Translations under genes and position numbers: made by a program
Assembly: GCF_014084125.1 (NCBI RefSeq)
Contig: NZ_CP048405.1
Location: 6,572,001 to 6,636,000 of the forward strand
From: Streptacidiphilus sp. PB12-B1b
GTDB taxonomy: Bacteria; Actinomycetota; Actinomycetes; Streptomycetales; Streptomycetaceae
Direction of reading: 5' to 3'
DNA: 64,000 bases
Notes under the pieces: generated by a model
The model's input: only the letters and a program-made list of their open reading frames with translations
Database searches by the model: none
What the model was told of the DNA's origin: nothing
In this document: positions 1-64,000 of the stretch, piece after piece
Layout: each line of letters starts with the position of its first letter
Position numbering within the stretch: position 1 is the stretch's first letter

Positions 1-1
1 C

Positions 2-517
2 GCGGCCGACATCCAGAGCGCGCTCGCGCCACTCGACTACGACCTGATCGACGCTGCGGATCTGCACCTCACCCTGACCCGCGCCGGATCACGAGACCAG
101 ATCACCGACTCCGAGATCGACACGCTCACCAGCATCGCTGCCGACCGCCTTGGCCCGATTTTCGAGCTGACTGCTCACCCCCTGGCCGGCTCTGCGGGTG
201 CTGTCCGATACTCCGTCACACCCTGGACACCGGTCATCGCCCTGCACGCGACTCTCAGCACCGTGCACGACGAACTGGGTCTTCCCGGGGGAAAGTCGAC
301 CGAGCGCTTTCGACCCCACCTCGGCGTGGCCTATAGCCGAGGCGAGCGTGCGGCACAGCCAGTGATCGACACCGTGGCCACCCTTCGCGCGTTGCCTCCG
401 GTCGACCTCACGATCGCACACGTCGACTTGGTCGAGCTGAGGCGTGAACCTGGCCGGTACGCCTGGGATCTGCTGCACCGCGTGCCGTTGGCACAGACAG
501 GAACGACGGAGGGCTGA
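2..517 (+). CDS. 2'-5' RNA ligase family protein (5' end outside the window)
   Basis: The frame is open from the first bases to a TGA at 515-517, so the gene is partial and its N-terminus lies upstream. Two phosphoesterase-type motifs are visible: HLTL at about residue 23 of the visible part and HLGV near its middle, inside RPHLGVAYS. Paired HxT/HxG-like motifs of this kind mark the 2H phosphoesterase / 2'-5' RNA ligase fold, which acts on cyclic or 2'-5' phosphodiester bonds in RNA. The second motif has Gly where most members have Thr or Ser, so activity may be altered. The real substrate in actinobacteria is not known. It sits just before a degraded gene and an integrase, so it may be the last chromosomal gene before the island. 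Confidence 0.65.
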   Translation, partial: AADIQSALAPLDYDLIDAADLHLTLTRAGSRDQITDSEIDTLTSIAADRLGPIFELTAHPLAGSAGAVRYSVTPWTPVIALHATLSTVHDELGLPGGKSTERFRPHLGVAYSRGERAAQPVIDTVATLRALPPVDLTIAHVDLVELRREPGRYAWDLLHRVPLAQTGTTEG

Positions 518-540
518 GGGGCCGGAGCCGGTCCTAGGCT

Positions 541-663
541 GCGTCGCCGAGAGGCAGGCTCTCCACCTTCGAGCTCAACACCGTCGGCTTCGTCATCGTC
601 GGCCTCTTCATCGCCACCTGGGCCTTCGCCCTCATCTTCTGGCGTGTCGCCGCATCCAAGACT
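541..663 (+). pseudogene. C-terminal remnant resembling a HoxN/NixA nickel transporter
   Basis: Frame 1 encodes a hydrophobic stretch beginning FELNTVGFVIVGLFIATWAF and continuing ALIFWR. It resembles the last transmembrane helix of HoxN/HupN/NixA nickel/cobalt permeases. An in-frame TAG lies just upstream at 535-537 and no start codon or remaining helices are present, so this is a scrap and not a gene. The reading frame runs on past the normal end of such proteins into sequence of no evident coding character. It suggests rearrangement at the edge of the integrase-bearing island. Recognition rests on about 30 residues read by eye. Confidence 0.45.
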
Positions 664-1260
664 AGTGGACCGCTAACCTCCAGACACCCCAGCAAACCGC
701 CGAGTGAACAACAGGCCCTGGTGACGGAAAGTGGCCGCCCCCTTGACCCGGTCGCCCTCGACTGCAATCCCCTCCCCGAGGCGCGCTGTCCCACCGGCTC
801 CCGCTCCGGAAGGGCCGCCAAGTCGGCCGGGGGGGTTGAGGCCGGCCCACCAGCTGCGGATCAGCACCGTTCAAGGCACTCCGAGGCCGCCGCCGCAGCG
901 CTGGCGAACCCCGTGCCCACTTCGTGCCCCAAGCATGGGTCCACAGGGGTCTGCACAAGTGCTGTCCATCGGCGGGAGATGGACCGCGATGGGGATAAAA
1001 CCACAGGTCAAGTGCTTATGGAGAGTGGATCCCCATAGGTTTCCCAAGCTCAGGGCGCAGCATCGGCCAAGCCGACTCACACCTTCGCCGAAGTTCCAGC
1101 AGCGGAACACCGTTGCCCAAGCGCCTTTCATGATCGTAACGTGTATCTGCGCTGGTCAGATACCAGTGGCCACCACGCCTACCACATCTCCCCGGCTCGG
1201 CCAAGCTCCTGATTCTCCGCACGATGGGGACTGATCGTTCCTCAGCCGCCGGAGTCGAAT
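664..1260. other. Gene-free stretch upstream of the excisionase
   Basis: No convincing gene is seen here; overlapping open frames on both strands have no recognisable domains. Base composition is more mixed than in neighbouring genes, with A/T-rich patches near 995-1040 and 1125-1165. This is what one expects of a control region or a site of recombination. One inverted repeat is listed separately. An attachment site could lie here, but no repeated core was identified. Confidence 0.5.
1143..1163. promoter_or_regulatory. Inverted repeat upstream of the excisionase gene
   Basis: GTATCTG and CAGATAC form perfect 7-base arms separated by 7 bases. It lies about 100 bases before the excisionase start. 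Such a site could be an operator or a recombinase-accessory binding site; the sequence shows only the symmetry. Confidence 0.3.
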
Positions 1261-1542
1261 ATGTCCAGCTCTACCGCCAATTCCTTCCCACGCCCCACCG
1301 CCTTCGTCACACTCCCCCAGGCGGCCGAATACCTCGGCCTCTCCGCCAACACGCTCTACGTTTGGCGGCACCGACGCCAGGGGCCGCCGAGCTTTCTCAT
1401 GGGGCGGCGGGTGATGTACCGCATCACCGCCCTTGACGCCTGGGTCGCCGACCAGGAGAAGGCCGACTCCCGCTCGAATCCCGCTCTCAACCCCCTCAAC
1501 CGGAGGCCCGAACGGCGCAGCTCTCAGCGCCATCAGCAGTAG
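1261..1542 (+). CDS. Excisionase-type helix-turn-helix DNA-binding protein
   Basis: This 93-residue protein carries a MerR-like/HTH_17 domain at about residues 15-65. Its features are AAEYLGLSANTLYVWRH and a wing ending in VMYRITALDAWVADQ. This is the usual recombination directionality factor or excisionase partner of actinobacterial tyrosine integrases. It would bend DNA at the attachment site and favour excision. The C-terminal 25 residues are polar and low in complexity. The integrase starts about 100 bases downstream on the same strand, the normal arrangement. The DNA target cannot be read from the sequence. Confidence 0.8.
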   Translation: MSSSTANSFPRPTAFVTLPQAAEYLGLSANTLYVWRHRRQGPPSFLMGRRVMYRITALDAWVADQEKADSRSNPALNPLNRRPERRSSQRHQQ

Positions 1543-1644
1543 CTCTCGCGCAGCACACCCATTGGATGCCGGATCCCCGGCCCCAGCGGACGGCAGCCGC
1601 AGGCCCGTTCGTCCGCTTCGAGCTGCCCATGCGGGAGAACCACC

Positions 1645-2994
1645 ATGTCCGGCTACATCGAAGACCGATGGCTCAAGAAGCGCCCGAACAGCCAGACGGG
1701 GAAGCGCGAGCGCACCGCCCGGTGGGGCACGGGTGCGCGCTACCGGGTGAAGGGCATCCCGGGCGTCAAGGACCGCTCCTTCGACTCGAGCGAGGACGCG
1801 AAGACTTGGCTCGCCACCGCCAAGACGGACACCTCGCGCAGCGAGTTCGTCGATCCGCGCGACGGAGCCATCCTGCTCTTCGACTATGTCGAGCAGCACT
1901 GGTGGCCGAGCCGCACCGACGAGCCGTCCACCGCTGCCCCCATGCGGAGCCGGATCTGGCGGCACCTCCTTCCGCTTCTCGGTTCGTACGCGCTGCGGGA
2001 CATAGACGCTGCCGCTCTCCGTCTCTTCAAGGCCGGGCTGCTGGAGCGGGTGGACAGCTCGACCGCCGAGGTCATCTGGATCCATCTGGCCACGATCCTC
2101 GCCGCTGCCGTCGAGGACGGGCGCCTGACGAAGAACCCGTGCAAGGCACACCGGACCGTCAAGCCGCCGAGGCGGATCAAGTCCAAGGCCCAGGCGTGGA
2201 CCCGCGAGCGGGTGGCCACAGTGCGCGCCGGCCTCCAGGAGCGCTACCGCTTCGCCGTCGACATCGGCGTCGGTCTCGGCCTGCGCCAAGGCGAAGCCTT
2301 CGGGCTCGCAGAGGAGGACTTCGACTTCGAGGCCATGGTCGTCAACGTGCGCCGCCAGCTCCGCTGGGACCACCGGTCACGGCCATACTTCTGCCTTCCC
2401 AAGGGGCAGAAGACCCGCACGGTGCCGATGTCACCCAACCTCGCCCGCAGGGCGAAGGCGCACGTCCGCAAGTTCCCGTCGACGGAGTGCACCCTTCCGT
2501 GGCGCAACCTGGAGCCCCCGACTAACAAGCTGGAGGAACGTCAGCGGAAGCCCATAACCGTCAACCTGATCCTCACCTCCTCCCAGGGCAACCGCATCCT
2601 CTTTCGGACCTGGAACGAGAAGTCCTGGAAGCCTGCCTTGGTCGCCGCCGGCGTGATCAAGGTGGTCGGCGAGGCGATCAAGAAGAGCGGAGCTCGGCTA
2701 CGCACCGTGCCGGTGTACGAGCTGTCCCGCAAGGACATGTTCCACGTGCTGCGGCACACCTACGCCAGCGTCCAGCTCGAAGCCGGGGAGTCGATCGTCA
2801 GCCTCTCCGAGTGGCTCGGTCACGCCTCCCCCAACATCACGCTCGACCACTATGCTCACTTCATGCCCTCCGCCGGTCGTCGGGGTCTCGCCGCCATGGA
2901 TGACTGGCTGGACGATGCACCGGAGCAAAATGGCCCCGAGCAGTCCCCCCTGACGGAGCAAGTCTCCGAAAGTCCCTGGCGCAATCTCGGGTGA
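1645..2994 (+). CDS. Tyrosine site-specific integrase
   Basis: This 449-residue phage-type integrase inserts and excises DNA between att sites. The catalytic set is complete: R214 in GLGLRQGEAFGL, a beta-hairpin lysine near 256 (PKGQKTR), H367 and R370 in FHVLRHTY, H393 in WLGHASPNI and nucleophile Y403 in LDHYAHF. An N-terminal arm-binding region (about 1-75) and a SAM-like core-binding domain (about 75-180) precede the catalytic domain. It follows the excisionase gene. No replication, transfer or plasmid genes of an actinomycete integrative conjugative element are present nearby, so the island is either a small integrated cassette or a relic. No tRNA target is seen in the window. The Tyr and all other active residues are intact, so it may still work. 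Confidence 0.92.
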   Translation: MSGYIEDRWLKKRPNSQTGKRERTARWGTGARYRVKGIPGVKDRSFDSSEDAKTWLATAKTDTSRSEFVDPRDGAILLFDYVEQHWWPSRTDEPSTAAPMRSRIWRHLLPLLGSYALRDIDAAALRLFKAGLLERVDSSTAEVIWIHLATILAAAVEDGRLTKNPCKAHRTVKPPRRIKSKAQAWTRERVATVRAGLQERYRFAVDIGVGLGLRQGEAFGLAEEDFDFEAMVVNVRRQLRWDHRSRPYFCLPKGQKTRTVPMSPNLARRAKAHVRKFPSTECTLPWRNLEPPTNKLEERQRKPITVNLILTSSQGNRILFRTWNEKSWKPALVAAGVIKVVGEAIKKSGARLRTVPVYELSRKDMFHVLRHTYASVQLEAGESIVSLSEWLGHASPNITLDHYAHFMPSAGRRGLAAMDDWLDDAPEQNGPEQSPLTEQVSESPWRNLG

Positions 2995-3083
2995 GACCAG
3001 CTCTGGCCTGGGTCGCTGCAGGGCGCGGGCGACAACCGTCCCGATCCCTAACGGCGCATGGAGGTGCGGTAACTCCTATAACC

Positions 3084-4736
3084 TCAGCCGAGGTCAAGGC
3101 GAAGGCGGCGGAGGTACGCGTCGATCTGGGCCAGCCCGGGCCAGTCAGTGCCGCGCAGAGTAGAGGTCTCCGCTCGGAGCTGCTGGCCGATCTCCAGCGC
3201 CTTCGAGAGGTTCTCGGTCGCCGCGTAAAGGCTCATCAGTCGGGACAGCGCGTCAAGGTGGCGGCTGACCGCATCCTCGTCGTCGGGGTCCGGCGCGGTC
3301 CCGCTGATACGGTCGAAGGCACGGATGGCGGCGGTGGCTTCGCCGAGTTCCATCCGGCACTGCGCGACGTAGTACCAGCAGAGCTGCGCCTGCTCGTCCT
3401 GGTCGCCGTAGCGCTCGGTGTAGTCGCCGGCGAGCGGCTCGAAAAGCGCGAGCGCTTCGGAGTGGCTTCCGCCCAGGAACTTGACCTGGGCAAGGCTGAA
3501 CTCCATGTCTTCCCGAAGCTCGGGATCCTGCGCTCTCGCGATGGCCTCACTGAGGGCGTCCGCGGCCTGGGTGAACTGGCCCTCTTGGGCGAGGCGCGCG
3601 GCGAGGTCGGACACCACATCCGCTTCCTGCTCGCTCAGGGGTGAGGGGGCCGGAGCTAGGCCCGACCCTTCGGCCGGCACTGGCGGAGGCGACGAGGGGA
3701 CAACAGTCGTCGGCGTGTACTCGGAGGCGGAGCCAGCTGCGCGTGTGCGACCCCCGAAGGGCCGCAAGAACGGCAGGCGCGGATCGAGAGTGCCGTCGTC
3801 GGGAGCGGCGGTTGGCGTCCCGGTTGCCGCGTGGACGAAGGGGAGGAGGGCGTCGTAGACCTCCATCGCGTCCATGCGCTGCTCGGACTCCTTGGTGAGC
3901 ATCGCGAGCAGCAGCTTCTCAATGTCCGCCGGAATGTCGGCACGCAGGGTGCGGAGAGGTGGGGGCTGGGTGTGGACGTGATGCCACATGTGGGAGCGAC
4001 TGTCGTCGGGGGTGAACGGCGGCTTACCGGTGAGGAGTTCGTAGAGCACGCAGGCGAGGGCGTAGACGTCTGCGGCGGGGCCGACAGCATTGGCCAGGCT
4101 CTGCTCGGGCGACATGTAGGGCGGGGTGCCCACGGTCATGCCGACCTGGGTAAGCCGGGGCAGGGTGCCGACTCCGCGCAGGGCTGCGACGCCGAAGTCG
4201 AGGACCTTGACCACGCCGCCCGGCGTCAGCATGAGGTTGGAGGGCTTGATGTCGCGGTGGACGACATCGTGGTGGTGCACCGTGTCGAGGACGGAGGCGA
4301 TCTGGGCGCCGACGGCGGCGGCCCAGGAGACGGGGACCAGTTCGGTATCGTAGTCGGTCTCGTCGATGAAGGTCTGGAGTTCGCGGCCCTTTAGGAGCTG
4401 CATGACGACGTAGAGGCGTCCGCTGCTCTCGTCCGTGCCAGTGTCGAAGACGGCGGGCACGCCGAGGTGTTCGATACCGGCCGTAATCTGGACCTCGCGC
4501 AGGAAGCGTGCGCGGCGGGTCTGCAGGGTCTCCTGGAAGGCCGCGCCCTGGAATCCGGGCGGGACAGGGCTCTCGGCCAGCATCATCTTCACGGCGACGC
4601 GCCGGTCCAGGCGTTCGTCGTACGCCTGCCAGACCTCGCCCATGCCGCCCGCCCCGATGGGGGTGTGCAAGCGGTACCGACCCGCGATCACACGGGCCGG
4701 TTCACCGGCGTCGAAGGTCGGTGCGCCGTGCACCAT
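3084..4736 (-). CDS. Cytoplasmic Ser/Thr protein kinase with C-terminal TPR-like repeats
   Basis: A Hanks-type kinase domain occupies the N-terminal half. Numbered from the upstream ATG at 4766, the Gly loop is GAGGMGEV 38-45, the catalytic Lys is K60, HRDIKPSN has Asp172, and DFG is at 190-192. The activation loop ends in TVGTPPYMSPEQ. The C-terminal 180 residues form repeated helical pairs of TPR character. There is no transmembrane helix and no PASTA domain, so it is a soluble signalling kinase and not PknB. I place the start at 4736 because AGAGGAGA lies 7 bases before that ATG. It begins 73 bases after the hsdR stop on the same strand, as the last gene of the restriction operon. That suggests a role in defence control or abortive infection, but this is inference. 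Confidence 0.85.
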   Translation of the reverse strand: MVHGAPTFDAGEPARVIAGRYRLHTPIGAGGMGEVWQAYDERLDRRVAVKMMLAESPVPPGFQGAAFQETLQTRRARFLREVQITAGIEHLGVPAVFDTGTDESSGRLYVVMQLLKGRELQTFIDETDYDTELVPVSWAAAVGAQIASVLDTVHHHDVVHRDIKPSNLMLTPGGVVKVLDFGVAALRGVGTLPRLTQVGMTVGTPPYMSPEQSLANAVGPAADVYALACVLYELLTGKPPFTPDDSRSHMWHHVHTQPPPLRTLRADIPADIEKLLLAMLTKESEQRMDAMEVYDALLPFVHAATGTPTAAPDDGTLDPRLPFLRPFGGRTRAAGSASEYTPTTVVPSSPPPVPAEGSGLAPAPSPLSEQEADVVSDLAARLAQEGQFTQAADALSEAIARAQDPELREDMEFSLAQVKFLGGSHSEALALFEPLAGDYTERYGDQDEQAQLCWYYVAQCRMELGEATAAIRAFDRISGTAPDPDDEDAVSRHLDALSRLMSLYAATENLSKALEIGQQLRAETSTLRGTDWPGLAQIDAYLRRLRLDLG

Positions 4737-4809
4737 CCGTGGTCTCCTCTGCATGGGCGGAGCCAACAGCCCTCGCCTGTCGTGTACTTGCGGTGCTTTC
4801 GGATCAAGG

Positions 4810-7800
4810 CTAGGGCGTCGGGGGTTCTGCTCGCCGGGTTCCGCTGGACTTCAGTTCGGCGGCCCTCTGCTCGGTGGCCCTGCGCTCGGCCTCGCGCCGG
4901 ACCGGGCGGCGGATGAGCTGGTACGCCTGCTGGGTCGCGACCTGCTTGAACAGGCGATTGACGGCCGCGTCGTCGAAGTAGCGGACCATCAGCGCGTCGT
5001 TGGACGCGGCCTGGTCGATGACGATCCGGTCCAGATCCTTCTCCAGCTCCCCACCGAAGACATCCTGGTCCTGGTGCAGTGCGATGGCGCGCAGCTCGGG
5101 ATCCTCGCTGACGGCGACCACCAACTGGCCGAGGAGGATCTGGTCGGTGGTGGAGAGTCCGGTGCCGTACTCCTCGTTGACGGACTGGATGACCTCGGCC
5201 AGCGACATCTCCTCGGCCTCGGCCGCCCCTGCGCCGGCTTCGGGCACCAGGCCCGGCAGGAGTTGCGCGCCGGCGGCTTCCAGGTGCAGTTCGGGAGCAC
5301 CGGTCTGGGTGATGCGCATGTGGCTAGGGACGACCGCCCCGATGTCCGCGCCGGCGCTGCGGAGCGGTGCGGGCAGGCGGCGGAGCAGGAAGCGTCCGTA
5401 CTGGTAGAGCCGCTCCAGTTCCGTGTTCTCGAAGCCGATCACGTGGGAGAGCCAGCCGTATGCCTTGGTGTACGACTCCAGGGCGCGGCGGAACTCGGCG
5501 GCGGTGTCGGGCTCGGTGGCGTTGAGGCCGTTGAAGCGGTCCAGGGCGGGCTGGAGGTATCCATAGAGCCGGGCGTGCGCCTTCAGGACGGCGGTGTCGG
5601 TCGCTCCGTTCTGGAAGGCGGTGAAGTAGGCGGTGACGAAGGCGTCCATCTCGGCTTCGACCAGGAGCTGGTAGGCCATCACCTCGCGTTCGCGGTCGAA
5701 CAGCAGGTTGGGGTCGGTGGGTTCGGTGATCGACGCCTCGTAGTACTGCTGGAACGCCTGCTCGATGTCCTCGGGGCGGTTGGCGAAGTCGAGGATGAAC
5801 AGGTCCTCGGTGGCCTTAAGAGGGTGGGTGCGGTTGAGCCGGGAGAGTGTCTGGACGGCGGCCAGCTTCACCAGGATCTTGTCCACGTACATGGTGGTCA
5901 GCAGCGGCTGGTCGAAGCCGGTCTGGTACTTCTCGGCGACAACGAGGATGCGGTACTCGGGCTTGGGCACGGAGGGCGGGTTCGGGTCGTCCGCGCGGGT
6001 GTAACCGAAGCGGGCGGGCAGTTCGCGCTCGGGAAAGCCGTTGAGCTTGGGCTCGGTGTACTCGATCCCGTCGTGGGTCAGCGCCCCGGAGAAGGCGACG
6101 AGGGTGCCGCAGTCGGTGAAGCCGCGCTGGTCGATGTAGGCGCGCATGGCTTGGTAAAGCCGCACGGCGTGCTCGCGGCTGGAGGTGACCACCATGGCCT
6201 TGGCCTGACCACGGAGACGCGGGCTGGAGTGCGAGCGGAAGTGGTCCACGATGATCTTCGCACGGGAGGCCATCGACGCCTCCGACAGCAGCGCGGCCCG
6301 CACCAGCTTCGAACGGGCCTTGCGCGGGTCCACCTGCTGCTCGGCCTCGTCCGCGGCGGCCTCCTGGAGCTTGAAGTAGGTGGCGTAGGTGACGTAGTTG
6401 CCGAGTACGTCGAGGATGAAGCCCTCCTCGACGGCCTGCCGCATCGAGTAGACGTGGAACGGCCCCTTCTCCTGCTCTCCCGAGGCGGGGTTGGCGAGAG
6501 GGGTGCCGAAGAGGTCGATCGTCTTCGCCTTGGGAGTGGCCGTGAACGCAAAGAAGGACAGATTGGGCTGCCTGCCCCGGGCCAGTGCCGCGGCCGTCAG
6601 GGGGTCACTGTCCTCGTCCACGGCGTCCGAGCCGAGACGGCCCAGCGCCCTCTTCAGCGCCGCTGCGCTCTCGCCGCCCTGCGAGGAGTGCGCCTCGTCG
6701 ATGATCACCGCGTAGCGCTGGCCGCCCAGTCCGGCGACCTTGTCCAGCACGAAGGGGAACTTCTGCACTGTCGTGATCACGATCCGGGCGGTCGGCCCGG
6801 CCAACGCGTCTGCGAGCTGCTGGGAGCTCTCGTCGATCCGCACGACCACGCCGGCCTTGTGGTCGAACTGGTAGATAGTGTCCTGCAGCTGCTTGTCCAG
6901 GAGGCGGCGGTCGGTGATGACGATGACCTTGTCGAAGACCAGCTGGTTCACCCCCAGGCCGGACGCGAGCGCGGCCGGCGCAAGCAGCGCGGGGTCCTGC
7001 GGGGTGTGCAGGCTGGACAGGCGGTGCGCGAGCCAGGCGATCGTGTTGGACTTGCCCGAGCCCGCGGAGTGCTGGATCAGGTAGTTCTCCCCCGCGCCGT
7101 GGCGAGCCGCGTGCGCGGTGAGCTTGCGCACCGCGTCCCACTGGTGGAACCGGGGGAAGATCAGCGGCTGCGTGTGCGCGCTGCCGGGCTTGTGGGACGG
7201 CGCCCGGCCGGCCTTCGCGGCGGCGTCCTCCACGTGCAGGAACCGCTGCAGCAGGTCCAGCCAGTTGTCACGCGCCCAGACCTCATCGAAGAGATAGGAG
7301 GTGGGGTACGAGCCGTCGGTGGTCGCCGGGACGTTGCCCGCCCCGCCGATCTGGCCAGGGCCACCAGAGCCGGTGTTGAAGGGCAGGAAGCGCGTCGTGT
7401 CTCCGGCCAGACGGGTCGTCAGGAAGGCGAGCGTCGGATCGACCGCGAAGTGGACCAGGCTGCGCTTGGAGAAGAACAGTTCCTTCGGATCGCGGTCGCG
7501 GCGGTACTGCCGCTTGGCGTCCTCGACGGTCTGGCGGGTCGTGTTGTTCTTCAGCTCCACCGAGGCGACGGGCAGTCCGTTGAGGAAGAACGCCACGTCG
7601 AGGGAGTCGGCCGGGCGTGAAGCGGAGTAGTGGAATTGGCGCACGAAGGTGAGCCGGTTGGCGTCGTACTCCGCGAGGGCGTCGGCGGCAAGGGTGTGCG
7701 CGGGACGGAAGTACGCGAGCTGGATCTTCACGTTCCGGTCGTTCACCCCCTGCCGCAAGACGTCGAGCAGCCCGCGCGAGTCGATCTCCCGCGCGACCCG

Positions 7801-8028
7801 CTTCGCGAACCGGCCGATTGCCTGCTGCTCCTCCTCGCCGTACGCGGCCTGGAGCGCAAGCCACGCGTCGTTCTGCGAGGCACCGAGGAACGCGGCCAGT
7901 TCGGAGGTATCGATACCGAGTGCGTGGTCGTAGGTGTTCGACAGCCCGCGCTGCCAACCGCTGCGCAGCAACGCCGCTTCGACGGCGTTCTCGAATGCTT
8001 TCTCGGTGTACACGCGGGCGTCGTTCAT
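4810..8028 (-). CDS. hsdR: Type I restriction endonuclease subunit R
   Basis: This 1,072-residue motor and nuclease subunit of a type I restriction-modification complex translocates DNA and cuts it away from unmethylated sites. The PD-(D/E)xK nuclease is near the N-terminus: D144, then E158 and K160 in ASVELKN. The SF2 helicase part has Walker A SAGSGKS at 321-327, DEAH at 444-447 and motif III FTATPKAKT. Length and domain order match HsdR, and all key residues are present. It begins 11 bases after the hsdS stop, so it is read as part of the same minus-strand operon. Confidence 0.93.
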   Translation of the reverse strand: MNDARVYTEKAFENAVEAALLRSGWQRGLSNTYDHALGIDTSELAAFLGASQNDAWLALQAAYGEEEQQAIGRFAKRVAREIDSRGLLDVLRQGVNDRNVKIQLAYFRPAHTLAADALAEYDANRLTFVRQFHYSASRPADSLDVAFFLNGLPVASVELKNNTTRQTVEDAKRQYRRDRDPKELFFSKRSLVHFAVDPTLAFLTTRLAGDTTRFLPFNTGSGGPGQIGGAGNVPATTDGSYPTSYLFDEVWARDNWLDLLQRFLHVEDAAAKAGRAPSHKPGSAHTQPLIFPRFHQWDAVRKLTAHAARHGAGENYLIQHSAGSGKSNTIAWLAHRLSSLHTPQDPALLAPAALASGLGVNQLVFDKVIVITDRRLLDKQLQDTIYQFDHKAGVVVRIDESSQQLADALAGPTARIVITTVQKFPFVLDKVAGLGGQRYAVIIDEAHSSQGGESAAALKRALGRLGSDAVDEDSDPLTAAALARGRQPNLSFFAFTATPKAKTIDLFGTPLANPASGEQEKGPFHVYSMRQAVEEGFILDVLGNYVTYATYFKLQEAAADEAEQQVDPRKARSKLVRAALLSEASMASRAKIIVDHFRSHSSPRLRGQAKAMVVTSSREHAVRLYQAMRAYIDQRGFTDCGTLVAFSGALTHDGIEYTEPKLNGFPERELPARFGYTRADDPNPPSVPKPEYRILVVAEKYQTGFDQPLLTTMYVDKILVKLAAVQTLSRLNRTHPLKATEDLFILDFANRPEDIEQAFQQYYEASITEPTDPNLLFDREREVMAYQLLVEAEMDAFVTAYFTAFQNGATDTAVLKAHARLYGYLQPALDRFNGLNATEPDTAAEFRRALESYTKAYGWLSHVIGFENTELERLYQYGRFLLRRLPAPLRSAGADIGAVVPSHMRITQTGAPELHLEAAGAQLLPGLVPEAGAGAAEAEEMSLAEVIQSVNEEYGTGLSTTDQILLGQLVVAVSEDPELRAIALHQDQDVFGGELEKDLDRIVIDQAASNDALMVRYFDDAAVNRLFKQVATQQAYQLIRRPVRREAERRATEQRAAELKSSGTRRAEPPTP

Positions 8029-8039
8029 CTGAATCCCCC

Positions 8040-9377
8040 TCAGAGGTCGCGGTCGTGCATGGGGCGGGCGGTGGTGATGTCGAGCTGGCCGGTGACGGCG
8101 GCAGTGATCAACGCTTGGCGGCGCTCGGCGAGAACATCGAGCTGCACCCGCAGTCGCTGCCTGGCACGCGAGATCTGGTCGAGCTTTCGCTGGACGGCCA
8201 GGACTCTCCTGCGCTGAATAGCGAGCTGCGGCAATGGAATTGGAAAACCCAAGATCTTACTGCTGTTCGTGGAGGCCAGATTTGTTGTCTTTACGCCCGT
8301 ACTCTCGAAATAGCAGCGCCCATGAAACGTGCGGGTCATGAGCGCAAGATAATCAGCATCTAGTCGCGAAATTTCAGGGCGGACAGCAAATACGTGATTC
8401 TGATGGAGGCATCCCTCCAATTCTCCACGCCACAACGTACCTCTTCCCAGCTTGTCGAGATCACCACCCTCAGTCATCAGGACGTCACCCGACAGGAGCG
8501 TGCTTCGCCTGGCAATTCCGATTGGCACAGTGATTTCGCTGACGTTATCGACACGAATTCGGTCAGCTTGAACGTTGGCCACACTCAGATACGGACGAGT
8601 CACAACGTCACCCGATACGTCTCGCTTCCCATCGACAGTCAGCCCGCTTTGGATCCTAGCGACGTAGCCAAGGCGCACCAACGGGGCAGCCTCAAGGTGA
8701 GCAGGCAGCCAAATCCAGGGCCACTCACCCGAGGCAGAGGCTAGGGATCCAGGAATCAGTCCATCAGATACCTCGGCATACTCCAACTCATCGAGAACTT
8801 CGGCTTGCTTCTCACGCGCTGACGCCAATCGGTCAATCCGAGCGGTCTCGACATCGAGGAAGTCGGCGATCCGACACTGCTCACTCAAATCGGGCAGCGG
8901 GATCCTAAAGTCAAGAATCTTACTGCTGTTCGTGGAGGCCAAGTTTGTTGTCTTTACTCCGGTACTCTCGAAATAATCCCTACCATAAGCCGATTGAGTA
9001 ACCCACGCCAAATATCCGGCGTCAAGCTGATGTGGGTTAGTCCGCAACGCAAAAACGTGGTTCTGGTGCAAGCAATCTTCCAGCTCTCCACGCCAAACGG
9101 TCCCGCGACCTAGCTTGTCGAGATCACCACCCTCGGTCATGAGAACATCACCCGAGCGAAGGCTGCTTCGTTCTGCCATCGCGCGCGGAACGGTAATTTC
9201 TGTAACCGAGTCAAGGGCCAGATGACCGGCTTGCACATTCGCGACCCTCAGATACGGCCGCGTCACCACGTCGCCATCGAGGTCCCGCGTTCCATCAACC
9301 GTCAAGCCTGTCTGCAAGCGACACAGATACCCAAGACGAACGAGTTGTCGATTCTCATTCGCCAACTTCTTATCCAT
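8040..9377 (-). CDS. hsdS: Type I specificity subunit S with two near-duplicate recognition domains
   Basis: This 445-residue HsdS sets the DNA target of the restriction-modification complex. Target-recognition domain 1 (about residues 13-162) and domain 2 (about 234-383) are roughly three-quarters identical by hand count. Identical blocks include SGDVLMTEGGDLDKLGRG and FESTGVKTTNLASTNSSKIL. Normal HsdS proteins have two unrelated domains that read two different half-sites. The conserved helical spacers follow each domain (about 165-200 and 385-425). Two equal domains in opposed orientation predict a symmetric target. The DNA is visibly richer in A/T than neighbouring genes, which suggests recent transfer. 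The start overlaps the hsdM stop by 8 bases. Confidence 0.9.
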   Translation of the reverse strand: MDKKLANENRQLVRLGYLCRLQTGLTVDGTRDLDGDVVTRPYLRVANVQAGHLALDSVTEITVPRAMAERSSLRSGDVLMTEGGDLDKLGRGTVWRGELEDCLHQNHVFALRTNPHQLDAGYLAWVTQSAYGRDYFESTGVKTTNLASTNSSKILDFRIPLPDLSEQCRIADFLDVETARIDRLASAREKQAEVLDELEYAEVSDGLIPGSLASASGEWPWIWLPAHLEAAPLVRLGYVARIQSGLTVDGKRDVSGDVVTRPYLSVANVQADRIRVDNVSEITVPIGIARRSTLLSGDVLMTEGGDLDKLGRGTLWRGELEGCLHQNHVFAVRPEISRLDADYLALMTRTFHGRCYFESTGVKTTNLASTNSSKILGFPIPLPQLAIQRRRVLAVQRKLDQISRARQRLRVQLDVLAERRQALITAAVTGQLDITTARPMHDRDL

Positions 9378-11400
9378 GGGTCACCTCGCCGAGCAATGCC
9401 TGGATCTCAACCTCAAGCGACTTCAACTCCATGTCGATCTCCAAGAGCGGCCTCGGCGGCGTGGAGACGTAGAAGAGGCGCGTGAAAGCGATCTCGTACC
9501 CCACCTTGCAGCGCTCAACTTCCTTCGTCTTCGGGTTACGAATCTCCGCAATCCAGGCGTCCGGGACGTGAGGCAGCACCTCGCGGATGAAGTACGCGTC
9601 GATATTCTCGCTGAGCGGGACGTTCTCGTTGTCGCGGAGGTCAGGGTCAGGCTCGGGTTTGCCGTTGATAACTTGGACTTCACCCTCCGGATCAGTCACG
9701 CCCACTGCGTCGCGCATTGCCTTCTGGAACGGCGCGGCCGAGGGCCACGACACGCCCCCGGCCACCATCCCGGTTCGCAAGGCGTCCCATGCCTCCGCCT
9801 TGGTGGTCCAGCGCGATCCGAGCAACGGCTTGAGCGCGGCGAGCAGCAACTCGACCACAGCCTCGCCCCCGACCGCCTTCTTAACGGCAGCTGACGCACG
9901 GAGCTGGGTGAGGCTGTCCTCCGTGAGCTCGAATCGGAGCTTGAGCGGCCGGTCCACGGTGATTCGCTGGTAGCCGAAGTCCTGGTTGGCGCAGACCTTC
10001 ACCCGGGGGTGGTCCGGATGTGTCTTCGCGTCGGCGATGCTGAGCGCATCGCGATAGATCGCGCAGATCCGCCCGATCTGCGCACGGGTGATCTTCTTGC
10101 GCTTCTTGCCAAGCGACTTACGCATCTTGGTCGACTGATCGCGAGCGTCGAGCAGGATGACGCGGCCCTTGCGGTCAGCCGGCTTACGGTTGGTCACGAT
10201 CCAGACGTACGTGGAGATATCGGTGTTGTAGAAGAGCTGGTCGGGGAGAGCGACCACTGCTTCCAGGTAATCATGCTCGATGATCCATTTGCGGATCTCT
10301 GACTCCCCCGACCCCGCGCCGCCGGTGAACAGCGGGGAGCCGTTGAAGACGATGGCCAGCCGGGTGCCACCGACCTCGTCGCCAGCTTTGTCCTTCTTCA
10401 GCGGCTGCATCTTGCTCATCATGTGCTGCAGGAACAGCAGCGAGCCGTCGTTGATCCGGGGCAGACCGGCACCGAACCGGCCGTCGTGCCCCCTCTCAGC
10501 CTCCTCGCGGACGGCCGTCTCGACCTTCTTCCACTCCACTCCGAAGGGCGGGTTGGCGAGCATGTAGTTGAAGGTCTTGCCCTCGTGGCCGTCCTGGCTG
10601 AAGGAGTTGCCGAAGCGGATGTTCTTGGCGGTGTGGCCCTTGAGGAGCATGTCCGAGCGGCAGATCGCGTAGGACTCGGCGTTGAGCTCCTGCCCGAACA
10701 GGTTGACGCGCACGCGCGGGTTGAGCCTGCGGATGTGCTCCTCAGCGGCCGAGAGCATGCCGCCGGTGCCGCATGCCGGGTCGAGGATGTCGACGACCTG
10801 CCCCTCGCCCGTCAGCCGGGCGTCGTCCGGGGCGAGCAGCAGCTCGACCATCAGCTCGATGACCTCGCGTGGAGTGAAGTGCTCACCGGCGGTCTCGTTG
10901 GAGGCATCGGCGAACTTGCGGATGAGCTCCTCGAAGACGTAGCCCATGTCGTGGTTGTCCACAGCCTCGAAGCTCAGGTCCAGGCCGGCGAACTTCCGCA
11001 CCACCTGGTAGAGCAGGTCGGCGTTGTCCAGCCGATCGATCTGGAGGTGGAACTCGTAGCGGTTGATGATCTCGGTGGCCTCGGAGGAGAAGCCCCGAAT
11101 GTAGTCCTTGAGGTTCTTCGCCACGTTGGCTGCATCGTTGCTGATGGTGGCGAAGGTCTGCTCGGAGAGGTTGTAGAACTTGAGCTTGGACGCAGCCAGC
11201 AGCAGCCCGTCCTTGTTCTCCCCGGTGTAGGAGGCAGCGCGGTCCCATACGGCCTGCCGGGTCGGCTCCATGACGCAGTCCAGCCGGCGCAGCACAGTCA
11301 GCGGGAGGATAACCTTCCCGTACTCGGAGCGCTTGTAGTCGCCGCGCAGCAGGTCGGCCACCGACCAAATGAAGTCGGCCAGTTCCTGGTTCTTACTCAA
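9370..11400 (-). CDS. hsdM: Type I restriction-modification methyltransferase subunit M
   Basis: This 676-residue adenine-N6 methyltransferase protects host DNA. The HsdM N-terminal helical domain covers about 1-150. SAM-binding motif I is DPACGTGG at 207-214 and catalytic motif IV is NPPF at 283-286. The C-terminal extension beyond residue 500 is longer than in the shortest HsdM proteins and carries a segment rich in charged residues. It works with HsdS as the modification trimer and with HsdR for cleavage. Its start overlaps the stop of the upstream HTH-methyltransferase-like gene by 4 bases, which implies translational coupling. All catalytic residues are intact. Confidence 0.93.
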   Translation of the reverse strand: MSKNQELADFIWSVADLLRGDYKRSEYGKVILPLTVLRRLDCVMEPTRQAVWDRAASYTGENKDGLLLAASKLKFYNLSEQTFATISNDAANVAKNLKDYIRGFSSEATEIINRYEFHLQIDRLDNADLLYQVVRKFAGLDLSFEAVDNHDMGYVFEELIRKFADASNETAGEHFTPREVIELMVELLLAPDDARLTGEGQVVDILDPACGTGGMLSAAEEHIRRLNPRVRVNLFGQELNAESYAICRSDMLLKGHTAKNIRFGNSFSQDGHEGKTFNYMLANPPFGVEWKKVETAVREEAERGHDGRFGAGLPRINDGSLLFLQHMMSKMQPLKKDKAGDEVGGTRLAIVFNGSPLFTGGAGSGESEIRKWIIEHDYLEAVVALPDQLFYNTDISTYVWIVTNRKPADRKGRVILLDARDQSTKMRKSLGKKRKKITRAQIGRICAIYRDALSIADAKTHPDHPRVKVCANQDFGYQRITVDRPLKLRFELTEDSLTQLRASAAVKKAVGGEAVVELLLAALKPLLGSRWTTKAEAWDALRTGMVAGGVSWPSAAPFQKAMRDAVGVTDPEGEVQVINGKPEPDPDLRDNENVPLSENIDAYFIREVLPHVPDAWIAEIRNPKTKEVERCKVGYEIAFTRLFYVSTPPRPLLEIDMELKSLEVEIQALLGEVTHG

Positions 11401-13163
11401 AGCGTCCTGCCCTCTTCCTGCCGCACTGCGTCGACTCCGTCGGTCTTCGTAATCTGCTGCTCGGTGCCGCCCCCACCACGCCCGGGTTCTGGGTCGAGCG
11501 CACCGCTGGTGAGACCGTCGCGTGCGAGGCGCGCCGCTCGGTCCCCCATCTTGGCGAGTTCGGCGAGTTCACGCTGGAACGCGCCCAATGCGCGGAAGGC
11601 ATTCCCGTAGCGCTGTTGCGCTTCAAGGTCCATACGTGGCAAGCGTGCTGAGCGAAGGTCCGCTCGGAACGTACCCGAGGACGAGGTGCCGCGACGGGTG
11701 TTCGCAGGACTGGCCACAAAGCCCCGCACAAAGTCTGGGTCCAGCTGGTCGCTGGCGGAGGCGAGTTCCTCGCCGTCGAGGGTGACCAGGCCAGCAGCCA
11801 GCAGGTCGCTCACCGCCATCGGGGCGCCCTCGTCCAGGTCGAAGGCCCCGGGCCGCGCCGACAGTTCCGGCAGTAGGTCCCGCAGCCTGCGCAGGTGCAG
11901 GTCGAGTTCGCCCCGCAGCGCGACGTACGCCGCCACGTAGTCGGGCTCCGGCTCACGGACGTAGCGGCTGGGCGTGAGGTCCACGTCATCGTCCAGCAGG
12001 TCGATCAGCGGCACCTCCGCCTCCTGGTGCGGCTTCGGCTGCCACGGTCCGTCAGAGCTGCTGGCGCTGAGGTCCACCATGCGTACCGTCGTCGCGCCCT
12101 TTCCGGGAGCCGCAGGCCGGCCGAGTATCCACACGTGCAGCGGCAGAGCATGGCTGGCCGCGAGGCCCGGCGGCAGAGCCACCACCGAGGTGACACAGCC
12201 GCGGCGCACCAGTTCCGCGCGAATCCGCCGACCCGACCGGCGGTGGGCGACCGACGCCGGCAGGACGACCACGGCCCTTCCCCCAGGGGCCGTGTGGTAG
12301 TAGCAGTGCTGGAGCCAGGCGAGTTCACTCTCCCCGCGCGAGGGCACTCCGGCTTCCCAGCGCGGATCGACGAGCAACTGCTCGCGGCCCCAGTCGGCCA
12401 CAGCGGTCGGCGGCTCGCACACCACCAGGTCCACCCGGAGGTCCGGAAAGGCGTCAGCCCGAAGCGAGTCGCCCGCTGCCAGTCGCGGGGAAGCAGTGCC
12501 TCCCGTGCCGACCAGCAGGCTCGCTCGCGCCTGTGCCAGGCGAACCGCATCCGCCTGCATGTCTTGGCCCAGCCTGCTGCGTACTTCGTCGCCACCGATT
12601 GCCATCAAGAGGGATCCGATACCGCAGGCCGGGTCGAAGACGACTCCGGTCGTCTCGCCCGCGAGCTCCCCCACAGCTCGGGCCAGTTGCGGCGTCGACG
12701 ACCCGTCCAGGGCAGCACGTGCACTGGATTCCAGCAGGCGGGCGATCAGTCCGCCCATCACCTCGGCAGGAGTTCGCTCCGCGAGTAGCTTCTCCAGCGC
12801 CTCGCGTACAGCTGGGTCGCGCAGTTCAGCCCCCCGCCCGAGCAGGTGCTCGCCGACTGCCGCCAGCGCCTCGACCATCTGTGCCCCGAAGGCACCACGC
12901 AGCGCCTGCCACAACCGGACCTCGCTGTTGACCTCCCGGCCTTCGCGCTGTCCGTCCAGCCACCGCTGCACCTCGGCGAGCGAGTACAGCGGGCTGGCTG
13001 CCGTGCCGCCGACCGGCACCGGGAAGTCCGGGCGACGCCTGCGCCAGTTGGAGACCGCAGCGCGCGTCACGCCGGCCAACCGGGCGATCTCCGCAGCGGT
13101 GGCGGTAGGGGCGGTTGCCTCGTCTTCAAGCATGGCATCACCGTACACCAGACGCGACATCAT
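11397..13163 (-). CDS. HTH-fused N6-methyltransferase-like protein with degenerate catalytic motif
   Basis: This 588-residue protein begins with a helix-turn-helix (about residues 22-72, AAEIARLAGVTRAAVSNWRR). An HsdM-like fold follows, with SAM motif I DPACGIGS at 177-184. At the motif IV position it has CEPPTA (E250-P-P-T253) instead of NPPF/Y. N6-adenine methylation needs that Asn/Asp and aromatic residue, so catalysis is probably lost or changed. It is the first gene of the hsd operon and overlaps hsdM. A natural reading is an operon regulator or DNA-binding accessory that senses SAM or modified DNA; this is inference. A second possible start is the ATG ten codons later at 13133. Confidence 0.75.
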   Translation of the reverse strand: MMSRLVYGDAMLEDEATAPTATAAEIARLAGVTRAAVSNWRRRRPDFPVPVGGTAASPLYSLAEVQRWLDGQREGREVNSEVRLWQALRGAFGAQMVEALAAVGEHLLGRGAELRDPAVREALEKLLAERTPAEVMGGLIARLLESSARAALDGSSTPQLARAVGELAGETTGVVFDPACGIGSLLMAIGGDEVRSRLGQDMQADAVRLAQARASLLVGTGGTASPRLAAGDSLRADAFPDLRVDLVVCEPPTAVADWGREQLLVDPRWEAGVPSRGESELAWLQHCYYHTAPGGRAVVVLPASVAHRRSGRRIRAELVRRGCVTSVVALPPGLAASHALPLHVWILGRPAAPGKGATTVRMVDLSASSSDGPWQPKPHQEAEVPLIDLLDDDVDLTPSRYVREPEPDYVAAYVALRGELDLHLRRLRDLLPELSARPGAFDLDEGAPMAVSDLLAAGLVTLDGEELASASDQLDPDFVRGFVASPANTRRGTSSSGTFRADLRSARLPRMDLEAQQRYGNAFRALGAFQRELAELAKMGDRAARLARDGLTSGALDPEPGRGGGGTEQQITKTDGVDAVRQEEGRTL

Positions 13164-13176
13164 GTGGAGTTACATT

Positions 13177-13221
13177 CCGTTGACAGTGCCAACTGAATCG
13201 GCTTAGCGTTATCCGTTGACA
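13177..13221. promoter_or_regulatory. Divergent control region with consensus -35 and a repeated CCGTTGACA
   Basis: This region lies between the hsd operon (leftward) and the TIGR04141-type gene (rightward). A perfect -35 hexamer TTGACA (13180-13185) is followed after 18 bases by TAGCGT (13204-13209), a plausible -10 for the rightward gene. The 9-mer CCGTTGACA occurs at 13177-13185 and again at 13213-13221, 36 bases apart. The copies could bind a regulator such as the adjacent HTH-methyltransferase-like protein. Confidence 0.45.
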
Positions 13222-13260
13222 CGCTCTGCCCACTGAAGGCGAAGAGACGAGGAGCACGAC

Positions 13261-14949
13261 GTGGATGCCAAGCAGCAGAACACGGGAACCCGGAAGTCGA
13301 CCCTGCACAGGCTGACCGTTCCGGACGGGCAGCCAGTAGATCTCCGCGCCCTCGTGCGCCCCCGCTACCTCAGCCGTCCGGGCTATCAGGTGCGCGACTT
13401 CTCCCGGGAGGGCGTCACCGGGCTGCTCGTGAACGGGGGGATCCCCCGGGACCGGGCCGACTGGTGCCCGGCGGTCGAACGGATCACCGGCCTGGAGGTC
13501 AACGAGCGGAACCACTCAGCCGCGGGCCTGGTCTTGATGCGCACCGAGCGGGGCCTGTACGCGCTGAGCTACGGCGTCGGCCAGCACATGCTCGACCCCT
13601 ACTACCGGGACGACGAGTTCGGCCTGGAGTTCGCCACCCGATGCCTGGACGAGGACGGCATTATCAAGGTCCGCAATCAGATCATGGACGGCCGAGGCCG
13701 CGTTGACGAATACTCCGTCGCCCGCGGCGAACGCATAGACGGCTTCGGGCTCGACCGCTTCGGCGCGGTCGTCCGCCGCATCTGCGGAACGGTCAGCAAT
13801 GTTGCGCTGACATCGCTGTCCGCCGGGACCTCGAAGCACGTCCGGGTCGAGTGCTCGGAATCGACCATCAAGCTGCCGCTGGCCACCACGCCGGAGGAGT
13901 TCCTCAGCGACCTGCGCGCGATCGAGGAGGTCTGCGCCCGAGTGGACCCGCTGCCCGAGCTGCGCTTCGTGGACCGGCTGCACACCCTGGACAACCGCAG
14001 CCGAAAGGCGGTGGATGCCCAGACCGCCCTGGAGACCATGCTGGCGGATGCCAGCCACCCCCGGATGACGTTGGGGGTTCCCGATGCCTGCCAGGAGGGC
14101 TTCGGCTCTGCCCAGGCGTTCCGCATCGCCCTGGGTAGCCGAAGCATCGACGTCTTCGACCTCGATCTTCCGGTCCTGCTCCAGTTCGTCTCGGACGAGC
14201 CCGAAGGCGATCGCATGAAGGCACTCAATCGGGTGCGCATCGTCATGTTCAGCGACGACGACCTGCAGACGCCCGCCGGCGCGGCCACCAGTGGCAAGGA
14301 GTGGCTGATCGCGGACGTCCCGGTCGGAACCACGCGGTACTTCTACGGCCACGGGAAGTGGTACGAGGTGGGCGCCGGATTCCTTGAGACGCTCGAAGAC
14401 GAGCTGCGGCAGTTGCTCGACAAGCCTTCCAGTGTGCAGCTGCCGACGTGGCCGAAGGGTGCTCCCAGTAGCAAGCGGAAGGACTCCCACGACGAGGACT
14501 GGTACAACAAGCGAGCAGCCAGCCAGGATGGCTACCTCCTCTTCGACAAGAAGAACGTCGTCACCGACAAGTTCAACGGCGGCGGACTCGAGATCTGCGA
14601 TGTCCTGGGCCCGGACAACCAGCTGATCTGCGTGAAGAAGGCCAGCAGCAGCGACGGCACCGCGCCACTGAACCACCTCTTCGCCCAGGCCGTGACCGCC
14701 GTCGAAACCCTGCGCAGCGACGAGACCATCCGCAGCGACTTCCTCCGGCAGGTCGCGAAGCGCGCCCCCGGCCACCGCCTCCTCGGCGACTTCGGCACGC
14801 TGAGGGTCGTTCTCGCGATCCTCCTCAAGGACGGGAAGGAGATCACCGTCGACTCACTCTTCGCCTTCGCCCAGGTCTCACTGCTCCAGTCAGCCCGTCG
14901 GCTGCGCGCGATGAACGCGGAGGTCGAGGTCATCGCCATCCGGCGCTGA
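13261..14949 (+). CDS. TIGR04141/DUF6119-type sporadically distributed protein
   Basis: This 562-residue protein starts at GTG after a GAGGAGC ribosome site. It resembles the sporadically distributed TIGR04141 family, which is found beside restriction systems and has no firmly known function. Features are an N-terminal segment with YALSYGVGQHML, a central region with LDNRSRKAVDAQTALE, and a C-terminal part with WYNKRAASQDGYLLFDKKNV and a helical tail. There is no signal peptide, membrane segment or standard nuclease motif that I can see. It is divergent from the hsd operon and shares its control region. The family call is from overall resemblance and not from a single motif. Confidence 0.65.
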   Translation: MDAKQQNTGTRKSTLHRLTVPDGQPVDLRALVRPRYLSRPGYQVRDFSREGVTGLLVNGGIPRDRADWCPAVERITGLEVNERNHSAAGLVLMRTERGLYALSYGVGQHMLDPYYRDDEFGLEFATRCLDEDGIIKVRNQIMDGRGRVDEYSVARGERIDGFGLDRFGAVVRRICGTVSNVALTSLSAGTSKHVRVECSESTIKLPLATTPEEFLSDLRAIEEVCARVDPLPELRFVDRLHTLDNRSRKAVDAQTALETMLADASHPRMTLGVPDACQEGFGSAQAFRIALGSRSIDVFDLDLPVLLQFVSDEPEGDRMKALNRVRIVMFSDDDLQTPAGAATSGKEWLIADVPVGTTRYFYGHGKWYEVGAGFLETLEDELRQLLDKPSSVQLPTWPKGAPSSKRKDSHDEDWYNKRAASQDGYLLFDKKNVVTDKFNGGGLEICDVLGPDNQLICVKKASSSDGTAPLNHLFAQAVTAVETLRSDETIRSDFLRQVAKRAPGHRLLGDFGTLRVVLAILLKDGKEITVDSLFAFAQVSLLQSARRLRAMNAEVEVIAIRR

Positions 14950-15738
14950 GTAGAGTGAGCGGCCCCTGGGGCGCCAAAAAGCCCGCTGCGGCGAACCATC
15001 GGACGAGGGGCGGCCCAGCCGCTCCGCCGGGAGGCGCGGCTCCTCGGCCATGGACCTGTGGCCGGACAGCACCCCGGAGCAAAAAGTCCCCGAGAAGTCC
15101 CCAGCAGCCCCATGGATCGCCTAGTACGTCAAGAAGGTGCAGGTCAGGGGCCCCATCGCCCACGCGGCTGCCATGAAGGTCAAGTACAAGGAGACCTCGC
15201 GCGGCGGCCTCGCGGTCAACGTCATCGAGTGCTGACGGCCTCCACGATGTCCCGGATCTGTGCAAGCGCATCGGGGTGATGGCAGCGCAGGGTCGGAGCG
15301 GTTTCCGTGGGCACAGGGTGTGCTGCCCTGCAGCACCAGGTGGCACGCGTCGTAGCCTGGCGGCATGACAGCGCAGCGGGCCGCTCAAGCGCCGCAGGCG
15401 CTTCGTTTCCCGGGCAGAGTTCGCCGCGATGTCACGCAGCGCACCCGGCATCTCCCTGGATGCCTTCCGGACGGATCAGGACGCCACAGCTGCCCCGGAA
15501 GTGGACGATCCCTGTGCCCGCTGAGCACGAGCGGGATCCGCTCGACACCGACATCATGATCCTGCGTCCAGGATGGCCGCGCCCAGCTGGCCGGGCCGGT
15601 GGAGGCCGGGGTGCTGCGGCGGCGGCCTGACCGCCGTTGCCTCCTGCAAGGCTGGGTGGTGGGCGGGAGCTGTCGGTACAGCTGGGGGCGTGCGCTACGG
15701 TGCAGCCACCGCCGTCCAGTTCAGAGGGTCCATTCCAG
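14950..15738. other. Gene-poor stretch with broken coding scraps
   Basis: About 790 bases between the TIGR04141-type gene and a secreted-protein gene. It holds one recognisable gene scrap (15125-15235, listed separately). A short minus-strand stretch ending at 15223 (…[19 protein letters not shown]) looks coding but is unidentified. I see no intact gene, tRNA or clear att repeat. The mix of scraps suggests repeated insertion and deletion at this border. Confidence 0.5.
15125..15235 (+). pseudogene. C-terminal scrap resembling L-serine ammonia-lyase
   Basis: The frame encodes 36 residues ending [20 protein letters not shown] and a stop. That ending resembles the conserved C-terminus of single-chain L-serine ammonia-lyases (SdaA type). 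A TAG stop lies directly before the scrap in the same frame and no start codon or iron-sulfur cysteines upstream are present, so it is a remnant. It fits truncation of a chromosomal gene by the island or by a deletion. Identification rests on this short ending only. Confidence 0.5.
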
Positions 15739-18024
15739 ATGAAGTCCGCTCGTCTTCCGCTCGCCGCCGCGGCCACCGCGCTCGTGCTGAGCATCACCGC
15801 TGCCACGCCGAACGCCATAGCCGCCGCCCCCGCCCCCACCGCCGGTGTTGCGCTGGCGATCGCGCACTTCTCGCACCTGGTGGTCGACCAGACGCACGGG
15901 CACCTGTTCGTCAGCGGAGGGGCAGGCACCAGCGGCATCCTGGTCACCGACCTGACCGGCGCCACCGTGACCACCCTCGCCGAACCCTCCGGCGCCACCG
16001 GCCTGGCCCTGTCCCCCGACGGCACCACCCTGTACGCGGCCCTGCCCGACAGCGACGCCATCGCCACCATCGACACCACCACCCTCACCCAGACCGCCGC
16101 CATCCCCACCGGCACCGGCACCCACCCCGACTCCCTCGCCTACGCCGGCAGCGACCTCTGGTTCGGCTACGGCACCACCGGCAACGGCAACATCGGCTCC
16201 CTCACCCCCACCGGCACCGTCACCCTCGACCAGGACCCCAACCCCTGGCCCGCACCGCCGACTCTGGGCACCACGCCCGCCCCCGGCGACGCTCTCGCGG
16301 CCGCTGCCCAGAACGGCGCCACCGCCACCTTCTCCAGCTACACCACCACCGGCGGCGCCCTGGACCGCCTCGCCACCGCCCCCCTGGCCATCCCCGACCT
16401 CGGCGACATCGCCCTCACCCCCAACGGTCAGGACGTCGTCGCGGGCTCCTGGTCCGGAACCCAGAGCGGGCGCTTCCGCATGTCGGACCTGGCCCCGGAC
16501 GGCGACTACACCCCGGGGCTGGCCAACCCGACGCTGGCCGTCGCCCCCGATGGCACCGTCGCTGGATGCAATTGCACCGGATTCCAGTACGAGACCCAGG
16601 CCGCCGACGGCTCGGGCCTCTACAACTACTTCCGCATCCAGGACCCCGACCGGCTGGCGCCCAACGGACTGGCATGGGCTCCGGACGAGAGCCGACTGTT
16701 CGCCGTGGCCACCGACCCCACAGGCGGCACACCCACCCTCCAGGTCCAACTCCAGCCCGACCTCGCGGCCACCCAACTCCACGCCGGCGTGCCCTCCCCG
16801 CTGGCACCCGGCGAGACCTTCAGCACCACCGTCTGGCTCGATTCGGGGGTCAACCCCGAGGTCAGCACCCGTCTGCAGGTCACCCGCTTCGACGCGGCCC
16901 ACCCGGGCGGAACCCCGCTGCCCGACCTGGTGGAACCCGCGGGCTGGGACCAGTTCACGCTCACCGACACCGCACCCGCCAGCGGTCCCCTCAGCTACCG
17001 CATCGACTACCCCGGCGATGCCGACCACCAGCCGGCCAGCGTCACCTTCACCGTCCCAGTCGCCAAGTACGCCCCCGGCCTCACGCTCCGCGCCCCCACG
17101 GCGAGCCCCCGCACGGCACAGCTCACCCTCACCGGCCAACTCACCTGGCCCCACCCGCACCTGGACACCGGCCGGGTCCAGGTCACCCGCACCGACGCAG
17201 CCGACCCCCACGGCACGCCCCTGGGCACCGTGACCGTTGCGGCCGACGGCAGCTTCACCTTCCATGACACCCCCAGCACCGGCGGCGCCAACACCTACAC
17301 CGTCAGCTACACCGGTGGCGCCTCCTACCTCCCCGCCACTGCCAGCAGCACGGTCCAGGTCTCCCGCGCCACCACCGCGGTCACGGTGTCCACCAATGCC
17401 GGCAGCTACGCCTACAACACCTGGGCCCAGGTCACCGCCCATCTGGGCACCACCTACAACAACCGCCAGGTCACGCTCTACGCCCAGCCCTACGGCGGAG
17501 CCAGGTCAGCCATCAGGACGGCGACCGTGGACGCCCATGGCAACCTCTCCGCCTGGTACAAGGTCATCCGCAACACCACCTTCACCGCCGCGTTCGGCGG
17601 CGACTACCGCTACGCCCCGGCGGCCGCCTCCCGCACGGTCTGGGACTCCGCCCAGGTCGACGACATCATGCGGCTCAGCTCGTCCACCGCCACCATCGGC
17701 GGCACCCGGTACCAGGTCTACTACCGCGACGCCCCGGCGATGGCCCCGCTCTTCGAGACCACCGTCTCCCCGGACCACTCCGGGCAGCCCCTGGTCGTCA
17801 CCCTCCAGCGGTACTCCTCCGGGGCCTGGCACACCACCAGCACGAGCACCGGGTACCTCGGCAGCTACAGCGTCTACCAGGCGTACCTCCCCTGGAAGGC
17901 CATGCCCGACTACGCCCGGTACCGCGTCATCGCCGAGTACACCCACAACAGCAGCGACACCACCAGCCTCGACAGCTGGGGCAGCTGGCAGTACTTCACC
18001 ACGTACCCCGACCCGGGACGCTGA
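15739..18024 (+). CDS. Secreted beta-propeller protein with Ig-like repeats
   Basis: This 761-residue exported protein starts at ATG 15739. A Sec signal peptide is clear: KSAR, a hydrophobic LPLAAAATALVLSI core, then cleavage near ANAIAAAPA-type residues at about 28-30. Residues about 40-330 carry repeated blades of YncE/40-residue YVTN type, with repeats such as LSPDGTTLYAALPDSDAIATI. Residues about 340-600 form repeated Ig-like beta domains (TRLQVTRFDAAHPGGTPLP and the later VQVTRTDAADPHGTPLG are paralogous). The last 150 residues are a separate beta-rich, Tyr/Trp-rich module. No catalytic motif is evident, so a cell-surface binding role is only a guess. Codons are strongly G/C-ending and Thr-rich, as usual for Streptomyces secreted proteins. 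Confidence 0.75.
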   Translation: MKSARLPLAAAATALVLSITAATPNAIAAAPAPTAGVALAIAHFSHLVVDQTHGHLFVSGGAGTSGILVTDLTGATVTTLAEPSGATGLALSPDGTTLYAALPDSDAIATIDTTTLTQTAAIPTGTGTHPDSLAYAGSDLWFGYGTTGNGNIGSLTPTGTVTLDQDPNPWPAPPTLGTTPAPGDALAAAAQNGATATFSSYTTTGGALDRLATAPLAIPDLGDIALTPNGQDVVAGSWSGTQSGRFRMSDLAPDGDYTPGLANPTLAVAPDGTVAGCNCTGFQYETQAADGSGLYNYFRIQDPDRLAPNGLAWAPDESRLFAVATDPTGGTPTLQVQLQPDLAATQLHAGVPSPLAPGETFSTTVWLDSGVNPEVSTRLQVTRFDAAHPGGTPLPDLVEPAGWDQFTLTDTAPASGPLSYRIDYPGDADHQPASVTFTVPVAKYAPGLTLRAPTASPRTAQLTLTGQLTWPHPHLDTGRVQVTRTDAADPHGTPLGTVTVAADGSFTFHDTPSTGGANTYTVSYTGGASYLPATASSTVQVSRATTAVTVSTNAGSYAYNTWAQVTAHLGTTYNNRQVTLYAQPYGGARSAIRTATVDAHGNLSAWYKVIRNTTFTAAFGGDYRYAPAAASRTVWDSAQVDDIMRLSSSTATIGGTRYQVYYRDAPAMAPLFETTVSPDHSGQPLVVTLQRYSSGAWHTTSTSTGYLGSYSVYQAYLPWKAMPDYARYRVIAEYTHNSSDTTSLDSWGSWQYFTTYPDPGR

Positions 18025-18045
18025 TCCGGCGGCCCCGCGGCGGAA

Positions 18046-18065
18046 TGTGGCCGGATTCGGCCGCA
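18046..18065 (+). terminator. Hairpin after the secreted-protein gene
   Basis: TGTGGCCG and CGGCCGCA pair over 8 positions with one G-T wobble around a GATT loop, 22 bases past the stop. No T-run follows, which is normal in actinobacteria. Confidence 0.35.
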
Positions 18066-18253
18066 GGGCGGGTGGCGCCCTTGTCGGCGTCGGGGGGCCG
18101 CGGGGTTTGTGAATGCCGGGGGGCCGGGCGGTGGCCAGGAAATTTCAGGCGGAAATCCTGCCCGGGGCCCGGCGGCGCGGCGGCAGTTTATGGCCGAAAG
18201 ATGTTTTTCTTTTCAGGGGCCGCCCGGCCCGGGCCGGGCCGCAGGGCATCACC

Positions 18254-18296
18254 GGAAGCCGCAGTCCGTCACGCTCAGTGACAGGCTGCGGCTTCC
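18254..18296. terminator. Strong 43-base hairpin, possible bidirectional terminator
   Basis: GGAAGCCGCAG (18254-18264) is the exact complement of CTGCGGCTTCC (18286-18296). Inside it GTCAC and GTGAC continue the stem around a GCTCA loop. Only a 3-base imperfect step interrupts the duplex. It lies 230 bases from the nearest upstream stop, so it could insulate the cluster or end a long transcript. Confidence 0.55.
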
Positions 18297-18621
18297 GTGC
18301 TTCCGGGCGCCGGAGCCGCCGGCAGGGTTCCCCGGGGGCGTGCGGTCCAACCCCTGGGATCGGTGCGGATGCGCTTACCCGAGCGGGCAGTTGACGCGCC
18401 GGGCACGGACGCGCCCGCGCCCGGGCCGGGCCATCGCGGCTCACCTGGTGCGTTGTCCGTACCCCGGTCTGCGGGGCGGCCGGAGCGAATATGCCTGCGA
18501 CCGGCTGTGTTGCCCCCGCGGGACGGCGTACCTGCGCGGCCTGCGCCCAGCGTTGCCCGAAAGGTTGCCCGGACGGACATTGTTGGCGATGGCGGTCCGA
18601 GCAAGAATCGCTGAAGAGGGA

Positions 18622-18648
18622 TAACAGCGCGTGGCTGTTAACGTTAAC
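18622..18648. promoter_or_regulatory. Overlapping palindromes upstream of the first cluster operon
   Basis: TAACAGC-GCGTG-GCTGTTA (18622-18640) is a perfect inverted repeat with 7-base arms. It overlaps GTTAACGTTAAC (18637-18648), a perfect 12-base palindrome. The block lies about 100 bases before the methyltransferase start in A/T-richer DNA. Dyads of this size and place are typical operators; the bound protein is unknown. Confidence 0.45.
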
Positions 18649-18748
18649 GAGAATTCATTTCCGTAGGCGGCCGGACGCAGACGTTCCGTGTGCCGAGCGG
18701 ATTTCCCGCAATGGCTCTGCCGGATCGATTAAACCCAGGTAGGTGACG

Positions 18749-19504
18749 ATGGACCCGGATTTCTACTCGCGGGTCGCCGACGAGTTCGGCGAATACACCA
18801 GCGGGGGGCTGCGTACCGATGTCTTTCCGGACGGCGACCCGGAGGCCGCCTTCGACGAGCTGGCGAGGGGCCTGGGCGGCCCGGACGCCCGGCTGGTCGA
18901 CATCGGCTGCGCCGACGGGCGCAGCCTGCTGAGGATCGCCCCGGCGTTCGGCAGCGTGCTCGGCATCGACATGTCGGCGTCGATGCTGGAGTCCGCCGAG
19001 CGCAAGCGCGAGGCGGTGGGGCTGGACGGCGTCAGCTTCGAGCAGCGCGACGCCTCCCGTACCGGCCTTCCGGACGGGGAGGCCGACGTGCTCACCTCCC
19101 GGCGCGGGCCGCTGTTCCCGGAGGAGTTCCGCAGGGTGCTCAAGCCCGGCGGCCACCTGGTCTACATGGGCATCGGCGAGACGGACGCCCGTGAGCTGAA
19201 GGAGGTCTTCGGCCGGGGCCAGCTGTATGGCCGCTGGGACGGCAGGCCGGTGATGGACGAGGTGGTGGAGGAGCTCACCGCGGCCGGTTTCACGGTGGTG
19301 CTGGAGAAGGCGTTCCGGACCGAGGAGTTCTACCACTCGCCGGTCGAGCTCGACACGTTCCTGCGCCAGGTGCCGATCTTCGAGGACTACGACACGGAGG
19401 CGGACCGGCCGCTGTTCGAGCGCTATGTCGCCTCGGCCGCAGGCGACCGCGGTGTCCGGCTCGACCGGCACTGGTTCGTCGTCCAGGCGCGGGTGACGGC
19501 ATGA
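18749..19504 (+). CDS. Class I SAM-dependent methyltransferase
   Basis: This protein of 251 residues is numbered from ATG 18749, which has AGGTAGG just upstream; an in-frame GTG lies two codons earlier. The Rossmann fold shows motif I VDIGCADGRS at about 50-59, the acidic ribose-binding residue after GSVLGID, and the post-motif LKPGGHLVYMG at 131-141. It would transfer a methyl group to a small molecule; the substrate is not readable. The C-terminal region (SPVELDTFLRQVPIFEDYD) is shared with UbiE/arsenite-type small-molecule methyltransferases. It is the first gene of the cluster operon and its stop overlaps the start of the next gene by 4 bases. Confidence 0.8.
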   Translation: MDPDFYSRVADEFGEYTSGGLRTDVFPDGDPEAAFDELARGLGGPDARLVDIGCADGRSLLRIAPAFGSVLGIDMSASMLESAERKREAVGLDGVSFEQRDASRTGLPDGEADVLTSRRGPLFPEEFRRVLKPGGHLVYMGIGETDARELKEVFGRGQLYGRWDGRPVMDEVVEELTAAGFTVVLEKAFRTEEFYHSPVELDTFLRQVPIFEDYDTEADRPLFERYVASAAGDRGVRLDRHWFVVQARVTA

Positions 19505-20760
19505 CGATCTTCGACCAGCTCGACTCCGAGGTGCGCAGCTACAGCCGGCAGTGGCCGGTCGTGTTCGACCGGGCCGAGGGCAGCCGGCTGTTCTCCGAGG
19601 ACGGCCGCCCCTACCTGGACTTCTTCGCCGGTGCGGGCGCGCTCAACTACGGGCACAACAACCCCTTCCTCAAGCAGGCGCTGCTGGACTACATCGCCCG
19701 GGACGGCGTCGCGCACGCGCTGGACATGTTCACCGTGGCGCGGCGCGACTTCCTCGAAGCCGTCCAGGACGTCCTGCTGGCGCCGCGGGGGCTCGAGTAC
19801 AAGGTGGTCTTCCCCGGCCCGGGCGGCGCCAACGCGGTCGAGGCGGCGCTGAAGCTCGCCCGGCGGGTCACCGGGCGGCAGTCGGTGGTGAGCTTCACCA
19901 GCGGCTTCCACGGGATGACGATGGGGGCACTCGCGGTCAGCGGCAACCTGGCCAAGCGCGCCGCCGCCGGAGTGCCGCTGACCTCGACGACCGCGCTGCC
20001 CTACGACGGCTACCCGGGCATCGGGGAGAGCGGCCCGCGCTACCTCGACCAGCTGCTGTCGGACCCGGGCAGCGGCCTGGACCGGCCCGCCGCCGTCATC
20101 GTGGAGACCGTCCAGGGCGAGGGCGGGCTGCGCACCGCCGGCGCGGACTGGCTGCGCGAACTCGCCGCCGTGTGCAAGCGGCACGAGGTGCTGCTCATCG
20201 TGGACGACGTGCAGATGGGCTGCGGCCGCACCGGCTCGTTCTTCAGCTTCGAGGACGCCGGGATCACCCCCGACATGGTCTGCCTGTCCAAGTCCATCGG
20301 CGGCTACGGCCTCCCGCTGGCCCTCACCCTCATCCGGCCGGAACTGGACGTCTGGAAGCCCGGCGACCACAACGGCACCTTCCGCGGCGTGAGTTCGTCC
20401 TTCGTCACCGGGGCGCAGGCGCTGCGCTCCTACTGGAGCGACGGCACGCTGGAGAAGTCCACCCGCGAGCGCGGCGAGCGGATCGCGGCGGCGCTGGGCG
20501 CCGTCGCCGCCGAGCACTCCGGGGCCGAGCTGGAGGTCCGGGGCCGCGGCTTCGCGGCCGGACTGCGCATCCCCGAGCCCGGCGCGGCCCGCGCGGTGTG
20601 CGCCGCGGCCTTCGAGAACGGCCTGCTCATGGAGACCTCCGGGGCCGCGGGCGACGTGGTGAAGCTGCTGCCCCCGCTGACCATCGGCGACGACGACCTG
20701 GACGAGGGTCTCGCCATCATCCGTACCTGCGTGGGCCGGGTACTCGCGCGGGGCAAGTGA
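19501..20760 (+). CDS. EctB-like class III aminotransferase (first copy)
   Basis: This 419-residue PLP-dependent enzyme resembles L-2,4-diaminobutyrate:2-oxoglutarate aminotransferases (EctB/DoeD/PvdH). These make diaminobutyrate from aspartate semialdehyde. The PLP site is complete: D235 in LIVDDVQMGCGRTG and K264 in CLSKSIGGYG, plus the phosphate loop GPGGANAVEAALKLARR. No ectA or ectC genes are nearby, so ectoine is not the product. A close paralogue lies at 29454-30707. The start overlaps the methyltransferase stop and the next gene begins 12 bases later, so the genes are co-translated. Its substrate may be a methylated relative of aspartate semialdehyde, given the glutamate mutase in the cluster. 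Confidence 0.88.
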   Translation: MTIFDQLDSEVRSYSRQWPVVFDRAEGSRLFSEDGRPYLDFFAGAGALNYGHNNPFLKQALLDYIARDGVAHALDMFTVARRDFLEAVQDVLLAPRGLEYKVVFPGPGGANAVEAALKLARRVTGRQSVVSFTSGFHGMTMGALAVSGNLAKRAAAGVPLTSTTALPYDGYPGIGESGPRYLDQLLSDPGSGLDRPAAVIVETVQGEGGLRTAGADWLRELAAVCKRHEVLLIVDDVQMGCGRTGSFFSFEDAGITPDMVCLSKSIGGYGLPLALTLIRPELDVWKPGDHNGTFRGVSSSFVTGAQALRSYWSDGTLEKSTRERGERIAAALGAVAAEHSGAELEVRGRGFAAGLRIPEPGAARAVCAAAFENGLLMETSGAAGDVVKLLPPLTIGDDDLDEGLAIIRTCVGRVLARGK

Positions 20761-20772
20761 GGAGTCACCGCT

Positions 20773-21774
20773 GTGCCAGGCAAGATTCCTGAGATCGACC
20801 TTGAGCTGTGGCACAAGGCGTCCGACGCCGAACGCGCCCCGATCGCCGCGGAGTTGGACGCCGCGCTGCGCAGCACCGGCATGTTCCTGGTGTCCGGGCA
20901 CGGCGTGCCGCAGGCCGTGATCGACGACTACCGGGCCACCGCCAAGCGCTTCTTCGCCCTGCGCAGGGAGGTCAAGGCGCAGTACGCCATCGAGGCCGCG
21001 TACGACGGCGGCTGGCTCGAGATGCATCCCCCCGGCGGGGTCGGGGTGCCGCTGAACGAGGGCGAGGAGGCCCCGAGCGCGCCGGACCTGCACGAGTCCT
21101 TCTACTCCGGGCCCGGGCACCGTACCGGCGACGAGCGGCGGGACCGGTTCAACTACCCGGCGAACCGCTGGCCGGCCGAGCTGCCCGAGCTGCGGGCGGC
21201 GGCGGACGCGTACACGACGCACATGGTGCGGGTGGTGCAGGCGGTCAACGAGGTGCTCGCCGTCACGCTGGGCCTGCCGGAGGACTTCTTCACCTCGCGG
21301 GCGCAGAAGGCGACCTGGACGCAGAACGCCAGCTGGTACCCGTCGTACGCGAGCATCGGCGAGGTCGCCCGCGGCCAGTTCCGCAACGGGCCGCACACCG
21401 ACCTGGGCACCGTCACGCTGCTCAGCCGTCAGCGGGGCGTGGGCGGGCTGCAGGCGTGGACCGAGCAGGACGACTGGTTCTCGCCGCCGTACAGCCCGGA
21501 CTCGCTCATCGTCAACCTCGGTGACCTGATGGAGCTGTGGACCGACGGGCGCTGGCGGTCGCTGAAGCACCGCGTGCTGCCGCCCAGCCCGGCGGCCCCG
21601 GACGAGGAGCTGCTGTCGCTGGTCTTCTTCTTCGAGACCGACCCGGACACGCTGATCGAGCCGTTGGCCGCCCCGGTCGGCGGCGGACGGGGGCTGTCGC
21701 CGGCGTACGCGCGGCGAACAGTCCTGGAGAAGCTCGGTGTCCCGCCCGAATCCATCCCGGAGGCTGAAGCATGA
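20773..21774 (+). CDS. Isopenicillin-N-synthase-like 2-oxoglutarate/Fe(II) oxygenase lacking the RxS arginine
   Basis: This 333-residue non-haem iron enzyme has a DIOX_N-type N-terminus (PEIDLELW, TGMFLVSGHGVP). Its 2-oxoglutarate oxygenase core carries iron ligands H208 and D210 (NGPHTDLGTVT) and H266 (SLKHRVLP). In most 2-oxoglutarate-using members an Arg-x-Ser follows the distal His and holds the co-substrate carboxylate. Here the segment reads ELLSLVFFF, so Leu280 replaces Arg. That suggests a changed or absent use of 2-oxoglutarate, perhaps an oxidase or a different co-substrate pose. Possible roles are hydroxylation, desaturation or ring closure of an amino-acid-derived intermediate. 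It starts at GTG after GAGGAGT and overlaps queC by 4 bases. Confidence 0.85.
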   Translation: MPGKIPEIDLELWHKASDAERAPIAAELDAALRSTGMFLVSGHGVPQAVIDDYRATAKRFFALRREVKAQYAIEAAYDGGWLEMHPPGGVGVPLNEGEEAPSAPDLHESFYSGPGHRTGDERRDRFNYPANRWPAELPELRAAADAYTTHMVRVVQAVNEVLAVTLGLPEDFFTSRAQKATWTQNASWYPSYASIGEVARGQFRNGPHTDLGTVTLLSRQRGVGGLQAWTEQDDWFSPPYSPDSLIVNLGDLMELWTDGRWRSLKHRVLPPSPAAPDEELLSLVFFFETDPDTLIEPLAAPVGGGRGLSPAYARRTVLEKLGVPPESIPEAEA

Positions 21775-22451
21775 GCAGAATCGTCGCCGTCGTGTCCGGC
21801 GGGATCGACTCCGTCACCATGGCGCACCACTTGGCCGCCGAGGGCCACGAGTTGCACGTCATGGCCGTCGACTACGGCCAGCGGCACCGCAAGGAGCTGG
21901 AGTTCGCCGCCGCCGCCGCGGAACGGCTCGGCGCGCCGTACGAGGAGGTCGACCTGCGCTCACTGCGGGGCGTCATGCGCGGATCGTCGCTGACCGACCC
22001 CACCGTGGCCGTGCCCCGCCCGGGCCAGTCGGTCGGCGGGAACCCCAACATCGTGCCCAACCGCAACGCCGTGCTGCTGTCGGTGGCCTTCGCGCTGGCG
22101 GTCACGGTGCAGGCGGACGCCGTGGCCTTCGGCGTCATGGCCGAGGACGTCGGCCCGTCCGACACCTCGCCGGAGTTCCTGCGGCTGTTCCTGGACATGG
22201 AGCGGGTGGCGACCAAGGGGTCGCTCGCGCCCGGGGTCGAACTGCTCGCTCCGTTGATCGAACTGCCCAAGACCGGAGTCGTCGCCCTCGGCGAGAAGCT
22301 CGGCGTGCCCTGGGACAGGACCTGGACGTGCTTCCGCGGCGAGGAGATCCACTGCGGCGCCTGCGCGGCGTGCGTGGAGCGGCGCGGGGCCTTCGCCGAT
22401 CTGGGCATCACGGACCCGACGGACTACCGCGAAGCACTGATACCGCAGTGA
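21771..22451 (+). CDS. queC: 7-cyano-7-deazaguanine (preQ0) synthase QueC
   Basis: This 226-residue enzyme turns 7-carboxy-7-deazaguanine into the nitrile preQ0 using ATP and ammonia. The PP-loop SGGIDS is at 9-14. The zinc site is complete: C187, C195, C198 and C201 in CFRGEEIHCGACAACVERR. Length and motifs match ordinary QueC and not the fused QueC-like proteins of anti-phage systems. It sits in an unbroken run with QueE, QueD and FolE, so the whole GTP-to-preQ0 route is here. No QueF or Tgt is present in the window. Confidence 0.95.
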   Translation: MSRIVAVVSGGIDSVTMAHHLAAEGHELHVMAVDYGQRHRKELEFAAAAAERLGAPYEEVDLRSLRGVMRGSSLTDPTVAVPRPGQSVGGNPNIVPNRNAVLLSVAFALAVTVQADAVAFGVMAEDVGPSDTSPEFLRLFLDMERVATKGSLAPGVELLAPLIELPKTGVVALGEKLGVPWDRTWTCFRGEEIHCGACAACVERRGAFADLGITDPTDYREALIPQ

Positions 22452-22503
22452 CCGGTGCCGGCCGCCTGACCGGCGGCCCCGACACGGAAGGAGGCGGTAC
22501 CGC

Positions 22504-23217
22504 GTGGAACCGGAACTCGTAGTCAACGAGATCTTCGGCCCGACCGTCCAGGGTGAGGGCCGTTCCATGGGCCGCAGGTGCGCGTTCCTGCGGCTGGGCG
22601 GCTGCAACTTGTCGTGCACCTGGTGCGACACGCCCTACACCTGGGACTGGACCGGCATCGGCGACTCCGGGGTCAAGTACGACCCCCGCAAGGAGCTGCA
22701 CCGCCGGACCGTCCGCGAGGTGGCCGAGGAGCTGCTCGCGTTCGGCGTCGAGCTGATCGTCATCTCCGGCGGCGAGCCGCTCGGCCAGCAGAACCGACTG
22801 GTCCCGCTGGTCGAACTGCTCACCGCACGGGGCCTGGAGATCGAGATCGAGACCAACGGCACGCACGCCGCGGACCCGGCCCTGGTGGCCGCCGGGGTGC
22901 GCTTCAACGTCTCGCCCAAACTGGCCCACTCGGGCGATCCGGTCGACCGGCGGATCGTGCCGGGCGCGCTGCGGAGCCTCGCGGTGACGCCGGGCACCAC
23001 CTTCAAGTTCGTCTGCCGCAACGGCGACGATCTGGACGAAGTGGCCGGACTGGTCGAGGAGTTCGACCTGGACTCGGTCTGGATCATGCCGAAGGGACAG
23101 ACCGGCGCCGAGGTCAACCGGCACATGGCCGAACTGGCCGACGCGGTGATCGCACGGGGCTGGAATCTCACCACACGCCTGCACACCTTGTTGTGGGGCG
23201 ACACGCGAGGTGTCTGA
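22504..23217 (+). CDS. queE: 7-carboxy-7-deazaguanine synthase QueE (radical SAM)
   Basis: This 237-residue protein starts at GTG with a strong GGAGG site. It contracts the ring of 6-carboxy-tetrahydropterin to 7-carboxy-7-deazaguanine, using a [4Fe-4S] cluster and SAM. The cluster cysteines are C34, C38 and C41 in GGCNLSCTWCDTPYTWDW. The typical QueE start EIFGPTVQGEGRSMGR binds substrate and SAM. The SGGEPL motif is also present. It lies between queC (52-base gap) and queD (39-base gap). Confidence 0.95.
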   Translation: MEPELVVNEIFGPTVQGEGRSMGRRCAFLRLGGCNLSCTWCDTPYTWDWTGIGDSGVKYDPRKELHRRTVREVAEELLAFGVELIVISGGEPLGQQNRLVPLVELLTARGLEIEIETNGTHAADPALVAAGVRFNVSPKLAHSGDPVDRRIVPGALRSLAVTPGTTFKFVCRNGDDLDEVAGLVEEFDLDSVWIMPKGQTGAEVNRHMAELADAVIARGWNLTTRLHTLLWGDTRGV

Positions 23218-23256
23218 GCGCGTGGCTCAATCAAGCAAGAAAGGTGAATCGGAGAC

Positions 23257-23619
23257 ATGACGCTGCGCATCACGAAGAAGTTCGAGTTCTCTGCCAGCCA
23301 TCAGCTCTCCGGCCTGGCCGAGGGACACCAGTGTGCCCGGCTGCACGGCCACAACTACGTGGTCGAGCTGGAGCTGAGCGCCGATCTGACGCAGCTGACG
23401 CCGACGGGGTTCGTCCGTGACTACGGCGAGTTGGCCCCCTTCAAGACCTGGCTCGACCAGACGCTCGACCACCGCCACCTCAACGACCTGGTGGACGACA
23501 ACCCCACCGCCGAGAACCTGGCGGTGTGGCTCTACGAGCACTGGTCGAAGGAGTTCCCGGAGCTGACCTCCGTGCGTATCTCCGAGACCCCCAAGACGTG
23601 GGCCGAGTACCGGCCCTGA
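23257..23619 (+). CDS. queD: 6-carboxy-5,6,7,8-tetrahydropterin synthase QueD
   Basis: This 120-residue enzyme of the PTPS fold converts 7,8-dihydroneopterin triphosphate to 6-carboxy-tetrahydropterin. The zinc ligands are H15, H30 and H32 and the catalytic Cys is C26, in HQCARLHGHNY. The substrate-anchoring Glu is in the C-terminal ETPKTW motif. The length is typical for bacterial QueD. A GGAG site precedes the ATG. It supplies QueE in the same operon. Confidence 0.95.
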   Translation: MTLRITKKFEFSASHQLSGLAEGHQCARLHGHNYVVELELSADLTQLTPTGFVRDYGELAPFKTWLDQTLDHRHLNDLVDDNPTAENLAVWLYEHWSKEFPELTSVRISETPKTWAEYRP

Positions 23620-23704
23620 AACGCCGGCCGGCTGGCGGGAGCCAGCCGCCCGTTCATCGGAAATCGAGCAACGGCCGTGCCGGTCGGACTGGAAAGGTGC
23701 CCCA

Positions 23705-24298
23705 ATGTCTGTGACCACGCTGGTGCAGGAGGATGACATCGACGCGGAGAAGCCGCAGGAGGAGGACCCCCTGGTCGGACTCGCCCGGCAGCTGCTGAAG
23801 GAGATCGGGGAGGACCCCGACCGCGACGGGCTGCGGGACACCCCGGCGCGCTTCGCCCGCTGGTGGCGCGAGTTCATCAACTACGAGCCCGGCTCGGTCG
23901 GCACCCTCTTCGAGTCGAACGGCACCCAGCAGCTGGTGGTGGTCTCGGACATCGAGGTCTGGTCCCTCTGCGAGCACCACCTGCTGCCGTTCAACTGCTC
24001 GGTGACGATCGCCTACCGGCCCACCGAACGGCTGCTGGGCCTGTCGAAGTTCGCCCGGATCGCCCACCGGCACGCGCACAAGCTCCAGGTCCAGGAGCGG
24101 CTGGTCTCCGAGATCGCCGAGGACATCGCCGCGCTCAGCGGGACGGAGGACGTGGCCGTCATCGCCAAGGGCGAGCACCTGTGCATGACGATGCGCGGCA
24201 TCAAGGCCGCGGCCCAGATGACCTCGACGGCCTACCGCGGGGCGTTCGGCGAGGACGCCGGGCTGCGGGCCGAGCTGTTCAACCTGCTGCGTCCCTGA
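23705..24298 (+). CDS. folE: GTP cyclohydrolase I, cluster-dedicated
   Basis: This 197-residue enzyme opens and rearranges GTP to 7,8-dihydroneopterin triphosphate, the first step toward preQ0. Zinc ligands are visible as C89 and H92 in LCEHHLLPF and C160 in GEHLCMTMRG. The conserved LSKFARI and LQVQERLVSEIAEDI segments are present. An acidic 20-residue N-terminal extension precedes the enzyme core. Streptomyces have another folE for folate, so this copy in the preQ0 operon is best read as dedicated to the metabolite. Confidence 0.93.
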   Translation: MSVTTLVQEDDIDAEKPQEEDPLVGLARQLLKEIGEDPDRDGLRDTPARFARWWREFINYEPGSVGTLFESNGTQQLVVVSDIEVWSLCEHHLLPFNCSVTIAYRPTERLLGLSKFARIAHRHAHKLQVQERLVSEIAEDIAALSGTEDVAVIAKGEHLCMTMRGIKAAAQMTSTAYRGAFGEDAGLRAELFNLLRP

Positions 24299-24326
24299 GC
24301 CGGATCCGCACCCCTGAAACCTCTCT

Positions 24327-24408
24327 CCGGGGCCGCTGCCACGGCCCTGTACACCGATCCGGGGCCGCTGCCGCGGCCCTGTACCGGGTCGCTGCCGCGG
24401 CCCCGAGG
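24327..24408 (+). repeat. Three tandem hairpin-forming repeats between folE and the regulator
   Basis: A 26-base unit, CCGGGGCCGCTGCC followed by [A/G]CGGCCCTGTAC, occurs at 24327-24352 and 24359-24384. A shortened third copy follows from 24384. Each unit can fold GGGCCGC-TGCC-GCGGCCC into a 7-bp stem. Successive hairpins here could end the preQ0 operon or attenuate reading into the regulator. The near-identity suggests recent slippage or duplication. Confidence 0.5.
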
Positions 24409-24418
24409 AGCATGTGCC

Positions 24419-25888
24419 ATGGAAACACCATCGGTGTCAGGAATCGGCCGGATCTCCACTCGGCCTTCGGGGCGGGAGATGCCGACGACCCTGCACCGCG
24501 AACCGGCCGTCGCCGCCGGTGAGTCGACCAAGCAGAACACTCCGATCGGATTCCGCCAGGGCTGCGCCAACAGCGGGCCGGGGGCCACGCCCTTCGGCCG
24601 GCAGCTGCGCAACCTGCGCCTGCAGAACGGGCTGTCCCAGAAGCAGCTGGCGCGCTCCAGCACGCTCAGCGTCCGGGCCATCCGCGATCTGGAGAACGGG
24701 AGGGTGCGCCAGCCCCGGGCGGACTCGCTGCGCCTGCTCGCCGACGCCCTCGGCCTGAGCGCCCCGCAGATGAACCGGCTGACCAACGACCACGCGCCGG
24801 GCTTCCCCGCGGGGGCGGCCGGACCGGCCATGAGCGGCCCGTTCATCGGCCGGGAGCAGGAGGTGGCGGTGCTGACGACGATGCTCGGCGCCGAGCACCA
24901 CCGCCTGGTCACCATCACCGGCATCGAGGGCGTCGGCAAGACCCGGCTCGCCCGGGAGGTGGCCCGCGCGCTGGAGGCGGCCGAACAGGCGACGGTGCTC
25001 TGGCTGCCCCTCGACGACCCGCTCCGCAGCGGACGGGCGACCGCGGGGGCCCCGGAACCGCCCAGCTGGCTGCGGGAGATCGTGCACTCCGGGCCCGACA
25101 GCCGCCGACGCCTGATCGAGGCCATCGGGGAGTCCAACGGCCTGCTGGTCCTCGACGGCGCCGGGCCGCAGGACGGGCTGGCGGACATCACCGCCGGCCT
25201 GGTGGCCGCCTGCCCCCGGCTGCGCATCCTGGTCACCACCAGGAACCCCGTGGACATGCCGCTGGACTCGCTCTTCCCGCTCGCGCCGCTGCCGGTGCCG
25301 CTGTCCGACACTGAACCGGCCGAGCTGGAGCAGGTGGCGTCGGTGGCGCTGCTGCTCGCCCAGGCGAAGCGGATCCAGCCGGCGTTCCGTCCCGACCCGC
25401 ACACGCTCGCGGACGTCGCCCGGATCTGCCGCACCCTCGACGGCCTTCCGGCCGCGCTCGAATCCGCCGCCCACTGGAGCCTGATCTACTCCCTGCGGCA
25501 GCTCTCCCACCAGCTCACCACCGAGCCGCTCACGGTCGCACGCCGACCGCACGGCGGCCGTCAGCAGGCGGACGCCTACGCGTCGGTCCAGCACACCATC
25601 ACCACCCTGAGCAGCCGTCAGCGCGACCTGCTGTCGGCCATGGCCCACGGCACGCCGCAGCCGGCGCCGCACCGGGCCTCGCGCGACCTGGACGGCTACT
25701 GGTCGGTGCCGGAGGTGGCGGACACCATGGGCCTGACGGCGGCGGAGTGCGCCGACGACATCTACCACCTGCTCATCCTCGGCATGCTCCGCCGCATCGA
25801 CCACCACGACGTGGCGATGTTCAGCGTTCTCAACATCGTCGGCATCGCCGGGCGGAGCGCCATCGCCGGGCAGCACACAGCCGCATGA
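24419..25888 (+). CDS. XRE/STAND-type transcriptional regulator
   Basis: This 489-residue regulator has a 55-residue unstructured lead and an XRE helix-turn-helix at about 60-115 (LRLQNGLSQKQLARSSTLSVRAIRDLE). A NB-ARC-like ATPase begins with FIGREQEVAVL and carries Walker A GIEGVGKT at 168-175. The family usually ends in TPR or WD sensor repeats; here the protein stops soon after the ATPase and a winged-helix-like segment, so the sensor part is absent or reduced. It is the only likely pathway-specific regulator gene in the cluster. It starts after GAGGAG and runs 30 bases from the next gene. It could drive the two intergenic regions with 11-base repeats, but that is untested. Confidence 0.8.
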   Translation: METPSVSGIGRISTRPSGREMPTTLHREPAVAAGESTKQNTPIGFRQGCANSGPGATPFGRQLRNLRLQNGLSQKQLARSSTLSVRAIRDLENGRVRQPRADSLRLLADALGLSAPQMNRLTNDHAPGFPAGAAGPAMSGPFIGREQEVAVLTTMLGAEHHRLVTITGIEGVGKTRLAREVARALEAAEQATVLWLPLDDPLRSGRATAGAPEPPSWLREIVHSGPDSRRRLIEAIGESNGLLVLDGAGPQDGLADITAGLVAACPRLRILVTTRNPVDMPLDSLFPLAPLPVPLSDTEPAELEQVASVALLLAQAKRIQPAFRPDPHTLADVARICRTLDGLPAALESAAHWSLIYSLRQLSHQLTTEPLTVARRPHGGRQQADAYASVQHTITTLSSRQRDLLSAMAHGTPQPAPHRASRDLDGYWSVPEVADTMGLTAAECADDIYHLLILGMLRRIDHHDVAMFSVLNIVGIAGRSAIAGQHTAA

Positions 25889-25918
25889 TCCGGGCACTAC
25901 CAGGAAGAAGGATGAACC

Positions 25919-26791
25919 GTGCGACTCTGCACTCTCCGCACCGACACCGGTGAGGACGTCGGCGTGTCGGTACCCGGCGGGATCGCCTCGCTGAGCGCCG
26001 TCAACGCGGCCGCGGGCACCGGCTACGGCCCCACCATGCTGGACCTCATCCAGAAGGGCGAGGGCGCCGCGCTCGCGGCCACGGTCGCCGCCCTGCCCGC
26101 CACCGCCCTGCCGACCGCGCCGGGCGCGCCGGAGTTCGGGCCGATCTACCGCCACCCGCCGAAGCTGTGGGGCGTGGGCCTGAACTACCTGCGCCACGCG
26201 GACGACCTGGGCGTGCGGCAGCCGACCGACGCCCCGGGCTCCTACCTGCGGCCGTCCTCCACGGTGATCGGGTACGGCGACGACATCCTGCTGCCCAGCC
26301 AGTCGCAGCGGGTCACCGCCGAGGCCGAACTCGGCGTGGTCATCGGCACCACCTGCAGCGACGTGTCGCCCGAGGACGCCCCGTCGGTCATCTTCGGCTA
26401 CACCAGCGTCCTGGACATGACCGCCGAGGACGTGATCCGGGTCAACCCCCGCCACATCCCGTGGGCGAAGGCGTTCGACACCTTCTGCAGCCTCGGCCCG
26501 TGGGTGGTCACCCCGGACGAGATCCCGGACCTCTCCGCCGTGCGGATCTCCACCGTCGTCAACGGCACGACGATCGCGTCCAACCAGGTGTCCGCGATGA
26601 TGTACGACCCGCACTGGCTGGTCGGCTACTTCTCCGGCGGCATGGTCCTCGAAGCCGGCACCGTCATCGCCACCGGCACCCCCGGCGCCGGTGTCATCCA
26701 CGACGGGGACACGGTCGAGGCCCTGGTCGAGGGCGTCGGCGAGCTGCGCAACACGGTCAGGCTCAAGTCCGGCCCGGCCAGCGGGCGCTGA
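25919..26791 (+). CDS. Fumarylacetoacetate hydrolase family protein
   Basis: This 290-residue protein starts at GTG. It has the FAH fold with the metal-binding and substrate motifs in order: GVGLNYLRHADDLG, then the acidic ligands in ITAEAELGVVIG-type sequence near residue 140, FGYTSVLDMTAEDV, and a C-terminal VIATGTPGAGVIHDGD. Relatives hydrolyse or decarboxylate acylpyruvates or hydrate 2-oxo-4-enoates. In this cluster it lies near an HMGL-type aldolase. That pairing recalls the hydratase/aldolase end of meta-cleavage routes and suggests handling of a 4-hydroxy-2-oxo acid. The actual substrate cannot be read. It is the last rightward gene before a terminator. Confidence 0.82.
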   Translation: MRLCTLRTDTGEDVGVSVPGGIASLSAVNAAAGTGYGPTMLDLIQKGEGAALAATVAALPATALPTAPGAPEFGPIYRHPPKLWGVGLNYLRHADDLGVRQPTDAPGSYLRPSSTVIGYGDDILLPSQSQRVTAEAELGVVIGTTCSDVSPEDAPSVIFGYTSVLDMTAEDVIRVNPRHIPWAKAFDTFCSLGPWVVTPDEIPDLSAVRISTVVNGTTIASNQVSAMMYDPHWLVGYFSGGMVLEAGTVIATGTPGAGVIHDGDTVEALVEGVGELRNTVRLKSGPASGR

Positions 26792-26807
26792 GCAGCCGCC
26801 CCGACCT

Positions 26808-26858
26808 GCGGCAGGGCGAGGGGGCGGGCCGCACCGGTCCGTCGCCTCGCCCTGCCGC
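26808..26858. terminator. Convergent terminator between the FAH and ATP-grasp genes
   Basis: GCGGCAGGGCGAGG (26808-26821) pairs perfectly with CCTCGCCCTGCCGC (26845-26858). The 14-bp stem sits between two converging genes and can serve both. Confidence 0.7.
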
Positions 26859-26869
26859 CGCACCGGCGG

Positions 26870-28147
26870 TCAGGCGCGGTCGGCGCCCGAAGCCGCCGGG
26901 ACCGGGTCGGGGGTGATCTCCAGCCTGACCGCCTGCCGCGCGGCGGCCATGGTGCGGAGCACGGTGGCCCGGTCCGGGCCGTGCACCGAGGCGCTGACCG
27001 GGATGCACATGCTGTGGTTGGTGACCGGCACGTGGTCCCCGGGCTTGAACTCCGCGAGCACGTCGGCGACGCCGGGCAGGGCGCTCAGCTCGTCCAGGCC
27101 GTGCACGGCCACCAGCGTGCCGGGGGCGTCGTCGTTGCGGATGACGACGGAACCGAGGACGGACGTGAACCCGTGGTCGCCGTCGATCATGCGCGGACGG
27201 CGGCCCAGGTAGCACTCCACGGCGTCGTGGAACGGCCGCAGCTCGGAGTGGATCGCCCACAGCGGCACCGCGGGGCCGCCCGAGAACCGGGCGGCGAGCT
27301 CGATCAGGAAGACGTCGTCCTCGCCGTCGCCGCACTTGACCTCGATGTGGCCCGGCCCCCGGCGGATGCCGAACGCGTCGAGCACCTGCGTGCAGAACCG
27401 CTCCACCCGGGCGTAGTCGGGGTGGTCGGCGTCGATCTGGATGATGTCCCACAGCGGGAAGTCGTAGTCGCGGTCGTCGGGCCGGCGGTACTCCCAGATG
27501 TCGACCAGCCGGTGCGCGCCGTCGGCGCTGAAGAAGTTCACCGCGTACTCGCGCCCGCGCACGTAGCGCTCCACCAGCCACTCGGTGACCGGCTGGCCGT
27601 ACCTGTCCTCGGCCAGGCCGGTGACCGCCCGCTCCAGCTCCGCCTCGCCGCCGACGACCGAGACGCCGTAGGAGCCCGTCCCCATGGTCTGCTTCACGAT
27701 CACCGGGAAGCCGATCTCCCGTGCGGCCTGCGCGACTTCGTCGAGCGAGCGGACCAGCCGGAACTCCGGCACCCGGACCCCGGTCTGCTCGGCCCTGACC
27801 CGCATCGCCGCCTTGTTGCGCCGCGCCCAGCCCTGGGCCGGGTCGTTGCCGGGCAGGCCGAGCCGGGCCGCGATCTCGTCGGCCACGTGCAGGCTTGACC
27901 CGTTGGCGGGGACGACGGCCCGTACGTCGAACCCGGTCGCGCGGACCTGCCGGACGGCGTCGTCCACGTCGGCGGCGTGCAGCGACATCGGGTCGTCGGG
28001 GTCGGCCTGCTGGTTCGCCACCGTGGACAGACCCGTGAACAGCGAGAGCGCGGCGAAACCGAGATCGCGTACGGCGATCTTGTAGTCGCGTCCGTTCCCG
28101 GTGGTGGTCGGGTCGATCAGCAGGATCACAGGGTCGTTCGGTTCCAC
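26870..28147 (-). CDS. ATP-grasp ligase (A)
   Basis: This 425-residue carboxylate-amine ligase activates a carboxylate as acyl phosphate with ATP and joins it to an amine. The ATP-grasp core shows IGFPVIVKQTMGTGSYGVSVV (lysine and small-residue loop) and EWLVERYVRGREYAVNFFS. The Mg-binding end is HIEVKCGDGEDDVFLIELAARFSGG. The N-terminal domain begins VILLIDPTTTG. It is a paralogue of ligase B at 35867: both contain an IWEYRRPDDRDY-type block. The cluster has no NRPS, so these ligases are the likely amide-forming enzymes. It lies 58 bases downstream of the aldolase gene in one leftward operon. Confidence 0.85.
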   Translation of the reverse strand: MEPNDPVILLIDPTTTGNGRDYKIAVRDLGFAALSLFTGLSTVANQQADPDDPMSLHAADVDDAVRQVRATGFDVRAVVPANGSSLHVADEIAARLGLPGNDPAQGWARRNKAAMRVRAEQTGVRVPEFRLVRSLDEVAQAAREIGFPVIVKQTMGTGSYGVSVVGGEAELERAVTGLAEDRYGQPVTEWLVERYVRGREYAVNFFSADGAHRLVDIWEYRRPDDRDYDFPLWDIIQIDADHPDYARVERFCTQVLDAFGIRRGPGHIEVKCGDGEDDVFLIELAARFSGGPAVPLWAIHSELRPFHDAVECYLGRRPRMIDGDHGFTSVLGSVVIRNDDAPGTLVAVHGLDELSALPGVADVLAEFKPGDHVPVTNHSMCIPVSASVHGPDRATVLRTMAAARQAVRLEITPDPVPAASGADRA

Positions 28148-28205
28148 GGAAACTCTTCTCGTACCAGGCGTGCGAATGGTCAGGGGCGGGTGGCGGCGGC
28201 AGGCC

Positions 28206-29240
28206 CTAGCGCGCGGCCATGGCGTTGGCGGCCTTCAGCACCACGTCCTCCGCGGGGTTCACCCGGTCGATCTCCGCGACCGCCGCCATCAGCTCGAAGA
28301 CGTCGACGTTCGCGGTCTTCGCGCACCGGCTGATCAGCGGGAAGAAGCTGGAGTGCGTCCGGGTGATGCCGCCGACGAGCTGGTAGGTGCGGTCGTCGTG
28401 CAGCCGCTCCAACGGGCGCACGACGGACTCGCTCAGCTCGGCGAGGGCGCGGAAGTCGTACCCGGTGCCGTTGCCCTGGGCGTGCAGGGTCGCCGCGAAC
28501 GTCTCCGTGACGGTGTTGCCGGCCCCGCGGCCGATGCCGTCGAGCGTGGTGTCCACGAACCGTGCCCCGTTCGTGGCCGCCGCAAGCGAGTTGGCGTTGG
28601 CCAGGCTCAGGTTGTCGTGGCCGTGGAAGCCGAGCGGAACCGTCACCGCCCGGCCGACCTGCTCGAACAGTTCGGCGACGTCCGACGGCAGGTAGCCGCC
28701 CACCGAGTCGACCAGGTAGACCGTGTCGGCGCCGTACTCCGCGCACTGGCGGACCGCGTCCGTGACACCGTCGACGCCCAGCACATTGGTCTTCATCAGG
28801 TTGGTGAACGCGGTGATGCCGAGGTCCTTGGCGAGGGCGATGAAAGCCTCGGCCGGTGCGACGGCGGAGATGTCCACGCCGATCCGGACGAACTGCATGC
28901 CGGCGTCCACGGCCTGCCTGAGGTGGTCCAGCTCGGCGATTCCCGGGATGCAGAACATCCCCCAACTCGCCTTCGCCAGAGCCTCGGAGGCAATGCGGAA
29001 GCACTGCGCGTCGGAGACCCGGGTGGGGTGGGGCGTGCGCTCGGCGGCGTTGAGGCCCAACCCGTGGCCCAGCTCGACGAATCGGACACCTGCTTCTTCA
29101 AGACCGGTCAGGACGCTCTTGATGGTGCCTTCGGTGAACTTGAAGTCCACGGCATAACTACCGTCACGAAGCGTGCAGTCCAGGATTTCGACGGTGGACG
29201 ATCGCCCGTCCTCGGCGACCGTCGGCGATGTCTCTGACAT
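28206..29240 (-). CDS. HMGL-like aldolase / acyltransferase (DRE-TIM metallolyase)
   Basis: This 344-residue protein is counted from ATG 29240, which has GAGGTG 5 bases upstream; a further in-frame start lies four codons earlier without a site. The TIM-barrel family signature DCTLRDGSY is at about 21-29 and the metal His pair is in LGFHGHDNLSLANANSLAA. It resembles 4-hydroxy-2-oxovalerate aldolases more than isopropylmalate synthases, as judged by length and the lack of a LeuA C-terminal domain. It would make or break a C-C bond next to a 2-oxo acid. Leftward promoter elements lie upstream in a divergent region. A duplicate of its start and leader sits at 34.6 kb. Confidence 0.82.
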   Translation of the reverse strand: MSETSPTVAEDGRSSTVEILDCTLRDGSYAVDFKFTEGTIKSVLTGLEEAGVRFVELGHGLGLNAAERTPHPTRVSDAQCFRIASEALAKASWGMFCIPGIAELDHLRQAVDAGMQFVRIGVDISAVAPAEAFIALAKDLGITAFTNLMKTNVLGVDGVTDAVRQCAEYGADTVYLVDSVGGYLPSDVAELFEQVGRAVTVPLGFHGHDNLSLANANSLAAATNGARFVDTTLDGIGRGAGNTVTETFAATLHAQGNGTGYDFRALAELSESVVRPLERLHDDRTYQLVGGITRTHSSFFPLISRCAKTANVDVFELMAAVAEIDRVNPAEDVVLKAANAMAAR

Positions 29241-29282
29241 TGAACACCTCAAGCAGAGAAGGGTGGGGAAAGCGCTGCGTCG

Positions 29283-29409
29283 ACACTAGCCGAGAACCGC
29301 ACGTCCGAGAGCGGCAGAAACCCGGCAGAAGGGCGCCCAACGACGGGCCCAACTGCCTCTCCGGGCAAGGGGGAACGCCTTGCGGCGGGCAACCGTGGAA
29401 GATACGAAT
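29283..29409. promoter_or_regulatory. Divergent promoter pair with 11-base direct repeats (copy 1)
   Basis: CGGCAGAA begins at 29312 and again at 29323, with a weaker CGCCCAA at 29334, giving 11-base spacing. The rightward promoter for the aminotransferase reads TTGCGG (29380-29385), a 17-base spacer, and TACGAA (29403-29408). The leftward -10 for the aldolase is TAGTGT, complement of 29283-29288. Repeats at one helical turn are typical of SARP-type activators. The same layout recurs at 34681-34815. Confidence 0.55.
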
Positions 29410-29453
29410 GGCCGTGACGCGTGAGCCCAGGCTCGGAAGAAAGGACATGCGAG

Positions 29454-30707
29454 ATGACGATTTTCACCGAGCTGGAATCCGAGGTGCGCGGCTACAGCCG
29501 GCTGTGGCCGGTGGTGTTCGACCGGGCCCAAGGCAGCCGGCTGTACGCCGAGGACGGCACGGCCTACCTCGATTTCTTCGCCGGTGCGGGCGCCCTCAAC
29601 TACGGGCACAACAACCCGCTGCTCAAACAGGTGCTGCTGGACTACATCCGGCGGGACGGGGTCTCGCACGCGCTGGACATGTTCACCGTGGCGCGGCAGG
29701 ACTTCCTGCAGACGTTGAACGACCTCGTGCTCGTCCCGCGCGGGCTGGACTACAAGGTGGTGCTCCCCGGCCCGGGCGGCGCCAACGCGATCGAGGCGGC
29801 GCTGAAGCTCGCCCGCCGGGTCACCGGCCGCCAGACGGTGGTGAGCTTCACCGACTCCTTCCACGGGATGACCCTGGGGGCGCTGGCGGTCAGCGGCAAC
29901 GCGGCCAAGCGCGCCGCCGCCGGGGTGCCGCTGACCTACGCCCATCCGCTGCCGTATGACGGGTACCAGGACGGCGCCGAGCCGGGCCCGCGCTATCTGG
30001 ACCGGCTGCTGTCCGATGCGGGCAGCGGGCTGGACCGGCCCGCGGCCGTCGTCGTGGAGACCGTGCAGGGCGAGGGCGGGCTGCACGCGGCCGGTCCGCA
30101 GTGGCTGCGCGACCTCGCCGAGGTCTGCAAGCGGCACGAGGTGCTGCTCATCGTGGACGACGTGCAGATGGGCTGCGGCCGCACCGGGCCGTTCTTCAGC
30201 TTCGAGGACGCCGGGATCACCCCCGACATGGTCTGCCTGTCCAAGTCCATCGGCGGCTACGGCCTCCCGCTGGCCCTCACCCTCATCCGGCCGGAGCTGG
30301 ACGTCTGGAAGCCGGGCGAGCACAGCGGTACCTTCCGCGGCGTGAGTTCGTCCTTCGTCACCGGGGCGCAGGCGCTGCGCTCCTACTGGAGCGACGGCAC
30401 GCTGGAGAAGTCCACCCGCGAGCGCGGCGAGCGGGTCACCGCGGCGCTGACCGAACTGGCGGGCTCCGACCCGGAGTTCGAGGTGCGCGGTCGGGGCCTG
30501 GCGGCCGGGCTGCGGCTGCGCACCCCGGGCCTGGCGCACCAGGTGTGCGTCGCGGCGTTCGAACGCGGGCTGCTGGTGGAGACCTCCGGCGCGCAGAGCG
30601 ACGTGGTGAAGCTGCTGCCCCCGCTGACCCTCGGCGACGACGAACTGGACGAGGGGCTGGACATCATCCGGGCCTCGGTGGACGCCGTGCTCGCGCGGGC
30701 CAGGTAG
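29454..30707 (+). CDS. EctB-like class III aminotransferase (second copy)
   Basis: This 417-residue paralogue of the enzyme at 19501 begins at ATG 29454. It has the same PLP site: VDDVQMGCGRTG, then the Lys in CLSKSIGGYG. The N-terminal and C-terminal parts differ moderately between the copies. A 310-base central block (30126-30435 here, 20172-20481 there) is almost identical at the DNA level, which points to gene conversion. It has its own promoter in the repeat-bearing intergenic region and is followed by a large palindromic terminator, so it is probably transcribed alone. The two enzymes may act on successive intermediates or on two amino acids. Confidence 0.88.
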   Translation: MTIFTELESEVRGYSRLWPVVFDRAQGSRLYAEDGTAYLDFFAGAGALNYGHNNPLLKQVLLDYIRRDGVSHALDMFTVARQDFLQTLNDLVLVPRGLDYKVVLPGPGGANAIEAALKLARRVTGRQTVVSFTDSFHGMTLGALAVSGNAAKRAAAGVPLTYAHPLPYDGYQDGAEPGPRYLDRLLSDAGSGLDRPAAVVVETVQGEGGLHAAGPQWLRDLAEVCKRHEVLLIVDDVQMGCGRTGPFFSFEDAGITPDMVCLSKSIGGYGLPLALTLIRPELDVWKPGEHSGTFRGVSSSFVTGAQALRSYWSDGTLEKSTRERGERVTAALTELAGSDPEFEVRGRGLAAGLRLRTPGLAHQVCVAAFERGLLVETSGAQSDVVKLLPPLTLGDDELDEGLDIIRASVDAVLARAR

Positions 30708-30732
30708 CGGGCGCCGGGCGCGGACCGACGAC

Positions 30733-30768
30733 GGCGCGCAGGGACCGGCCGGCCGGTCCCTGCGCGCC
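30733..30768. terminator. Perfect 36-base palindrome, bidirectional terminator
   Basis: The 18 bases GGCGCGCAGGGACCGGCC (30733-30750) are followed directly by their exact reverse complement (30751-30768). It lies between two converging genes, so the simplest role is termination in both directions. The lack of a central loop is unusual; on extrusion the middle bases would form it. Confidence 0.7.
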
Positions 30769-30786
30769 TCGATGCTATTCGGGCTG

Positions 30787-31452
30787 TCAGTCCAGCACGG
30801 CCAGCGCCCGGGCCGGTGCGCCGTCGCCGCCGAGGACGTTGAGCACGCCCACGAACAGCGTGCACCACTGGTCCGGGACCTCCCGCAGCACCAGGTTCTC
30901 CAGGATCGGCAGGCCGCCGCCCAGCAGCGCGCGGTGCACGTCGTAGGGGAAGTCCTCCGGGCGCAGCGCCATCGGCAGGTCCGGGCTGATGGTGTCCATG
31001 CCGACCAGCCGCAGTCCGGTGGCCACGACCCATTCGGCGGCGTCGACCGCGAGGTACGGGTGCAGGTCCACATAGGCCGGGTCGGTGTAGCGGTCGTCCC
31101 AGCCGGTGCGGATCAGCAGCGCGTCACCGGGTTCCAGGACGGCGCCGGACTCCTCCACGGCGGCCTTCAGCTCGGCCGCCGTGATCGCGTCGGGGCCGTC
31201 CCGCAGTACCTGGACGCAGTACGCCCGACCGACCAGCGCCGACAGCGGCAGCTGGTCGACCGTGGCGCCGTCCTCGACGAAGTGCGAGGGGGCGTCCACA
31301 TGGGTGCCGATGTGGGTCGGCATGTCCAGGCGCATGACCCGCATCCGGTGCTCCGCCCAGGTGCTGGTGGGCTTGAACTCGGGGGCCGGGACGCCGCGCG
31401 CGTGCGGCATACCCGTTTCCAGCGGGCGTGAGAGGTCAACGGTACGTGGCAT
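30787..31452 (-). CDS. Cyclase / kynurenine-formamidase-like metal hydrolase
   Basis: This 221-residue protein is of the cyclase family (Pfam PF04199). The metal-binding signature HIGTHVDAPSHF is at 47-58, with H47, H51, D53 and H57 as ligands. Relatives include kynurenine formamidase, isatin hydrolase and polyketide cyclases. They hydrolyse amides or lactams, or catalyse ring closure. It is the last gene of the leftward operon of glutamate mutase and TauD-like oxygenase, 75 bases after the latter. In this cluster it might open or close a lactam or release a formyl group. Confidence 0.82.
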   Translation of the reverse strand: MPRTVDLSRPLETGMPHARGVPAPEFKPTSTWAEHRMRVMRLDMPTHIGTHVDAPSHFVEDGATVDQLPLSALVGRAYCVQVLRDGPDAITAAELKAAVEESGAVLEPGDALLIRTGWDDRYTDPAYVDLHPYLAVDAAEWVVATGLRLVGMDTISPDLPMALRPEDFPYDVHRALLGGGLPILENLVLREVPDQWCTLFVGVLNVLGGDGAPARALAVLD

Positions 31453-31527
31453 GCGGTGCTCCCTGTTCGAACGTGACGGTCTGACAACGCGGTTCGGGCT
31501 CCCGGCGGCGCCTGGGCCCGCCCCGAT

Positions 31528-32418
31528 TCACTCGGCTCGTCCCTCGCCCAGCACGCCGTAGACCCGGCGCAGCCGGCGGCTGGAGTGGGTCTCCTGGAAC
31601 GGCCGACGGCCGTGCAGCATCCGCCGGTTGTCCCACAGCAGGCCGACGCCGCGTTCCAGCAGCACGGCCTCCGCGGTGACCGCCGCGGCGGCGGAGACCT
31701 CGTCGAACGCGTCCATGGCGGCCTGGAGTTCCGTCGGCACCGGGGTGTTCTCGGCGGCGAACGCCTGTTCGATGTACAGGCGGACGTAGCGCAGCTCGTA
31801 GCCGTCGGGCGTGCTGGTGAGCACCGGCTGCCGCTTGATCCTGACACCCGCCATCTGGTCCTTCACGTCGAACGGCACCGGCCGGCTCAGCTCGGCGACG
31901 TGCGCCGGGTCGATCCGGGCGAGCTGCTCGACCAGGCCGTCGACGTCCATCAGCAGCGTCTCTCCCCCGCCGGTCGCCGCGGACAGGCCGAACAGGAAGG
32001 CGACGTCGGGCAGTTGCGGCAACAGGGTGCCGTCGGTGTGGTAGTTGCCCGCCTTGTTGGAGTTCGAGTAGTGGCTGGTCTCCGCGGCCGACGCCTGGAC
32101 CTCGACCGGGTAGATCAGCTCGCCGGAGCTGTACTGCGGGACCGCGCGGAAGAGCGCCCCGAAGAAGTTCCAGTAGAGGGTGGAGAGGTCGTGGTCGCTG
32201 AGCCCCTCGGGGGCGACCCGCACGACGACGCCGCCCGCCTGCCCGCGGACGGCCGCGAGTATCCCGTCGGCCAGCTCCTGGATCTCCGTGCTGGTCGTCC
32301 GGAACGCCTCGGTCGGCCATTTGTCCAGGGGGGTGTCCGCTTCGATGCCCCGCTCCAGCAGCGCCGGGACGGCCGCGCCGGGGATCGTGAACTCCGGGAT
32401 CGTGAATTCCTTTGCCAT
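31528..32418 (-). CDS. TauD/clavaminate-synthase-like Fe(II)/2-oxoglutarate dioxygenase
   Basis: This 296-residue dioxygenase has the proximal HxD in NYHTDGTLLPQLPDVAF (H127, D129). The distal part is in LLWDNRRMLHGRRPFQ with the iron His and the 2-oxoglutarate Arg. Unlike the enzyme at 20773 this one keeps the usual co-substrate residues. Family members hydroxylate or desaturate free amino acids or peptides, as in VioC and clavaminate synthase. It lies 70 bases after the glutamate mutase gene on the same strand, so a substrate derived from 3-methylaspartate is reasonable. The start has no strong ribosome site beyond GAAAG. Confidence 0.83.
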   Translation of the reverse strand: MAKEFTIPEFTIPGAAVPALLERGIEADTPLDKWPTEAFRTTSTEIQELADGILAAVRGQAGGVVVRVAPEGLSDHDLSTLYWNFFGALFRAVPQYSSGELIYPVEVQASAAETSHYSNSNKAGNYHTDGTLLPQLPDVAFLFGLSAATGGGETLLMDVDGLVEQLARIDPAHVAELSRPVPFDVKDQMAGVRIKRQPVLTSTPDGYELRYVRLYIEQAFAAENTPVPTELQAAMDAFDEVSAAAAVTAEAVLLERGVGLLWDNRRMLHGRRPFQETHSSRRLRRVYGVLGEGRAE

Positions 32419-32488
32419 CGTGCACTTTCCATTTCTATGACGGGATCAGGTCCGAAGTTTTTTACGACGTGGTCGGATCTACTGTCGT

Positions 32489-34408
32489 TCAGGCATCGAG
32501 CGGCCACTGCCGATAATGGCCCGATGGTATGCGCAGCACATCTCGTTCGACAAGCTGCCAATCGCTGCGCACCGGCGGGTTCTCGGTCCTGCGGCGTTCG
32601 CTCATCCGGCTCCGGTGGAATTCGATGACATCGGCGCTGAACCTGAGCCGACCGGTGTTCAGATAGCGCACCGCGCCATTGACGTCCCGGGCTGTCAGCA
32701 CCTCACCGCGGTTGTAGACGCTGGGCGAGAAGGGGACGTCCAGATAACCGAGGGCGAATGCCTTCACCACGCCCTCCGTGAGGCTTCCGCCGCCGGCCAG
32801 CAGGACGCTCTCGAGGATCTGGTCCACCTCCGCCCGCAGGACGGTGGCCTCCTCACGGACCGTCTGCTCGTCCACCTCGATACCGTCCGCCTCGATCGAG
32901 CCAAGCCGGCTCAGGCGCAGCCCCTCCTGGTTGTCGGCCACCGACGGGATGGTGGTGGCCTCGACCGGTGTCTTGACGATCATCCGGGACGCCCCGGACA
33001 GCCGGCCGGTGGAGGCCGAGGCCACGATCAGCTGCGTCGCCCGCGCCCGGTCCTGCGGGAACGCCGCCATGTGCTGGTGGAAGACGGTGTTGACCTGGAC
33101 CCCGGGATATCCCAGGTTGGCCAGGTATTTCTGGCCCAGTTCGCGCATGACCCTGATGGCGGCGATGTCCTGGGAGCGGTTTCCCTGTTCGGCATATCCG
33201 AGGGAAACCGAGCCCACGCCCTGGGCGGCCGCCAGCATGGCCTCGATCACATTCACCACGATGGCCAGGCTCGGCGGGATCAGGACGGCGGTGAGCGTAC
33301 CGAAGAATTCACGGTCGATGACCACGCCGAACTTCTCGCGGTAGAGGCCGACCAGCCGGTCGACGTACTGCCACCGCCGGAGCGACTGGGCCGGCGCGTA
33401 TTCCTTGAAATAGGGGATGTTGTAGGTGATCGCACCGCCCTCGAAGCCGGTGACGCCGCCGGCGCTCGATATCTCGGCGAGCAGCCGGGGATCGCGGGTG
33501 CTGTGCCGGGTCTGCAGCGGCGTCCGCACCTCGGAGATCATCTGCCGCAGGACGTCGACCCCGTGGTTCACCATGGGGAACCCGTTGAGCGTGGAGGCGC
33601 CGCGCTCCCGGCTCTCCGCGATGGCGTCGCCGGCCTTCTGGTACTCGTTGTTCCGGGTGAGCGAGTCGATCTGGTAGGACAGCACGTCCGCACCGGCCCG
33701 GCGCAGGCCCACGAACGCCGTGCGCTGCTGGACGGCGAGCGCCACGCCCGAGCGCGGCTGCACCAGGAACGGCCGCTCCACCCGGGGGCGCGGCAGGTGC
33801 GCGTGCGCGAACGACGGCTGCCGGAGCAGGAACGCCGCATTGTCCGCCAAGTCCCTTGCGCGGGCACCGGTCGGCCAGGACTCCAGCACCTCGGGCCGCT
33901 GCCGCTGCACGTCCTCCACGGTGAGCCGCTGGTCCGGCGGCGCCGTGCCCGGGTGCGGCGGCCAGGAGGCGACGGCGGGCCTGCCGCGGACCGCCGGGCT
34001 CCTGGTGGCCAGGTCCTCGGCCAGGACCGCGAGGACGGTGGGAATGTCGACGTACGTCGGGAAGACCCGCCGGAACCCCAGGCGCCGGGCCTCGCCGCGG
34101 ATCCGCTCGGCGCTGCCCACGTCGAGGTTTCCACCGGCGTACCAGAGCGCGTCGGTGTCCGGGTACTTGAGCATCAGGTCCGGGAATTGCTTCAGATAGT
34201 GGCGCAGGTGACCGTCCATGCAGGAGATCATCACCACGTCCGCGTCGGCCGCGTGCCTGAAGAAGTCGTCGAGGTTGTTCTGCGTGCCCATGAAGTCGAC
34301 CGCATGGCCTGCCTCAGTGATGGCGTGTTTCAGCAGAGTGAGCCCGACCGAATGAGCGTCGGCGCCGATCCCGCCGAGCACGATCGACCTTGGCGTCGGC
34401 AATCCCAT
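32489..34408 (-). CDS. Fused adenosylcobalamin-dependent glutamate (methylaspartate) mutase
   Basis: This 639-residue protein joins both mutase subunits. Residues 1-140 are the B12-binding S domain with the DxHxxG motif: D17, H19 and G22 in GADAHSVG, then VVMISCMDGH and YAGGNLDVG for the nucleotide tail. Residues about 150-639 are the catalytic E subunit, with SYQIDSLTRNNEY, STLNGFPMVNHGVDVLR and SLGYAEQGNRSQDIAAIR. The reaction converts L-glutamate into (2S,3S)-3-methylaspartate. In most bacteria and in friulimicin- or vicenistatin-type clusters the subunits are separate genes. No methylaspartate ammonia-lyase is nearby, so the product probably feeds biosynthesis. The ATG has GGAG upstream, and the gene leads the operon with the TauD-like and cyclase genes. 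Confidence 0.9.
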   Translation of the reverse strand: MGLPTPRSIVLGGIGADAHSVGLTLLKHAITEAGHAVDFMGTQNNLDDFFRHAADADVVMISCMDGHLRHYLKQFPDLMLKYPDTDALWYAGGNLDVGSAERIRGEARRLGFRRVFPTYVDIPTVLAVLAEDLATRSPAVRGRPAVASWPPHPGTAPPDQRLTVEDVQRQRPEVLESWPTGARARDLADNAAFLLRQPSFAHAHLPRPRVERPFLVQPRSGVALAVQQRTAFVGLRRAGADVLSYQIDSLTRNNEYQKAGDAIAESRERGASTLNGFPMVNHGVDVLRQMISEVRTPLQTRHSTRDPRLLAEISSAGGVTGFEGGAITYNIPYFKEYAPAQSLRRWQYVDRLVGLYREKFGVVIDREFFGTLTAVLIPPSLAIVVNVIEAMLAAAQGVGSVSLGYAEQGNRSQDIAAIRVMRELGQKYLANLGYPGVQVNTVFHQHMAAFPQDRARATQLIVASASTGRLSGASRMIVKTPVEATTIPSVADNQEGLRLSRLGSIEADGIEVDEQTVREEATVLRAEVDQILESVLLAGGGSLTEGVVKAFALGYLDVPFSPSVYNRGEVLTARDVNGAVRYLNTGRLRFSADVIEFHRSRMSERRRTENPPVRSDWQLVERDVLRIPSGHYRQWPLDA

Positions 34409-34513
34409 GGTTTTTCTCCATTACCTTTTGGTACCGCAGTGACCCCGGTTCAGGATCGCGTCGACACCGAGTCCCCCGGACGCCGCTGTGGCTGGAGTTG
34501 CCCGCCGCCCCGG

Positions 34514-34636
34514 ACCGAACACCTGTGGTACGACTGGTCATTCACCGGCGGCACGGTGTTCCGCGAGGCGCTGTACGAGGATCCGCGAGGCCGGCTCGGC
34601 GGCGCGGGAGAACGCGGCCATCGGCGATGTCTCTGA
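34514..34636 (+). pseudogene. Possible gene scrap ending in the duplicated leader
   Basis: A frame with good codon bias reads HLWYDWSFTGGTVFREALYE and continues about 18 residues to a TGA inside the duplicated aldolase leader. It has no start codon or ribosome site. It looks like the broken end of a protein gene, but I do not recognise the family. An alternative frame over the same bases also looks partly coding, so confidence is low. Confidence 0.25.
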
Positions 34637-34639
34637 CAT
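34548..34639 (-). pseudogene. Orphan copy of the aldolase start codon and first residues
   Basis: Leftward from 34639 the sequence reads MSETSP and then departs from the aldolase (which reads MSETSPTVAEDG), closing after 33 residues. The 20 bases at 34621-34640 are identical to 29222-29241, and the ribosome site and -10 element are conserved too. It is a by-product of the duplicated control region, possibly still transcribed. Confidence 0.55.
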
Positions 34640-34680
34640 TGAATACCTCGAGCGGGGGAGTGCGGGACAGCGTTGTGTCG

Positions 34681-34815
34681 ACACTAGCCAAGAAGTGCAC
34701 ATCCACCAGCGGCAGAAGTGCGGCAGAAGTGCGGCAGAAGCACGCCCATTGACCGGTCCGACTGCCCCTGCGGCGGGGACTGCCTTGCGTGCGGCGCCGG
34801 TTGCCGTGTATGAAT
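34681..34815. promoter_or_regulatory. Divergent promoter pair with 11-base direct repeats (copy 2)
   Basis: CGGCAGAAG occurs three times, at 34710, 34721 and 34732, exactly 11 bases apart, followed by CGCCCATT at 34743. The rightward promoter toward the PhyH-like gene reads TTGCGT (34785-34790), an 18-base spacer and TATGAA (34809-34814). The leftward -10 TAGTGT is the complement of 34681-34686. Layout and several blocks match copy 1 at 29283-29409. Confidence 0.6.
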
Positions 34816-34869
34816 TGGCTGGCAAGAATCTGCGGGAGCTACAAGGTGACTGTGCGAAAGGGTTAATCA

Positions 34870-35796
34870 ATGGGAAACGCCCTCAGCCAGGGGCAGGTCG
34901 ATTTCTACCGCGAGAACGGGTTCTGTGTCGCCGAGGGGATTTTCGACGCCGCGGTGATCGAGCAGGCGCGAGCCGTTGTGGACGGCCTGCTCTCCTCCGC
35001 GGACCTGGCCAGTGTGGCCGAGGCCGAGCCGGAGGACGGCTCCCGGGCCCGCCGCATCTGGGCACCCACCTCACGGGACAAGCTCTTCGCCGGCATCGCC
35101 GAGGACACCCGACTCCTGGACGCCGTCGAGCAGCTGATCGGCCCCGACATCGTCCTGCAGTACTCCAAGCTCAACGTCAAACCCCCGCGCGTGGGCAGCG
35201 TCGTGGAATGGCACCAGGACTTCGCGTACTACCCGCACACCAACACCGACCTGGTCGCCACCCTCATCTACCTGGACGACGCCACCCGCGAGAACGCCTG
35301 CCTGCGCGTGGTCCCCGGCTCCCACCGGCACGGCCTGTTCAAGCACGAGGCCGACGGCCACTTCGTCGGCAAGGTCGCCTCCCCCGCCGACGCCGGACTG
35401 GACGACGCCACCGTCACCGACTGCGAGGGACCGGCAGGATCGGTGGTCTTCATCCACCCCCTGCTCCTGCACAGCTCGGAGAAGAACCTCTCGGACATGT
35501 ACCGCCGCGTCTTCATCCCCTCCTACCGCGCGGCCGACGCCCTGCCCATCTACTACGGCCCGCACGCCGCCCACAACGAGCCCACCGCCAAACTCGTCCG
35601 CGGCACCACCCCCAGGACCGTCCGCAGCGAACCCGGCCAGTGGCAGCTCCCCATCGCCGCAGCCGAGTTCAACTCCCTCTACCAGGTCCAGGAAGGCTCC
35701 CACCTGGGCAACGGGACCAAGACCCCCACCGGCTACTTCGCCCACGAAACCGACACCGACACCAGCACCAACGCCGGTACCGGCGCCTCGATGTGA
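34870..35796 (+). CDS. PhyH-type Fe(II)/2-oxoglutarate dioxygenase
   Basis: This 308-residue phytanoyl-CoA-dioxygenase-fold enzyme has iron ligands H115 and D117 in EWHQDFAYYPHTNTD and distal H201 in PLLLHSSEKN. Arg213 in YRRVFIPSYR fits the co-substrate Arg. RVVPGSHRHGLF is the usual loop after the first strand. EctD, the ectoine hydroxylase, belongs to this family, which is notable beside EctB-like enzymes. The substrate is more likely a cluster-specific amino acid or ligated intermediate. The last 25 residues are Thr/Asp-rich and probably disordered. It has its own repeat-bearing promoter and leads the operon with two ligases and the exporter. Confidence 0.85.
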   Translation: MGNALSQGQVDFYRENGFCVAEGIFDAAVIEQARAVVDGLLSSADLASVAEAEPEDGSRARRIWAPTSRDKLFAGIAEDTRLLDAVEQLIGPDIVLQYSKLNVKPPRVGSVVEWHQDFAYYPHTNTDLVATLIYLDDATRENACLRVVPGSHRHGLFKHEADGHFVGKVASPADAGLDDATVTDCEGPAGSVVFIHPLLLHSSEKNLSDMYRRVFIPSYRAADALPIYYGPHAAHNEPTAKLVRGTTPRTVRSEPGQWQLPIAAAEFNSLYQVQEGSHLGNGTKTPTGYFAHETDTDTSTNAGTGASM

Positions 35797-35808
35797 ACAT
35801 GAACGGAG

Positions 35809-35844
35809 CCCCGGCGCAGGGCCCGAACAAGCCCCGCGCCGGGG
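35809..35844 (+). terminator. Intra-operon hairpin before ATP-grasp ligase B
   Basis: CCCCGGCGC (35809-35817) pairs with GCGCCGGGG (35836-35844) around an 18-base loop. It lies between the dioxygenase stop and the AAGGAG site of the next gene. It may reduce reading into the downstream genes or stabilise the upstream message. Confidence 0.45.
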
Positions 35845-35866
35845 ACGAGAAGCAACAAGGAGCATC

Positions 35867-37120
35867 ATGACCAGCCCGCTGAGCGGCAAGCCCGCTGTCG
35901 TGCTCATGGACCCCTGCGGGCCGAGCATGGGTTTCAAACCCCAGGCCGCCGAGCGCGGGTTGGCCGTGATCTCCGTCTACACCATGCCCCGTGAGCACGT
36001 CCAGAGCCGTTGGCCGGACCACACCACGGGCGACACGGTCAGCATCTACGCGGCGGAGCCGGACCGGATCCGGGCCGAACTCGCCGAGCTGGGCGCCGAC
36101 ATCCGCGCGGTGGTGCCCGCCTCCGACGTGTCCGTGGACCAGGCGGACACGCTGGCCGAGGAGTTCGGGCTGCCCGGCAACGGCGCCCGGCTCGCCGTCG
36201 CCCGCCGGGACAAGTCGGTGATGCGGGAGACGGCCGCGCGGGCGGGGATCCGCATCCCCCGGTACGCGCTGGTCGAGGACGCGGCCGACATCCCCGATGC
36301 CGCGCGCGCCGTCGGCTTCCCCGCCTTCCTCAAGCAGACGACCGGGGGCTCGTCGCACGGCGTCCGGCTGCTGAGCGGCCCCGAGGACGTCGAGGACCTC
36401 TCGACCCTGCACCAGACCGACCACTTCGGCCGGCCGGTCCAGGGCTGGCTGGTCGAGCAGTACGTGCGCGGCCGTGAACTGGGCGTCAACTTCTTGTCGC
36501 ACAACGGCGAGCACCACATCGTGGACATCTGGGAGTACCGGCAGCCCGACGACCGGGACTACGCGTTCCCCTACTGGGACTGGGCGCAGATCCCGCAGGA
36601 CGACCCCGACTGGCAGACGGCCGTCGACTACGTGCGGCCGGTGCTGGACGCGTTCGGCGTGCGCCTGGGCCCCAGCCACACCGAGATCAAGGTCTCGGAC
36701 GGCGACGCCTACCTCATCGAGCTGGGCGCCCGGCTGCCCGCCTACCCCATGATCGACGCGTGGATCGCGCACAGCGACCTCGACCCGCACGGCCAGACCC
36801 TGGCCTGCCGGCTGGGCGAGGTGCCGAAGATCGCGGCCGCGCCGGTGCGGCACCACAGCTTCTGCGGCGCCAACGCCATCCGCAACGACGGTCCGGCCGG
36901 TCGGCTGGTGGAGATCCGCGGACTGGACAAGGTGGAGCAACTGCCCGGCGTGGACAAGCTGGTGGTGGGCCCCCGGCCGGGCGACACGGTGCCCACGACC
37001 GGCAGCATCAAGACCATTCCGGTGCGGGTGAGCGTCTCGGCGCCGGACCACCCGACCCTGGTCGAGCGGCTCACCGCGGTCCGCGAGGCCGTGGACATCG
37101 TGCTGGAACCGGTCCGCTGA
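35867..37120 (+). CDS. ATP-grasp ligase (B)
   Basis: This 417-residue ligase is a paralogue of ligase A at 26870. Shared blocks include the IWEYRQPDDRDY segment and the N-terminal VVLMDPCG-type strand. The ATP-grasp loop is VGFPAFLKQTTGGSSHGVRLL, the clamp GWLVEQYVRGRELGVNFLS, and the metal end HTEIKVSDGDAYLIELGARLP. It should form an amide or peptide bond from an amino acid or a 7-deazaguanine-type partner. AAGGAG precedes the ATG by 5 bases. The exporter starts six bases after its stop. Confidence 0.85.
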   Translation: MTSPLSGKPAVVLMDPCGPSMGFKPQAAERGLAVISVYTMPREHVQSRWPDHTTGDTVSIYAAEPDRIRAELAELGADIRAVVPASDVSVDQADTLAEEFGLPGNGARLAVARRDKSVMRETAARAGIRIPRYALVEDAADIPDAARAVGFPAFLKQTTGGSSHGVRLLSGPEDVEDLSTLHQTDHFGRPVQGWLVEQYVRGRELGVNFLSHNGEHHIVDIWEYRQPDDRDYAFPYWDWAQIPQDDPDWQTAVDYVRPVLDAFGVRLGPSHTEIKVSDGDAYLIELGARLPAYPMIDAWIAHSDLDPHGQTLACRLGEVPKIAAAPVRHHSFCGANAIRNDGPAGRLVEIRGLDKVEQLPGVDKLVVGPRPGDTVPTTGSIKTIPVRVSVSAPDHPTLVERLTAVREAVDIVLEPVR

Positions 37121-37125
37121 TCTCG

Positions 37126-38364
37126 ATGAGGTTCTTGTCCCCGTACCGGGAGCTGTTCTCCCTGCCGAGATTCGGCTCGTCCCTGTTCGCGGCTGTCGCA
37201 GCCAAGCTCAGGCCGGGTATCTCCTCGCTCGCCCTCCTGCTGGAGGTCGCGCACTACCGGGGCTTCGACCAGGCGGCCGTCGTCGTCTCGGTGTCGGCGC
37301 TGGCCGGGGCCACCCTCCCGCTGCGCGGCAGGCTGGTGGACCGCTACGGCTACCCGCTGGTGCTGGCTCCGGCGCTGGTGGCGTACCTGGTGACGCTGGC
37401 CGTCCTGGTGCTGAACGAGAGCACCCGCGGACCGTTCGCCGTCACCCTCGTCAGCGCGTTCCTCTCCGGGCTGTCGGCTCCCCCGATCCAGATCGTGACC
37501 CGGCTGATGTGGGGCACGCTGACCACGGGCACGCTCCGGACGACCGTCCTGTCGCTGGACGCCATGCTGACCGACGTGGGCTTCATCGTCGGTCCGACCA
37601 TCGCGGCCTTCCTGGTGGTGGTCGTGGCGCCGTGGGCCGGTCTGGCCGCCTCCGCGCTGCTGTGCGCCTGCTCGACCCTGCTGCTGCTCTCCCGCAGACC
37701 GCCAAAGCCGCCGAAACGGGAGTCGTCCGAGAAGCGCCACTGGCTGGGCCCGCTGGGCAACCAGGTGCTGCGCCGGACGATGGCGGCGGCGGTCTCCTTC
37801 TTCCTCGGGGTCCGCGCCATCGAGCTGGCCTTCCCCGCCTGGGCGCAGCAGCACCACGCGCCGCTGATGAGCGGGGTGCTGCTGAGCTGCATGTCGGTGG
37901 GCAGCGTGGGCGGCGGGCTCATCCGGGGCGCCCTGCCGGAGCGTTGGTCTGCCAAGGCCACCCTGCCGGTGACGCTGGTCGTGCTGTGCCTGGGCACCCT
38001 GCTGGTGGCGGCGGCCAGCTTCAGCTGGACGGCGGTCCTGATCGCGGCTGCGGCGGTCATGGGCATCGCGCTGGGGCCCAGCTTCGTGGCCCTGTGGGTG
38101 ATGGCGAGCGACCTGTCCCCGGCGGACATGTCCGCGGAGACCCTGTCGTGGATCAGTTCGTGCATGTCGCTGGGCGGGTCCGTCGGCGCGGCGGTCGGCA
38201 GTGTGGTCGCCGCGGCCGCCGGTCCGGCGTCGCTGCTGGTGGTCTCGGCCGTGGCCCTGGCCACCGCGTCCTGGCTGGCGCACCTGGCCATCGCGGCCAG
38301 GCCGGCGGCGGATCAGCTGCCGGGCGTCGACGTCCACCAGGCCGTGAAGGCGGGAGAGCCGTGA
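37126..38364 (+). CDS. MFS exporter
   Basis: This 412-residue membrane protein starts at ATG 37126, just past the ligase stop. About twelve hydrophobic segments are visible, with the family loop GRLVDRYGYPLVL between helices 2 and 3 and a basic middle loop (LLSRRPPKPPKRESSEKRH). It resembles Streptomyces transporters sitting beside small-molecule clusters, which export the product and give self-protection. No other exporter is seen in the cluster. The stop overlaps the start of the next ligase by four bases (GTGA), so the genes are coupled. Confidence 0.82.
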   Translation: MRFLSPYRELFSLPRFGSSLFAAVAAKLRPGISSLALLLEVAHYRGFDQAAVVVSVSALAGATLPLRGRLVDRYGYPLVLAPALVAYLVTLAVLVLNESTRGPFAVTLVSAFLSGLSAPPIQIVTRLMWGTLTTGTLRTTVLSLDAMLTDVGFIVGPTIAAFLVVVVAPWAGLAASALLCACSTLLLLSRRPPKPPKRESSEKRHWLGPLGNQVLRRTMAAAVSFFLGVRAIELAFPAWAQQHHAPLMSGVLLSCMSVGSVGGGLIRGALPERWSAKATLPVTLVVLCLGTLLVAAASFSWTAVLIAAAAVMGIALGPSFVALWVMASDLSPADMSAETLSWISSCMSLGGSVGAAVGSVVAAAAGPASLLVVSAVALATASWLAHLAIAARPAADQLPGVDVHQAVKAGEP

Positions 38365-39572
38365 CGCGCCAGCGGGTGGCCCTGGTGAGCCACGTCGGCT
38401 ACGACACCTACCGGCACCCCGACGGCAGCCTCTTCTTCCCCCCGGACGAGTACGACGTCACGCTGCTGGCCCGGCCCCGGCACCTCGCCCAGGTGTCTCC
38501 CGGGCAGGTGGGCCGCTGCATACCGGTGGACATCGACGCCCCGGCCGGGCTCGCCCTGCCGGAGCTGGTCGGTGACGCCGCGTTCGACTGGGTGGTGGCG
38601 ACCCAGGAGCGGCTGCTGCTTCCGGCGGCGCGGCTGCGCGAGGCCCTGGGCGTGGCCGGGCAGGGAACGGAGCAGACGCTGCTGCTCCGCGACAAGGTGG
38701 CCATGAAGCGCCACTTCTCGGCGCACGGCATCCGGGTCCCGGAGTTCCTGGAGGTCTCCGAACCCGCCCAGGCGGCAGGGCTGCTGGACCGGTTCGGCCA
38801 GATCGTCGTCAAGCCGGTCCACGGCGCCGGCTCCTTCGATGTGCACATGGTCCGCGACCACGACCAGCTGATGCGCCTGCAGCGGCAGGGATTCGCCGGT
38901 CAGGACCGTTACGAGGCCGAGGAGTTCATCACCGGTCGGCAGTTCCACATCGACAGCGCCGTCAGCAACGGCGTGCCGGTCGCCGCCTCCGTCTCGCAGT
39001 ACCTGGACTCGCACGAGACCTTCCCGCTGGACGGGCAGATCCGCTCGCACACCCTGGACGACGGGCCCGACCTCGAACTCCTGCTGGAGTTCAACCGCGC
39101 GGTGCTCGGCTGCATCGGCTGGTTCAGCGGCGCCGCGCACCTGGAGGCGTTCCTCGACACCCACGGCAGTCCGGTGTTCTGCGAGTTGGGCGGACGCCCC
39201 GGCGGCGCCGGGATCGAGACCGCGTTCCGGCACCGCCACGGGATCTCGCTGCTCCACTCCAGCATCCTGCCGCAGCTCGGGCGCCAGGTCGCGGACGGCG
39301 GCCCGCGGGCGCGCCCGGACCGACCGGCGACCGGCTGGTCGATGGTCTACCCGCCCCGGCTGGGCCGTTTCCGCGGCTACGACGCGCTGCCCAAGGCCGA
39401 CTGGCTGCTCCAGCTCACCACGCCCTACCGCCCCGGCGACCCGGTGCGGCCGCCCAGGCGGTCCACGGACGCCCTCGCGGTCGCGGCCGTCTGCGGCCGG
39501 GACGCGGCCGAGGTGGTCGACCGGCTGGCCGAGGTCAAGCGCGGGATCGGCGTCACCATCACCCCGGAGTGA
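38361..39572 (+). CDS. ATP-grasp ligase (C)
   Basis: This 403-residue protein starts at GTG within the exporter stop. It is more distant from ligases A and B. The ATP-grasp core is read in RFGQIVVKPVHGAGSFDVHMV, YEAEEFITGRQFHIDSAVSNG and a metal end GSPVFCELGGRPGGAGIETAF. The N-terminal domain begins VALVSHVGYDTY. Its closest style is the amino-acid or carboxylate ligases linked to small peptides. With A and B, the cluster has three ligases, enough to join up to four units. It is the last gene of the operon; a separate hydrolase follows after 46 bases. Confidence 0.82.
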   Translation: MTRQRVALVSHVGYDTYRHPDGSLFFPPDEYDVTLLARPRHLAQVSPGQVGRCIPVDIDAPAGLALPELVGDAAFDWVVATQERLLLPAARLREALGVAGQGTEQTLLLRDKVAMKRHFSAHGIRVPEFLEVSEPAQAAGLLDRFGQIVVKPVHGAGSFDVHMVRDHDQLMRLQRQGFAGQDRYEAEEFITGRQFHIDSAVSNGVPVAASVSQYLDSHETFPLDGQIRSHTLDDGPDLELLLEFNRAVLGCIGWFSGAAHLEAFLDTHGSPVFCELGGRPGGAGIETAFRHRHGISLLHSSILPQLGRQVADGGPRARPDRPATGWSMVYPPRLGRFRGYDALPKADWLLQLTTPYRPGDPVRPPRRSTDALAVAAVCGRDAAEVVDRLAEVKRGIGVTITPE

Positions 39573-39618
39573 TCCGCCCCACCGCGTATGCTGCCGCCGA
39601 CACGGAAGCGAGGAGCCG

Positions 39619-40410
39619 ATGACGCACGCGACCACCACGGACGGTGTCCGCATCGCCTACCAGCTCCAGGGCCAGGGCGCGCCGCTGGTCCTGCTGGCCG
39701 GCCAGGCCAACAACCACCACTGGTGGGACCAGGTCCGGGCCGACTTCCATCCCGCCCGCAGCACCCTCACCCTCGACTACCGCGGCACCGGCGACAGCGA
39801 CAAGCCCGACGCCCCGTACAGCACCGAGCTGTTCGCCGAGGACGTCATCGCCGTCCTGGACCGGCTCGGCATCGACCGGGCCGACGTCTACGGCACCTCC
39901 ATGGGCGGGCGGGTGGCCCAGCAGCTGGCGGCCCGCCACCCGCACCGGGTGGCCGCGCTGGTGCTCGGCTGCACCTCCCCCGGCGGCCCGCACGGCGTCG
40001 AGCGCAGCAACGACGTCCGCAAGGCCCTGGCGCAGCCCCGGCCCGAGGCCGCGCGGCAGGCCCTGCTGGAGCTGATGTACACGCCCCGGTGGCTCGACTC
40101 CCATCCGGGCCCGCACCACACCCTCGGCGATCCGGGCATGCCCGCCCACGCCCGGCGCCACCACCTGGCGGCCAGCAACCGGCACGACGCCTGGGAGCTG
40201 CTGCCGGACATCGCCGCACCCACCCTGGTGATCCACGGGGCCGACGACCTGCTCAACCCCGCCGCCAACGCCCCGCTGCTCGCCGACCGCATCCCCGGCG
40301 CCCGGCTGGAGCTGATCCCGCAGGCCCGGCACGCCTACTTCGAGGAGTTCCGCGCCCTGGCCGGGCCGCTGGTCCTGGACTTCCTGACCACCGCCCCGAG
40401 CAGGCCGTAG
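39619..40410 (+). CDS. Alpha/beta hydrolase
   Basis: This 263-residue alpha/beta-hydrolase-fold protein has nucleophile Ser in YGTSMGGRVAQQLAA, acid in VIHGADDLLNP and His in PQARHAYFEEF. An oxyanion-type segment LAGQANNHHWW precedes it. Relatives include 3-oxoadipate enol-lactonase-like and general esterases. It follows the ligase by 46 bases with GAGGAG near its ATG. Whether it belongs to the cluster (for instance thioester or ester cleavage) or to the flanking chromosome is uncertain, because a terminator lies after it. Confidence 0.82.
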   Translation: MTHATTTDGVRIAYQLQGQGAPLVLLAGQANNHHWWDQVRADFHPARSTLTLDYRGTGDSDKPDAPYSTELFAEDVIAVLDRLGIDRADVYGTSMGGRVAQQLAARHPHRVAALVLGCTSPGGPHGVERSNDVRKALAQPRPEAARQALLELMYTPRWLDSHPGPHHTLGDPGMPAHARRHHLAASNRHDAWELLPDIAAPTLVIHGADDLLNPAANAPLLADRIPGARLELIPQARHAYFEEFRALAGPLVLDFLTTAPSRP

Positions 40411-40439
40411 CCGCACCGCCGAAGGCGCTGGTCTCCGGC

Positions 40440-40473
40440 GGGTCCGCCGCCTGAACCGACGGCGGGCGGACCC
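40440..40473 (+). terminator. Hairpin after the alpha/beta hydrolase gene
   Basis: GGGTCCGCC (40440-40448) and GGCGGACCC (40465-40473) form a 9-bp stem 29 bases past the stop. It probably marks the right end of the cluster transcripts. Confidence 0.6.
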
Positions 40474-40634
40474 ACGTGGGGGCGGGCGCAGTACGGCTAG
40501 AGTCTTCCCGCGGAGCGCCCGCCCCCACGACGACGAGCCCGGCCTGGAACCCTGATGCGCCCCTTCGTGCAGATAGCCCCGAACCACCCGCCCCGCCGGG
40601 CCGGGCTGGCGCGCGCGGTACCGGCGGGCCGCCC

Positions 40635-42029
40635 GTGAGCCGGGCCGGCAGGCGCAGCCCCAAGCACGCGCGTCCACCGGACCAGGTGTACCGCAGCTCC
40701 TTCTTCCTGCTCGCCGCGACCGTCGTCACCTCCGGCCTCGGCTTCCTGTTCTGGGTGGTCGTCGCGCGCTTCTACAGCCCCTCGCAGGTCGGGCTGGCCA
40801 CCTCGCTGATCTCCGCGACCTCGCTGATCTCCTACCTGAGCCTGTTCGGCCTCAACAGCACGCTGATCCGCTTCCCCGCCGCCGGGGTCTCCCGCAACGG
40901 CCAGATCACCCAGTCGCTGGTGGTGGTGGCGGCCACCTCGTGCGCGGTGGGGATCGGCTACCTGGCCGGGCTGCCGTGGTACGGGCAGCGGCTCCTCTTC
41001 GTCCGCGACCACCTGCTGCTGTCGGCGGCCTTCGTGGTCTTCTGCGCCTGCGCCGCGCTGAACCTGCTGACCGACTCGGTCTTCATCAGCGCCCGGGTGC
41101 CGCAGTACAACGTGCTGGTGGACGGCGTTCTGCAGGGCCTGGCCAAGCTGGCGCTGCCGGCCCTGCTGGTCGGCAGCGGCGTGGCCGGCATCCTCGACTC
41201 GGTCGGCGGCGGCTACGTCGTGGCGGTGCTGGCCTCGCTGGTGCTGATGAGCCGCAGGCTCGGCTTCCGCTTCGACCTGCTCTCCCGGGGGACGCGGCTG
41301 CGCGAGCAGCTGCGCTTCTCCGTGGCCAGCTACGTCTCCAGCCTGCTCAACCTCGCCCCGCTGATGGTCGTGCCGCTGATCGTGCTGCAGCAGCTGGGAG
41401 CGGCCGCGGCCGGCTACTACTTCGTCGCCTTCCAGATAGCCAACCTGCTCAACTCGGTGTCGTACGCGGTGAGCGAGGCGGTCTTCGCCGAGGTCTCCTA
41501 CGACCCCTCCCGCTTCGGGGTGCTGCTGCGGCGCTCGGTGGTGATCATCATCGGCGTGCAGATACCGGCCGCGGCGACGGTCGCGTTCGGCAGCGGGCTG
41601 CTGCTGACACTCTTCGGCGGCGGCTACGCCACCCAGGCGCACCCGCTGCTCCAGGTCTTCGCCATGGGCGCGCTCGCGGTCGCGCTGAACACCTGGGCGG
41701 GCTACATCCTCAAGCTGGTCCGGCTGATGCGCGCGCTGATCCTCAGCAATGTCGTCTACGCGGTGGTGACCATCGCCCTGTCCGTGCTCTGGGCCCCGCA
41801 CGGGCTGGTCTGGCTGGGCTGGGCCTGGGCGGCCGGCAACGTCGCCTCCGGGCTGGTCGCCCTGGTCGCCCTGGTCACCCGGCGGCGCCGGCGGACCGCC
41901 CCCGCGCCGGAGCAGCCGACGGCGCTGGACCAGCCGACGCTGCAGCTCGCCGTGGTCTGGGACACCTCCGATCCGGACCGGCCCTGGGCGCGGAGCCCGC
42001 TCCAGCCGTGGGGCGAAGCCACGGAGTGA
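40635..42029 (+). CDS. Polysaccharide-type flippase (MATE/Wzx-like)
   Basis: This 464-residue membrane protein has 12-14 predicted helices and the Wzx/MATE start VYRSSFFLLAATVVTSGLGF followed by WVVVARFYSPSQVGLATSL. It should flip a lipid-linked glycan or similar amphiphile across the membrane. I chose GTG 40635; the frame is open upstream to 40476 but that part is low-complexity Pro/Ala sequence. A 27-residue open frame (40555-40638) ends on this GTG as GTGA, which could be a coupled leader. It is followed by a converging gene. Confidence 0.8.
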   Translation: MSRAGRRSPKHARPPDQVYRSSFFLLAATVVTSGLGFLFWVVVARFYSPSQVGLATSLISATSLISYLSLFGLNSTLIRFPAAGVSRNGQITQSLVVVAATSCAVGIGYLAGLPWYGQRLLFVRDHLLLSAAFVVFCACAALNLLTDSVFISARVPQYNVLVDGVLQGLAKLALPALLVGSGVAGILDSVGGGYVVAVLASLVLMSRRLGFRFDLLSRGTRLREQLRFSVASYVSSLLNLAPLMVVPLIVLQQLGAAAAGYYFVAFQIANLLNSVSYAVSEAVFAEVSYDPSRFGVLLRRSVVIIIGVQIPAAATVAFGSGLLLTLFGGGYATQAHPLLQVFAMGALAVALNTWAGYILKLVRLMRALILSNVVYAVVTIALSVLWAPHGLVWLGWAWAAGNVASGLVALVALVTRRRRRTAPAPEQPTALDQPTLQLAVVWDTSDPDRPWARSPLQPWGEATE

Positions 42030-42061
42030 CGTCAGCGGCCTGCGGGTCCGGGCGGACGCGG

Positions 42062-43057
42062 TCAGGCCCGGCCGATCGCCCAGCGCGCCTTGTACAGGGC
42101 CGCCCCCGGGAAGGTCTCCACCCCGTCGGGATCGACCAGTTCGACGGTGGAGGTGCACCAGACGCAGGGGTTGTCGAGGCTCGGCGTCACCAGCAGGATC
42201 TGCCCGGTCGCCGGATCGTCGCCGATGCTCTTCACCGACGGGTGGTCCACCCGCGCCTGCTCCGGGAATGGCACGAAGGCCGCGTCCGGCACGCTGAACT
42301 GCAGGACGTGCCCGTCCGTGGTGACCCACAGCCGGTCGGGATCGCCCGCCACCGGGCCCAGGTCGTGGCCGCCGCCGTAGCCCGGCAGCGGAAACCGGGC
42401 GACCTCGCTCAGCTGCGGGTACAGCCGGCTGCGGTTGCAGGCCAGGGCCACCAGCACGGACCCGCCCACCGCCCACAGCAGCCCGGTGCCGGCGTCCCAG
42501 TGCACCCCGTGCGCGCCCGGCAGCAGGTACTCGGCGCAGCGGGTGCTGCGCGGGCCCAGCGCCGCCGCGTACAGCCGCACCCAGCCGCCGTCGCTCGCGG
42601 CCACCGCCACACCGCCGTCCGGCAGCAGCTCCACCGAGTGCGGGTTGGCCCCGGGGACGACGGTGGCCCAGTACACCTCGCCGTCCGGGAAGCCCGCCAC
42701 CACGACCAGCCCCTCCGAGGCGCAGGCAGCCACCGCCGGGGAGCCGTACAGTCGCGTCCACTTGGCCTCGCTGACGAGGTGCCAGCTCTCCTCGGGGCGC
42801 AGGTCGTCCAGCGAACCGCCGGGCGTCCAGACCCACTGCGCACCGGCCAGCGAGCGCCGCGCCACGGCCTCGGGCTCCAGCAGCACCACGCTGCGGGACG
42901 CCTGGTCGGCGGCGATGACCAGGGTGCCCCCGGCGCTCCTCGGCGCGGCCTCGGCGCGGGCGGGCCGGGCCGCCGTCGCCGCCAGGCCCGCGGCGGCGGC
43001 CACCCCGCCGCGCAGCAGGGCACGACGGTCCGGACGGTAGGCAGAAGCCAGGCGCAC
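42062..43057 (-). CDS. DUF6528-type Tat-exported protein
   Basis: This 331-residue protein has a twin-arginine signal (DRRALLRGGVAAAAGLAATA) and cleavage near ARAEAAP. The mature part is a beta-rich, propeller-like repeat protein with short strands and Trp-rich turns such as WVWTPGGSLDDLRPEESW. It matches the actinobacterial DUF6528 family in size and start. Its role is unknown. No lipobox or enzyme motif is visible. It converges with the flippase gene. Confidence 0.72.
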   Translation of the reverse strand: MRLASAYRPDRRALLRGGVAAAAGLAATAARPARAEAAPRSAGGTLVIAADQASRSVVLLEPEAVARRSLAGAQWVWTPGGSLDDLRPEESWHLVSEAKWTRLYGSPAVAACASEGLVVVAGFPDGEVYWATVVPGANPHSVELLPDGGVAVAASDGGWVRLYAAALGPRSTRCAEYLLPGAHGVHWDAGTGLLWAVGGSVLVALACNRSRLYPQLSEVARFPLPGYGGGHDLGPVAGDPDRLWVTTDGHVLQFSVPDAAFVPFPEQARVDHPSVKSIGDDPATGQILLVTPSLDNPCVWCTSTVELVDPDGVETFPGAALYKARWAIGRA

Positions 43058-43164
43058 AGGGTCTCATCTCTCCACGGCGGCTCGGTGCAGGGCAACCCCC
43101 GGCACCGCCCATACTCGGCAGCCGCCCCGGCGAAACCAAGAACCGACACGAAACGACACCACAC

Positions 43165-43214
43165 GGTCCGTACCGGCACGGACCGGACGGCGCAGTGCAG
43201 CGCGACCGCGCTGC
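43165..43214 (-). terminator. Paired hairpins after the DUF3349 gene
   Basis: Read leftward from the DUF3349 stop, a stem GCAGCGC-GACC-GCGCTGC (43197-43214) is followed by GGTCCGT-ACCGGC-ACGGACC (43165-43184). They probably end the phosphate transporter operon. Confidence 0.6.
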
Positions 43215-43225
43215 GGGGCCTGCCG

Positions 43226-43537
43226 TCAGTCGCGGGGCGCCAACTCGCCGGGCCCGGCCAGCGGCCAGCCCCCGGCGGCGAGCCGGGCGCTGACCCGGGC
43301 CACGTCCGACTCCAGCGGCCGGGCGTTGGTGACGCCGGCGATGGCGTCGCGGACGGCCTGCGCCGAGGCCGGGTCTCCGGTCGAGGCCAGCTCCTCGGCC
43401 AGGGCCGCCACGTCGGCGTCGCTGAGGCGGCGGGAGAGCAACGCGAACAGCGGGATGTAGTCGTAGGTGGGAACGCCCTCGGGGTAGCCGGCCCGGAGCC
43501 AGCCTATGACCGAGGAGAGAAGGGGCGGCAGGGCCAT
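43226..43537 (-). CDS. DUF3349 family protein
   Basis: This 103-residue protein has the family start MALPPLLSSVIGWLRAGYPE followed by GVPTYDYIPLFALLSRRLSD. The family is small, helical and actinobacterial, with no firm function. It is the last gene of the phosphate transporter operon (43-base gap after the small membrane gene), so a link to phosphate uptake is possible only by position. Confidence 0.8.
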   Translation of the reverse strand: MALPPLLSSVIGWLRAGYPEGVPTYDYIPLFALLSRRLSDADVAALAEELASTGDPASAQAVRDAIAGVTNARPLESDVARVSARLAAGGWPLAGPGELAPRD

Positions 43538-43580
43538 GGCTTGCGAACCTCTCGGTGTGGATTCCGCTCGTCCGTGGCCA

Positions 43581-43874
43581 TCAGCTGCCCGCGACGATGA
43601 AGTAGATGCCCCAGGCCACTCCGCCCAGGACCACGGCGAAGCAGAGCGCGGCGAGGGCGATCCCCAGCGGGCTGCCGCCGACGATCCGCTCGTCCTGCTG
43701 GGCGGTGGCGGTCCCGGCCCGGGCCGGGGCCGGGGCCGGGCGGGGGCTGCTGTGGCCGCCGGACATGCCGAGGGCGCGCAGGCCCACGGCGAACAACGCG
43801 GGCAGGCCCGCCCCGGCGATCAGGCCGACGACGACGATCTGCCACAGGGCGTGCAGGTCGATCCAGGAGTTCAC
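43581..43874 (-). CDS. Small two-helix membrane protein of the phosphate operon
   Basis: This 97-residue protein has an N-terminal helix (LWQIVVVGLIAGAGLPALFA) and a C-terminal helix (PLGIALAALCFAVVLGGVAW). They are joined by a Pro/Ala-rich loop. It lies 37 bases after the phosphate transporter gene on the same strand, an arrangement common in Streptomyces. It could be an accessory subunit, but no known domain is visible. Confidence 0.75.
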   Translation of the reverse strand: MNSWIDLHALWQIVVVGLIAGAGLPALFAVGLRALGMSGGHSSPRPAPAPARAGTATAQQDERIVGGSPLGIALAALCFAVVLGGVAWGIYFIVAGS

Positions 43875-43911
43875 GGCTGCTCCCCCTCGGCTGCGATGGC
43901 GGTGAGGCCGG

Positions 43912-45066
43912 TCATACCGGTGTGGCCTCCTTGGCCGGAACGGGCGGGGCGACCGTGCCCGTCCATTCGGCGTTGACGTTGGAGTGGCTGACGGCGCTGG
44001 ACCGCGACTTCAGGTAGATCAGGCAGCCGACCGCGAGCAGGATCACCAGGTCGACCACGGCGCCCGCGTCGCCTCCGATGGCGTCGGCCAGCGCATAGGC
44101 GCCCGCGCCCACCAGCCCGGCGGCCGGAAGGGTGAACAGCCAGGCCGTGGCCATCCGCCCGGCGACCCCCCAGCGGACGACGGCGCCCTTCTTGGCGACG
44201 CCGGTGCCCAGGATCGAGCCGGTGGCGACGTGGGTGGTGGACAGCGAGTAGCCGAAGTGGCTGGAGAGCAGGATGACGGCGGCGGAGGAGGACTCGGCGG
44301 CCATGCCCTGCGGGGCCTCGATCTCCACCAGGCCCTTGCCGAGCGTGCGGATCACCCGCCAGCCGCCGGTGTAGGTGCCGATGCTGATCGCCAGGCCGCA
44401 GGAGAGAATCACCCAGAAGGGTGCCTTGGCGTCGGCGGGGACGCTGCCGTTGGCGATCAGCGCCAGGGTGATCACGCCCATGGTCTTCTGCGCGTCATTG
44501 GTGCCGTGGGCCAGCGAGACCATGGACGCCGAACCGATCTGGCCGATCCGGAAGCCGTGGCTCCGTGCCCCGTCGGAGACGCCCCGGCTGATCCGGTACA
44601 CCAGGTAGGTCCCGGTCGCGGCGATCAGACCGGCGATGACCGGGGACAGGCCGGCCGGGATGATCACCTTCTCGACCAGCCCGTGCCACTTCACCGCGCT
44701 GCCCCCGGCCGCGGCCAGGGTGGAGCCGACGACCCCCCCGATCAGCGCGTGCGAGGAACTGGAGGGTATGCCGAAGTACCAGGTCAGCAGGTTCCAGATG
44801 ATCCCGCCGGCAAGACCGGCGAAGACCACGGTCAGGGTCACGAGCTTGGTGTCCACCAGGCCGCTGGCGATGGTCGCAGCGACGCTCAGCGAGAGGAAGG
44901 CCCCGACCAGGTTCAGCAGGCCGGACAGGGCGACGGCAGTGCGGGGGCCGAGTGCGCCCGTTGCGATGGACGTGGCCATCGCGTTCCCGGTGTCGTGAAA
45001 ACCGTTCGTGAAGTCGAAGGCGAGAGCCGTGACGACGACAAGAACCAACAAGAAGTCGTTTCCCAC
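43912..45066 (-). CDS. pit: Low-affinity inorganic phosphate transporter (PiT)
   Basis: This 384-residue transporter has the duplicated PiT signature. GFHDTGNAMATSIATGAL is near the start and VSLAHGTNDAQKTMGVI is in the second half. Both repeats carry the Asn-Asp or His-Asp pairs that bind phosphate and cation. It moves metal-phosphate with protons across the cell membrane. Ten or more hydrophobic segments are present. No convincing PHO box was found in the 130 bases upstream. It leads a three-gene leftward operon. Confidence 0.92.
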   Translation of the reverse strand: MGNDFLLVLVVVTALAFDFTNGFHDTGNAMATSIATGALGPRTAVALSGLLNLVGAFLSLSVAATIASGLVDTKLVTLTVVFAGLAGGIIWNLLTWYFGIPSSSSHALIGGVVGSTLAAAGGSAVKWHGLVEKVIIPAGLSPVIAGLIAATGTYLVYRISRGVSDGARSHGFRIGQIGSASMVSLAHGTNDAQKTMGVITLALIANGSVPADAKAPFWVILSCGLAISIGTYTGGWRVIRTLGKGLVEIEAPQGMAAESSSAAVILLSSHFGYSLSTTHVATGSILGTGVAKKGAVVRWGVAGRMATAWLFTLPAAGLVGAGAYALADAIGGDAGAVVDLVILLAVGCLIYLKSRSSAVSHSNVNAEWTGTVAPPVPAKEATPV

Positions 45067-45196
45067 CCAGCCAGCGTCCCGAGGTCAGCGGCTGCTGTCG
45101 ACCGGTGCGGGCAACAGTTGGGCCATCTGCTCTCAAGCCGACATCCGGCGTACACCGGGAGTTGTCCGGGGGTCACCGCCCGTGGGGCCGGGGGCG

Positions 45197-45823
45197 TCAG
45201 GCGGCCTCCCGCACCCGCAGCTCGAACCAGACCGACTTGCCGTGCGACAGCAGGTCCGCACCCCAGCGCTGGGCGAGGGTGTTGACCAGTTGCAGGCCGC
45301 GCCCGCCCTCGTCGTCCACCTCGCCCATGATCAGGCAGGGCAGCGCCCGGGAGGGATCCCTCACCTCGAAGCGGACGCAGCCCTGGCGGCGCACCAGCCG
45401 CAGGCCGAAGGTGCGCCCCCCGGTGTGCCGGACCGCGTTGGCGATCAGCTCGGCGACCAGTTGGACCGCCACGTCACCATGGCCGCCCAGACCCCAGGAC
45501 TCCAGGGCGGACATGGTGAGGCGGCGGGCCCGCGCCGCCGAACCCGGTCCGGCGGATAACCGGACCTCGTCGTTGGCCGGGTCGATGAGCTGGCCGAACA
45601 GCGCCCGTTCCAGCTCCTCCGAGGAGGCACAGGACAGAGCCGCGCGCTGATCGTCCGCCGGCGGCTCGACGGTTCTCGCAGCAGCCCTGGAATCCCCTTC
45701 GACCACCGGTGGAACCGCAGGTCGGGAACCTGGTTCGGGCTCAGGCCAGGCGGTGCGGGTGGCACCGCCACCCATGGCCGGATACTGCTGCTGCATGTCG
45801 CCGCGTGCTGCCATGCCCTTCAT
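45197..45823 (-). CDS. GHKL-type ATP-binding regulatory protein (anti-sigma-like)
   Basis: This 208-residue protein has a single HATPase domain at about residues 85-205. The N box is ELIANAVRHTGGRTF and the G boxes are in DDEGGRGLQLVNTLAQRWG. These stand-alone RsbW/SpoIIAB-like kinases in Streptomyces bind sigma factors or anti-anti-sigma partners. The N-terminal 80 residues are low in complexity. No partner gene sits directly beside it. The start could also be a few codons later at one of the Met residues near the beginning. Confidence 0.8.
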   Translation of the reverse strand: MKGMAARGDMQQQYPAMGGGATRTAWPEPEPGSRPAVPPVVEGDSRAAARTVEPPADDQRAALSCASSEELERALFGQLIDPANDEVRLSAGPGSAARARRLTMSALESWGLGGHGDVAVQLVAELIANAVRHTGGRTFGLRLVRRQGCVRFEVRDPSRALPCLIMGEVDDEGGRGLQLVNTLAQRWGADLLSHGKSVWFELRVREAA

Positions 45824-45935
45824 GATGACCGCTGTTGCGTGATCACGGGAGCACTATGCGTAAAGAATCATCAGTGCTTCTGGCATATGCCCTGTTTCCC
45901 GAGGTCGCAGGATCGAGCGTCGATCAGCCGTCCGG

Positions 45936-46709
45936 TCAGCGGAACGTGGCCTTCCCCGGGCCGTCCTCGATGAAACTCCGCATACCGATTTCCCGGTCCT
46001 CGGTGGCGAACAACCCGGCGAACAACTGCCGCTCGATGGCGAGCCCGGTCTCCAGGTCGGTGTCCAGCCCCCGGTCCACCGCCTCCTTGGCGGCGCGCAG
46101 CGCGTAGGCCGGTCCGGCCGCCAGCTTCAGGGCCCAGGCGCGGGCGGTCGGGTAGACCTCCTCCGCCGGGACGACCTGGTCGGCGAGGCCGATCCGCAGC
46201 GCCTCGTCGGCGCGGACCTGGCGGCCGGTGAAGATCAGCTCCTTGGCCCGGGAGGGGCCCACCAGCCGGGACAGCCGCTGGGTGCCCCCGGCCCCGGGGA
46301 TCAGCCCGAGCAGGATCTCCGGCTGGCCGAACTTGGCATTGTCGGCGGCGATCCGGATGTCCGCGCACAGCGCCAGCTCACAGCCCCCGCCCAGGGCGTA
46401 GCCGGTGACGGCGGCCACCACCGGCTTGGGAATCCGGGCCACGGCGGTGAAGGACGCCTGCAGCGCCGCGCCCCGCTCCAGCATGTCGGTGTACGACATG
46501 CGCTGCATCTCCTTGATGTCGGCCCCGGCCGCGAACACCCGCTCGCCGCCGTACACCACCACCGCGCGGACGTCGCTGCGGGCGGCGGCCTCCTCGGCGA
46601 CCTCCTTGAGCTGGTCCTGCATGGCGACGTCCAGCGCGTTCATCGGCGGCCTGGACAGGAGGATCGTGCCGACGGCGTCCTCCACCTCGAACTCGACGAA
46701 GCGGTCCAT
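45936..46709 (-). CDS. Enoyl-CoA hydratase/isomerase family protein
   Basis: This 257-residue crotonase-fold enzyme adds water to 2-enoyl-CoA in fatty-acid breakdown. The oxyanion-hole segment [11 protein letters not shown] is present. Both catalytic Glu residues of true hydratases are kept: in [15 protein letters not shown] and in [18 protein letters not shown]. It ends in the usual [11 protein letters not shown]. Neighbours are unrelated, so it is a single-gene unit. Confidence 0.9.
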
Positions 46710-46825
46710 GACGATCTCCTAGGGGTGGGGGCGGACGGTGATGTGAACGCATGCTAACGGGCCGCGCCGACCCGCCGACACACCGCCGACCGCCCCGCCC
46801 CTCGGGCGGCGCCCGGGCCCGGCCC

Positions 46826-48220
46826 TCAGCCGGCCCCCGCCGTCCACTCGGCCCAGGACAGGTTCCAACCGTTCAGCCCGTTGTCCGGCCGGACCGGGGC
46901 GGAGGGCGAGCCGACGACCGTGACCACGTCGCCGACCAGGGAGTTGTCGTAGAACCAGGCGGCCGGGGTGGACGGGTCGCTGCCGCCCTCGACGTCGTGC
47001 AGGCCGATGCAGCCGTGGCTGGTGTTGGCGCTGCCGAACGTCGACACCGGCCGCCAGTAGTTGCCGTGGACGAAGGTCCCCGAGGTGGTCAGCCGCATGG
47101 CGTGCGGGACGTCCGGGATGTCGTAGGCGTCGCCGAGGCCGACCGTCTCGGCGTTCATGTCGATGCTCGGGTACTTCTGCGAGATCACCATGATGCCGTT
47201 CCAGGTCTCGTCCCCGGGCTGGCCGAGCGTGGCCGGGAGGGTGCGGTAGACCGCGCCGTCGCGGTAGACGGTGAGCCGGTGGGTGGTGTTGTCGGCGACG
47301 CTGGTCTGGTTGCGGCCGATGCTGAAGGGGACGTCCTTCTCCTGGGTGTCGTAGACCCCGGGCGAGGTCTGAGTGCCGTCCAGGCCCAGGTGCAGCGTGA
47401 CCCGGGTACCCGCCGCCCAGTACGCCTGCGGGCGGAAGTCGATGCGGCTGCTGCCGAACCAGTGGCCCGCCACCGGGACGCCCGGGTCGGCGGTGACGGT
47501 TATGGCCCGCTGCACCGCGGCCCGGTCGGCGGCGGCCACCGGGCGCAGGAAGGTGATCGACACCTCCATGCCGACGCCGTAGACGGCCCCCGGGGAGACG
47601 TTGAAGACCCCGGCATTGGCCGTACGCGGGGTCAGCGTGGTGAACGTCGAGGTGCGGGTGGTGCTGCGGCCCCGGGCGTCCACCGCCGTGGCGGAGACCG
47701 TGTAGCGGGTGCCGGTGCGCAGCGCGCCGCTCGGCGTCCAGGAGCTGCCGTCGGCGGCGAGCGAGCCTGCCGCCCGGGCCCCCTCGGCATCGGTGACGGT
47801 GACCGAGGTCAGCCGGCCGGAGCCGACCCGGACCGTCAGGGCCCCGGTGGTGCCCACATCGGCCGCGCCGCTTCTGGGCAGGATGGTCAGCGCGGCGGCC
47901 GAGACCGTGGACGCGGGCGCGGGCACCGACCGCGCCGCCGAACCCGTGCCGGGACTGGAGCCGGAGCCGGAGCCGCCGGCCGCGTCGCTGGAGGGGTGCG
48001 CGGCCGCGCCCCCGGCGCAGGCCGAGGCCAGCAGTAACACCGCCCCGGCAGCCGCCGCCGTCCACCCCGCGCGGAACCGGCCGCCCCGGCGGCGCACCCC
48101 ACCGCCGGGCCGCAGCCCTGCCGTACCGTCAGAACCCCTGCCGTCGAAAACCCTGCTGGCAGAACCCCTGCCGTCGGAAACGGCTTCGTCCAAGGCGCAG
48201 CGCGCCCGTGTCAGCTTCAA
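46826..48220 (-). CDS. Lipoprotein L,D-transpeptidase with Ig-like domains
   Basis: This protein makes 3-3 crosslinks in peptidoglycan. A lipoprotein signal AGAVLLLASAC leads to a small-residue linker. Two Ig-like domains follow (about 110-300). The YkuD catalytic domain is last, with FVHGNYW and the active Cys in NTSHGCIGLHDVEGG. Start choice is uncertain. TTG 48220 has a strong GGGAGGGGAGAG site, giving 464 residues with a long N-region. GTG 48097 gives a signal of normal length but lacks a ribosome site. The extra stretch carries a 10-codon in-frame repeat (DGRGS twice). It is divergent from glgX. Confidence 0.85.
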   Translation of the reverse strand: MKLTRARCALDEAVSDGRGSASRVFDGRGSDGTAGLRPGGGVRRRGGRFRAGWTAAAAGAVLLLASACAGGAAAHPSSDAAGGSGSGSSPGTGSAARSVPAPASTVSAAALTILPRSGAADVGTTGALTVRVGSGRLTSVTVTDAEGARAAGSLAADGSSWTPSGALRTGTRYTVSATAVDARGRSTTRTSTFTTLTPRTANAGVFNVSPGAVYGVGMEVSITFLRPVAAADRAAVQRAITVTADPGVPVAGHWFGSSRIDFRPQAYWAAGTRVTLHLGLDGTQTSPGVYDTQEKDVPFSIGRNQTSVADNTTHRLTVYRDGAVYRTLPATLGQPGDETWNGIMVISQKYPSIDMNAETVGLGDAYDIPDVPHAMRLTTSGTFVHGNYWRPVSTFGSANTSHGCIGLHDVEGGSDPSTPAAWFYDNSLVGDVVTVVGSPSAPVRPDNGLNGWNLSWAEWTAGAG

Positions 48221-48544
48221 CCGACTCTCCCCTCCCGAAGCGTGCACCCTCTTCAACGCTCCGCGCCCCCGAAACGCTGCATCGCCCGATGCGCGTTCGG
48301 CGTGTCGCACGCGGTGGAACCGGGCGAGCCTAGCCGCGCCGCCCGGCCGATCCCCTCGGGATCCGGCAGCGTCCCACGAACGGGTGGCGGCAGCCGTCCC
48401 CCAGCCGGGCCCGGACACGGCCGGGACACCTCGGCGACACCTCCGGGACAGGAACATCACCCCTGCTACGTGACTTTCGTACCAGGGGAGGGAACGTACA
48501 TTCCAGTCGGGGAACGGGACTCCCCGCGGCGGGGAGGTACGGCG
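48221..48544. other. Divergent intergenic region between the L,D-transpeptidase and glgX
   Basis: About 320 bases; no gene is supported here. The sequence near 48460-48500 is less G/C-rich and is the likely place for the glgX promoter, but no clear -10/-35 pair stands out. A GTG in frame with glgX at 48470 might lengthen that protein but lacks a good site. Confidence 0.4.
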
Positions 48545-50992
48545 ATGGCTGCTTGGCAGGGGGCGGAGCCCGACGGGGAGGGCCGCCGCGCGGACGCCCC
48601 GGAGCCCGACCCGGCACGGCCGGGGCCCGGTCGGCCGGACGGGCCCGGCCCGGCCGATCCGAGGCGCGGCCCGCGCGACCGCAGCGGGCTGCACCTGGTC
48701 CCGGCGGCGGATCCGCTGCCCGAGGACGACCCGGACGCACGCTCCGGCCCCGCCCTGGACCCGGTCCCCGGCCTCGACCCCGGCCTGGCCCCCGGCGTGC
48801 CCGGCGCCCCGGCCGTGCGCCCCGCACCGGCGCCGCCGGTCTGGCCGGGCAGCTGGCAGCCGCTGGGCGCGCGCTTCCACCTCGGCCCGGACGGCCGCCC
48901 GGGCACCAACTTCGCGCTGTGGGCGGCGGGCGCGGAGGCCGTCGAGCTGTGCCTGTTCGACGAGGACGGCCAGGAGAGCCGCCATCCGCTGGCGGAGCAG
49001 CACTTCCAGACCTGGCACGGCCACCTGCCGGGCGTGCTGCCCGGGCAGCGCTACGGCTTCCGGGTGCACGGCCGCTGGGATCCGTGGACCGGCGCGCGCT
49101 GGAACCCGGCCAAGCTGCTGCTCGACCCGTACGCCCGGGCCGTGGACGGCGGCTTCGTCCTGCACGACGCGGCCTACGGGCACGTCCGGGGCTGGCCGGA
49201 GCGGGACGTCGCCGACACCGTCCGCGACAACCGCGACTCCGCCCCGTACGCGCCCAAGGCGGTGGTGGTGCACGACGAGGACGACTGGTCCGACGACCGG
49301 CGGCCGAAGACCCCGTGGGCCGACACCGTCCTGTACGAGCTGCACGTCAAGGGCTTCACCAGACGGATGCCCGGCGTGCCCGAGCAGCTCCGGGGCACCT
49401 ACGCCGGGCTGGCGCACCCGGCCGCCGTGGCCCACCTGGTCCGGCTGGGGGTGACCGCGGTGGAGCTGCTGCCGGTGCACCAGTTCGCCGACGAGGAGCA
49501 CCTGCAGCAGCGGGGCCTGTCGAACTACTGGGGCTACAACACCATCGCCTTCTTCGCCCCGCACGGCGGCTACGCCGCCACCGGCACCCGGGGCCAGCAG
49601 GTCACCGAGTTCAAGCAGATGGTGCGGGCGCTGCACGCGGCCGGGATCGAGGTCATCCTGGACGTGGTCTACAACCACACCGCCGAGGGCGGCGAGTGCG
49701 GGCCGACGCTGTCGCTGCGCGGCATCGACAACGCCGGCTACTACCGGCTGCAGCCGCACAACCGGCGCGCCTACGCCGACTACACCGGCTGCGGCAACAC
49801 CCTGGACACCACCCAGCCGCAGGTGCTGCGGCTGGTCCTGGACTCGCTGCGGTACTGGGTCAGCGAGATGGGCGTGGACGGCTTCCGGTTCGACCTGGCG
49901 GCGGCCCTGGCCCGCTCCCCGCACGAGGTGTCCATGGTCTCGCCGTTCCTGTCGGCGGTCTCCCAGGACCCGCTGCTGAGCCGGGTCAAGCTGATCGCCG
50001 AGCCCTGGGACGTGGGCCTCGGCGGCTACCAGGTCGGCAACTTCCCGCCGCTGTGGACCGAGTGGAACGACCGCTACCGGGACACCGTCCGGGACTTCTG
50101 GCGCGGCGCCAAACCGGACGTGCGGGAGCTCGGCGACCGGCTGGCGGGCTCCTCCGACCTGTACCGGCGCGGCGGGCGGCGGCCCTACGCGTCGGTCAAC
50201 TTCGTCACCGCGCACGACGGCTTCACCCTGCGCGACCTGGTCTCCTACAACTCCAAGCACAACGAGGACAACGGCGAGGACAACCGGGACGGCAGCAACG
50301 ACAACCGCTCCTGGAACTGCGGCGCCGAGGGCGAGACCGACTCCGCGCCGGTGAACGCGCTGCGGCGGCGGCAGCTGCGCAACCTGACCGCGACCCTGCT
50401 GCTCTCCACCGGCGTGCCGATGCTGGTCGCGGGCGACGAGATGGGCCGCACCCAGGGCGGCAACAACAACGCGTACTGCCAGGACAACCAGGTCGGCTGG
50501 ATCGACTGGTCGCTGCGGGACGACCCGCGCTGGCGCTCGCTGCTCCAGCTGACCGCGCGGCTGATCCGGCTCCGCCGCGAGCACCCGGTGCTGCGCCAGC
50601 GCGCGTTCTTCTCCGGCCGCCCGGTCCACCCCGGCGGCGGCCTGCGCGACCTGGCCTGGTTCAACGCGCGCGGCCGGGAGATGACCGAGGCCGACTGGTA
50701 CGCCCCGGGCGCGACCCTGGGCATGTTCCTGTCCGGCAAGGAGATGTCGGAACGCGATCCGATGGGGCGCGAGCTGAGCGACGAGAGCTTCCTGCTGGTG
50801 CTGCACGCGCACCACCGCTCCACCCGCTTCGTGCTGCCCGGCAGCCCCTGGGCACAGGAGTACGAGACGGTCGTGGACACCGCCCTGGAGGACCAGAGCC
50901 GAGCCCCGGGGACCCGCTCCCCCGCAGGCCAGGCCGTCACCGTGGCCGGCCGTTCGCTGCTGCTGCTGCGCGCCTGCGACGGGCCGGGGTGA
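48545..50992 (+). CDS. glgX: Glycogen debranching enzyme GlgX
   Basis: This 815-residue GH13 enzyme hydrolyses alpha-1,6 branches of glycogen trimmed by phosphorylase. A Pro-rich 90-residue extension precedes the CBM48 domain (WQPLGARFHLGPDG, NFALWAAGAEAVELCLFDEDG). The catalytic triad is Asp450 (GFRFDLAAAL), Glu486 (LIAEPWD) and Asp558 (VTAHDG), and region I is VVYNHTAEG. The N-terminal extension is unusual for GlgX but common in Streptomyces. The glucan phosphorylase that supplies its substrate is at the end of the window. ATG 48545 has GGGGAGG upstream. Confidence 0.93.
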   Translation: MAAWQGAEPDGEGRRADAPEPDPARPGPGRPDGPGPADPRRGPRDRSGLHLVPAADPLPEDDPDARSGPALDPVPGLDPGLAPGVPGAPAVRPAPAPPVWPGSWQPLGARFHLGPDGRPGTNFALWAAGAEAVELCLFDEDGQESRHPLAEQHFQTWHGHLPGVLPGQRYGFRVHGRWDPWTGARWNPAKLLLDPYARAVDGGFVLHDAAYGHVRGWPERDVADTVRDNRDSAPYAPKAVVVHDEDDWSDDRRPKTPWADTVLYELHVKGFTRRMPGVPEQLRGTYAGLAHPAAVAHLVRLGVTAVELLPVHQFADEEHLQQRGLSNYWGYNTIAFFAPHGGYAATGTRGQQVTEFKQMVRALHAAGIEVILDVVYNHTAEGGECGPTLSLRGIDNAGYYRLQPHNRRAYADYTGCGNTLDTTQPQVLRLVLDSLRYWVSEMGVDGFRFDLAAALARSPHEVSMVSPFLSAVSQDPLLSRVKLIAEPWDVGLGGYQVGNFPPLWTEWNDRYRDTVRDFWRGAKPDVRELGDRLAGSSDLYRRGGRRPYASVNFVTAHDGFTLRDLVSYNSKHNEDNGEDNRDGSNDNRSWNCGAEGETDSAPVNALRRRQLRNLTATLLLSTGVPMLVAGDEMGRTQGGNNNAYCQDNQVGWIDWSLRDDPRWRSLLQLTARLIRLRREHPVLRQRAFFSGRPVHPGGGLRDLAWFNARGREMTEADWYAPGATLGMFLSGKEMSERDPMGRELSDESFLLVLHAHHRSTRFVLPGSPWAQEYETVVDTALEDQSRAPGTRSPAGQAVTVAGRSLLLLRACDGPG

Positions 50993-51052
50993 GCCGCGGG
51001 CCGGATGCCGGCCCGGCGTGAACTTTCCGCGAGGGTGGTGCGTACTGGAGGC

Positions 51053-51574
51053 GTGGACCAGTCACCGGCGCACGACGCGGAGTTCGTGCGGACCCTCTAC
51101 GCACGGTACGGACGCTCCGTGCTCGGGCGGGTGCTGCGCCTGGTCAACGGGGACTACCAGCGGTCGGAGGACATCGTGCAGGAGACCTTCCTGCGCGCCT
51201 GGCAGCACCGGGACTCGCTGGACGCCGACCGGGCCGGGCCCTGGCTGCACACCGTCGCGCACAACCTGGTGGTGTCCTCCTACCGCCGGGCGCAGGCCAG
51301 GCCGCCGGAGGCGCCGCTGCCGGACGACGGCCTGCCGGACGGCAGCGAGGCGGAGCTGGACCGGATGCTGGAGCGCTGGCAGCTGGTGGAGGCGATGCGG
51401 GTGCTCCGCCCGGAGCACCGCGAGGCGCTGATCGAGGTGTACTACCTGCGGCGTACCGTCGCGGAGACCGCGGAGCACCTGGGCGTGCCCCCGGGCACGG
51501 TGAAATCCCGCTGCTACTACGGCCTGCGGGCACTGCGCAACGTTCTCGAGGAGAAAGGGGTGACATCCCCATGA
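51053..51574 (+). CDS. ECF-type sigma factor
   Basis: This protein of 173 residues has sigma region 2 (EFVRTLYARYGRSVLGRVLR, EDIVQETFLRAWQHR) and region 4 (RPEHREALIEVYYLRRTVAE and the HTH VPPGTVKSRCYYGLRALRN). The start at GTG 51053 aligns with the typical VDQSPAHDAEFVR start of this group; an ATG lies at 51005 without a site. Its stop overlaps the start of the zinc-finger anti-sigma gene by 4 bases, so the pair is a classic envelope- or redox-responsive module. Target promoters are not known. Confidence 0.88.
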   Translation: MDQSPAHDAEFVRTLYARYGRSVLGRVLRLVNGDYQRSEDIVQETFLRAWQHRDSLDADRAGPWLHTVAHNLVVSSYRRAQARPPEAPLPDDGLPDGSEAELDRMLERWQLVEAMRVLRPEHREALIEVYYLRRTVAETAEHLGVPPGTVKSRCYYGLRALRNVLEEKGVTSP

Positions 51575-52278
51575 CGACACCGTGCCGGGAGAGTGTGGCG
51601 CTGGGCGCCTACCTGCTCGGGGCCCTGGACCCCGAGGAGCGCAGGGCGGTGCAGGTGCACCTCGCCGACTGCCCGCACTGCCGCGCGGAGCTGCTGGAGC
51701 TGGCCCCGCTGCCGGGGCTGCTGCGGCACACCGCCTTCGAGGAGCTGCCGGAGAGCGCGGCCGCCGCCGAGTCGCTCAGCCCCGTCCGTGCGGAGCCCCG
51801 GGACGAGCAGCCGGTCCGGCAGCGGGCCGAGCCGCTCCCCGCCGACCCGGCGCCGCTGCGGCACCGCAGGCCGGGCCGGGGCCGCCTGGTCGCCGCGGGG
51901 CTCGGGCTGGCGGCGGCCGTCGCCGGGGTGGCGGTGTACGCCGCGGTCGCCCGGGACCAGTCGCCCGGCCGGGCGGTGGCCGCTGCGACCTGGCACGCCA
52001 CCGACTCGGCCACGCACGTGTCGGCGACGGCCGCGGTGACCCCGGAGGTGTGGGGCACCCAGTTCCAGCTGAAGCTGACCGGGCTGCCGTCCGGCATCAC
52101 CTGCCGGCTGGTGGTGCACGGCAGCGACGGGCGCAGCGAGACGGCGGGGACCTGGGGCTCCGGCTACTCGGCCTCGGCCTCGGTCCCCGCGTCCACCTCG
52201 ATCAGCCCCTCGCAGATCACCGATCTGGACATCGTCTCGGGGACCGGCACGGTGCTGGTGCAGGTGCCGCCGGGCTGA
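51571..52278 (+). CDS. Zinc-finger anti-sigma factor (membrane)
   Basis: This 235-residue anti-sigma factor has the zinc-binding ASD motif H30-x3-C34-x2-C37 (QVHLADCPHCRAE). A flexible linker, one transmembrane helix at about 108-130 (RLVAAGLGLAAAVAGVAVYA) and an extracytoplasmic beta domain follow. In RskA-type proteins the cytoplasmic part holds the sigma factor until proteolysis. It is co-translated with the sigma gene at 51053. The outside domain has no known sensor motif. Confidence 0.88.
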   Translation: MTTPCRESVALGAYLLGALDPEERRAVQVHLADCPHCRAELLELAPLPGLLRHTAFEELPESAAAAESLSPVRAEPRDEQPVRQRAEPLPADPAPLRHRRPGRGRLVAAGLGLAAAVAGVAVYAAVARDQSPGRAVAAATWHATDSATHVSATAAVTPEVWGTQFQLKLTGLPSGITCRLVVHGSDGRSETAGTWGSGYSASASVPASTSISPSQITDLDIVSGTGTVLVQVPPG

Positions 52279-52293
52279 GCCCGGCGGGCGCGG

Positions 52294-53937
52294 TCAGCGC
52301 TTGTCGCTGCGGGGGCGCTGCAGCACGAAGGTCTCCAGCGGCGCGATCGCCCCGTCCGGCTGGCTGACCGTGTAGTACGTGACGTGGATCCGGGTGGTGG
52401 CGCCGGGGTGGGTGCCCGGGTCCACGGTGAAGGCGGCGAAGCCGTAGGAGTGGTCCAGGTCGCGCACGCCGACCCAGGGCGCGCTCTCGTACACGTACGT
52501 GGGCGTCTTCTTGCCGTTGCTGCCGACCGCGCCGACGGCGGTGATCACCTTGGCCTGCGCGGGGACGAAGAACTCCTCGTTGGACGGCGAGGAGTTGCCG
52601 CCGCCGCCGAGCACCATGTGCACCGTCCCGGCGGAGGTGTCGATGACGTCGGTGGCGCTGGAGACCGGGTTGGGCGTCAGCGTCTCGCTGCCGGAGACCG
52701 TGCCGCGCACCGCCAGCGAGCGCTCGTAGTCGTGCTCGTGGCCGCAGACCACCAGGTCGACGCCGTAGCGGTCGAACAGCGGGCCCCACTGCTCGCGGAC
52801 GCCGAGGTCGGCGCCGTTGGCGTTGCTGGAGCTGATGACCACCTGGTGCATGCAGACGACGATCCAGTCGATGTCCGTGTCGGCGCGGGCCTGGCGCAGG
52901 GTCTTCTCCAGCCAGATCCGCTGCGCGCCGCCGCTGTAGCCGGAGACGTAGGCGTCGCCCGCGTCCTGGAGTGCCACGTCGTCGTTCTGCAGGACCACGA
53001 CCTGCACCGAGCCGACCGCGAAGGTGTACCACAGGCCCTGCAGCTCGGGGTCGGTCGAGCCGTTGCCGGGCAGCGCGAAGCGGGTCTGGTAGCCGGTGAA
53101 GCCGATCGGGCCGTTCTTCAGCTCGTTCTCGTGGTTGCCGGCGGCGGGCATCCACGGCCGGTAGCGGGCCGAGCGGGTGTTGTTGGCGTGGAAGCCCTGC
53201 CAGGTCCGCAGCCGGTCCGGGCTGATGTTGGCGTAGCACAGGTCGCCGTTGAGCAGGTGGAACAGCGGGTCCACCTGCTCGATCCCGGCGACGATGTCGG
53301 CGGAGGCCGGGGAGGCGATGCCGGAGGGGACGGCGGTGTAGCCGCCGCTGCCGTTGGGCTGCCAGGTGGTGATCGGCACGGCCTGGTCGCCGAAGCTGGT
53401 GAAGGTGAAGGCGGTGCGGCCGCGCGGCGCGGTGCGGAAGGTCCCGGCGTCGGGGCGGGCGCCGTCGTGCATGGCGGCGTAGGTGTAGTAGGTGTCCGGG
53501 TCGAGCCTGGTCAGCCGGGCGTGGTGGACGTACACCACGCGGTTGCTCTCGCCGTCGGTGTAGGTGACGGTCTCGGCGGCGACGGTGCGGCCGTGGCCGC
53601 CCTCGGCGGTGCCGTAGCGGACGCGCGGGTTGCGGACGTCGCCGTCGGTGGTCCAGGAGACCGACATCTGGCTGGTCGGGTCGGCGCCGAAGGTCAGGTG
53701 CAGGCCCTCGACGGCGGGCGCGCCGAGCACCTCGGGGCGGGTCAGCAGCAGCGGCGAGCCGGCGGGCGCGGTGGCGCCCGGGGCGGCGGTCGGCGCGGCG
53801 GAGGCGGCCTGCGCATTGCCCAGCAGGGCGGGCGCGGCCAGGCTGAGCGCCCCTCCGACGCCCGCGAGCCGGAGCGCGGAGCGGCGGTCCACGCCCTGCG
53901 GGGCATCCGGGGTCGAACTGCCGGTCTGGTCGCTCAT
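52294..53937 (-). CDS. Tat-exported purple-acid-phosphatase-like metallophosphoesterase
   Basis: This 547-residue exported phosphatase has a Tat signal (DRRSALRLAGVGGALSLAAP). An N-terminal fibronectin-like domain (TFGADPTSQMSVSWTTDG) comes next. The metal-binding motifs are in order: SFGDQAVP, NGDLCYAN, AGNHENELKN, VVCMHQVVI and VCGHEHDYERS. Two metals would be held and phosphomonoesters or nucleotides cleaved outside the cell. The ATG at 53937 has GGGAGACC upstream; an upstream open frame is not part of the gene. It converges with the anti-sigma gene. Confidence 0.88.
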   Translation of the reverse strand: MSDQTGSSTPDAPQGVDRRSALRLAGVGGALSLAAPALLGNAQAASAAPTAAPGATAPAGSPLLLTRPEVLGAPAVEGLHLTFGADPTSQMSVSWTTDGDVRNPRVRYGTAEGGHGRTVAAETVTYTDGESNRVVYVHHARLTRLDPDTYYTYAAMHDGARPDAGTFRTAPRGRTAFTFTSFGDQAVPITTWQPNGSGGYTAVPSGIASPASADIVAGIEQVDPLFHLLNGDLCYANISPDRLRTWQGFHANNTRSARYRPWMPAAGNHENELKNGPIGFTGYQTRFALPGNGSTDPELQGLWYTFAVGSVQVVVLQNDDVALQDAGDAYVSGYSGGAQRIWLEKTLRQARADTDIDWIVVCMHQVVISSSNANGADLGVREQWGPLFDRYGVDLVVCGHEHDYERSLAVRGTVSGSETLTPNPVSSATDVIDTSAGTVHMVLGGGGNSSPSNEEFFVPAQAKVITAVGAVGSNGKKTPTYVYESAPWVGVRDLDHSYGFAAFTVDPGTHPGATTRIHVTYYTVSQPDGAIAPLETFVLQRPRSDKR

Positions 53938-54116
53938 GGGGGTCTCCCGAGGTGTCGGCACTGGTGCGGGACACGCTAGGGGTCGTCGACTCCCCTCGGA
54001 TGAACGGGAACTGACGTCAACTTGAACCACTGCGCGGCCATGTGGACGCCGGATGGAGAGCTGCGGCCGGAAAACCAGATGAGGGCTGTCGGTGGTCCGC
54101 CGTACGCTCACAGACG

Positions 54117-56174
54117 ATGCCCGACAACCCGCCGCCTGCTTCCGGGCCACAGCCCGGGGGCCGACCCGTGCCGCCGACACCGTCCATACCGGAACCAATA
54201 GCTCCGGAGACCCCGGATGCGACAGAACCGGACGTAACCGCCATGACTGAGCCGCTCGCCCTGCCCGACACCCCCGACGCCGACTCCCCCCGCCCGGACG
54301 CCGCCGAAGCCTCCGCGGACGCTCCCGCTGACCTTGCTGCGGACGGTTCCCCGGCCGCCGCGCCCGCCGCCGACGAGCGCGGGCACTCCACCGTGCGCTC
54401 GCTGCTGCGCATCTGGCCCTACGCCCGGCCGGTCCGCTGGTACCTGGTCGCGTCCACCCTCTGCGCGCTGGTCGCCTCGCTCGCCGGGCTGGTCATCCCG
54501 CTGGTCCTGAAGCAGATCGTGGACGGCCCGATCGGGCACCACGACGTCGCCGGGCTGTGGTGGCCGTCCGCGCTGCTGCTCCTGCTGGGCCTGGCCGAGG
54601 CGCTGTTCTTCGGGCTGCGGCGGCTGTCCGTGGCCCGCCCGTTGTCGAACGTCGAACGCACCATGCGCGCCGACCTGTACGCCCGGCTGCAGCGGCTCCC
54701 GGTGAGCTTCCACGACCGCTGGGCCTCCGGGCAGCTGCTGTCCAGGGCGACGTCGGACATGTACACCATCCGGCTGTTCCTCGCCTTCCCGCTGGTCTTC
54801 CTGATCGTCAACTCGATGGTGTTCGTGGTCGGGATAGGCATCATGTTCGCGCTGGACTGGCAGCTCGGCCTGATCGCGGTCGTCCCGGCGATGCCGCTGA
54901 TCATGCTGTGCGCCTACTTCGAGCGCCGCTATTCGGTCGCCGCCCGGCTGGCCCAGGACCAGAACGGCGACCTGGCCACCATCGTCGAGGAGTCCGTGCT
55001 GGGCATCCGCATCCTGAAGGCGTTCGGGCGGCACCGGACCATGGCCCGGCGCTTCCACGACCAGGCGGTGCTGCTGCGCGGCACGGAGCTGCACAAGGCC
55101 CGGCTGCTGGGCAACCTCTGGGCGATCATCGTCGGCCTGCCCGAGGTCGCCCTGGCCTGCTCGCTGGCGGTCGGCGTGGTGCAGGTCGCCCACGACCACA
55201 CCACCGCCGGGACGCTGGTGGCCTTCCTGTCCACCGCGCTGGCGCTGCGCTGGCCGGTGGAGTCGCTGGGCTGGCTGCTGGCCTACAGCAACGAGGCGGC
55301 GACCGCTACCGACCGCTTCTTCGAGGTGATGGACACCCCCGCCGTCGAGGCGGACAAGGCCCCCGAGGCGCTTGAGGCCCTCGAGGCCGCAGCCGCCGCA
55401 CCGGGCGCGTCCCGCGACGGCATCCGCTTCCAGGACGTGCGCTTCCGCTACCCGGACGCCCCGGACGACTCCCCGGACCTGCTGCGCGGAGTGGACCTGC
55501 ACATCAGGCCCGGCGAGACCATGGCCCTGGTCGGCACCACCGGCAGCGGCAAGACCACCCTCACCGCGCTGCTCCCCCGGCTGTACGACAGCACCTCCGG
55601 CCGGATCACCCTGGACGGCGCCGACATCACCGACCTGCCCCGGAGCGAGCTGCGCCGCCTGGTGTCGGTGGCCTTCGAGGAGCCCACCCTGTTCTCCGCC
55701 TCGGTCCGGGAGAACGTGCTGATGGGCGCCCCGGACGCGGACGAGGGCGCGCTCCAGCAGGCGCTGGACACCGCGCAGGCCGATTTCGTCCGCTCCCTGC
55801 CGCAGGGCCCGGACACGCAGGTCGGCGAGCAGGGCCTGAGCCTGTCCGGCGGCCAGCGGCAGCGCCTGGCGCTGGCCCGCGCCGTCGTCGGCTCCCCCGA
55901 GTTCCTGGTCCTGGACGACCCGCTGTCCGCGCTGGACGTCCACACCGAGGCCCTGGTCGAGCAGGCGCTGCGGCGCGTCCTCGCCGACACCACCGCGCTG
56001 ATCGTGGCCCACCGGCCCAGCACGGTGCTGCTCGCCGACCGGGTCGCGCTGCTGGTGGACGGCAGGATCGAGGCCGTGGGCGAGCACCACGCGCTGCTCG
56101 ACAGCTGCCCGGCCTACCGCGAGCTGATGTCCGGGGACCTCGCCGCCGCCGGCACGCACGGCGGCGACGCATGA
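54117..56174 (+). CDS. ABC exporter half-transporter, subunit 1
   Basis: This 685-residue protein has a 90-residue Pro/Ala/Asp-rich lead, a six-helix transmembrane domain (about 100-400) and an ATPase. Walker A is VGTTGSGKTT, the signature is LSLSGGQRQR and Walker B is LVLDDPLSALD. After Walker B the residue at the catalytic Glu place is Asp, so this is probably the degenerate site of a heterodimer. The partner gene overlaps or follows at once. ATG 54243 is another possible start. The substrate is not known; related pairs export drugs or lipids. Confidence 0.88.
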   Translation: MPDNPPPASGPQPGGRPVPPTPSIPEPIAPETPDATEPDVTAMTEPLALPDTPDADSPRPDAAEASADAPADLAADGSPAAAPAADERGHSTVRSLLRIWPYARPVRWYLVASTLCALVASLAGLVIPLVLKQIVDGPIGHHDVAGLWWPSALLLLLGLAEALFFGLRRLSVARPLSNVERTMRADLYARLQRLPVSFHDRWASGQLLSRATSDMYTIRLFLAFPLVFLIVNSMVFVVGIGIMFALDWQLGLIAVVPAMPLIMLCAYFERRYSVAARLAQDQNGDLATIVEESVLGIRILKAFGRHRTMARRFHDQAVLLRGTELHKARLLGNLWAIIVGLPEVALACSLAVGVVQVAHDHTTAGTLVAFLSTALALRWPVESLGWLLAYSNEAATATDRFFEVMDTPAVEADKAPEALEALEAAAAAPGASRDGIRFQDVRFRYPDAPDDSPDLLRGVDLHIRPGETMALVGTTGSGKTTLTALLPRLYDSTSGRITLDGADITDLPRSELRRLVSVAFEEPTLFSASVRENVLMGAPDADEGALQQALDTAQADFVRSLPQGPDTQVGEQGLSLSGGQRQRLALARAVVGSPEFLVLDDPLSALDVHTEALVEQALRRVLADTTALIVAHRPSTVLLADRVALLVDGRIEAVGEHHALLDSCPAYRELMSGDLAAAGTHGGDA

Positions 56175-56224
56175 GCGACCGAGCCACCCTGACCGACCGA
56201 CACCCGAGCCAGAAGGAGACCGAC

Positions 56225-58144
56225 GTGGACGCGGAAACGCTGGACACCGTCGCCGCCGACCCCGGGAGTCCCACCGCCGGGGACGCCCGGACCGAGGACC
56301 CGACCGCGCCCGCCGCAGCCGCAGCCGTGCCCGCAGCCGCGCCCGAGAATGCCCCGCCGGCCGAGGGCGAGGACATCCCGGTCCCGCCCGGCGCGCCGAG
56401 GGCGCTGCTGGGCTCGCTGCTGGGCCCGCACCGCACCCGGGTGATCATCGCCGTCCTCATGATCGGCCTCCAGCAGGCCGCGCTCCAGGTCGGCCCATTG
56501 CTGGTGTCGGTCGCCATCGACCGGGCCATCCCGGCCCTGCGCGCCCACGACTGGGGCCCGCTGATCGCGCTCACCTCGGCGTACCTGGGCTGCGCCGCGC
56601 TGGCGACGCTGCTGCAGCGCGCGTACATCCGGCTGTCCGGCCGGATCAACCAGGACATCCTGCTCGACATGCGGCAGCGGATCTTCCGTCACGCGCAGCT
56701 GCTCAGCCTGGACTTCCACGAGCGGTACACCTCCGGCCGGATCATCTCCCGCGCCACCAGCGACGTCGACGCGGTGCGCGAGCTGCTGAACGAGGGCATG
56801 GAGGAGCTGCTGTCCATGGCCCTGCAGATCCTGTACATCAGCGCCCTGCTGATCTACCTGGACTGGCGGCTCGGACTGGTCTCCATCGCCTCGTTCATCC
56901 CAGTGATGCTGCTGCAGCGCGCCTACCGGCGCCGCTCCCAGGGCATCTACCGGCTCTCGCGGACGGCGGCGGCCACCGTCATCGTGCGCTTCACCGAGAC
57001 CATGAACGGCATCCGCCCGGTGCAGGCGTTCCGCCGCGAGGAGGCCAACGAGGCCGCCTTCGGCGAGGTCAACGCCGCCTACACCAAGTCCAACGCGGAC
57101 AGCATGCTGTCCATGGCGCGGTTCGTGGCCGGCTCGCGGGCCACCGCCAACGTCTGGATCACCGGCATGGTGCTCTGGAGCGCCTACCTGGTCTCGACCC
57201 GCTCGCTGGAGCTGGGCGTGCTGGCGGCCTTCGTGCTCTACCTGCGCCGCCTGTACGACCCGATCGACCAGCTGGCGATGTTCGTCAACAGCTACCAGTC
57301 GGCCGCCGCCGCCCTGGAGAAGATCGCCGGGCTGCTGGCCCACGAGCCCTCCGTGCCGGAGGCGAGCGAGCCGACGCGGCTGCCCGTCCGGCCCGAGGGT
57401 GCGCAGGCCGGCCGCGAGATCCTCTTCGCGGACGTGGACTTCACCTACCGCACCGGCAAGCAGGTGCTGCCCCGCTTCGACCTGCGGATCCCCGCCGGCC
57501 AGAGCGTGGCCGTGGTCGGCGCCACCGGCGCGGGCAAGTCCACCCTGGCCAAGCTGCTGGCCCGGTTCTACGACCCGTCCGGCGGCCGGGTGCTGCTGGA
57601 CGGCGTGGACCTGCGCGAGCTGAGCACCCCGGATCTGCGCGCGGGCGTGGTGATGGTCACCCAGGAGTCCTTCCTGTTCTCCGGGACGGTCGCCGACAAC
57701 ATCGCCATCGGCCGCCCTGGGGCCGCCCGGGAGGAGGTCGAGGCCGCTGCCAAGGCCATCGGCGCGCACGGCTTCATCAGCGAGCTGCCGGACGGCTACG
57801 ACACCGACGTCCGCAAGCGCGGCGGCCGGATCTCGGCCGGGCAGCGCCAGCTGGTCGCCTTCGCCCGGGCGCTGCTGGCCGACCCGTCGGTGCTGATCCT
57901 GGACGAGGCCACCTCCTCCCTGGACGTCCCGGGCGAGCGCGCGGTCCAGGAGGCCATGCGCACCGTCCTGGCCGGCCGCACCGCCGTGATCATCGCCCAC
58001 CGGCTCTCCACCGTGGAGATCGCCGACCGGGTCCTGGTCATGGAACAGGGCCGCATCGTCGAGGACGGCACCCCCGCCGACCTCATCACCGGCACCGGCC
58101 GCTTCAGCCGCCTCCACGAAGCCTGGCGCGACAGCCTGGTCTAG
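56225..58144 (+). CDS. ABC exporter half-transporter, subunit 2
   Basis: This protein of 639 residues is the partner of subunit 1. Walker A is VGATGAGKST, the signature is ISAGQRQLVAF and Walker B is LILDEATSSLD, with the catalytic Glu present. Together the two subunits form one competent and one degenerate ATP site. I place the start at GTG 56225, which has AAGGAG 7 bases upstream. ATG 56171, overlapping the stop of subunit 1, is the alternative. Both subunits carry long acidic, Pro/Ala-rich leads. A strong terminator follows. Confidence 0.88.
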   Translation: MDAETLDTVAADPGSPTAGDARTEDPTAPAAAAAVPAAAPENAPPAEGEDIPVPPGAPRALLGSLLGPHRTRVIIAVLMIGLQQAALQVGPLLVSVAIDRAIPALRAHDWGPLIALTSAYLGCAALATLLQRAYIRLSGRINQDILLDMRQRIFRHAQLLSLDFHERYTSGRIISRATSDVDAVRELLNEGMEELLSMALQILYISALLIYLDWRLGLVSIASFIPVMLLQRAYRRRSQGIYRLSRTAAATVIVRFTETMNGIRPVQAFRREEANEAAFGEVNAAYTKSNADSMLSMARFVAGSRATANVWITGMVLWSAYLVSTRSLELGVLAAFVLYLRRLYDPIDQLAMFVNSYQSAAAALEKIAGLLAHEPSVPEASEPTRLPVRPEGAQAGREILFADVDFTYRTGKQVLPRFDLRIPAGQSVAVVGATGAGKSTLAKLLARFYDPSGGRVLLDGVDLRELSTPDLRAGVVMVTQESFLFSGTVADNIAIGRPGAAREEVEAAAKAIGAHGFISELPDGYDTDVRKRGGRISAGQRQLVAFARALLADPSVLILDEATSSLDVPGERAVQEAMRTVLAGRTAVIIAHRLSTVEIADRVLVMEQGRIVEDGTPADLITGTGRFSRLHEAWRDSLV

Positions 58145-58166
58145 GCCCACTGGCCCGCGACAGGAC

Positions 58167-58206
58167 GCCGCCCCCCGGCGTGATCATTACGCTCGCCGGG
58201 GGCGGC
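58167..58206. terminator. Convergent terminator after the ABC exporter
   Basis: GCCGCCCCCCGGCG (58167-58180) pairs with CGCCGGGGGCGGC (58194-58206) with one bulged C. The A/T-rich loop is TGATCATTACGCT. It sits between converging genes. Confidence 0.65.
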
Positions 58207-58220
58207 CTGGGAGGTGTGTT

Positions 58221-58901
58221 TCATGCAACGCTCCGGGCTGCAGCGAGTTCCCGCTCCAAGGGGACGACGGTGCAGCCGCGGAGGAGTCTGACCATCTGGG
58301 AGGCGAGGACCCAGGCTGCCGAGGGGTCGTGGTAGCCGACCATCGCGGCGCCTCTCACCTGTGCGTAGGGGCCGGTCGGTGAGGGGCCGTAGCAGGCGCC
58401 GTAGACGCCCCAGGGGCGTGGGTCCGCGACCCGGATGGCGATGAACGACCCGCTCAGGTGCGGGCACATTCGGCCGGCGATTTCCGCGCACGGCAGGCAC
58501 AGCGGCGGATGCGTCGCACCGACGCTCTCGGGCCAGCCGCGCCCTTCGACGGCGCGGTCGTCGTGCAGCAGCCACAGCCACCCCTCAGCGGTCCGCGACG
58601 CGGGACCGGCACAGACCTGGCACAGCAGACGCTCCATCACCCGCCGCTGCCTCCGCGCGTGCACCCGGTTGTAGACGGGCCGACCCCGGCCGGGGCTGAT
58701 GCCGGTCCGAGGCCAGAGCACCCCGTGGGCGTCGCGGTCGCCGGGCACTTCGTCGGGAAAGGCGATGCCCCGACCGGGTAACGCCAGCAGCGGCGTGCCG
58801 GTCCTCTCCTCCGACTGCCACGCGGCGATGTAAGGAACGACGTCGGGCCGTGCCATGGGCACATGTGACTGCCCATCGGACCGGATCGGCGTACGGGCCA
58901 C
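58221..58901 (-). CDS. Hypothetical protein with paired CxxC motifs
   Basis: This 226-residue protein of unknown function has Cys pairs in LLCQVCAGPA and LCLPCAEIAGRMCPHL, spaced as in a zinc-ribbon or treble-clef fold. No signal or membrane segment is seen. Similar proteins occur in Streptomyces beside XRE/DUF5753 and DUF397 genes, as here, where the next genes are divergent. A link with those regulators is possible, but no activity can be assigned. Confidence 0.6.
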   Translation of the reverse strand: MARTPIRSDGQSHVPMARPDVVPYIAAWQSEERTGTPLLALPGRGIAFPDEVPGDRDAHGVLWPRTGISPGRGRPVYNRVHARRQRRVMERLLCQVCAGPASRTAEGWLWLLHDDRAVEGRGWPESVGATHPPLCLPCAEIAGRMCPHLSGSFIAIRVADPRPWGVYGACYGPSPTGPYAQVRGAAMVGYHDPSAAWVLASQMVRLLRGCTVVPLERELAAARSVA

Positions 58902-58964
58902 GGATACCTCCTAGCTCACCGGCACTCGCCGGTTGCGGACAGACTGCTTCCAATCGGCTAGGAG

Positions 58965-59720
58965 TTGGAATGCTCCACGTCGAAGATCTCGCGCATCGAA
59001 ACCGGCCAGGGCCTCGCCAAGCGCATGGAGATCGAGAAGATGCTCGACCTCTACCGGGTGAGCGATCAAGGCGCCGTGGCCACCATCATGGACATCCACC
59101 GCCGGGCAGCCGAGACGGGCTGGTGGGAGCAGGACGAGTTCGAGGCGGTGTTCCCCTCGGGGCTGGGCGTGTACGTCGGTCTGGAATACGACGCCAGACT
59201 GGTCCAGAGCTGGGAGATCGCCTACGTCCCCGGACTGCTCCAGACCGAGGCCTACTCACGCGCGGTGCTGAGCAGCAGTCGGCTCGGCCGACCCGACGAG
59301 GTCGAACAGCTCGCGGAAGCCCGTGCCCGGCGACAGCAGCGCCTCACTGCCGCCAAAGACCCCCTGGAACTCTGGGCCGTGGTCGACGAGTCCGTGTTCC
59401 TGCGGCCCATCGGCGGCGTGAAGGTCATGCGCGAGCAGATCGCCCACCTGCTCGACATGGCGGAACTGCCCACAGTGAATGTCCAGGTGTGCCCTTTGGC
59501 CAAGGGGGCGCATCTTGGTCTGCTGGGACCGTTCACCATCCTGGAGTTCGGCCCTTCCGATCCGCGTGTCGTCTACGTGGAGGGGCCGTCGGGCAATCTG
59601 TTCGTCGAACGGGACGCCCAGGTCCGTCGGTTCGTCGGGACCTACAGTTCGCTACAGGCCGCAGCGCTCGATCCCCTGGAATCAGCGGCCCTGCTGCGGC
59701 ATGCCGCAAAGGAGAAATAG
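58965..59720 (+). pseudogene. XRE/DUF5753 regulator with damaged N-terminus
   Basis: The 251-residue frame begins at TTG inside the recognition part of the helix-turn-helix (ECSTSKISRIETGQGLAKRM). An in-frame TAG lies two codons before it, and no sequence for the first HTH helices is seen upstream. The DUF5753 part is intact: YEARLVQSWEIAYVPGLLQTE-type sequence, WAVVDESVFLRPIGG and VCPLAKGAHLGLLGPFTILE. Normal members have about 30 more residues at the start. The protein may thus be unable to bind DNA. Its usual partner, a DUF397 gene, follows directly and looks whole. A sequencing or assembly slip could also explain the stop. Confidence 0.6.
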
Positions 59721-59725
59721 CCACC

Positions 59726-59938
59726 ATGAGCATCAACTTCGACTCGCTGAACTGGTTCAAGGCCACCGCCAGCGGCCAGAACGGCGCCTGCGTCGAGATC
59801 GCGCACCTCGCGGACGGAGGCGTCGCGCTCCGCGACTCGAAGGACCGGGCACTGGCGCCCCACGTCTACACCGCACAGGAGTGGGACGCGTTCCTCGACG
59901 GTGCGCGGAAGGGCGAGTTCGACCGCCCGCAGCCCTAG
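59726..59938 (+). CDS. DUF397 family protein
   Basis: This 70-residue protein of the DUF397 fold has NWFKATASGQNGACVEIAHL at the start and VALRDSKD as the family signature. It ends in the WDAFLDGARKGEFD helix. DUF397 proteins pair with XRE/DUF5753 regulators in Streptomyces; some pairs act like toxin-antitoxin or developmental switches (the BldB-related WhiJ group). The ATG has AAAGGAG upstream and lies 5 bases after the upstream stop. The partner here is truncated, so this copy may be orphaned. Confidence 0.85.
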   Translation: MSINFDSLNWFKATASGQNGACVEIAHLADGGVALRDSKDRALAPHVYTAQEWDAFLDGARKGEFDRPQP

Positions 59939-60009
59939 GGACCTGCCATGCAGCGGCCCGGCGCCGCCCACGGGTGCGCCGGGCCACCGAGAGGTGAGGA
60001 TCGACTGAG

Positions 60010-60777
60010 ATGCCGGGGGACGACGAGGACGGCTTCGACCGGCGTCCGCTGCACGAGCGGATCGCTGCGGAGTTGCGGGACGAGATCCTGGGCGGGGAGT
60101 TGGAGCCCGGTGCCAGTCTGCCGTCGACGGCGCGGCTGACGGAGCGGTTCCGGGCGTCCAACGCCACCGTGCAGAAGGCCGTGCAGGTGCTCAAGGACGA
60201 ACGGCTGGTGGTCGGGCGCGCGGGGGCGGCGGTGACGGTCCGGGCGCACCGGCAGCAGACCGTGCGGCCTGCCGACTTCGGGCGGCCGGCCGGGCCGGGC
60301 GAGCCGTACCGGTGGCTGACCGAGGCGGAGAGGCAGGGCAGGCGTCCGAGCATCCGGCTGGTGGAGGTCGCCGAGGCCAGGCCGTCGCGGGACGCGGCGG
60401 TGGCGCTGGGGCTGGCCGATGACGGAACCGCGGTGATGAGGCGCCAGATCCTCTCCCACGACGGCGATCCGATGGAGATGGTCACCTCGTACTACCCGCT
60501 CGACCTGGCCCAAGGGACCGCCCTGGCCGAGGCCCGGAGGGTTCCCGGCGGCACACCGGTGCTGCTGGCCGGGCTGGGCTACCCGCCGCTGCGCACGGTG
60601 GACCGGGTGTCCGCTCGGGTTCCCACCCAGCAGCAGTACGAGGCGCTGCGGCTGCCCAGCGATCTGCCGGTGCTACGGACGCTGCGGGTGGTGTACAGCG
60701 TGGGCGATCGGCCGATCGAGGTCACCGTGATGGTGAAGGCGAGCCATCTGTACGAGCTGCAGTACGAGTTCGACTGA
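60010..60777 (+). CDS. GntR-family transcriptional regulator (UTRA domain)
   Basis: This 255-residue protein has a GntR winged helix-turn-helix at about 12-80 (LHERIAAELRDEILGGELEP, STARLTERFRASNATVQKAVQ). A UTRA ligand domain follows (ILSHDGDPMEMVTSYYPLDL and the ending EVTVMVKASHLYELQYEFD). The HutC subfamily to which it belongs binds small metabolites such as sugars or amino-acid derivatives. The only neighbour in the same direction is the DUF397 gene. No dyad upstream was identified with confidence. Confidence 0.88.
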   Translation: MPGDDEDGFDRRPLHERIAAELRDEILGGELEPGASLPSTARLTERFRASNATVQKAVQVLKDERLVVGRAGAAVTVRAHRQQTVRPADFGRPAGPGEPYRWLTEAERQGRRPSIRLVEVAEARPSRDAAVALGLADDGTAVMRRQILSHDGDPMEMVTSYYPLDLAQGTALAEARRVPGGTPVLLAGLGYPPLRTVDRVSARVPTQQQYEALRLPSDLPVLRTLRVVYSVGDRPIEVTVMVKASHLYELQYEFD

Positions 60778-60814
60778 CAGCGGGGGCACCGGCGGGTTCG
60801 CCGGGCCGGACGGG

Positions 60815-60850
60815 CGAGTCCCCGGGGGGCGGGTGCCCTCCGGGGACTCG
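60815..60850. terminator. Convergent terminator between the gntR-type gene and glgP
   Basis: CGAGTCCCCGG (60815-60825) pairs perfectly with CCGGGGACTCG (60840-60850) around a 14-base loop, between two converging genes. Confidence 0.7.
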
Positions 60851-60868
60851 TTCGGGGCGTCGGCCGGG

Positions 60869-63646
60869 TCAGCGCAGGAGGCCGGAGTCCATGCCGGGGG
60901 TTTCCGGGGGCACGGCGATCAGGCCGGTCTCGGTGCCGGACGCGAGCAGGCGGTGCGCCGGGAGGATGCGGACGGTGTAGCCGAAGGGGCCGGTGCGGCC
61001 CAGTTCCAGCGGGCCCTCGTAGCGCCAGCGGCCGTCCAGGTCGGCGCGGTCGGCGGCCTTGAGGGAGACGGCACTGGCGTCGGTGATCCGGTCCGCGTCG
61101 TCCACCCGGCCGGAGACCACCTGCACGTCCACGTCGGCCGGGTCGAGCCCGTCCAGCGAGACGTGGACCCGCAGCGCCAGGGTGCTGCCCAGCTCGGGGG
61201 CGTCCGCCGCGCCGCCGACCTCGACGTGTTCGACCCTGACCTGCGACCAGGCACCGCGGACGCGGCGCTTCCAGTCCGCCAGCTCCCGGGCTCCGGCGTA
61301 GGGAACGGCCTCGGCGCCGCCGGCCCCGGCCCCGGCCTCGCCGTGGGCGAGGGTGCGGTGCGCCTCCGCCGCCGGGGTGTACAGCCGTTCGATGTACTCC
61401 CGGACCATGCGCCCGGCCAGGACCTTGGGGCCGAGCGTGACCAGGGTGTGCCGGACCATCCCGATCCAGCGCCGGGGCAGGTCGTCCGCGCCCCGGTCGT
61501 AGAACCGCTGGGCGACCTGGTGCTCCAGCAGGTCGTACAGGGCCGCGGCCTCGACGTCGTCGCGGCGCTCGGCGTCCGGGCCCTCGGGCTCGGTGCTGAT
61601 GCCCTCGGCGGTCGGGATGGCCCAGCCGTTGTTGCCGTCGAACCACTCGTCCCACCAGCCGTCGAGCACCGAGAGGTTCAGCGCGCCGTTCAGCGCGGCC
61701 TTCATCCCGGAGGTGCCGCAGGCCTCCAGCGGGCGCAGCGGGTTGTTCAGCCAGACGTCACACCCGGGATAGAGGGTGGCGGCCATGTCCATGTCGTAGT
61801 CGGGCAGGAAGATGATGCGGTGCCGCACCGCCGGGTCGTCCGCGAACTTCACCATCTCCTGGATCAGCCGCTTGCCGCCGTCGTCGGCGGGGTGGGCCTT
61901 TCCGGCGACGACGATCTGGATCGGCCGGGTCGGGTGCAGCAGCAGGGCGCGCAGCCGTTCCGGGTCGCGCAGCATCAGCGTCAGCCGCTTGTACGAGGGC
62001 ACCCGGCGGGCGAAGCCGATGGTGAGGACGTCCGGGTCCAGTATGTCGGCGACCCAGCCCAGCTCGGCCTCGCTGGCGCCGCGCTGCCGCCAGGAGGCCC
62101 GGACCCGCTCGCGGGCGTCGTCCACCAGCTGGGTGCGCAGCCGGCGGCGCAGCTCCCAGATCTCCTGGTCGCCGATGGCCTCGATGCCGGACCAGCGGCG
62201 GTCCTCGCCGATGACCATGGCGTCGTCGGTGCGCTCCGCGCCGAGGTGGCGGGCTCCGAGCCGGACCACCTCCGGGTCGATCCAGGTGGGGGCGTGGACG
62301 CCGTTGGTGATGGAGGTGATCGGCACCTCCTCGGCGTCGAAACCCGGCCAGAGTCCGTTGAACATGCCACGGCTGACCTGGCCGTGCAGCAGGCTCACGC
62401 CGTTGGCCCGCTGGGCCAGCCGCAGGCCCATGGCGGCCATGTTGAACAGGGCCGGATCGCCGTCCGTCCAGCTCTCCGCGCCCAGCGCGAGCACCCGGTC
62501 GGCGGGCACGCCGTCCAGGGCGGCGTCGCCGGAGAAGTGACGACGGACCAGCTCGCGGTCGAAGCGGTCGATCCCGGCCGGGACCGGGGTGTGCGTGGTG
62601 AACACCGTTCCGGCGCGGACCGCCTCCAGCGCGGCGTCGAAGTCCAGCCCGCCCGGGGCGCCCGCCCCGGAGACCAGCTCGCGGATGCGCTCGACGCCGA
62701 GGAAGCCGGCGTGGCCCTCGTTGGTGTGGAAGACCTCGGGCTCGGGGTGCCCGGACAGCCGGCAGTAGCTGCGGACCGCCCGCACCCCGCCGATGCCCAG
62801 CAGCATCTCCTGGAGCAGCCGGTGCTCGCTGCCGCCGCCGTAGAGGCGGTCGGTGACATCGCGTTCGGAGGGGGCGTTCTCCTCGATGTCGGAGTCGAGC
62901 ATCAGCAGCGGAACGCGTCCGACCTGGGCCTTCCAGATCCGGGCGTGCAGCCGGCGGCCGCCGGGCAGCGACAGCACGACGCTGCTCGGGCTGCCGTCCG
63001 GCTCGCGCAGCTGGCTGACGGCCAGCTCGTGCGGGTCGAGCAGCGGGTAGCGCTCCTGCTGCCAGCCGTCGCGGGAGAGCGACTGCCGGAAGTAGCCGTG
63101 GCGGTAGAGCAGGCCGACGCCGATGACCGGCGCGCCGAGGTCGCTGGCGGCCTTGAGGTGGTCCCCGGCGAGGATGCCGAGGCCGCCGGAGTACTGGGGC
63201 AGGGTCGCGGTGATGCCGAACTCGGGCGAGAAGTAGGCGATGGCGGCGGGACGGCCGTGGGGCCGCTCGGGCAGGGCGGACGCGGGGGGCTGGTCGGAGG
63301 ACGGGCGGTCGGACGGCAGGTGGCCGGAGAGCAGGTGGTCGGACGGGTCGCCGGACTGGTACCAGCGCGGCCCGTCGAGGTAGTCGTGCAGGTCGTCGGC
63401 GGCGTCGCCGAGGCGGCGCAGGAAGCGTCGGTCGACGGCGAGCGCGGCCAGCCGCTGCGGGGCGACCGCGCCCAGCAGTCGGACCGGATCACGGCCGGCG
63501 CTCTCCCAGACCTCCGGATCGACCGCGCGGAACAGCTCGCGCGTCTCCGGATGCCAGGACCAGCGCAGGTTGAGCGCCAGCTCACTGAGGGCTCGGAGGG
63601 GTTCGGGCAGGACGGTACGGACCGTAAAACGTCGAATTGCCTTCAC
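60869..63646 (-). CDS. glgP: Alpha-glucan phosphorylase
   Basis: This protein of 925 residues is a GT35 enzyme that releases glucose-1-phosphate from glycogen. It opens with KAIRRFTVRTVLPEPLRALS and WSWHPETRELF, typical of the actinobacterial long form, from GTG 63646; the open frame upstream is not part of it. Active-site segments are AYFSPEFGI, YSGGLGILAGDH, VFHTNEGHAGF, and the PLP-binding EACGTSGMKAALNGALNLSV. An extra segment after residue 60 is rich in Ser/Asp/Gln (SGDPSDHLLSGHLPSDRPSS), unlike the short E. coli enzyme. It works with GlgX at 48545 in glycogen use. A maltosyltransferase gene often lies upstream in Streptomyces, beyond this window. Confidence 0.93.
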   Translation of the reverse strand: MKAIRRFTVRTVLPEPLRALSELALNLRWSWHPETRELFRAVDPEVWESAGRDPVRLLGAVAPQRLAALAVDRRFLRRLGDAADDLHDYLDGPRWYQSGDPSDHLLSGHLPSDRPSSDQPPASALPERPHGRPAAIAYFSPEFGITATLPQYSGGLGILAGDHLKAASDLGAPVIGVGLLYRHGYFRQSLSRDGWQQERYPLLDPHELAVSQLREPDGSPSSVVLSLPGGRRLHARIWKAQVGRVPLLMLDSDIEENAPSERDVTDRLYGGGSEHRLLQEMLLGIGGVRAVRSYCRLSGHPEPEVFHTNEGHAGFLGVERIRELVSGAGAPGGLDFDAALEAVRAGTVFTTHTPVPAGIDRFDRELVRRHFSGDAALDGVPADRVLALGAESWTDGDPALFNMAAMGLRLAQRANGVSLLHGQVSRGMFNGLWPGFDAEEVPITSITNGVHAPTWIDPEVVRLGARHLGAERTDDAMVIGEDRRWSGIEAIGDQEIWELRRRLRTQLVDDARERVRASWRQRGASEAELGWVADILDPDVLTIGFARRVPSYKRLTLMLRDPERLRALLLHPTRPIQIVVAGKAHPADDGGKRLIQEMVKFADDPAVRHRIIFLPDYDMDMAATLYPGCDVWLNNPLRPLEACGTSGMKAALNGALNLSVLDGWWDEWFDGNNGWAIPTAEGISTEPEGPDAERRDDVEAAALYDLLEHQVAQRFYDRGADDLPRRWIGMVRHTLVTLGPKVLAGRMVREYIERLYTPAAEAHRTLAHGEAGAGAGGAEAVPYAGARELADWKRRVRGAWSQVRVEHVEVGGAADAPELGSTLALRVHVSLDGLDPADVDVQVVSGRVDDADRITDASAVSLKAADRADLDGRWRYEGPLELGRTGPFGYTVRILPAHRLLASGTETGLIAVPPETPGMDSGLLR

Positions 63647-64000
63647 CTCATGGAAGATAGCGTGCTGCTGCGACACTGCGTAGGAACTCCTGCGGGCAGG
63701 CGCGGGAATTAACTGATAGTCGGGCGCACGCCGGTGCGCGGCGGCGCATTGGCGCCGAGTGTTCACGCCCCCGGTACGCGGCCGTCGTGCGACCGCCGTA
63801 TGGACGACCCGCGCATTCCGGTGACACAGTCGAGACTTCCGTTCTGTTGGCCGAAACAAGTGGATACTGGTCTGTGAGCGTTCCGATCAGTGCGAGGATC
63901 GGCGCAGGTCAAAAACCTCCTTGCGGCGCGACGAGGCCGCCTGGTCCGCGTACGGCGGCTCCGGCGGCAGGGTCTAGCGAGCCCTTCGTGTTCGCAAGCT
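63647..64000. other. Upstream region of glgP
   Basis: About 350 bases to the end of the window; no gene is supported here. A/T-rich patches at 63650-63665, 63705-63720 and 63910-63920 could hold promoters. No coding frame with a ribosome site was recognised. Confidence 0.4.

Follow-up and report, generated by a model that had tools for sequence, protein, structure and literature searches.

A conserved preQ0 gene cluster of Streptacidiphilus with three ATP-grasp ligases, probably for a sugar-free 7-deazaguanine–amino acid conjugate

In the toyocamycin/sangivamycin and tubercidin pathways the 7-deazaguanine base is made by FolE, QueD, and QueE, with QueC (ToyM) as a further enzyme in toyocamycin (PMC6112128, PMC12648386). 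The huimycin cluster of Kutzneria albida (huiA-G) combines preQ0 genes and a SAM methyltransferase with a glycosyltransferase and N-acetylglucosamine; methylation of preQ0 has been proposed for it, with the substituent placed on the 2-amino group (PMC7439116). As far as the accessible excerpts of the literature extend, the secreted 7-deazapurines of known cluster carry sugars, echiguanine being a possible exception without a known cluster, and preQ0 is represented in MIBiG by entry BGC0001217. Here we describe a cluster from Streptacidiphilus sp. PB12-B1b that has the same genes for the base and surrounds them with enzymes of amino acid metabolism and peptide ligation. It occupies positions 18743-40410 of the 64,000-nucleotide stretch analyzed (the window), spanning ~22 kb and 20 genes:

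18743..19504, + strand, SAM-dependent methyltransferase (MT), core gene; Pfam Methyltransf_25/11; overlaps the next gene by 4 bases
19501..20760, + strand, EctB-like class III aminotransferase 1 (AT1), predicted diaminobutyrate aminotransferase, core; TIGR02407
20773..21774, + strand, IPNS-like Fe(II) oxygenase, core; DIOX_N and 2OG-FeII_Oxy; overlaps queC by 4 bases
21771..22451, + strand, QueC, 7-cyano-7-deazaguanine synthase, core; PF06508, 162.7 bits
22504..23217, + strand, QueE, CDG synthase (radical SAM), core; PF04055; CNLSCTWC
23257..23619, + strand, QueD, CPH4 synthase, core; PF01242; CARLHGHNY
23705..24298, + strand, FolE, GTP cyclohydrolase I, core; PF01227
24419..25888, + strand, HTH regulator with AAA/NB-ARC-like region; HTH_3, AAA_16; NB-ARC weak, below cut-off
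25919..26791, + strand, FAH-fold protein, extension gene; PF01557
26870..28147, - strand, ATP-grasp ligase 1 (AG1), core-type; ATP-grasp_4 and LAL_C2
28206..29252, - strand, HMGL-type aldolase, 4-hydroxy-2-oxovalerate aldolase family; PRK08195
29421..30707, + strand, EctB-like aminotransferase 2 (AT2, paralogue); EctB equivalog, 601.4 bits
30787..31452, - strand, cyclase-family (arylformamidase-like) metal hydrolase; PF04199; TIGR03035 below cut-off; HIGTHVD
31528..32418, - strand, TauD-family Fe(II) oxygenase; PF02668
32489..34408, - strand, fused glutamate mutase (B12 domain and MutE); TIGR01503
34870..35796, + strand, PhyH-family Fe(II) oxygenase, distantly ectoine-hydroxylase-like; PF05721; TIGR02408 66.3 bits, cut-off 336.5
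35867..37120, + strand, ATP-grasp ligase 2 (AG2); ATP-grasp_4 and LAL_C2
37126..38364, + strand, predicted MFS exporter; PF07690
38361..39572, + strand, ATP-grasp ligase 3 (AG3); LAL_C2, ATP-grasp_3; overlaps the MFS gene by 4 bases
39619..40410, + strand, alpha/beta hydrolase (enol-lactonase-like), right end of the unit; PF00561; TIGR02427 below cut-off

The preliminary description had placed the cluster at 18622-39572. All of the enzymes it named lie inside that span, but the first gene starts at 18743 or 18749, and the conserved unit takes in two genes absent from that description, the methyltransferase (18743-19504) and the alpha/beta hydrolase (39619-40410), the latter moving the right end to 40410. 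Pfam and NCBIfam scans of the 20 proteins recovered every named enzyme and, again in agreement with that account, zero NRPS or PKS domains. A composition-based gene finder missed the MFS and AG3 genes and called two opposite-strand ORFs in their place; the genes were taken from the ORF list and Pfam.

In FolE-QueD-QueE-QueC, whose motifs had been called intact, a pattern search found CxxxCxxC in QueE, CxxxHGHxY in QueD, CEHH in FolE, and SGGxDS with Cx7CxxCxxC in QueC. All four proteins score above their Pfam cut-offs, yet below the NCBI equivalog cut-offs; FolE passes a subfamily cut-off, and the top QueE model (Bsubt_queE) is below its own. The genome holds two matches to queC, the second partial and weak (23 bits), and a second folE copy at G000:C1:658688. 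FolE, QueD, and QueE thus occur together, as in 7-deazapurine clusters, and no TGT/DpdA-type protein that would use preQ0 for tRNA or DNA was found in the genome (TGT family, PF01702; control positive in 14/14), an absence that holds, like that of EctC below, to the extent that the assembly covers the genome. The cluster should make a preQ0-type base. No phosphoribosyl- or glycosyltransferase was detected among the 20 cluster proteins with Pfam, and because both this class of enzyme is missing from the cluster and the TGT family from the genome, the product is likely sugar-free. A nucleoside antibiotic cluster with extra decoration would have the preQ0 genes in common with our locus and, in the case of huimycin, the SAM methyltransferase as well; however, the 20 proteins include neither the phosphoribosyltransferase that marks the toyocamycin/tubercidin kind nor the glycosyltransferase that marks the huimycin/dapiramicin kind, and no UbiD or Nudix match, making this assignment highly improbable. 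At E of 1e-25 or better the methyltransferase was found in one genome, that of the window itself, among 394 from the class, which is a lower bound since few candidates were scored per genome.

The two EctB-like aminotransferases, which are 80% identical to each other, score 610.9 and 601.4 bits against the EctB equivalog (TIGR02407, cut-off 552.2). Of the EctB, EctA, and EctC set that defines an ectoine cluster, EctB alone is present: no acetyltransferase (EctA) was matched among the cluster proteins, and EctC was not found in the genome by a search that was positive in 1/14 genus members. In genome G006, the 3.3 kb beside EctC gave no aminotransferase match. The gene names alone might suggest that the que genes are there for queuosine in tRNA or for 7-deazaguanine modification of DNA, or that the EctB copies serve ectoine synthesis. 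We rejected the former because no TGT-family protein was found in the genome, and the latter because EctC was not found; queC, moreover, overlaps an oxygenase gene and is packed together with MT and AT1, and we give such roles next to no probability.

The cluster encodes three Fe(II) oxygenases, of the IPNS-like, TauD, and PhyH types. The IPNS-like enzyme keeps the HxD...H motif, which is also reached by one PDB alignment, and lacks the usual 2-oxoglutarate Arg of RxS in 12/12 aligned sequences, so its reaction is uncertain.

MT, AT1, the IPNS-like oxygenase gene, and queC follow one another at spacings of -4, +12, and -4 bases, and this tight packing ties the deazaguanine steps to the diamino-acid steps. 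In G325, a genome from a different genus, 19 of the 20 genes keep their order, at 69-94% identity and between different flanks; this is beyond chance, and the cluster is therefore a single conserved unit. AT2 was not found in G325, where the corresponding gap holds no convincing relic. A riboswitch search (B12, preQ1) over 17500-42000 returned as its only match up to E = 1 a SECIS_2 hit whose 28.8 bits fall short of the gathering score (70). Plasmid records yielded only distant homologues rather than copies of the cluster, with the oxygenase in 2 records (39-40%) and the aldolase in 5 (32-34%), four of which are annotated, all as dmpG.

The earlier account could place the locus in no described family. 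In the open-access literature searched we likewise found no such cluster and, within the text available, no paper linking preQ0 genes with either ATP-grasp ligases or glutamate mutase; nevertheless, it is one member of a group of clusters that recurs in Streptomycetaceae, apparently undescribed in the open-access papers covered, though MIBiG may contain a match. Twelve of 12 core loci have folE, queD, queE, queC, the IPNS-like oxygenase, and an ATP-grasp ligase together, with the methyltransferase in 11 and an EctB-like aminotransferase in 10 within the stretch examined. The compact form of this core comprises about nine genes, as in Kitasatospora sp. GAS204B (L060), where it lies at about 7.8-16.5 kb of the locus. 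That preQ0 genes, EctB-like aminotransferase, and ligase recur in company strengthens the link between deazapurine and diamino acid.

All three ligases carry the LAL_C2 domain, and the presence of LAL-family ligases with no NRPS or PKS among the 20 proteins is the pattern of an ATP-grasp peptide cluster. AG1 and AG2 share 42% identity; their profiles match solved L-amino acid ligases (30vh, 4wd3, 3vot), and they reach 65.8 and 56.5 bits against the DdaF equivalog cut-off of 840. Only one ligase was seen in each of four other core loci, and its best match here is AG1 (53-62%); a single ligase may thus be enough for the core, with two extra in our cluster. In the ligase tree, AG1 groups with the ligases of two of these four loci (88/90), and those of the other two, L059 and L067, fall without resolution in a larger fork that AG2 shares with two ligases from unrelated clusters. 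The ligase is distant (25-29%) in 6/12 core loci.

Over the core, the window cluster adds the glutamate mutase, an HMGL/FAH/PhyH/hydrolase module, two ligases, the second aminotransferase, and others. The fused mutase scores 445.2 bits against the MutE model (TIGR01503, cut-off 390.1) and has a B12 domain with DxHxxG, its S-domain models falling below their own equivalog cut-offs (79 vs 110, 62.6 vs 135.8). It matches both subunits of the solved glutamate mutase (PDB 6h9e, 2e-108), and the positions that we take to be the substrate-binding Arg residues look kept in the alignment. At E of 1e-150 or better it was found in at least 3/297 family genomes and at least 1/394 class genomes (the window's own), tallies that do not contain G325, whose mutase is 90% identical and which seemingly lies outside both samples. 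The HMGL-type aldolase passes the PRK08195 subfamily cut-off (252.1 bits, cut-off 229) and is below that of the TIGR03217 equivalog, with 4lrs as best PDB match. HGH and RDG are invariant in 9/9 sequences, and the His position after RDG is Tyr in all nine (RDGSY for RDGSH); in aldolases of the 4lrs type, we take HxH to be the metal site and this His to be catalytic. FAH-fold and HMGL genes are close to each other in the window, as they are in 8/8 other genomes compared, and the alpha/beta hydrolase is conserved in G325 and G200.

These distributions bear on whether the unit could be two neighboring pathways that travel together and make two products, with a core for preQ0 and diaminobutyrate on one side and, on the other, an ATP-grasp peptide pathway comprising the mutase, aldolase, and extra ligases. 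Such a division would fit the ten other loci in which the core lacks the extension, and also G200, whose HMGL/FAH/PhyH/hydrolase set neighbors NRPS-type genes, with no preQ0 genes in the 20 kb compared. Yet the interleaved gene order is identical in two genera, the core-type AG1 adjoins the aldolase gene inside the extension, where the second EctB copy is also found, and a single MFS gene and a single regulator were detected for the whole cluster. We consider two pathways unlikely.

We favor instead, as the probable reading, a single cluster that makes a sugar-free conjugate of 7-deazaguanine with amino acids; its substrates, step order, and final structure we infer as follows. FolE, QueD, QueE, and QueC would convert GTP via 7-carboxy-7-deazaguanine to 7-cyano-7-deazaguanine (preQ0), and the base would probably be methylated by the methyltransferase, as proposed for huimycin. 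The EctB-like aminotransferase would form 2,4-diaminobutyrate from aspartate semialdehyde, the IPNS-like oxygenase may oxidize one of the coupling partners, and the core ligase would make the amide between base and diamino acid. In the window extension, the glutamate mutase would supply 3-methylaspartate, and a further, probably hydroxylated acid would come from the HMGL aldolase and the FAH protein, together with PhyH and the hydrolase; the two additional ligases would attach the 3-methylaspartate-derived and aldol-derived units, with the MFS protein presumably exporting the product. The earlier proposal of a preQ0-derived unit joined to amino acids by amide bonds is kept as regards the base, which is expected, and amide coupling to amino acids by the ATP-grasp ligases is the simplest reading; an amide link to the base itself and methylation of the diamino acids, as in that proposal, are possible. 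Since QueC is found in 12/12 core loci and a nitrile is needless for an amide to the base's carboxylate, attachment may be at the 2-amino group, or there may be no amide link. Several further observations count against the conjugate reading: no more than two of the four single-ligase loci join AG1 in the tree, two of the 12 core loci lack the aminotransferase and one the methyltransferase in the stretch examined, six have the distant ligase, the IPNS-like enzyme is without its Arg, and the aldolase has Tyr for His.

More tentatively, such clusters could define a new class of nucleobase-peptide hybrids, in which a sugar-free, nitrile-bearing 7-deazaguanine is extended without NRPS by one ATP-grasp ligase per bond; one-ligase cores would then give a base-diaminobutyrate dimer, and the window cluster, with three, a tetramer including 3-methylaspartate-derived and aldol-derived residues. 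It is a possibility that the preQ0 nitrile and the 1,3-diamine of diaminobutyrate form an ectoine-like ring. The class would not be wholly new if the core product were echiguanine (a 7-deazaguanine from Streptomyces) or something closely related, and that of the window cluster an elaborated form of it. Echiguanine A is listed among the deazapurine antibiotics, with Streptomyces sp. MI698-50F1 as producer; echiguanine presumably carries no ribose, and our 20 proteins include no ribosylation gene. Echiguanine has scant mention in the open-access papers covered, and we regard this identity as distinctly unlikely. A conserved group of clusters connecting preQ0 genes with diamino-acid synthesis and peptide ligases would give access to compounds that combine a guanine mimic with amino acids, for which purine-binding enzymes are plausible targets. 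The small core is compact enough for direct expression, which makes the class testable.

Among known systems, toyocamycin, sangivamycin, and tubercidin differ from the window cluster in that no PRPP transferase, decarboxylase, or Nudix hydrolase was matched here, and a nucleoside is not expected. The clusters of G260, G036, G234, G352, and G379 have HMGL and FAH genes adjacent or near one another (36-41% and 48-62% identity), carry an adenylation-domain protein and, in 4/5 by eye, an Asn-synthase-like protein, and gave no match to preQ0 genes in the stretches compared. The L-amino acid ligases (30vh, 4wd3, BL00235 3vot, BacD) and the dapdiamide A synthase DdaF have in common with our cluster the ATP-grasp fold with LAL C-terminal domain and the NRPS-free assembly of small peptides; to our knowledge, no deazaguanine occurs in their pathways. 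The nikkomycin and rhizocticin pathways, for which we know of no preQ0 genes, each combine an aldolase of the HMGL type with an ATP-grasp ligase, like the window cluster. Unlike huimycin, for which a glycosyltransferase is characteristic and none was found here, the window cluster joins its preQ0 genes and methyltransferase to EctB-like aminotransferases, oxygenases, and ATP-grasp ligases.

The cluster comprises twenty genes between 18743 and 40410 of the window, called with a composition-based gene finder, an ORF list and Pfam/NCBIfam scans; the window itself spans 6,572,001-6,636,000 within a single 7.67-Mb contig, and a sample of 14 genomes, the window's own counted, represented the genus. 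The order of the genes, with the left flank, is as follows:

3084-13163 (-): defence-like island to the left, with one protein matching PD-T4-6/mad6 models, one resembling type I restriction proteins, and two that resemble type I methyltransferases and match mad2/mad1; by these matches it is similar to MADS or type I RM systems
13261-14949 (+): DUF6119 family protein (4.3e-103), between island and cluster
18743-40410, left end: methyltransferase, EctB-like aminotransferase 1, IPNS-like oxygenase, QueC, QueE, QueD, FolE
18743-40410, after FolE: regulator, FAH-fold protein, ATP-grasp ligase 1 (-), HMGL aldolase (-), EctB-like aminotransferase 2
18743-40410, after aminotransferase 2: Cyclase-family hydrolase (-), TauD oxygenase (-), fused glutamate mutase (-)
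18743-40410, right end: PhyH oxygenase, ATP-grasp ligase 2, MFS protein, ATP-grasp ligase 3, alpha/beta hydrolase

Every gene named in the preliminary description was recovered by these methods, as were those of its motifs that were sought. The preQ0 proteins are divergent: QueC, QueD, QueE and FolE pass the Pfam cut-offs and miss the NCBI equivalog cut-offs. The methyltransferase and aminotransferase 1 genes overlap by 4 bases, and the oxygenase gene starts 12 bases past the latter and overlaps queC by four; this tight spacing suggests that preQ0 synthesis is co-expressed with the diamino-acid and methylation genes. The MFS and ligase 3 genes likewise overlap by four bases.

When the IPNS-like oxygenase was searched in 394 family genomes, 46 gave matches at an E of 1e-70 or better, and in 10 of the best 12 of these (the window's included), whose neighbourhoods were examined, preQ0 genes adjoin it; in G179 and G377 they do not. 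A 12-sequence oxygenase alignment run against named genomes returned 25 loci, 22 with the oxygenase and no preQ0 genes and three with the core, namely Streptomyces sp. 150FB (L059), Kitasatospora sp. GAS204B (L060, judged from its matches to be the G164 locus and counted once among the 12 core loci) and Streptomyces sp. NBC_01306 (L067). FolE, QueD, QueE, QueC, the oxygenase and an ATP-grasp protein occur in all 12 core loci, one of which (G012) is from the window's own genus; a methyltransferase is present in 11, the exception within the stretch examined being G246, and an EctB-like aminotransferase in 10, with none seen in the stretches examined of G178 and G176. MFS genes adjoin several. 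The genes that extend this core, such as the glutamate mutase and the HMGL/FAH/PhyH/hydrolase module, were found in the window and G325 alone among the 12. Since the search scores only a few candidates in each genome, the genome counts given here and below are minimum values. In Streptomyces iranensis (L081), a 69-71% identical oxygenase homologue near 10107 was matched in two pieces, with no further core gene matched around it, and is possibly a relic.

All 12 aligned oxygenases (alignment A1) keep the HxD...H iron site unchanged, and they form a clade lacking the Arg of the RxS motif, a position reached by one (9ovh) of the two PDB alignments printed. We take this Arg to bind 2-oxoglutarate, or the substrate in IPNS.

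The ligases vary between loci. G164, G246, L059 and L067 each showed one ligase, best matched by ligase 1 (53-62%), and G178, G099, G176, G123, G117 and G012 carry a different one (25-29% identical), so that half of the core loci (6/12) use a ligase unlike ligase 1. In a tree that carries a long-branch warning, ligase 1 joins G164 and G246 (88/90), and L059 and L067 sit without resolution in a larger fork with ligase 2 and the G260 and G036 ligases. The single ligase seen in the simple core loci, against three in the window, fits one bond per ligase.

The aldolase matched 9 of 394 Streptomycetaceae genomes at an E of 1e-50 or better, the window's own counted, and G325, from a different genus, has the whole cluster: of the 20 genes, 19 are collinear and share 69-94% identity. 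Neither flanking neighbour of the window cluster has a match there; a large SARP-type regulator (by eye) lies on the left; on the right, Pfam identifies a class I aminotransferase, and a glutamine synthetase was recognised by eye. Because G325 keeps the gene set with other flanks, the conserved unit ends at the methyltransferase and the alpha/beta hydrolase. The gene absent from G325 is aminotransferase 2, which branches just outside the pair formed by aminotransferase 1 of the window and that of G325 (88/87 and 97/97) and is evidently a duplicate; in its interval G325 has a 308-residue protein (joined stretch 16894-17820, L019:893-1819), RimK-like by eye and without a Pfam match. In G200 the genes for the aldolase, the FAH protein, the PhyH oxygenase and the hydrolase, at 66-74% identity, adjoin NRPS-type genes, with no preQ0 genes in the 20 kb compared, and an FAH gene lies near the aldolase in the window and all 8 other genomes compared, a count that excludes weaker genus aldolase matches (about 30% identical). 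This set looks like a movable module in its own right. The G200 locus (L020, G200:C224, 2220-17034), which combines the module with an ATP-grasp protein and with proteins that by eye are of condensation and adenylation type, is a further uncharacterised cluster type. In G260, G036, G234, G352 and G379 (L023-L032) the HMGL aldolase and the FAH protein recur together with a protein recognised by eye as carrying an adenylation domain, some with Asn-synthase-like, SDR or PP-loop proteins.

Both aminotransferases exceed the EctB equivalog cut-off, no EctC was found in the genome, and the expected product is diaminobutyrate. For the mutase, matches were obtained to the two subunits of glutamate mutases of solved structure, and this alignment, read by eye, shows conserved Arg, Glu and Tyr positions, presumably the substrate and catalytic contacts, so that 3-methylaspartate is expected. 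The aldolase groups with 4-hydroxy-2-oxovalerate aldolases (PDB 4lrs) and keeps the HxH site; in 9 of 9 aligned sequences Tyr replaces a His that we assume to be catalytic.

We propose that GTP would be converted to preQ0 and then to a preQ0 methyl ether, and aspartate semialdehyde to diaminobutyrate, which ligase 1 would couple to the base; in this window, ligases 2 and 3 would attach acids derived from 3-methylaspartate and from the aldol reaction, and the MFS protein would export the product. Ligase substrates, step order and attachment point are inferred. If the ligase substrate were the base's own carboxylate, QueC would be superfluous, which would count against this mechanism. Also against it are the core loci in whose examined stretches no aminotransferase (two) or no methyltransferase (one) was seen, and the different ligase in half of them. 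A less likely alternative is that two interleaved pathways in the window yield two products. The cluster had been described as unmatched: the combination of these enzyme families, all of them already known, was indeed not found in the literature searched (MIBiG lay outside the scope), but the core recurs in 12 loci. Its product has a real chance of representing a class of compounds not described before.

A search of the genome for proteins of the TGT family, whether of the tRNA or the DpdA type, found none, with the control positive in 14 of 14 genomes. QueC has one full and one weak partial match in the genome, and a second FolE copy elsewhere presumably serves ordinary metabolism. Since Pfam gave no phosphoribosyltransferase or glycosyltransferase match among the twenty proteins, our best guess is a sugar-free product; in this the cluster contrasts with tubercidin/toyocamycin (PMC6112128, PMC12648386) and huimycin (PMC7439116), as far as the available parts of those papers describe them. 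QueC in 12/12 and a methyltransferase in 11/12 core loci suggest a methoxy-preQ0 base, on which the 2-amino group would remain available as an attachment point. The core product may be related to echiguanine. For huimycin, PMC7439116 proposes methylation of preQ0 and places the sugar on the 2-amino group.
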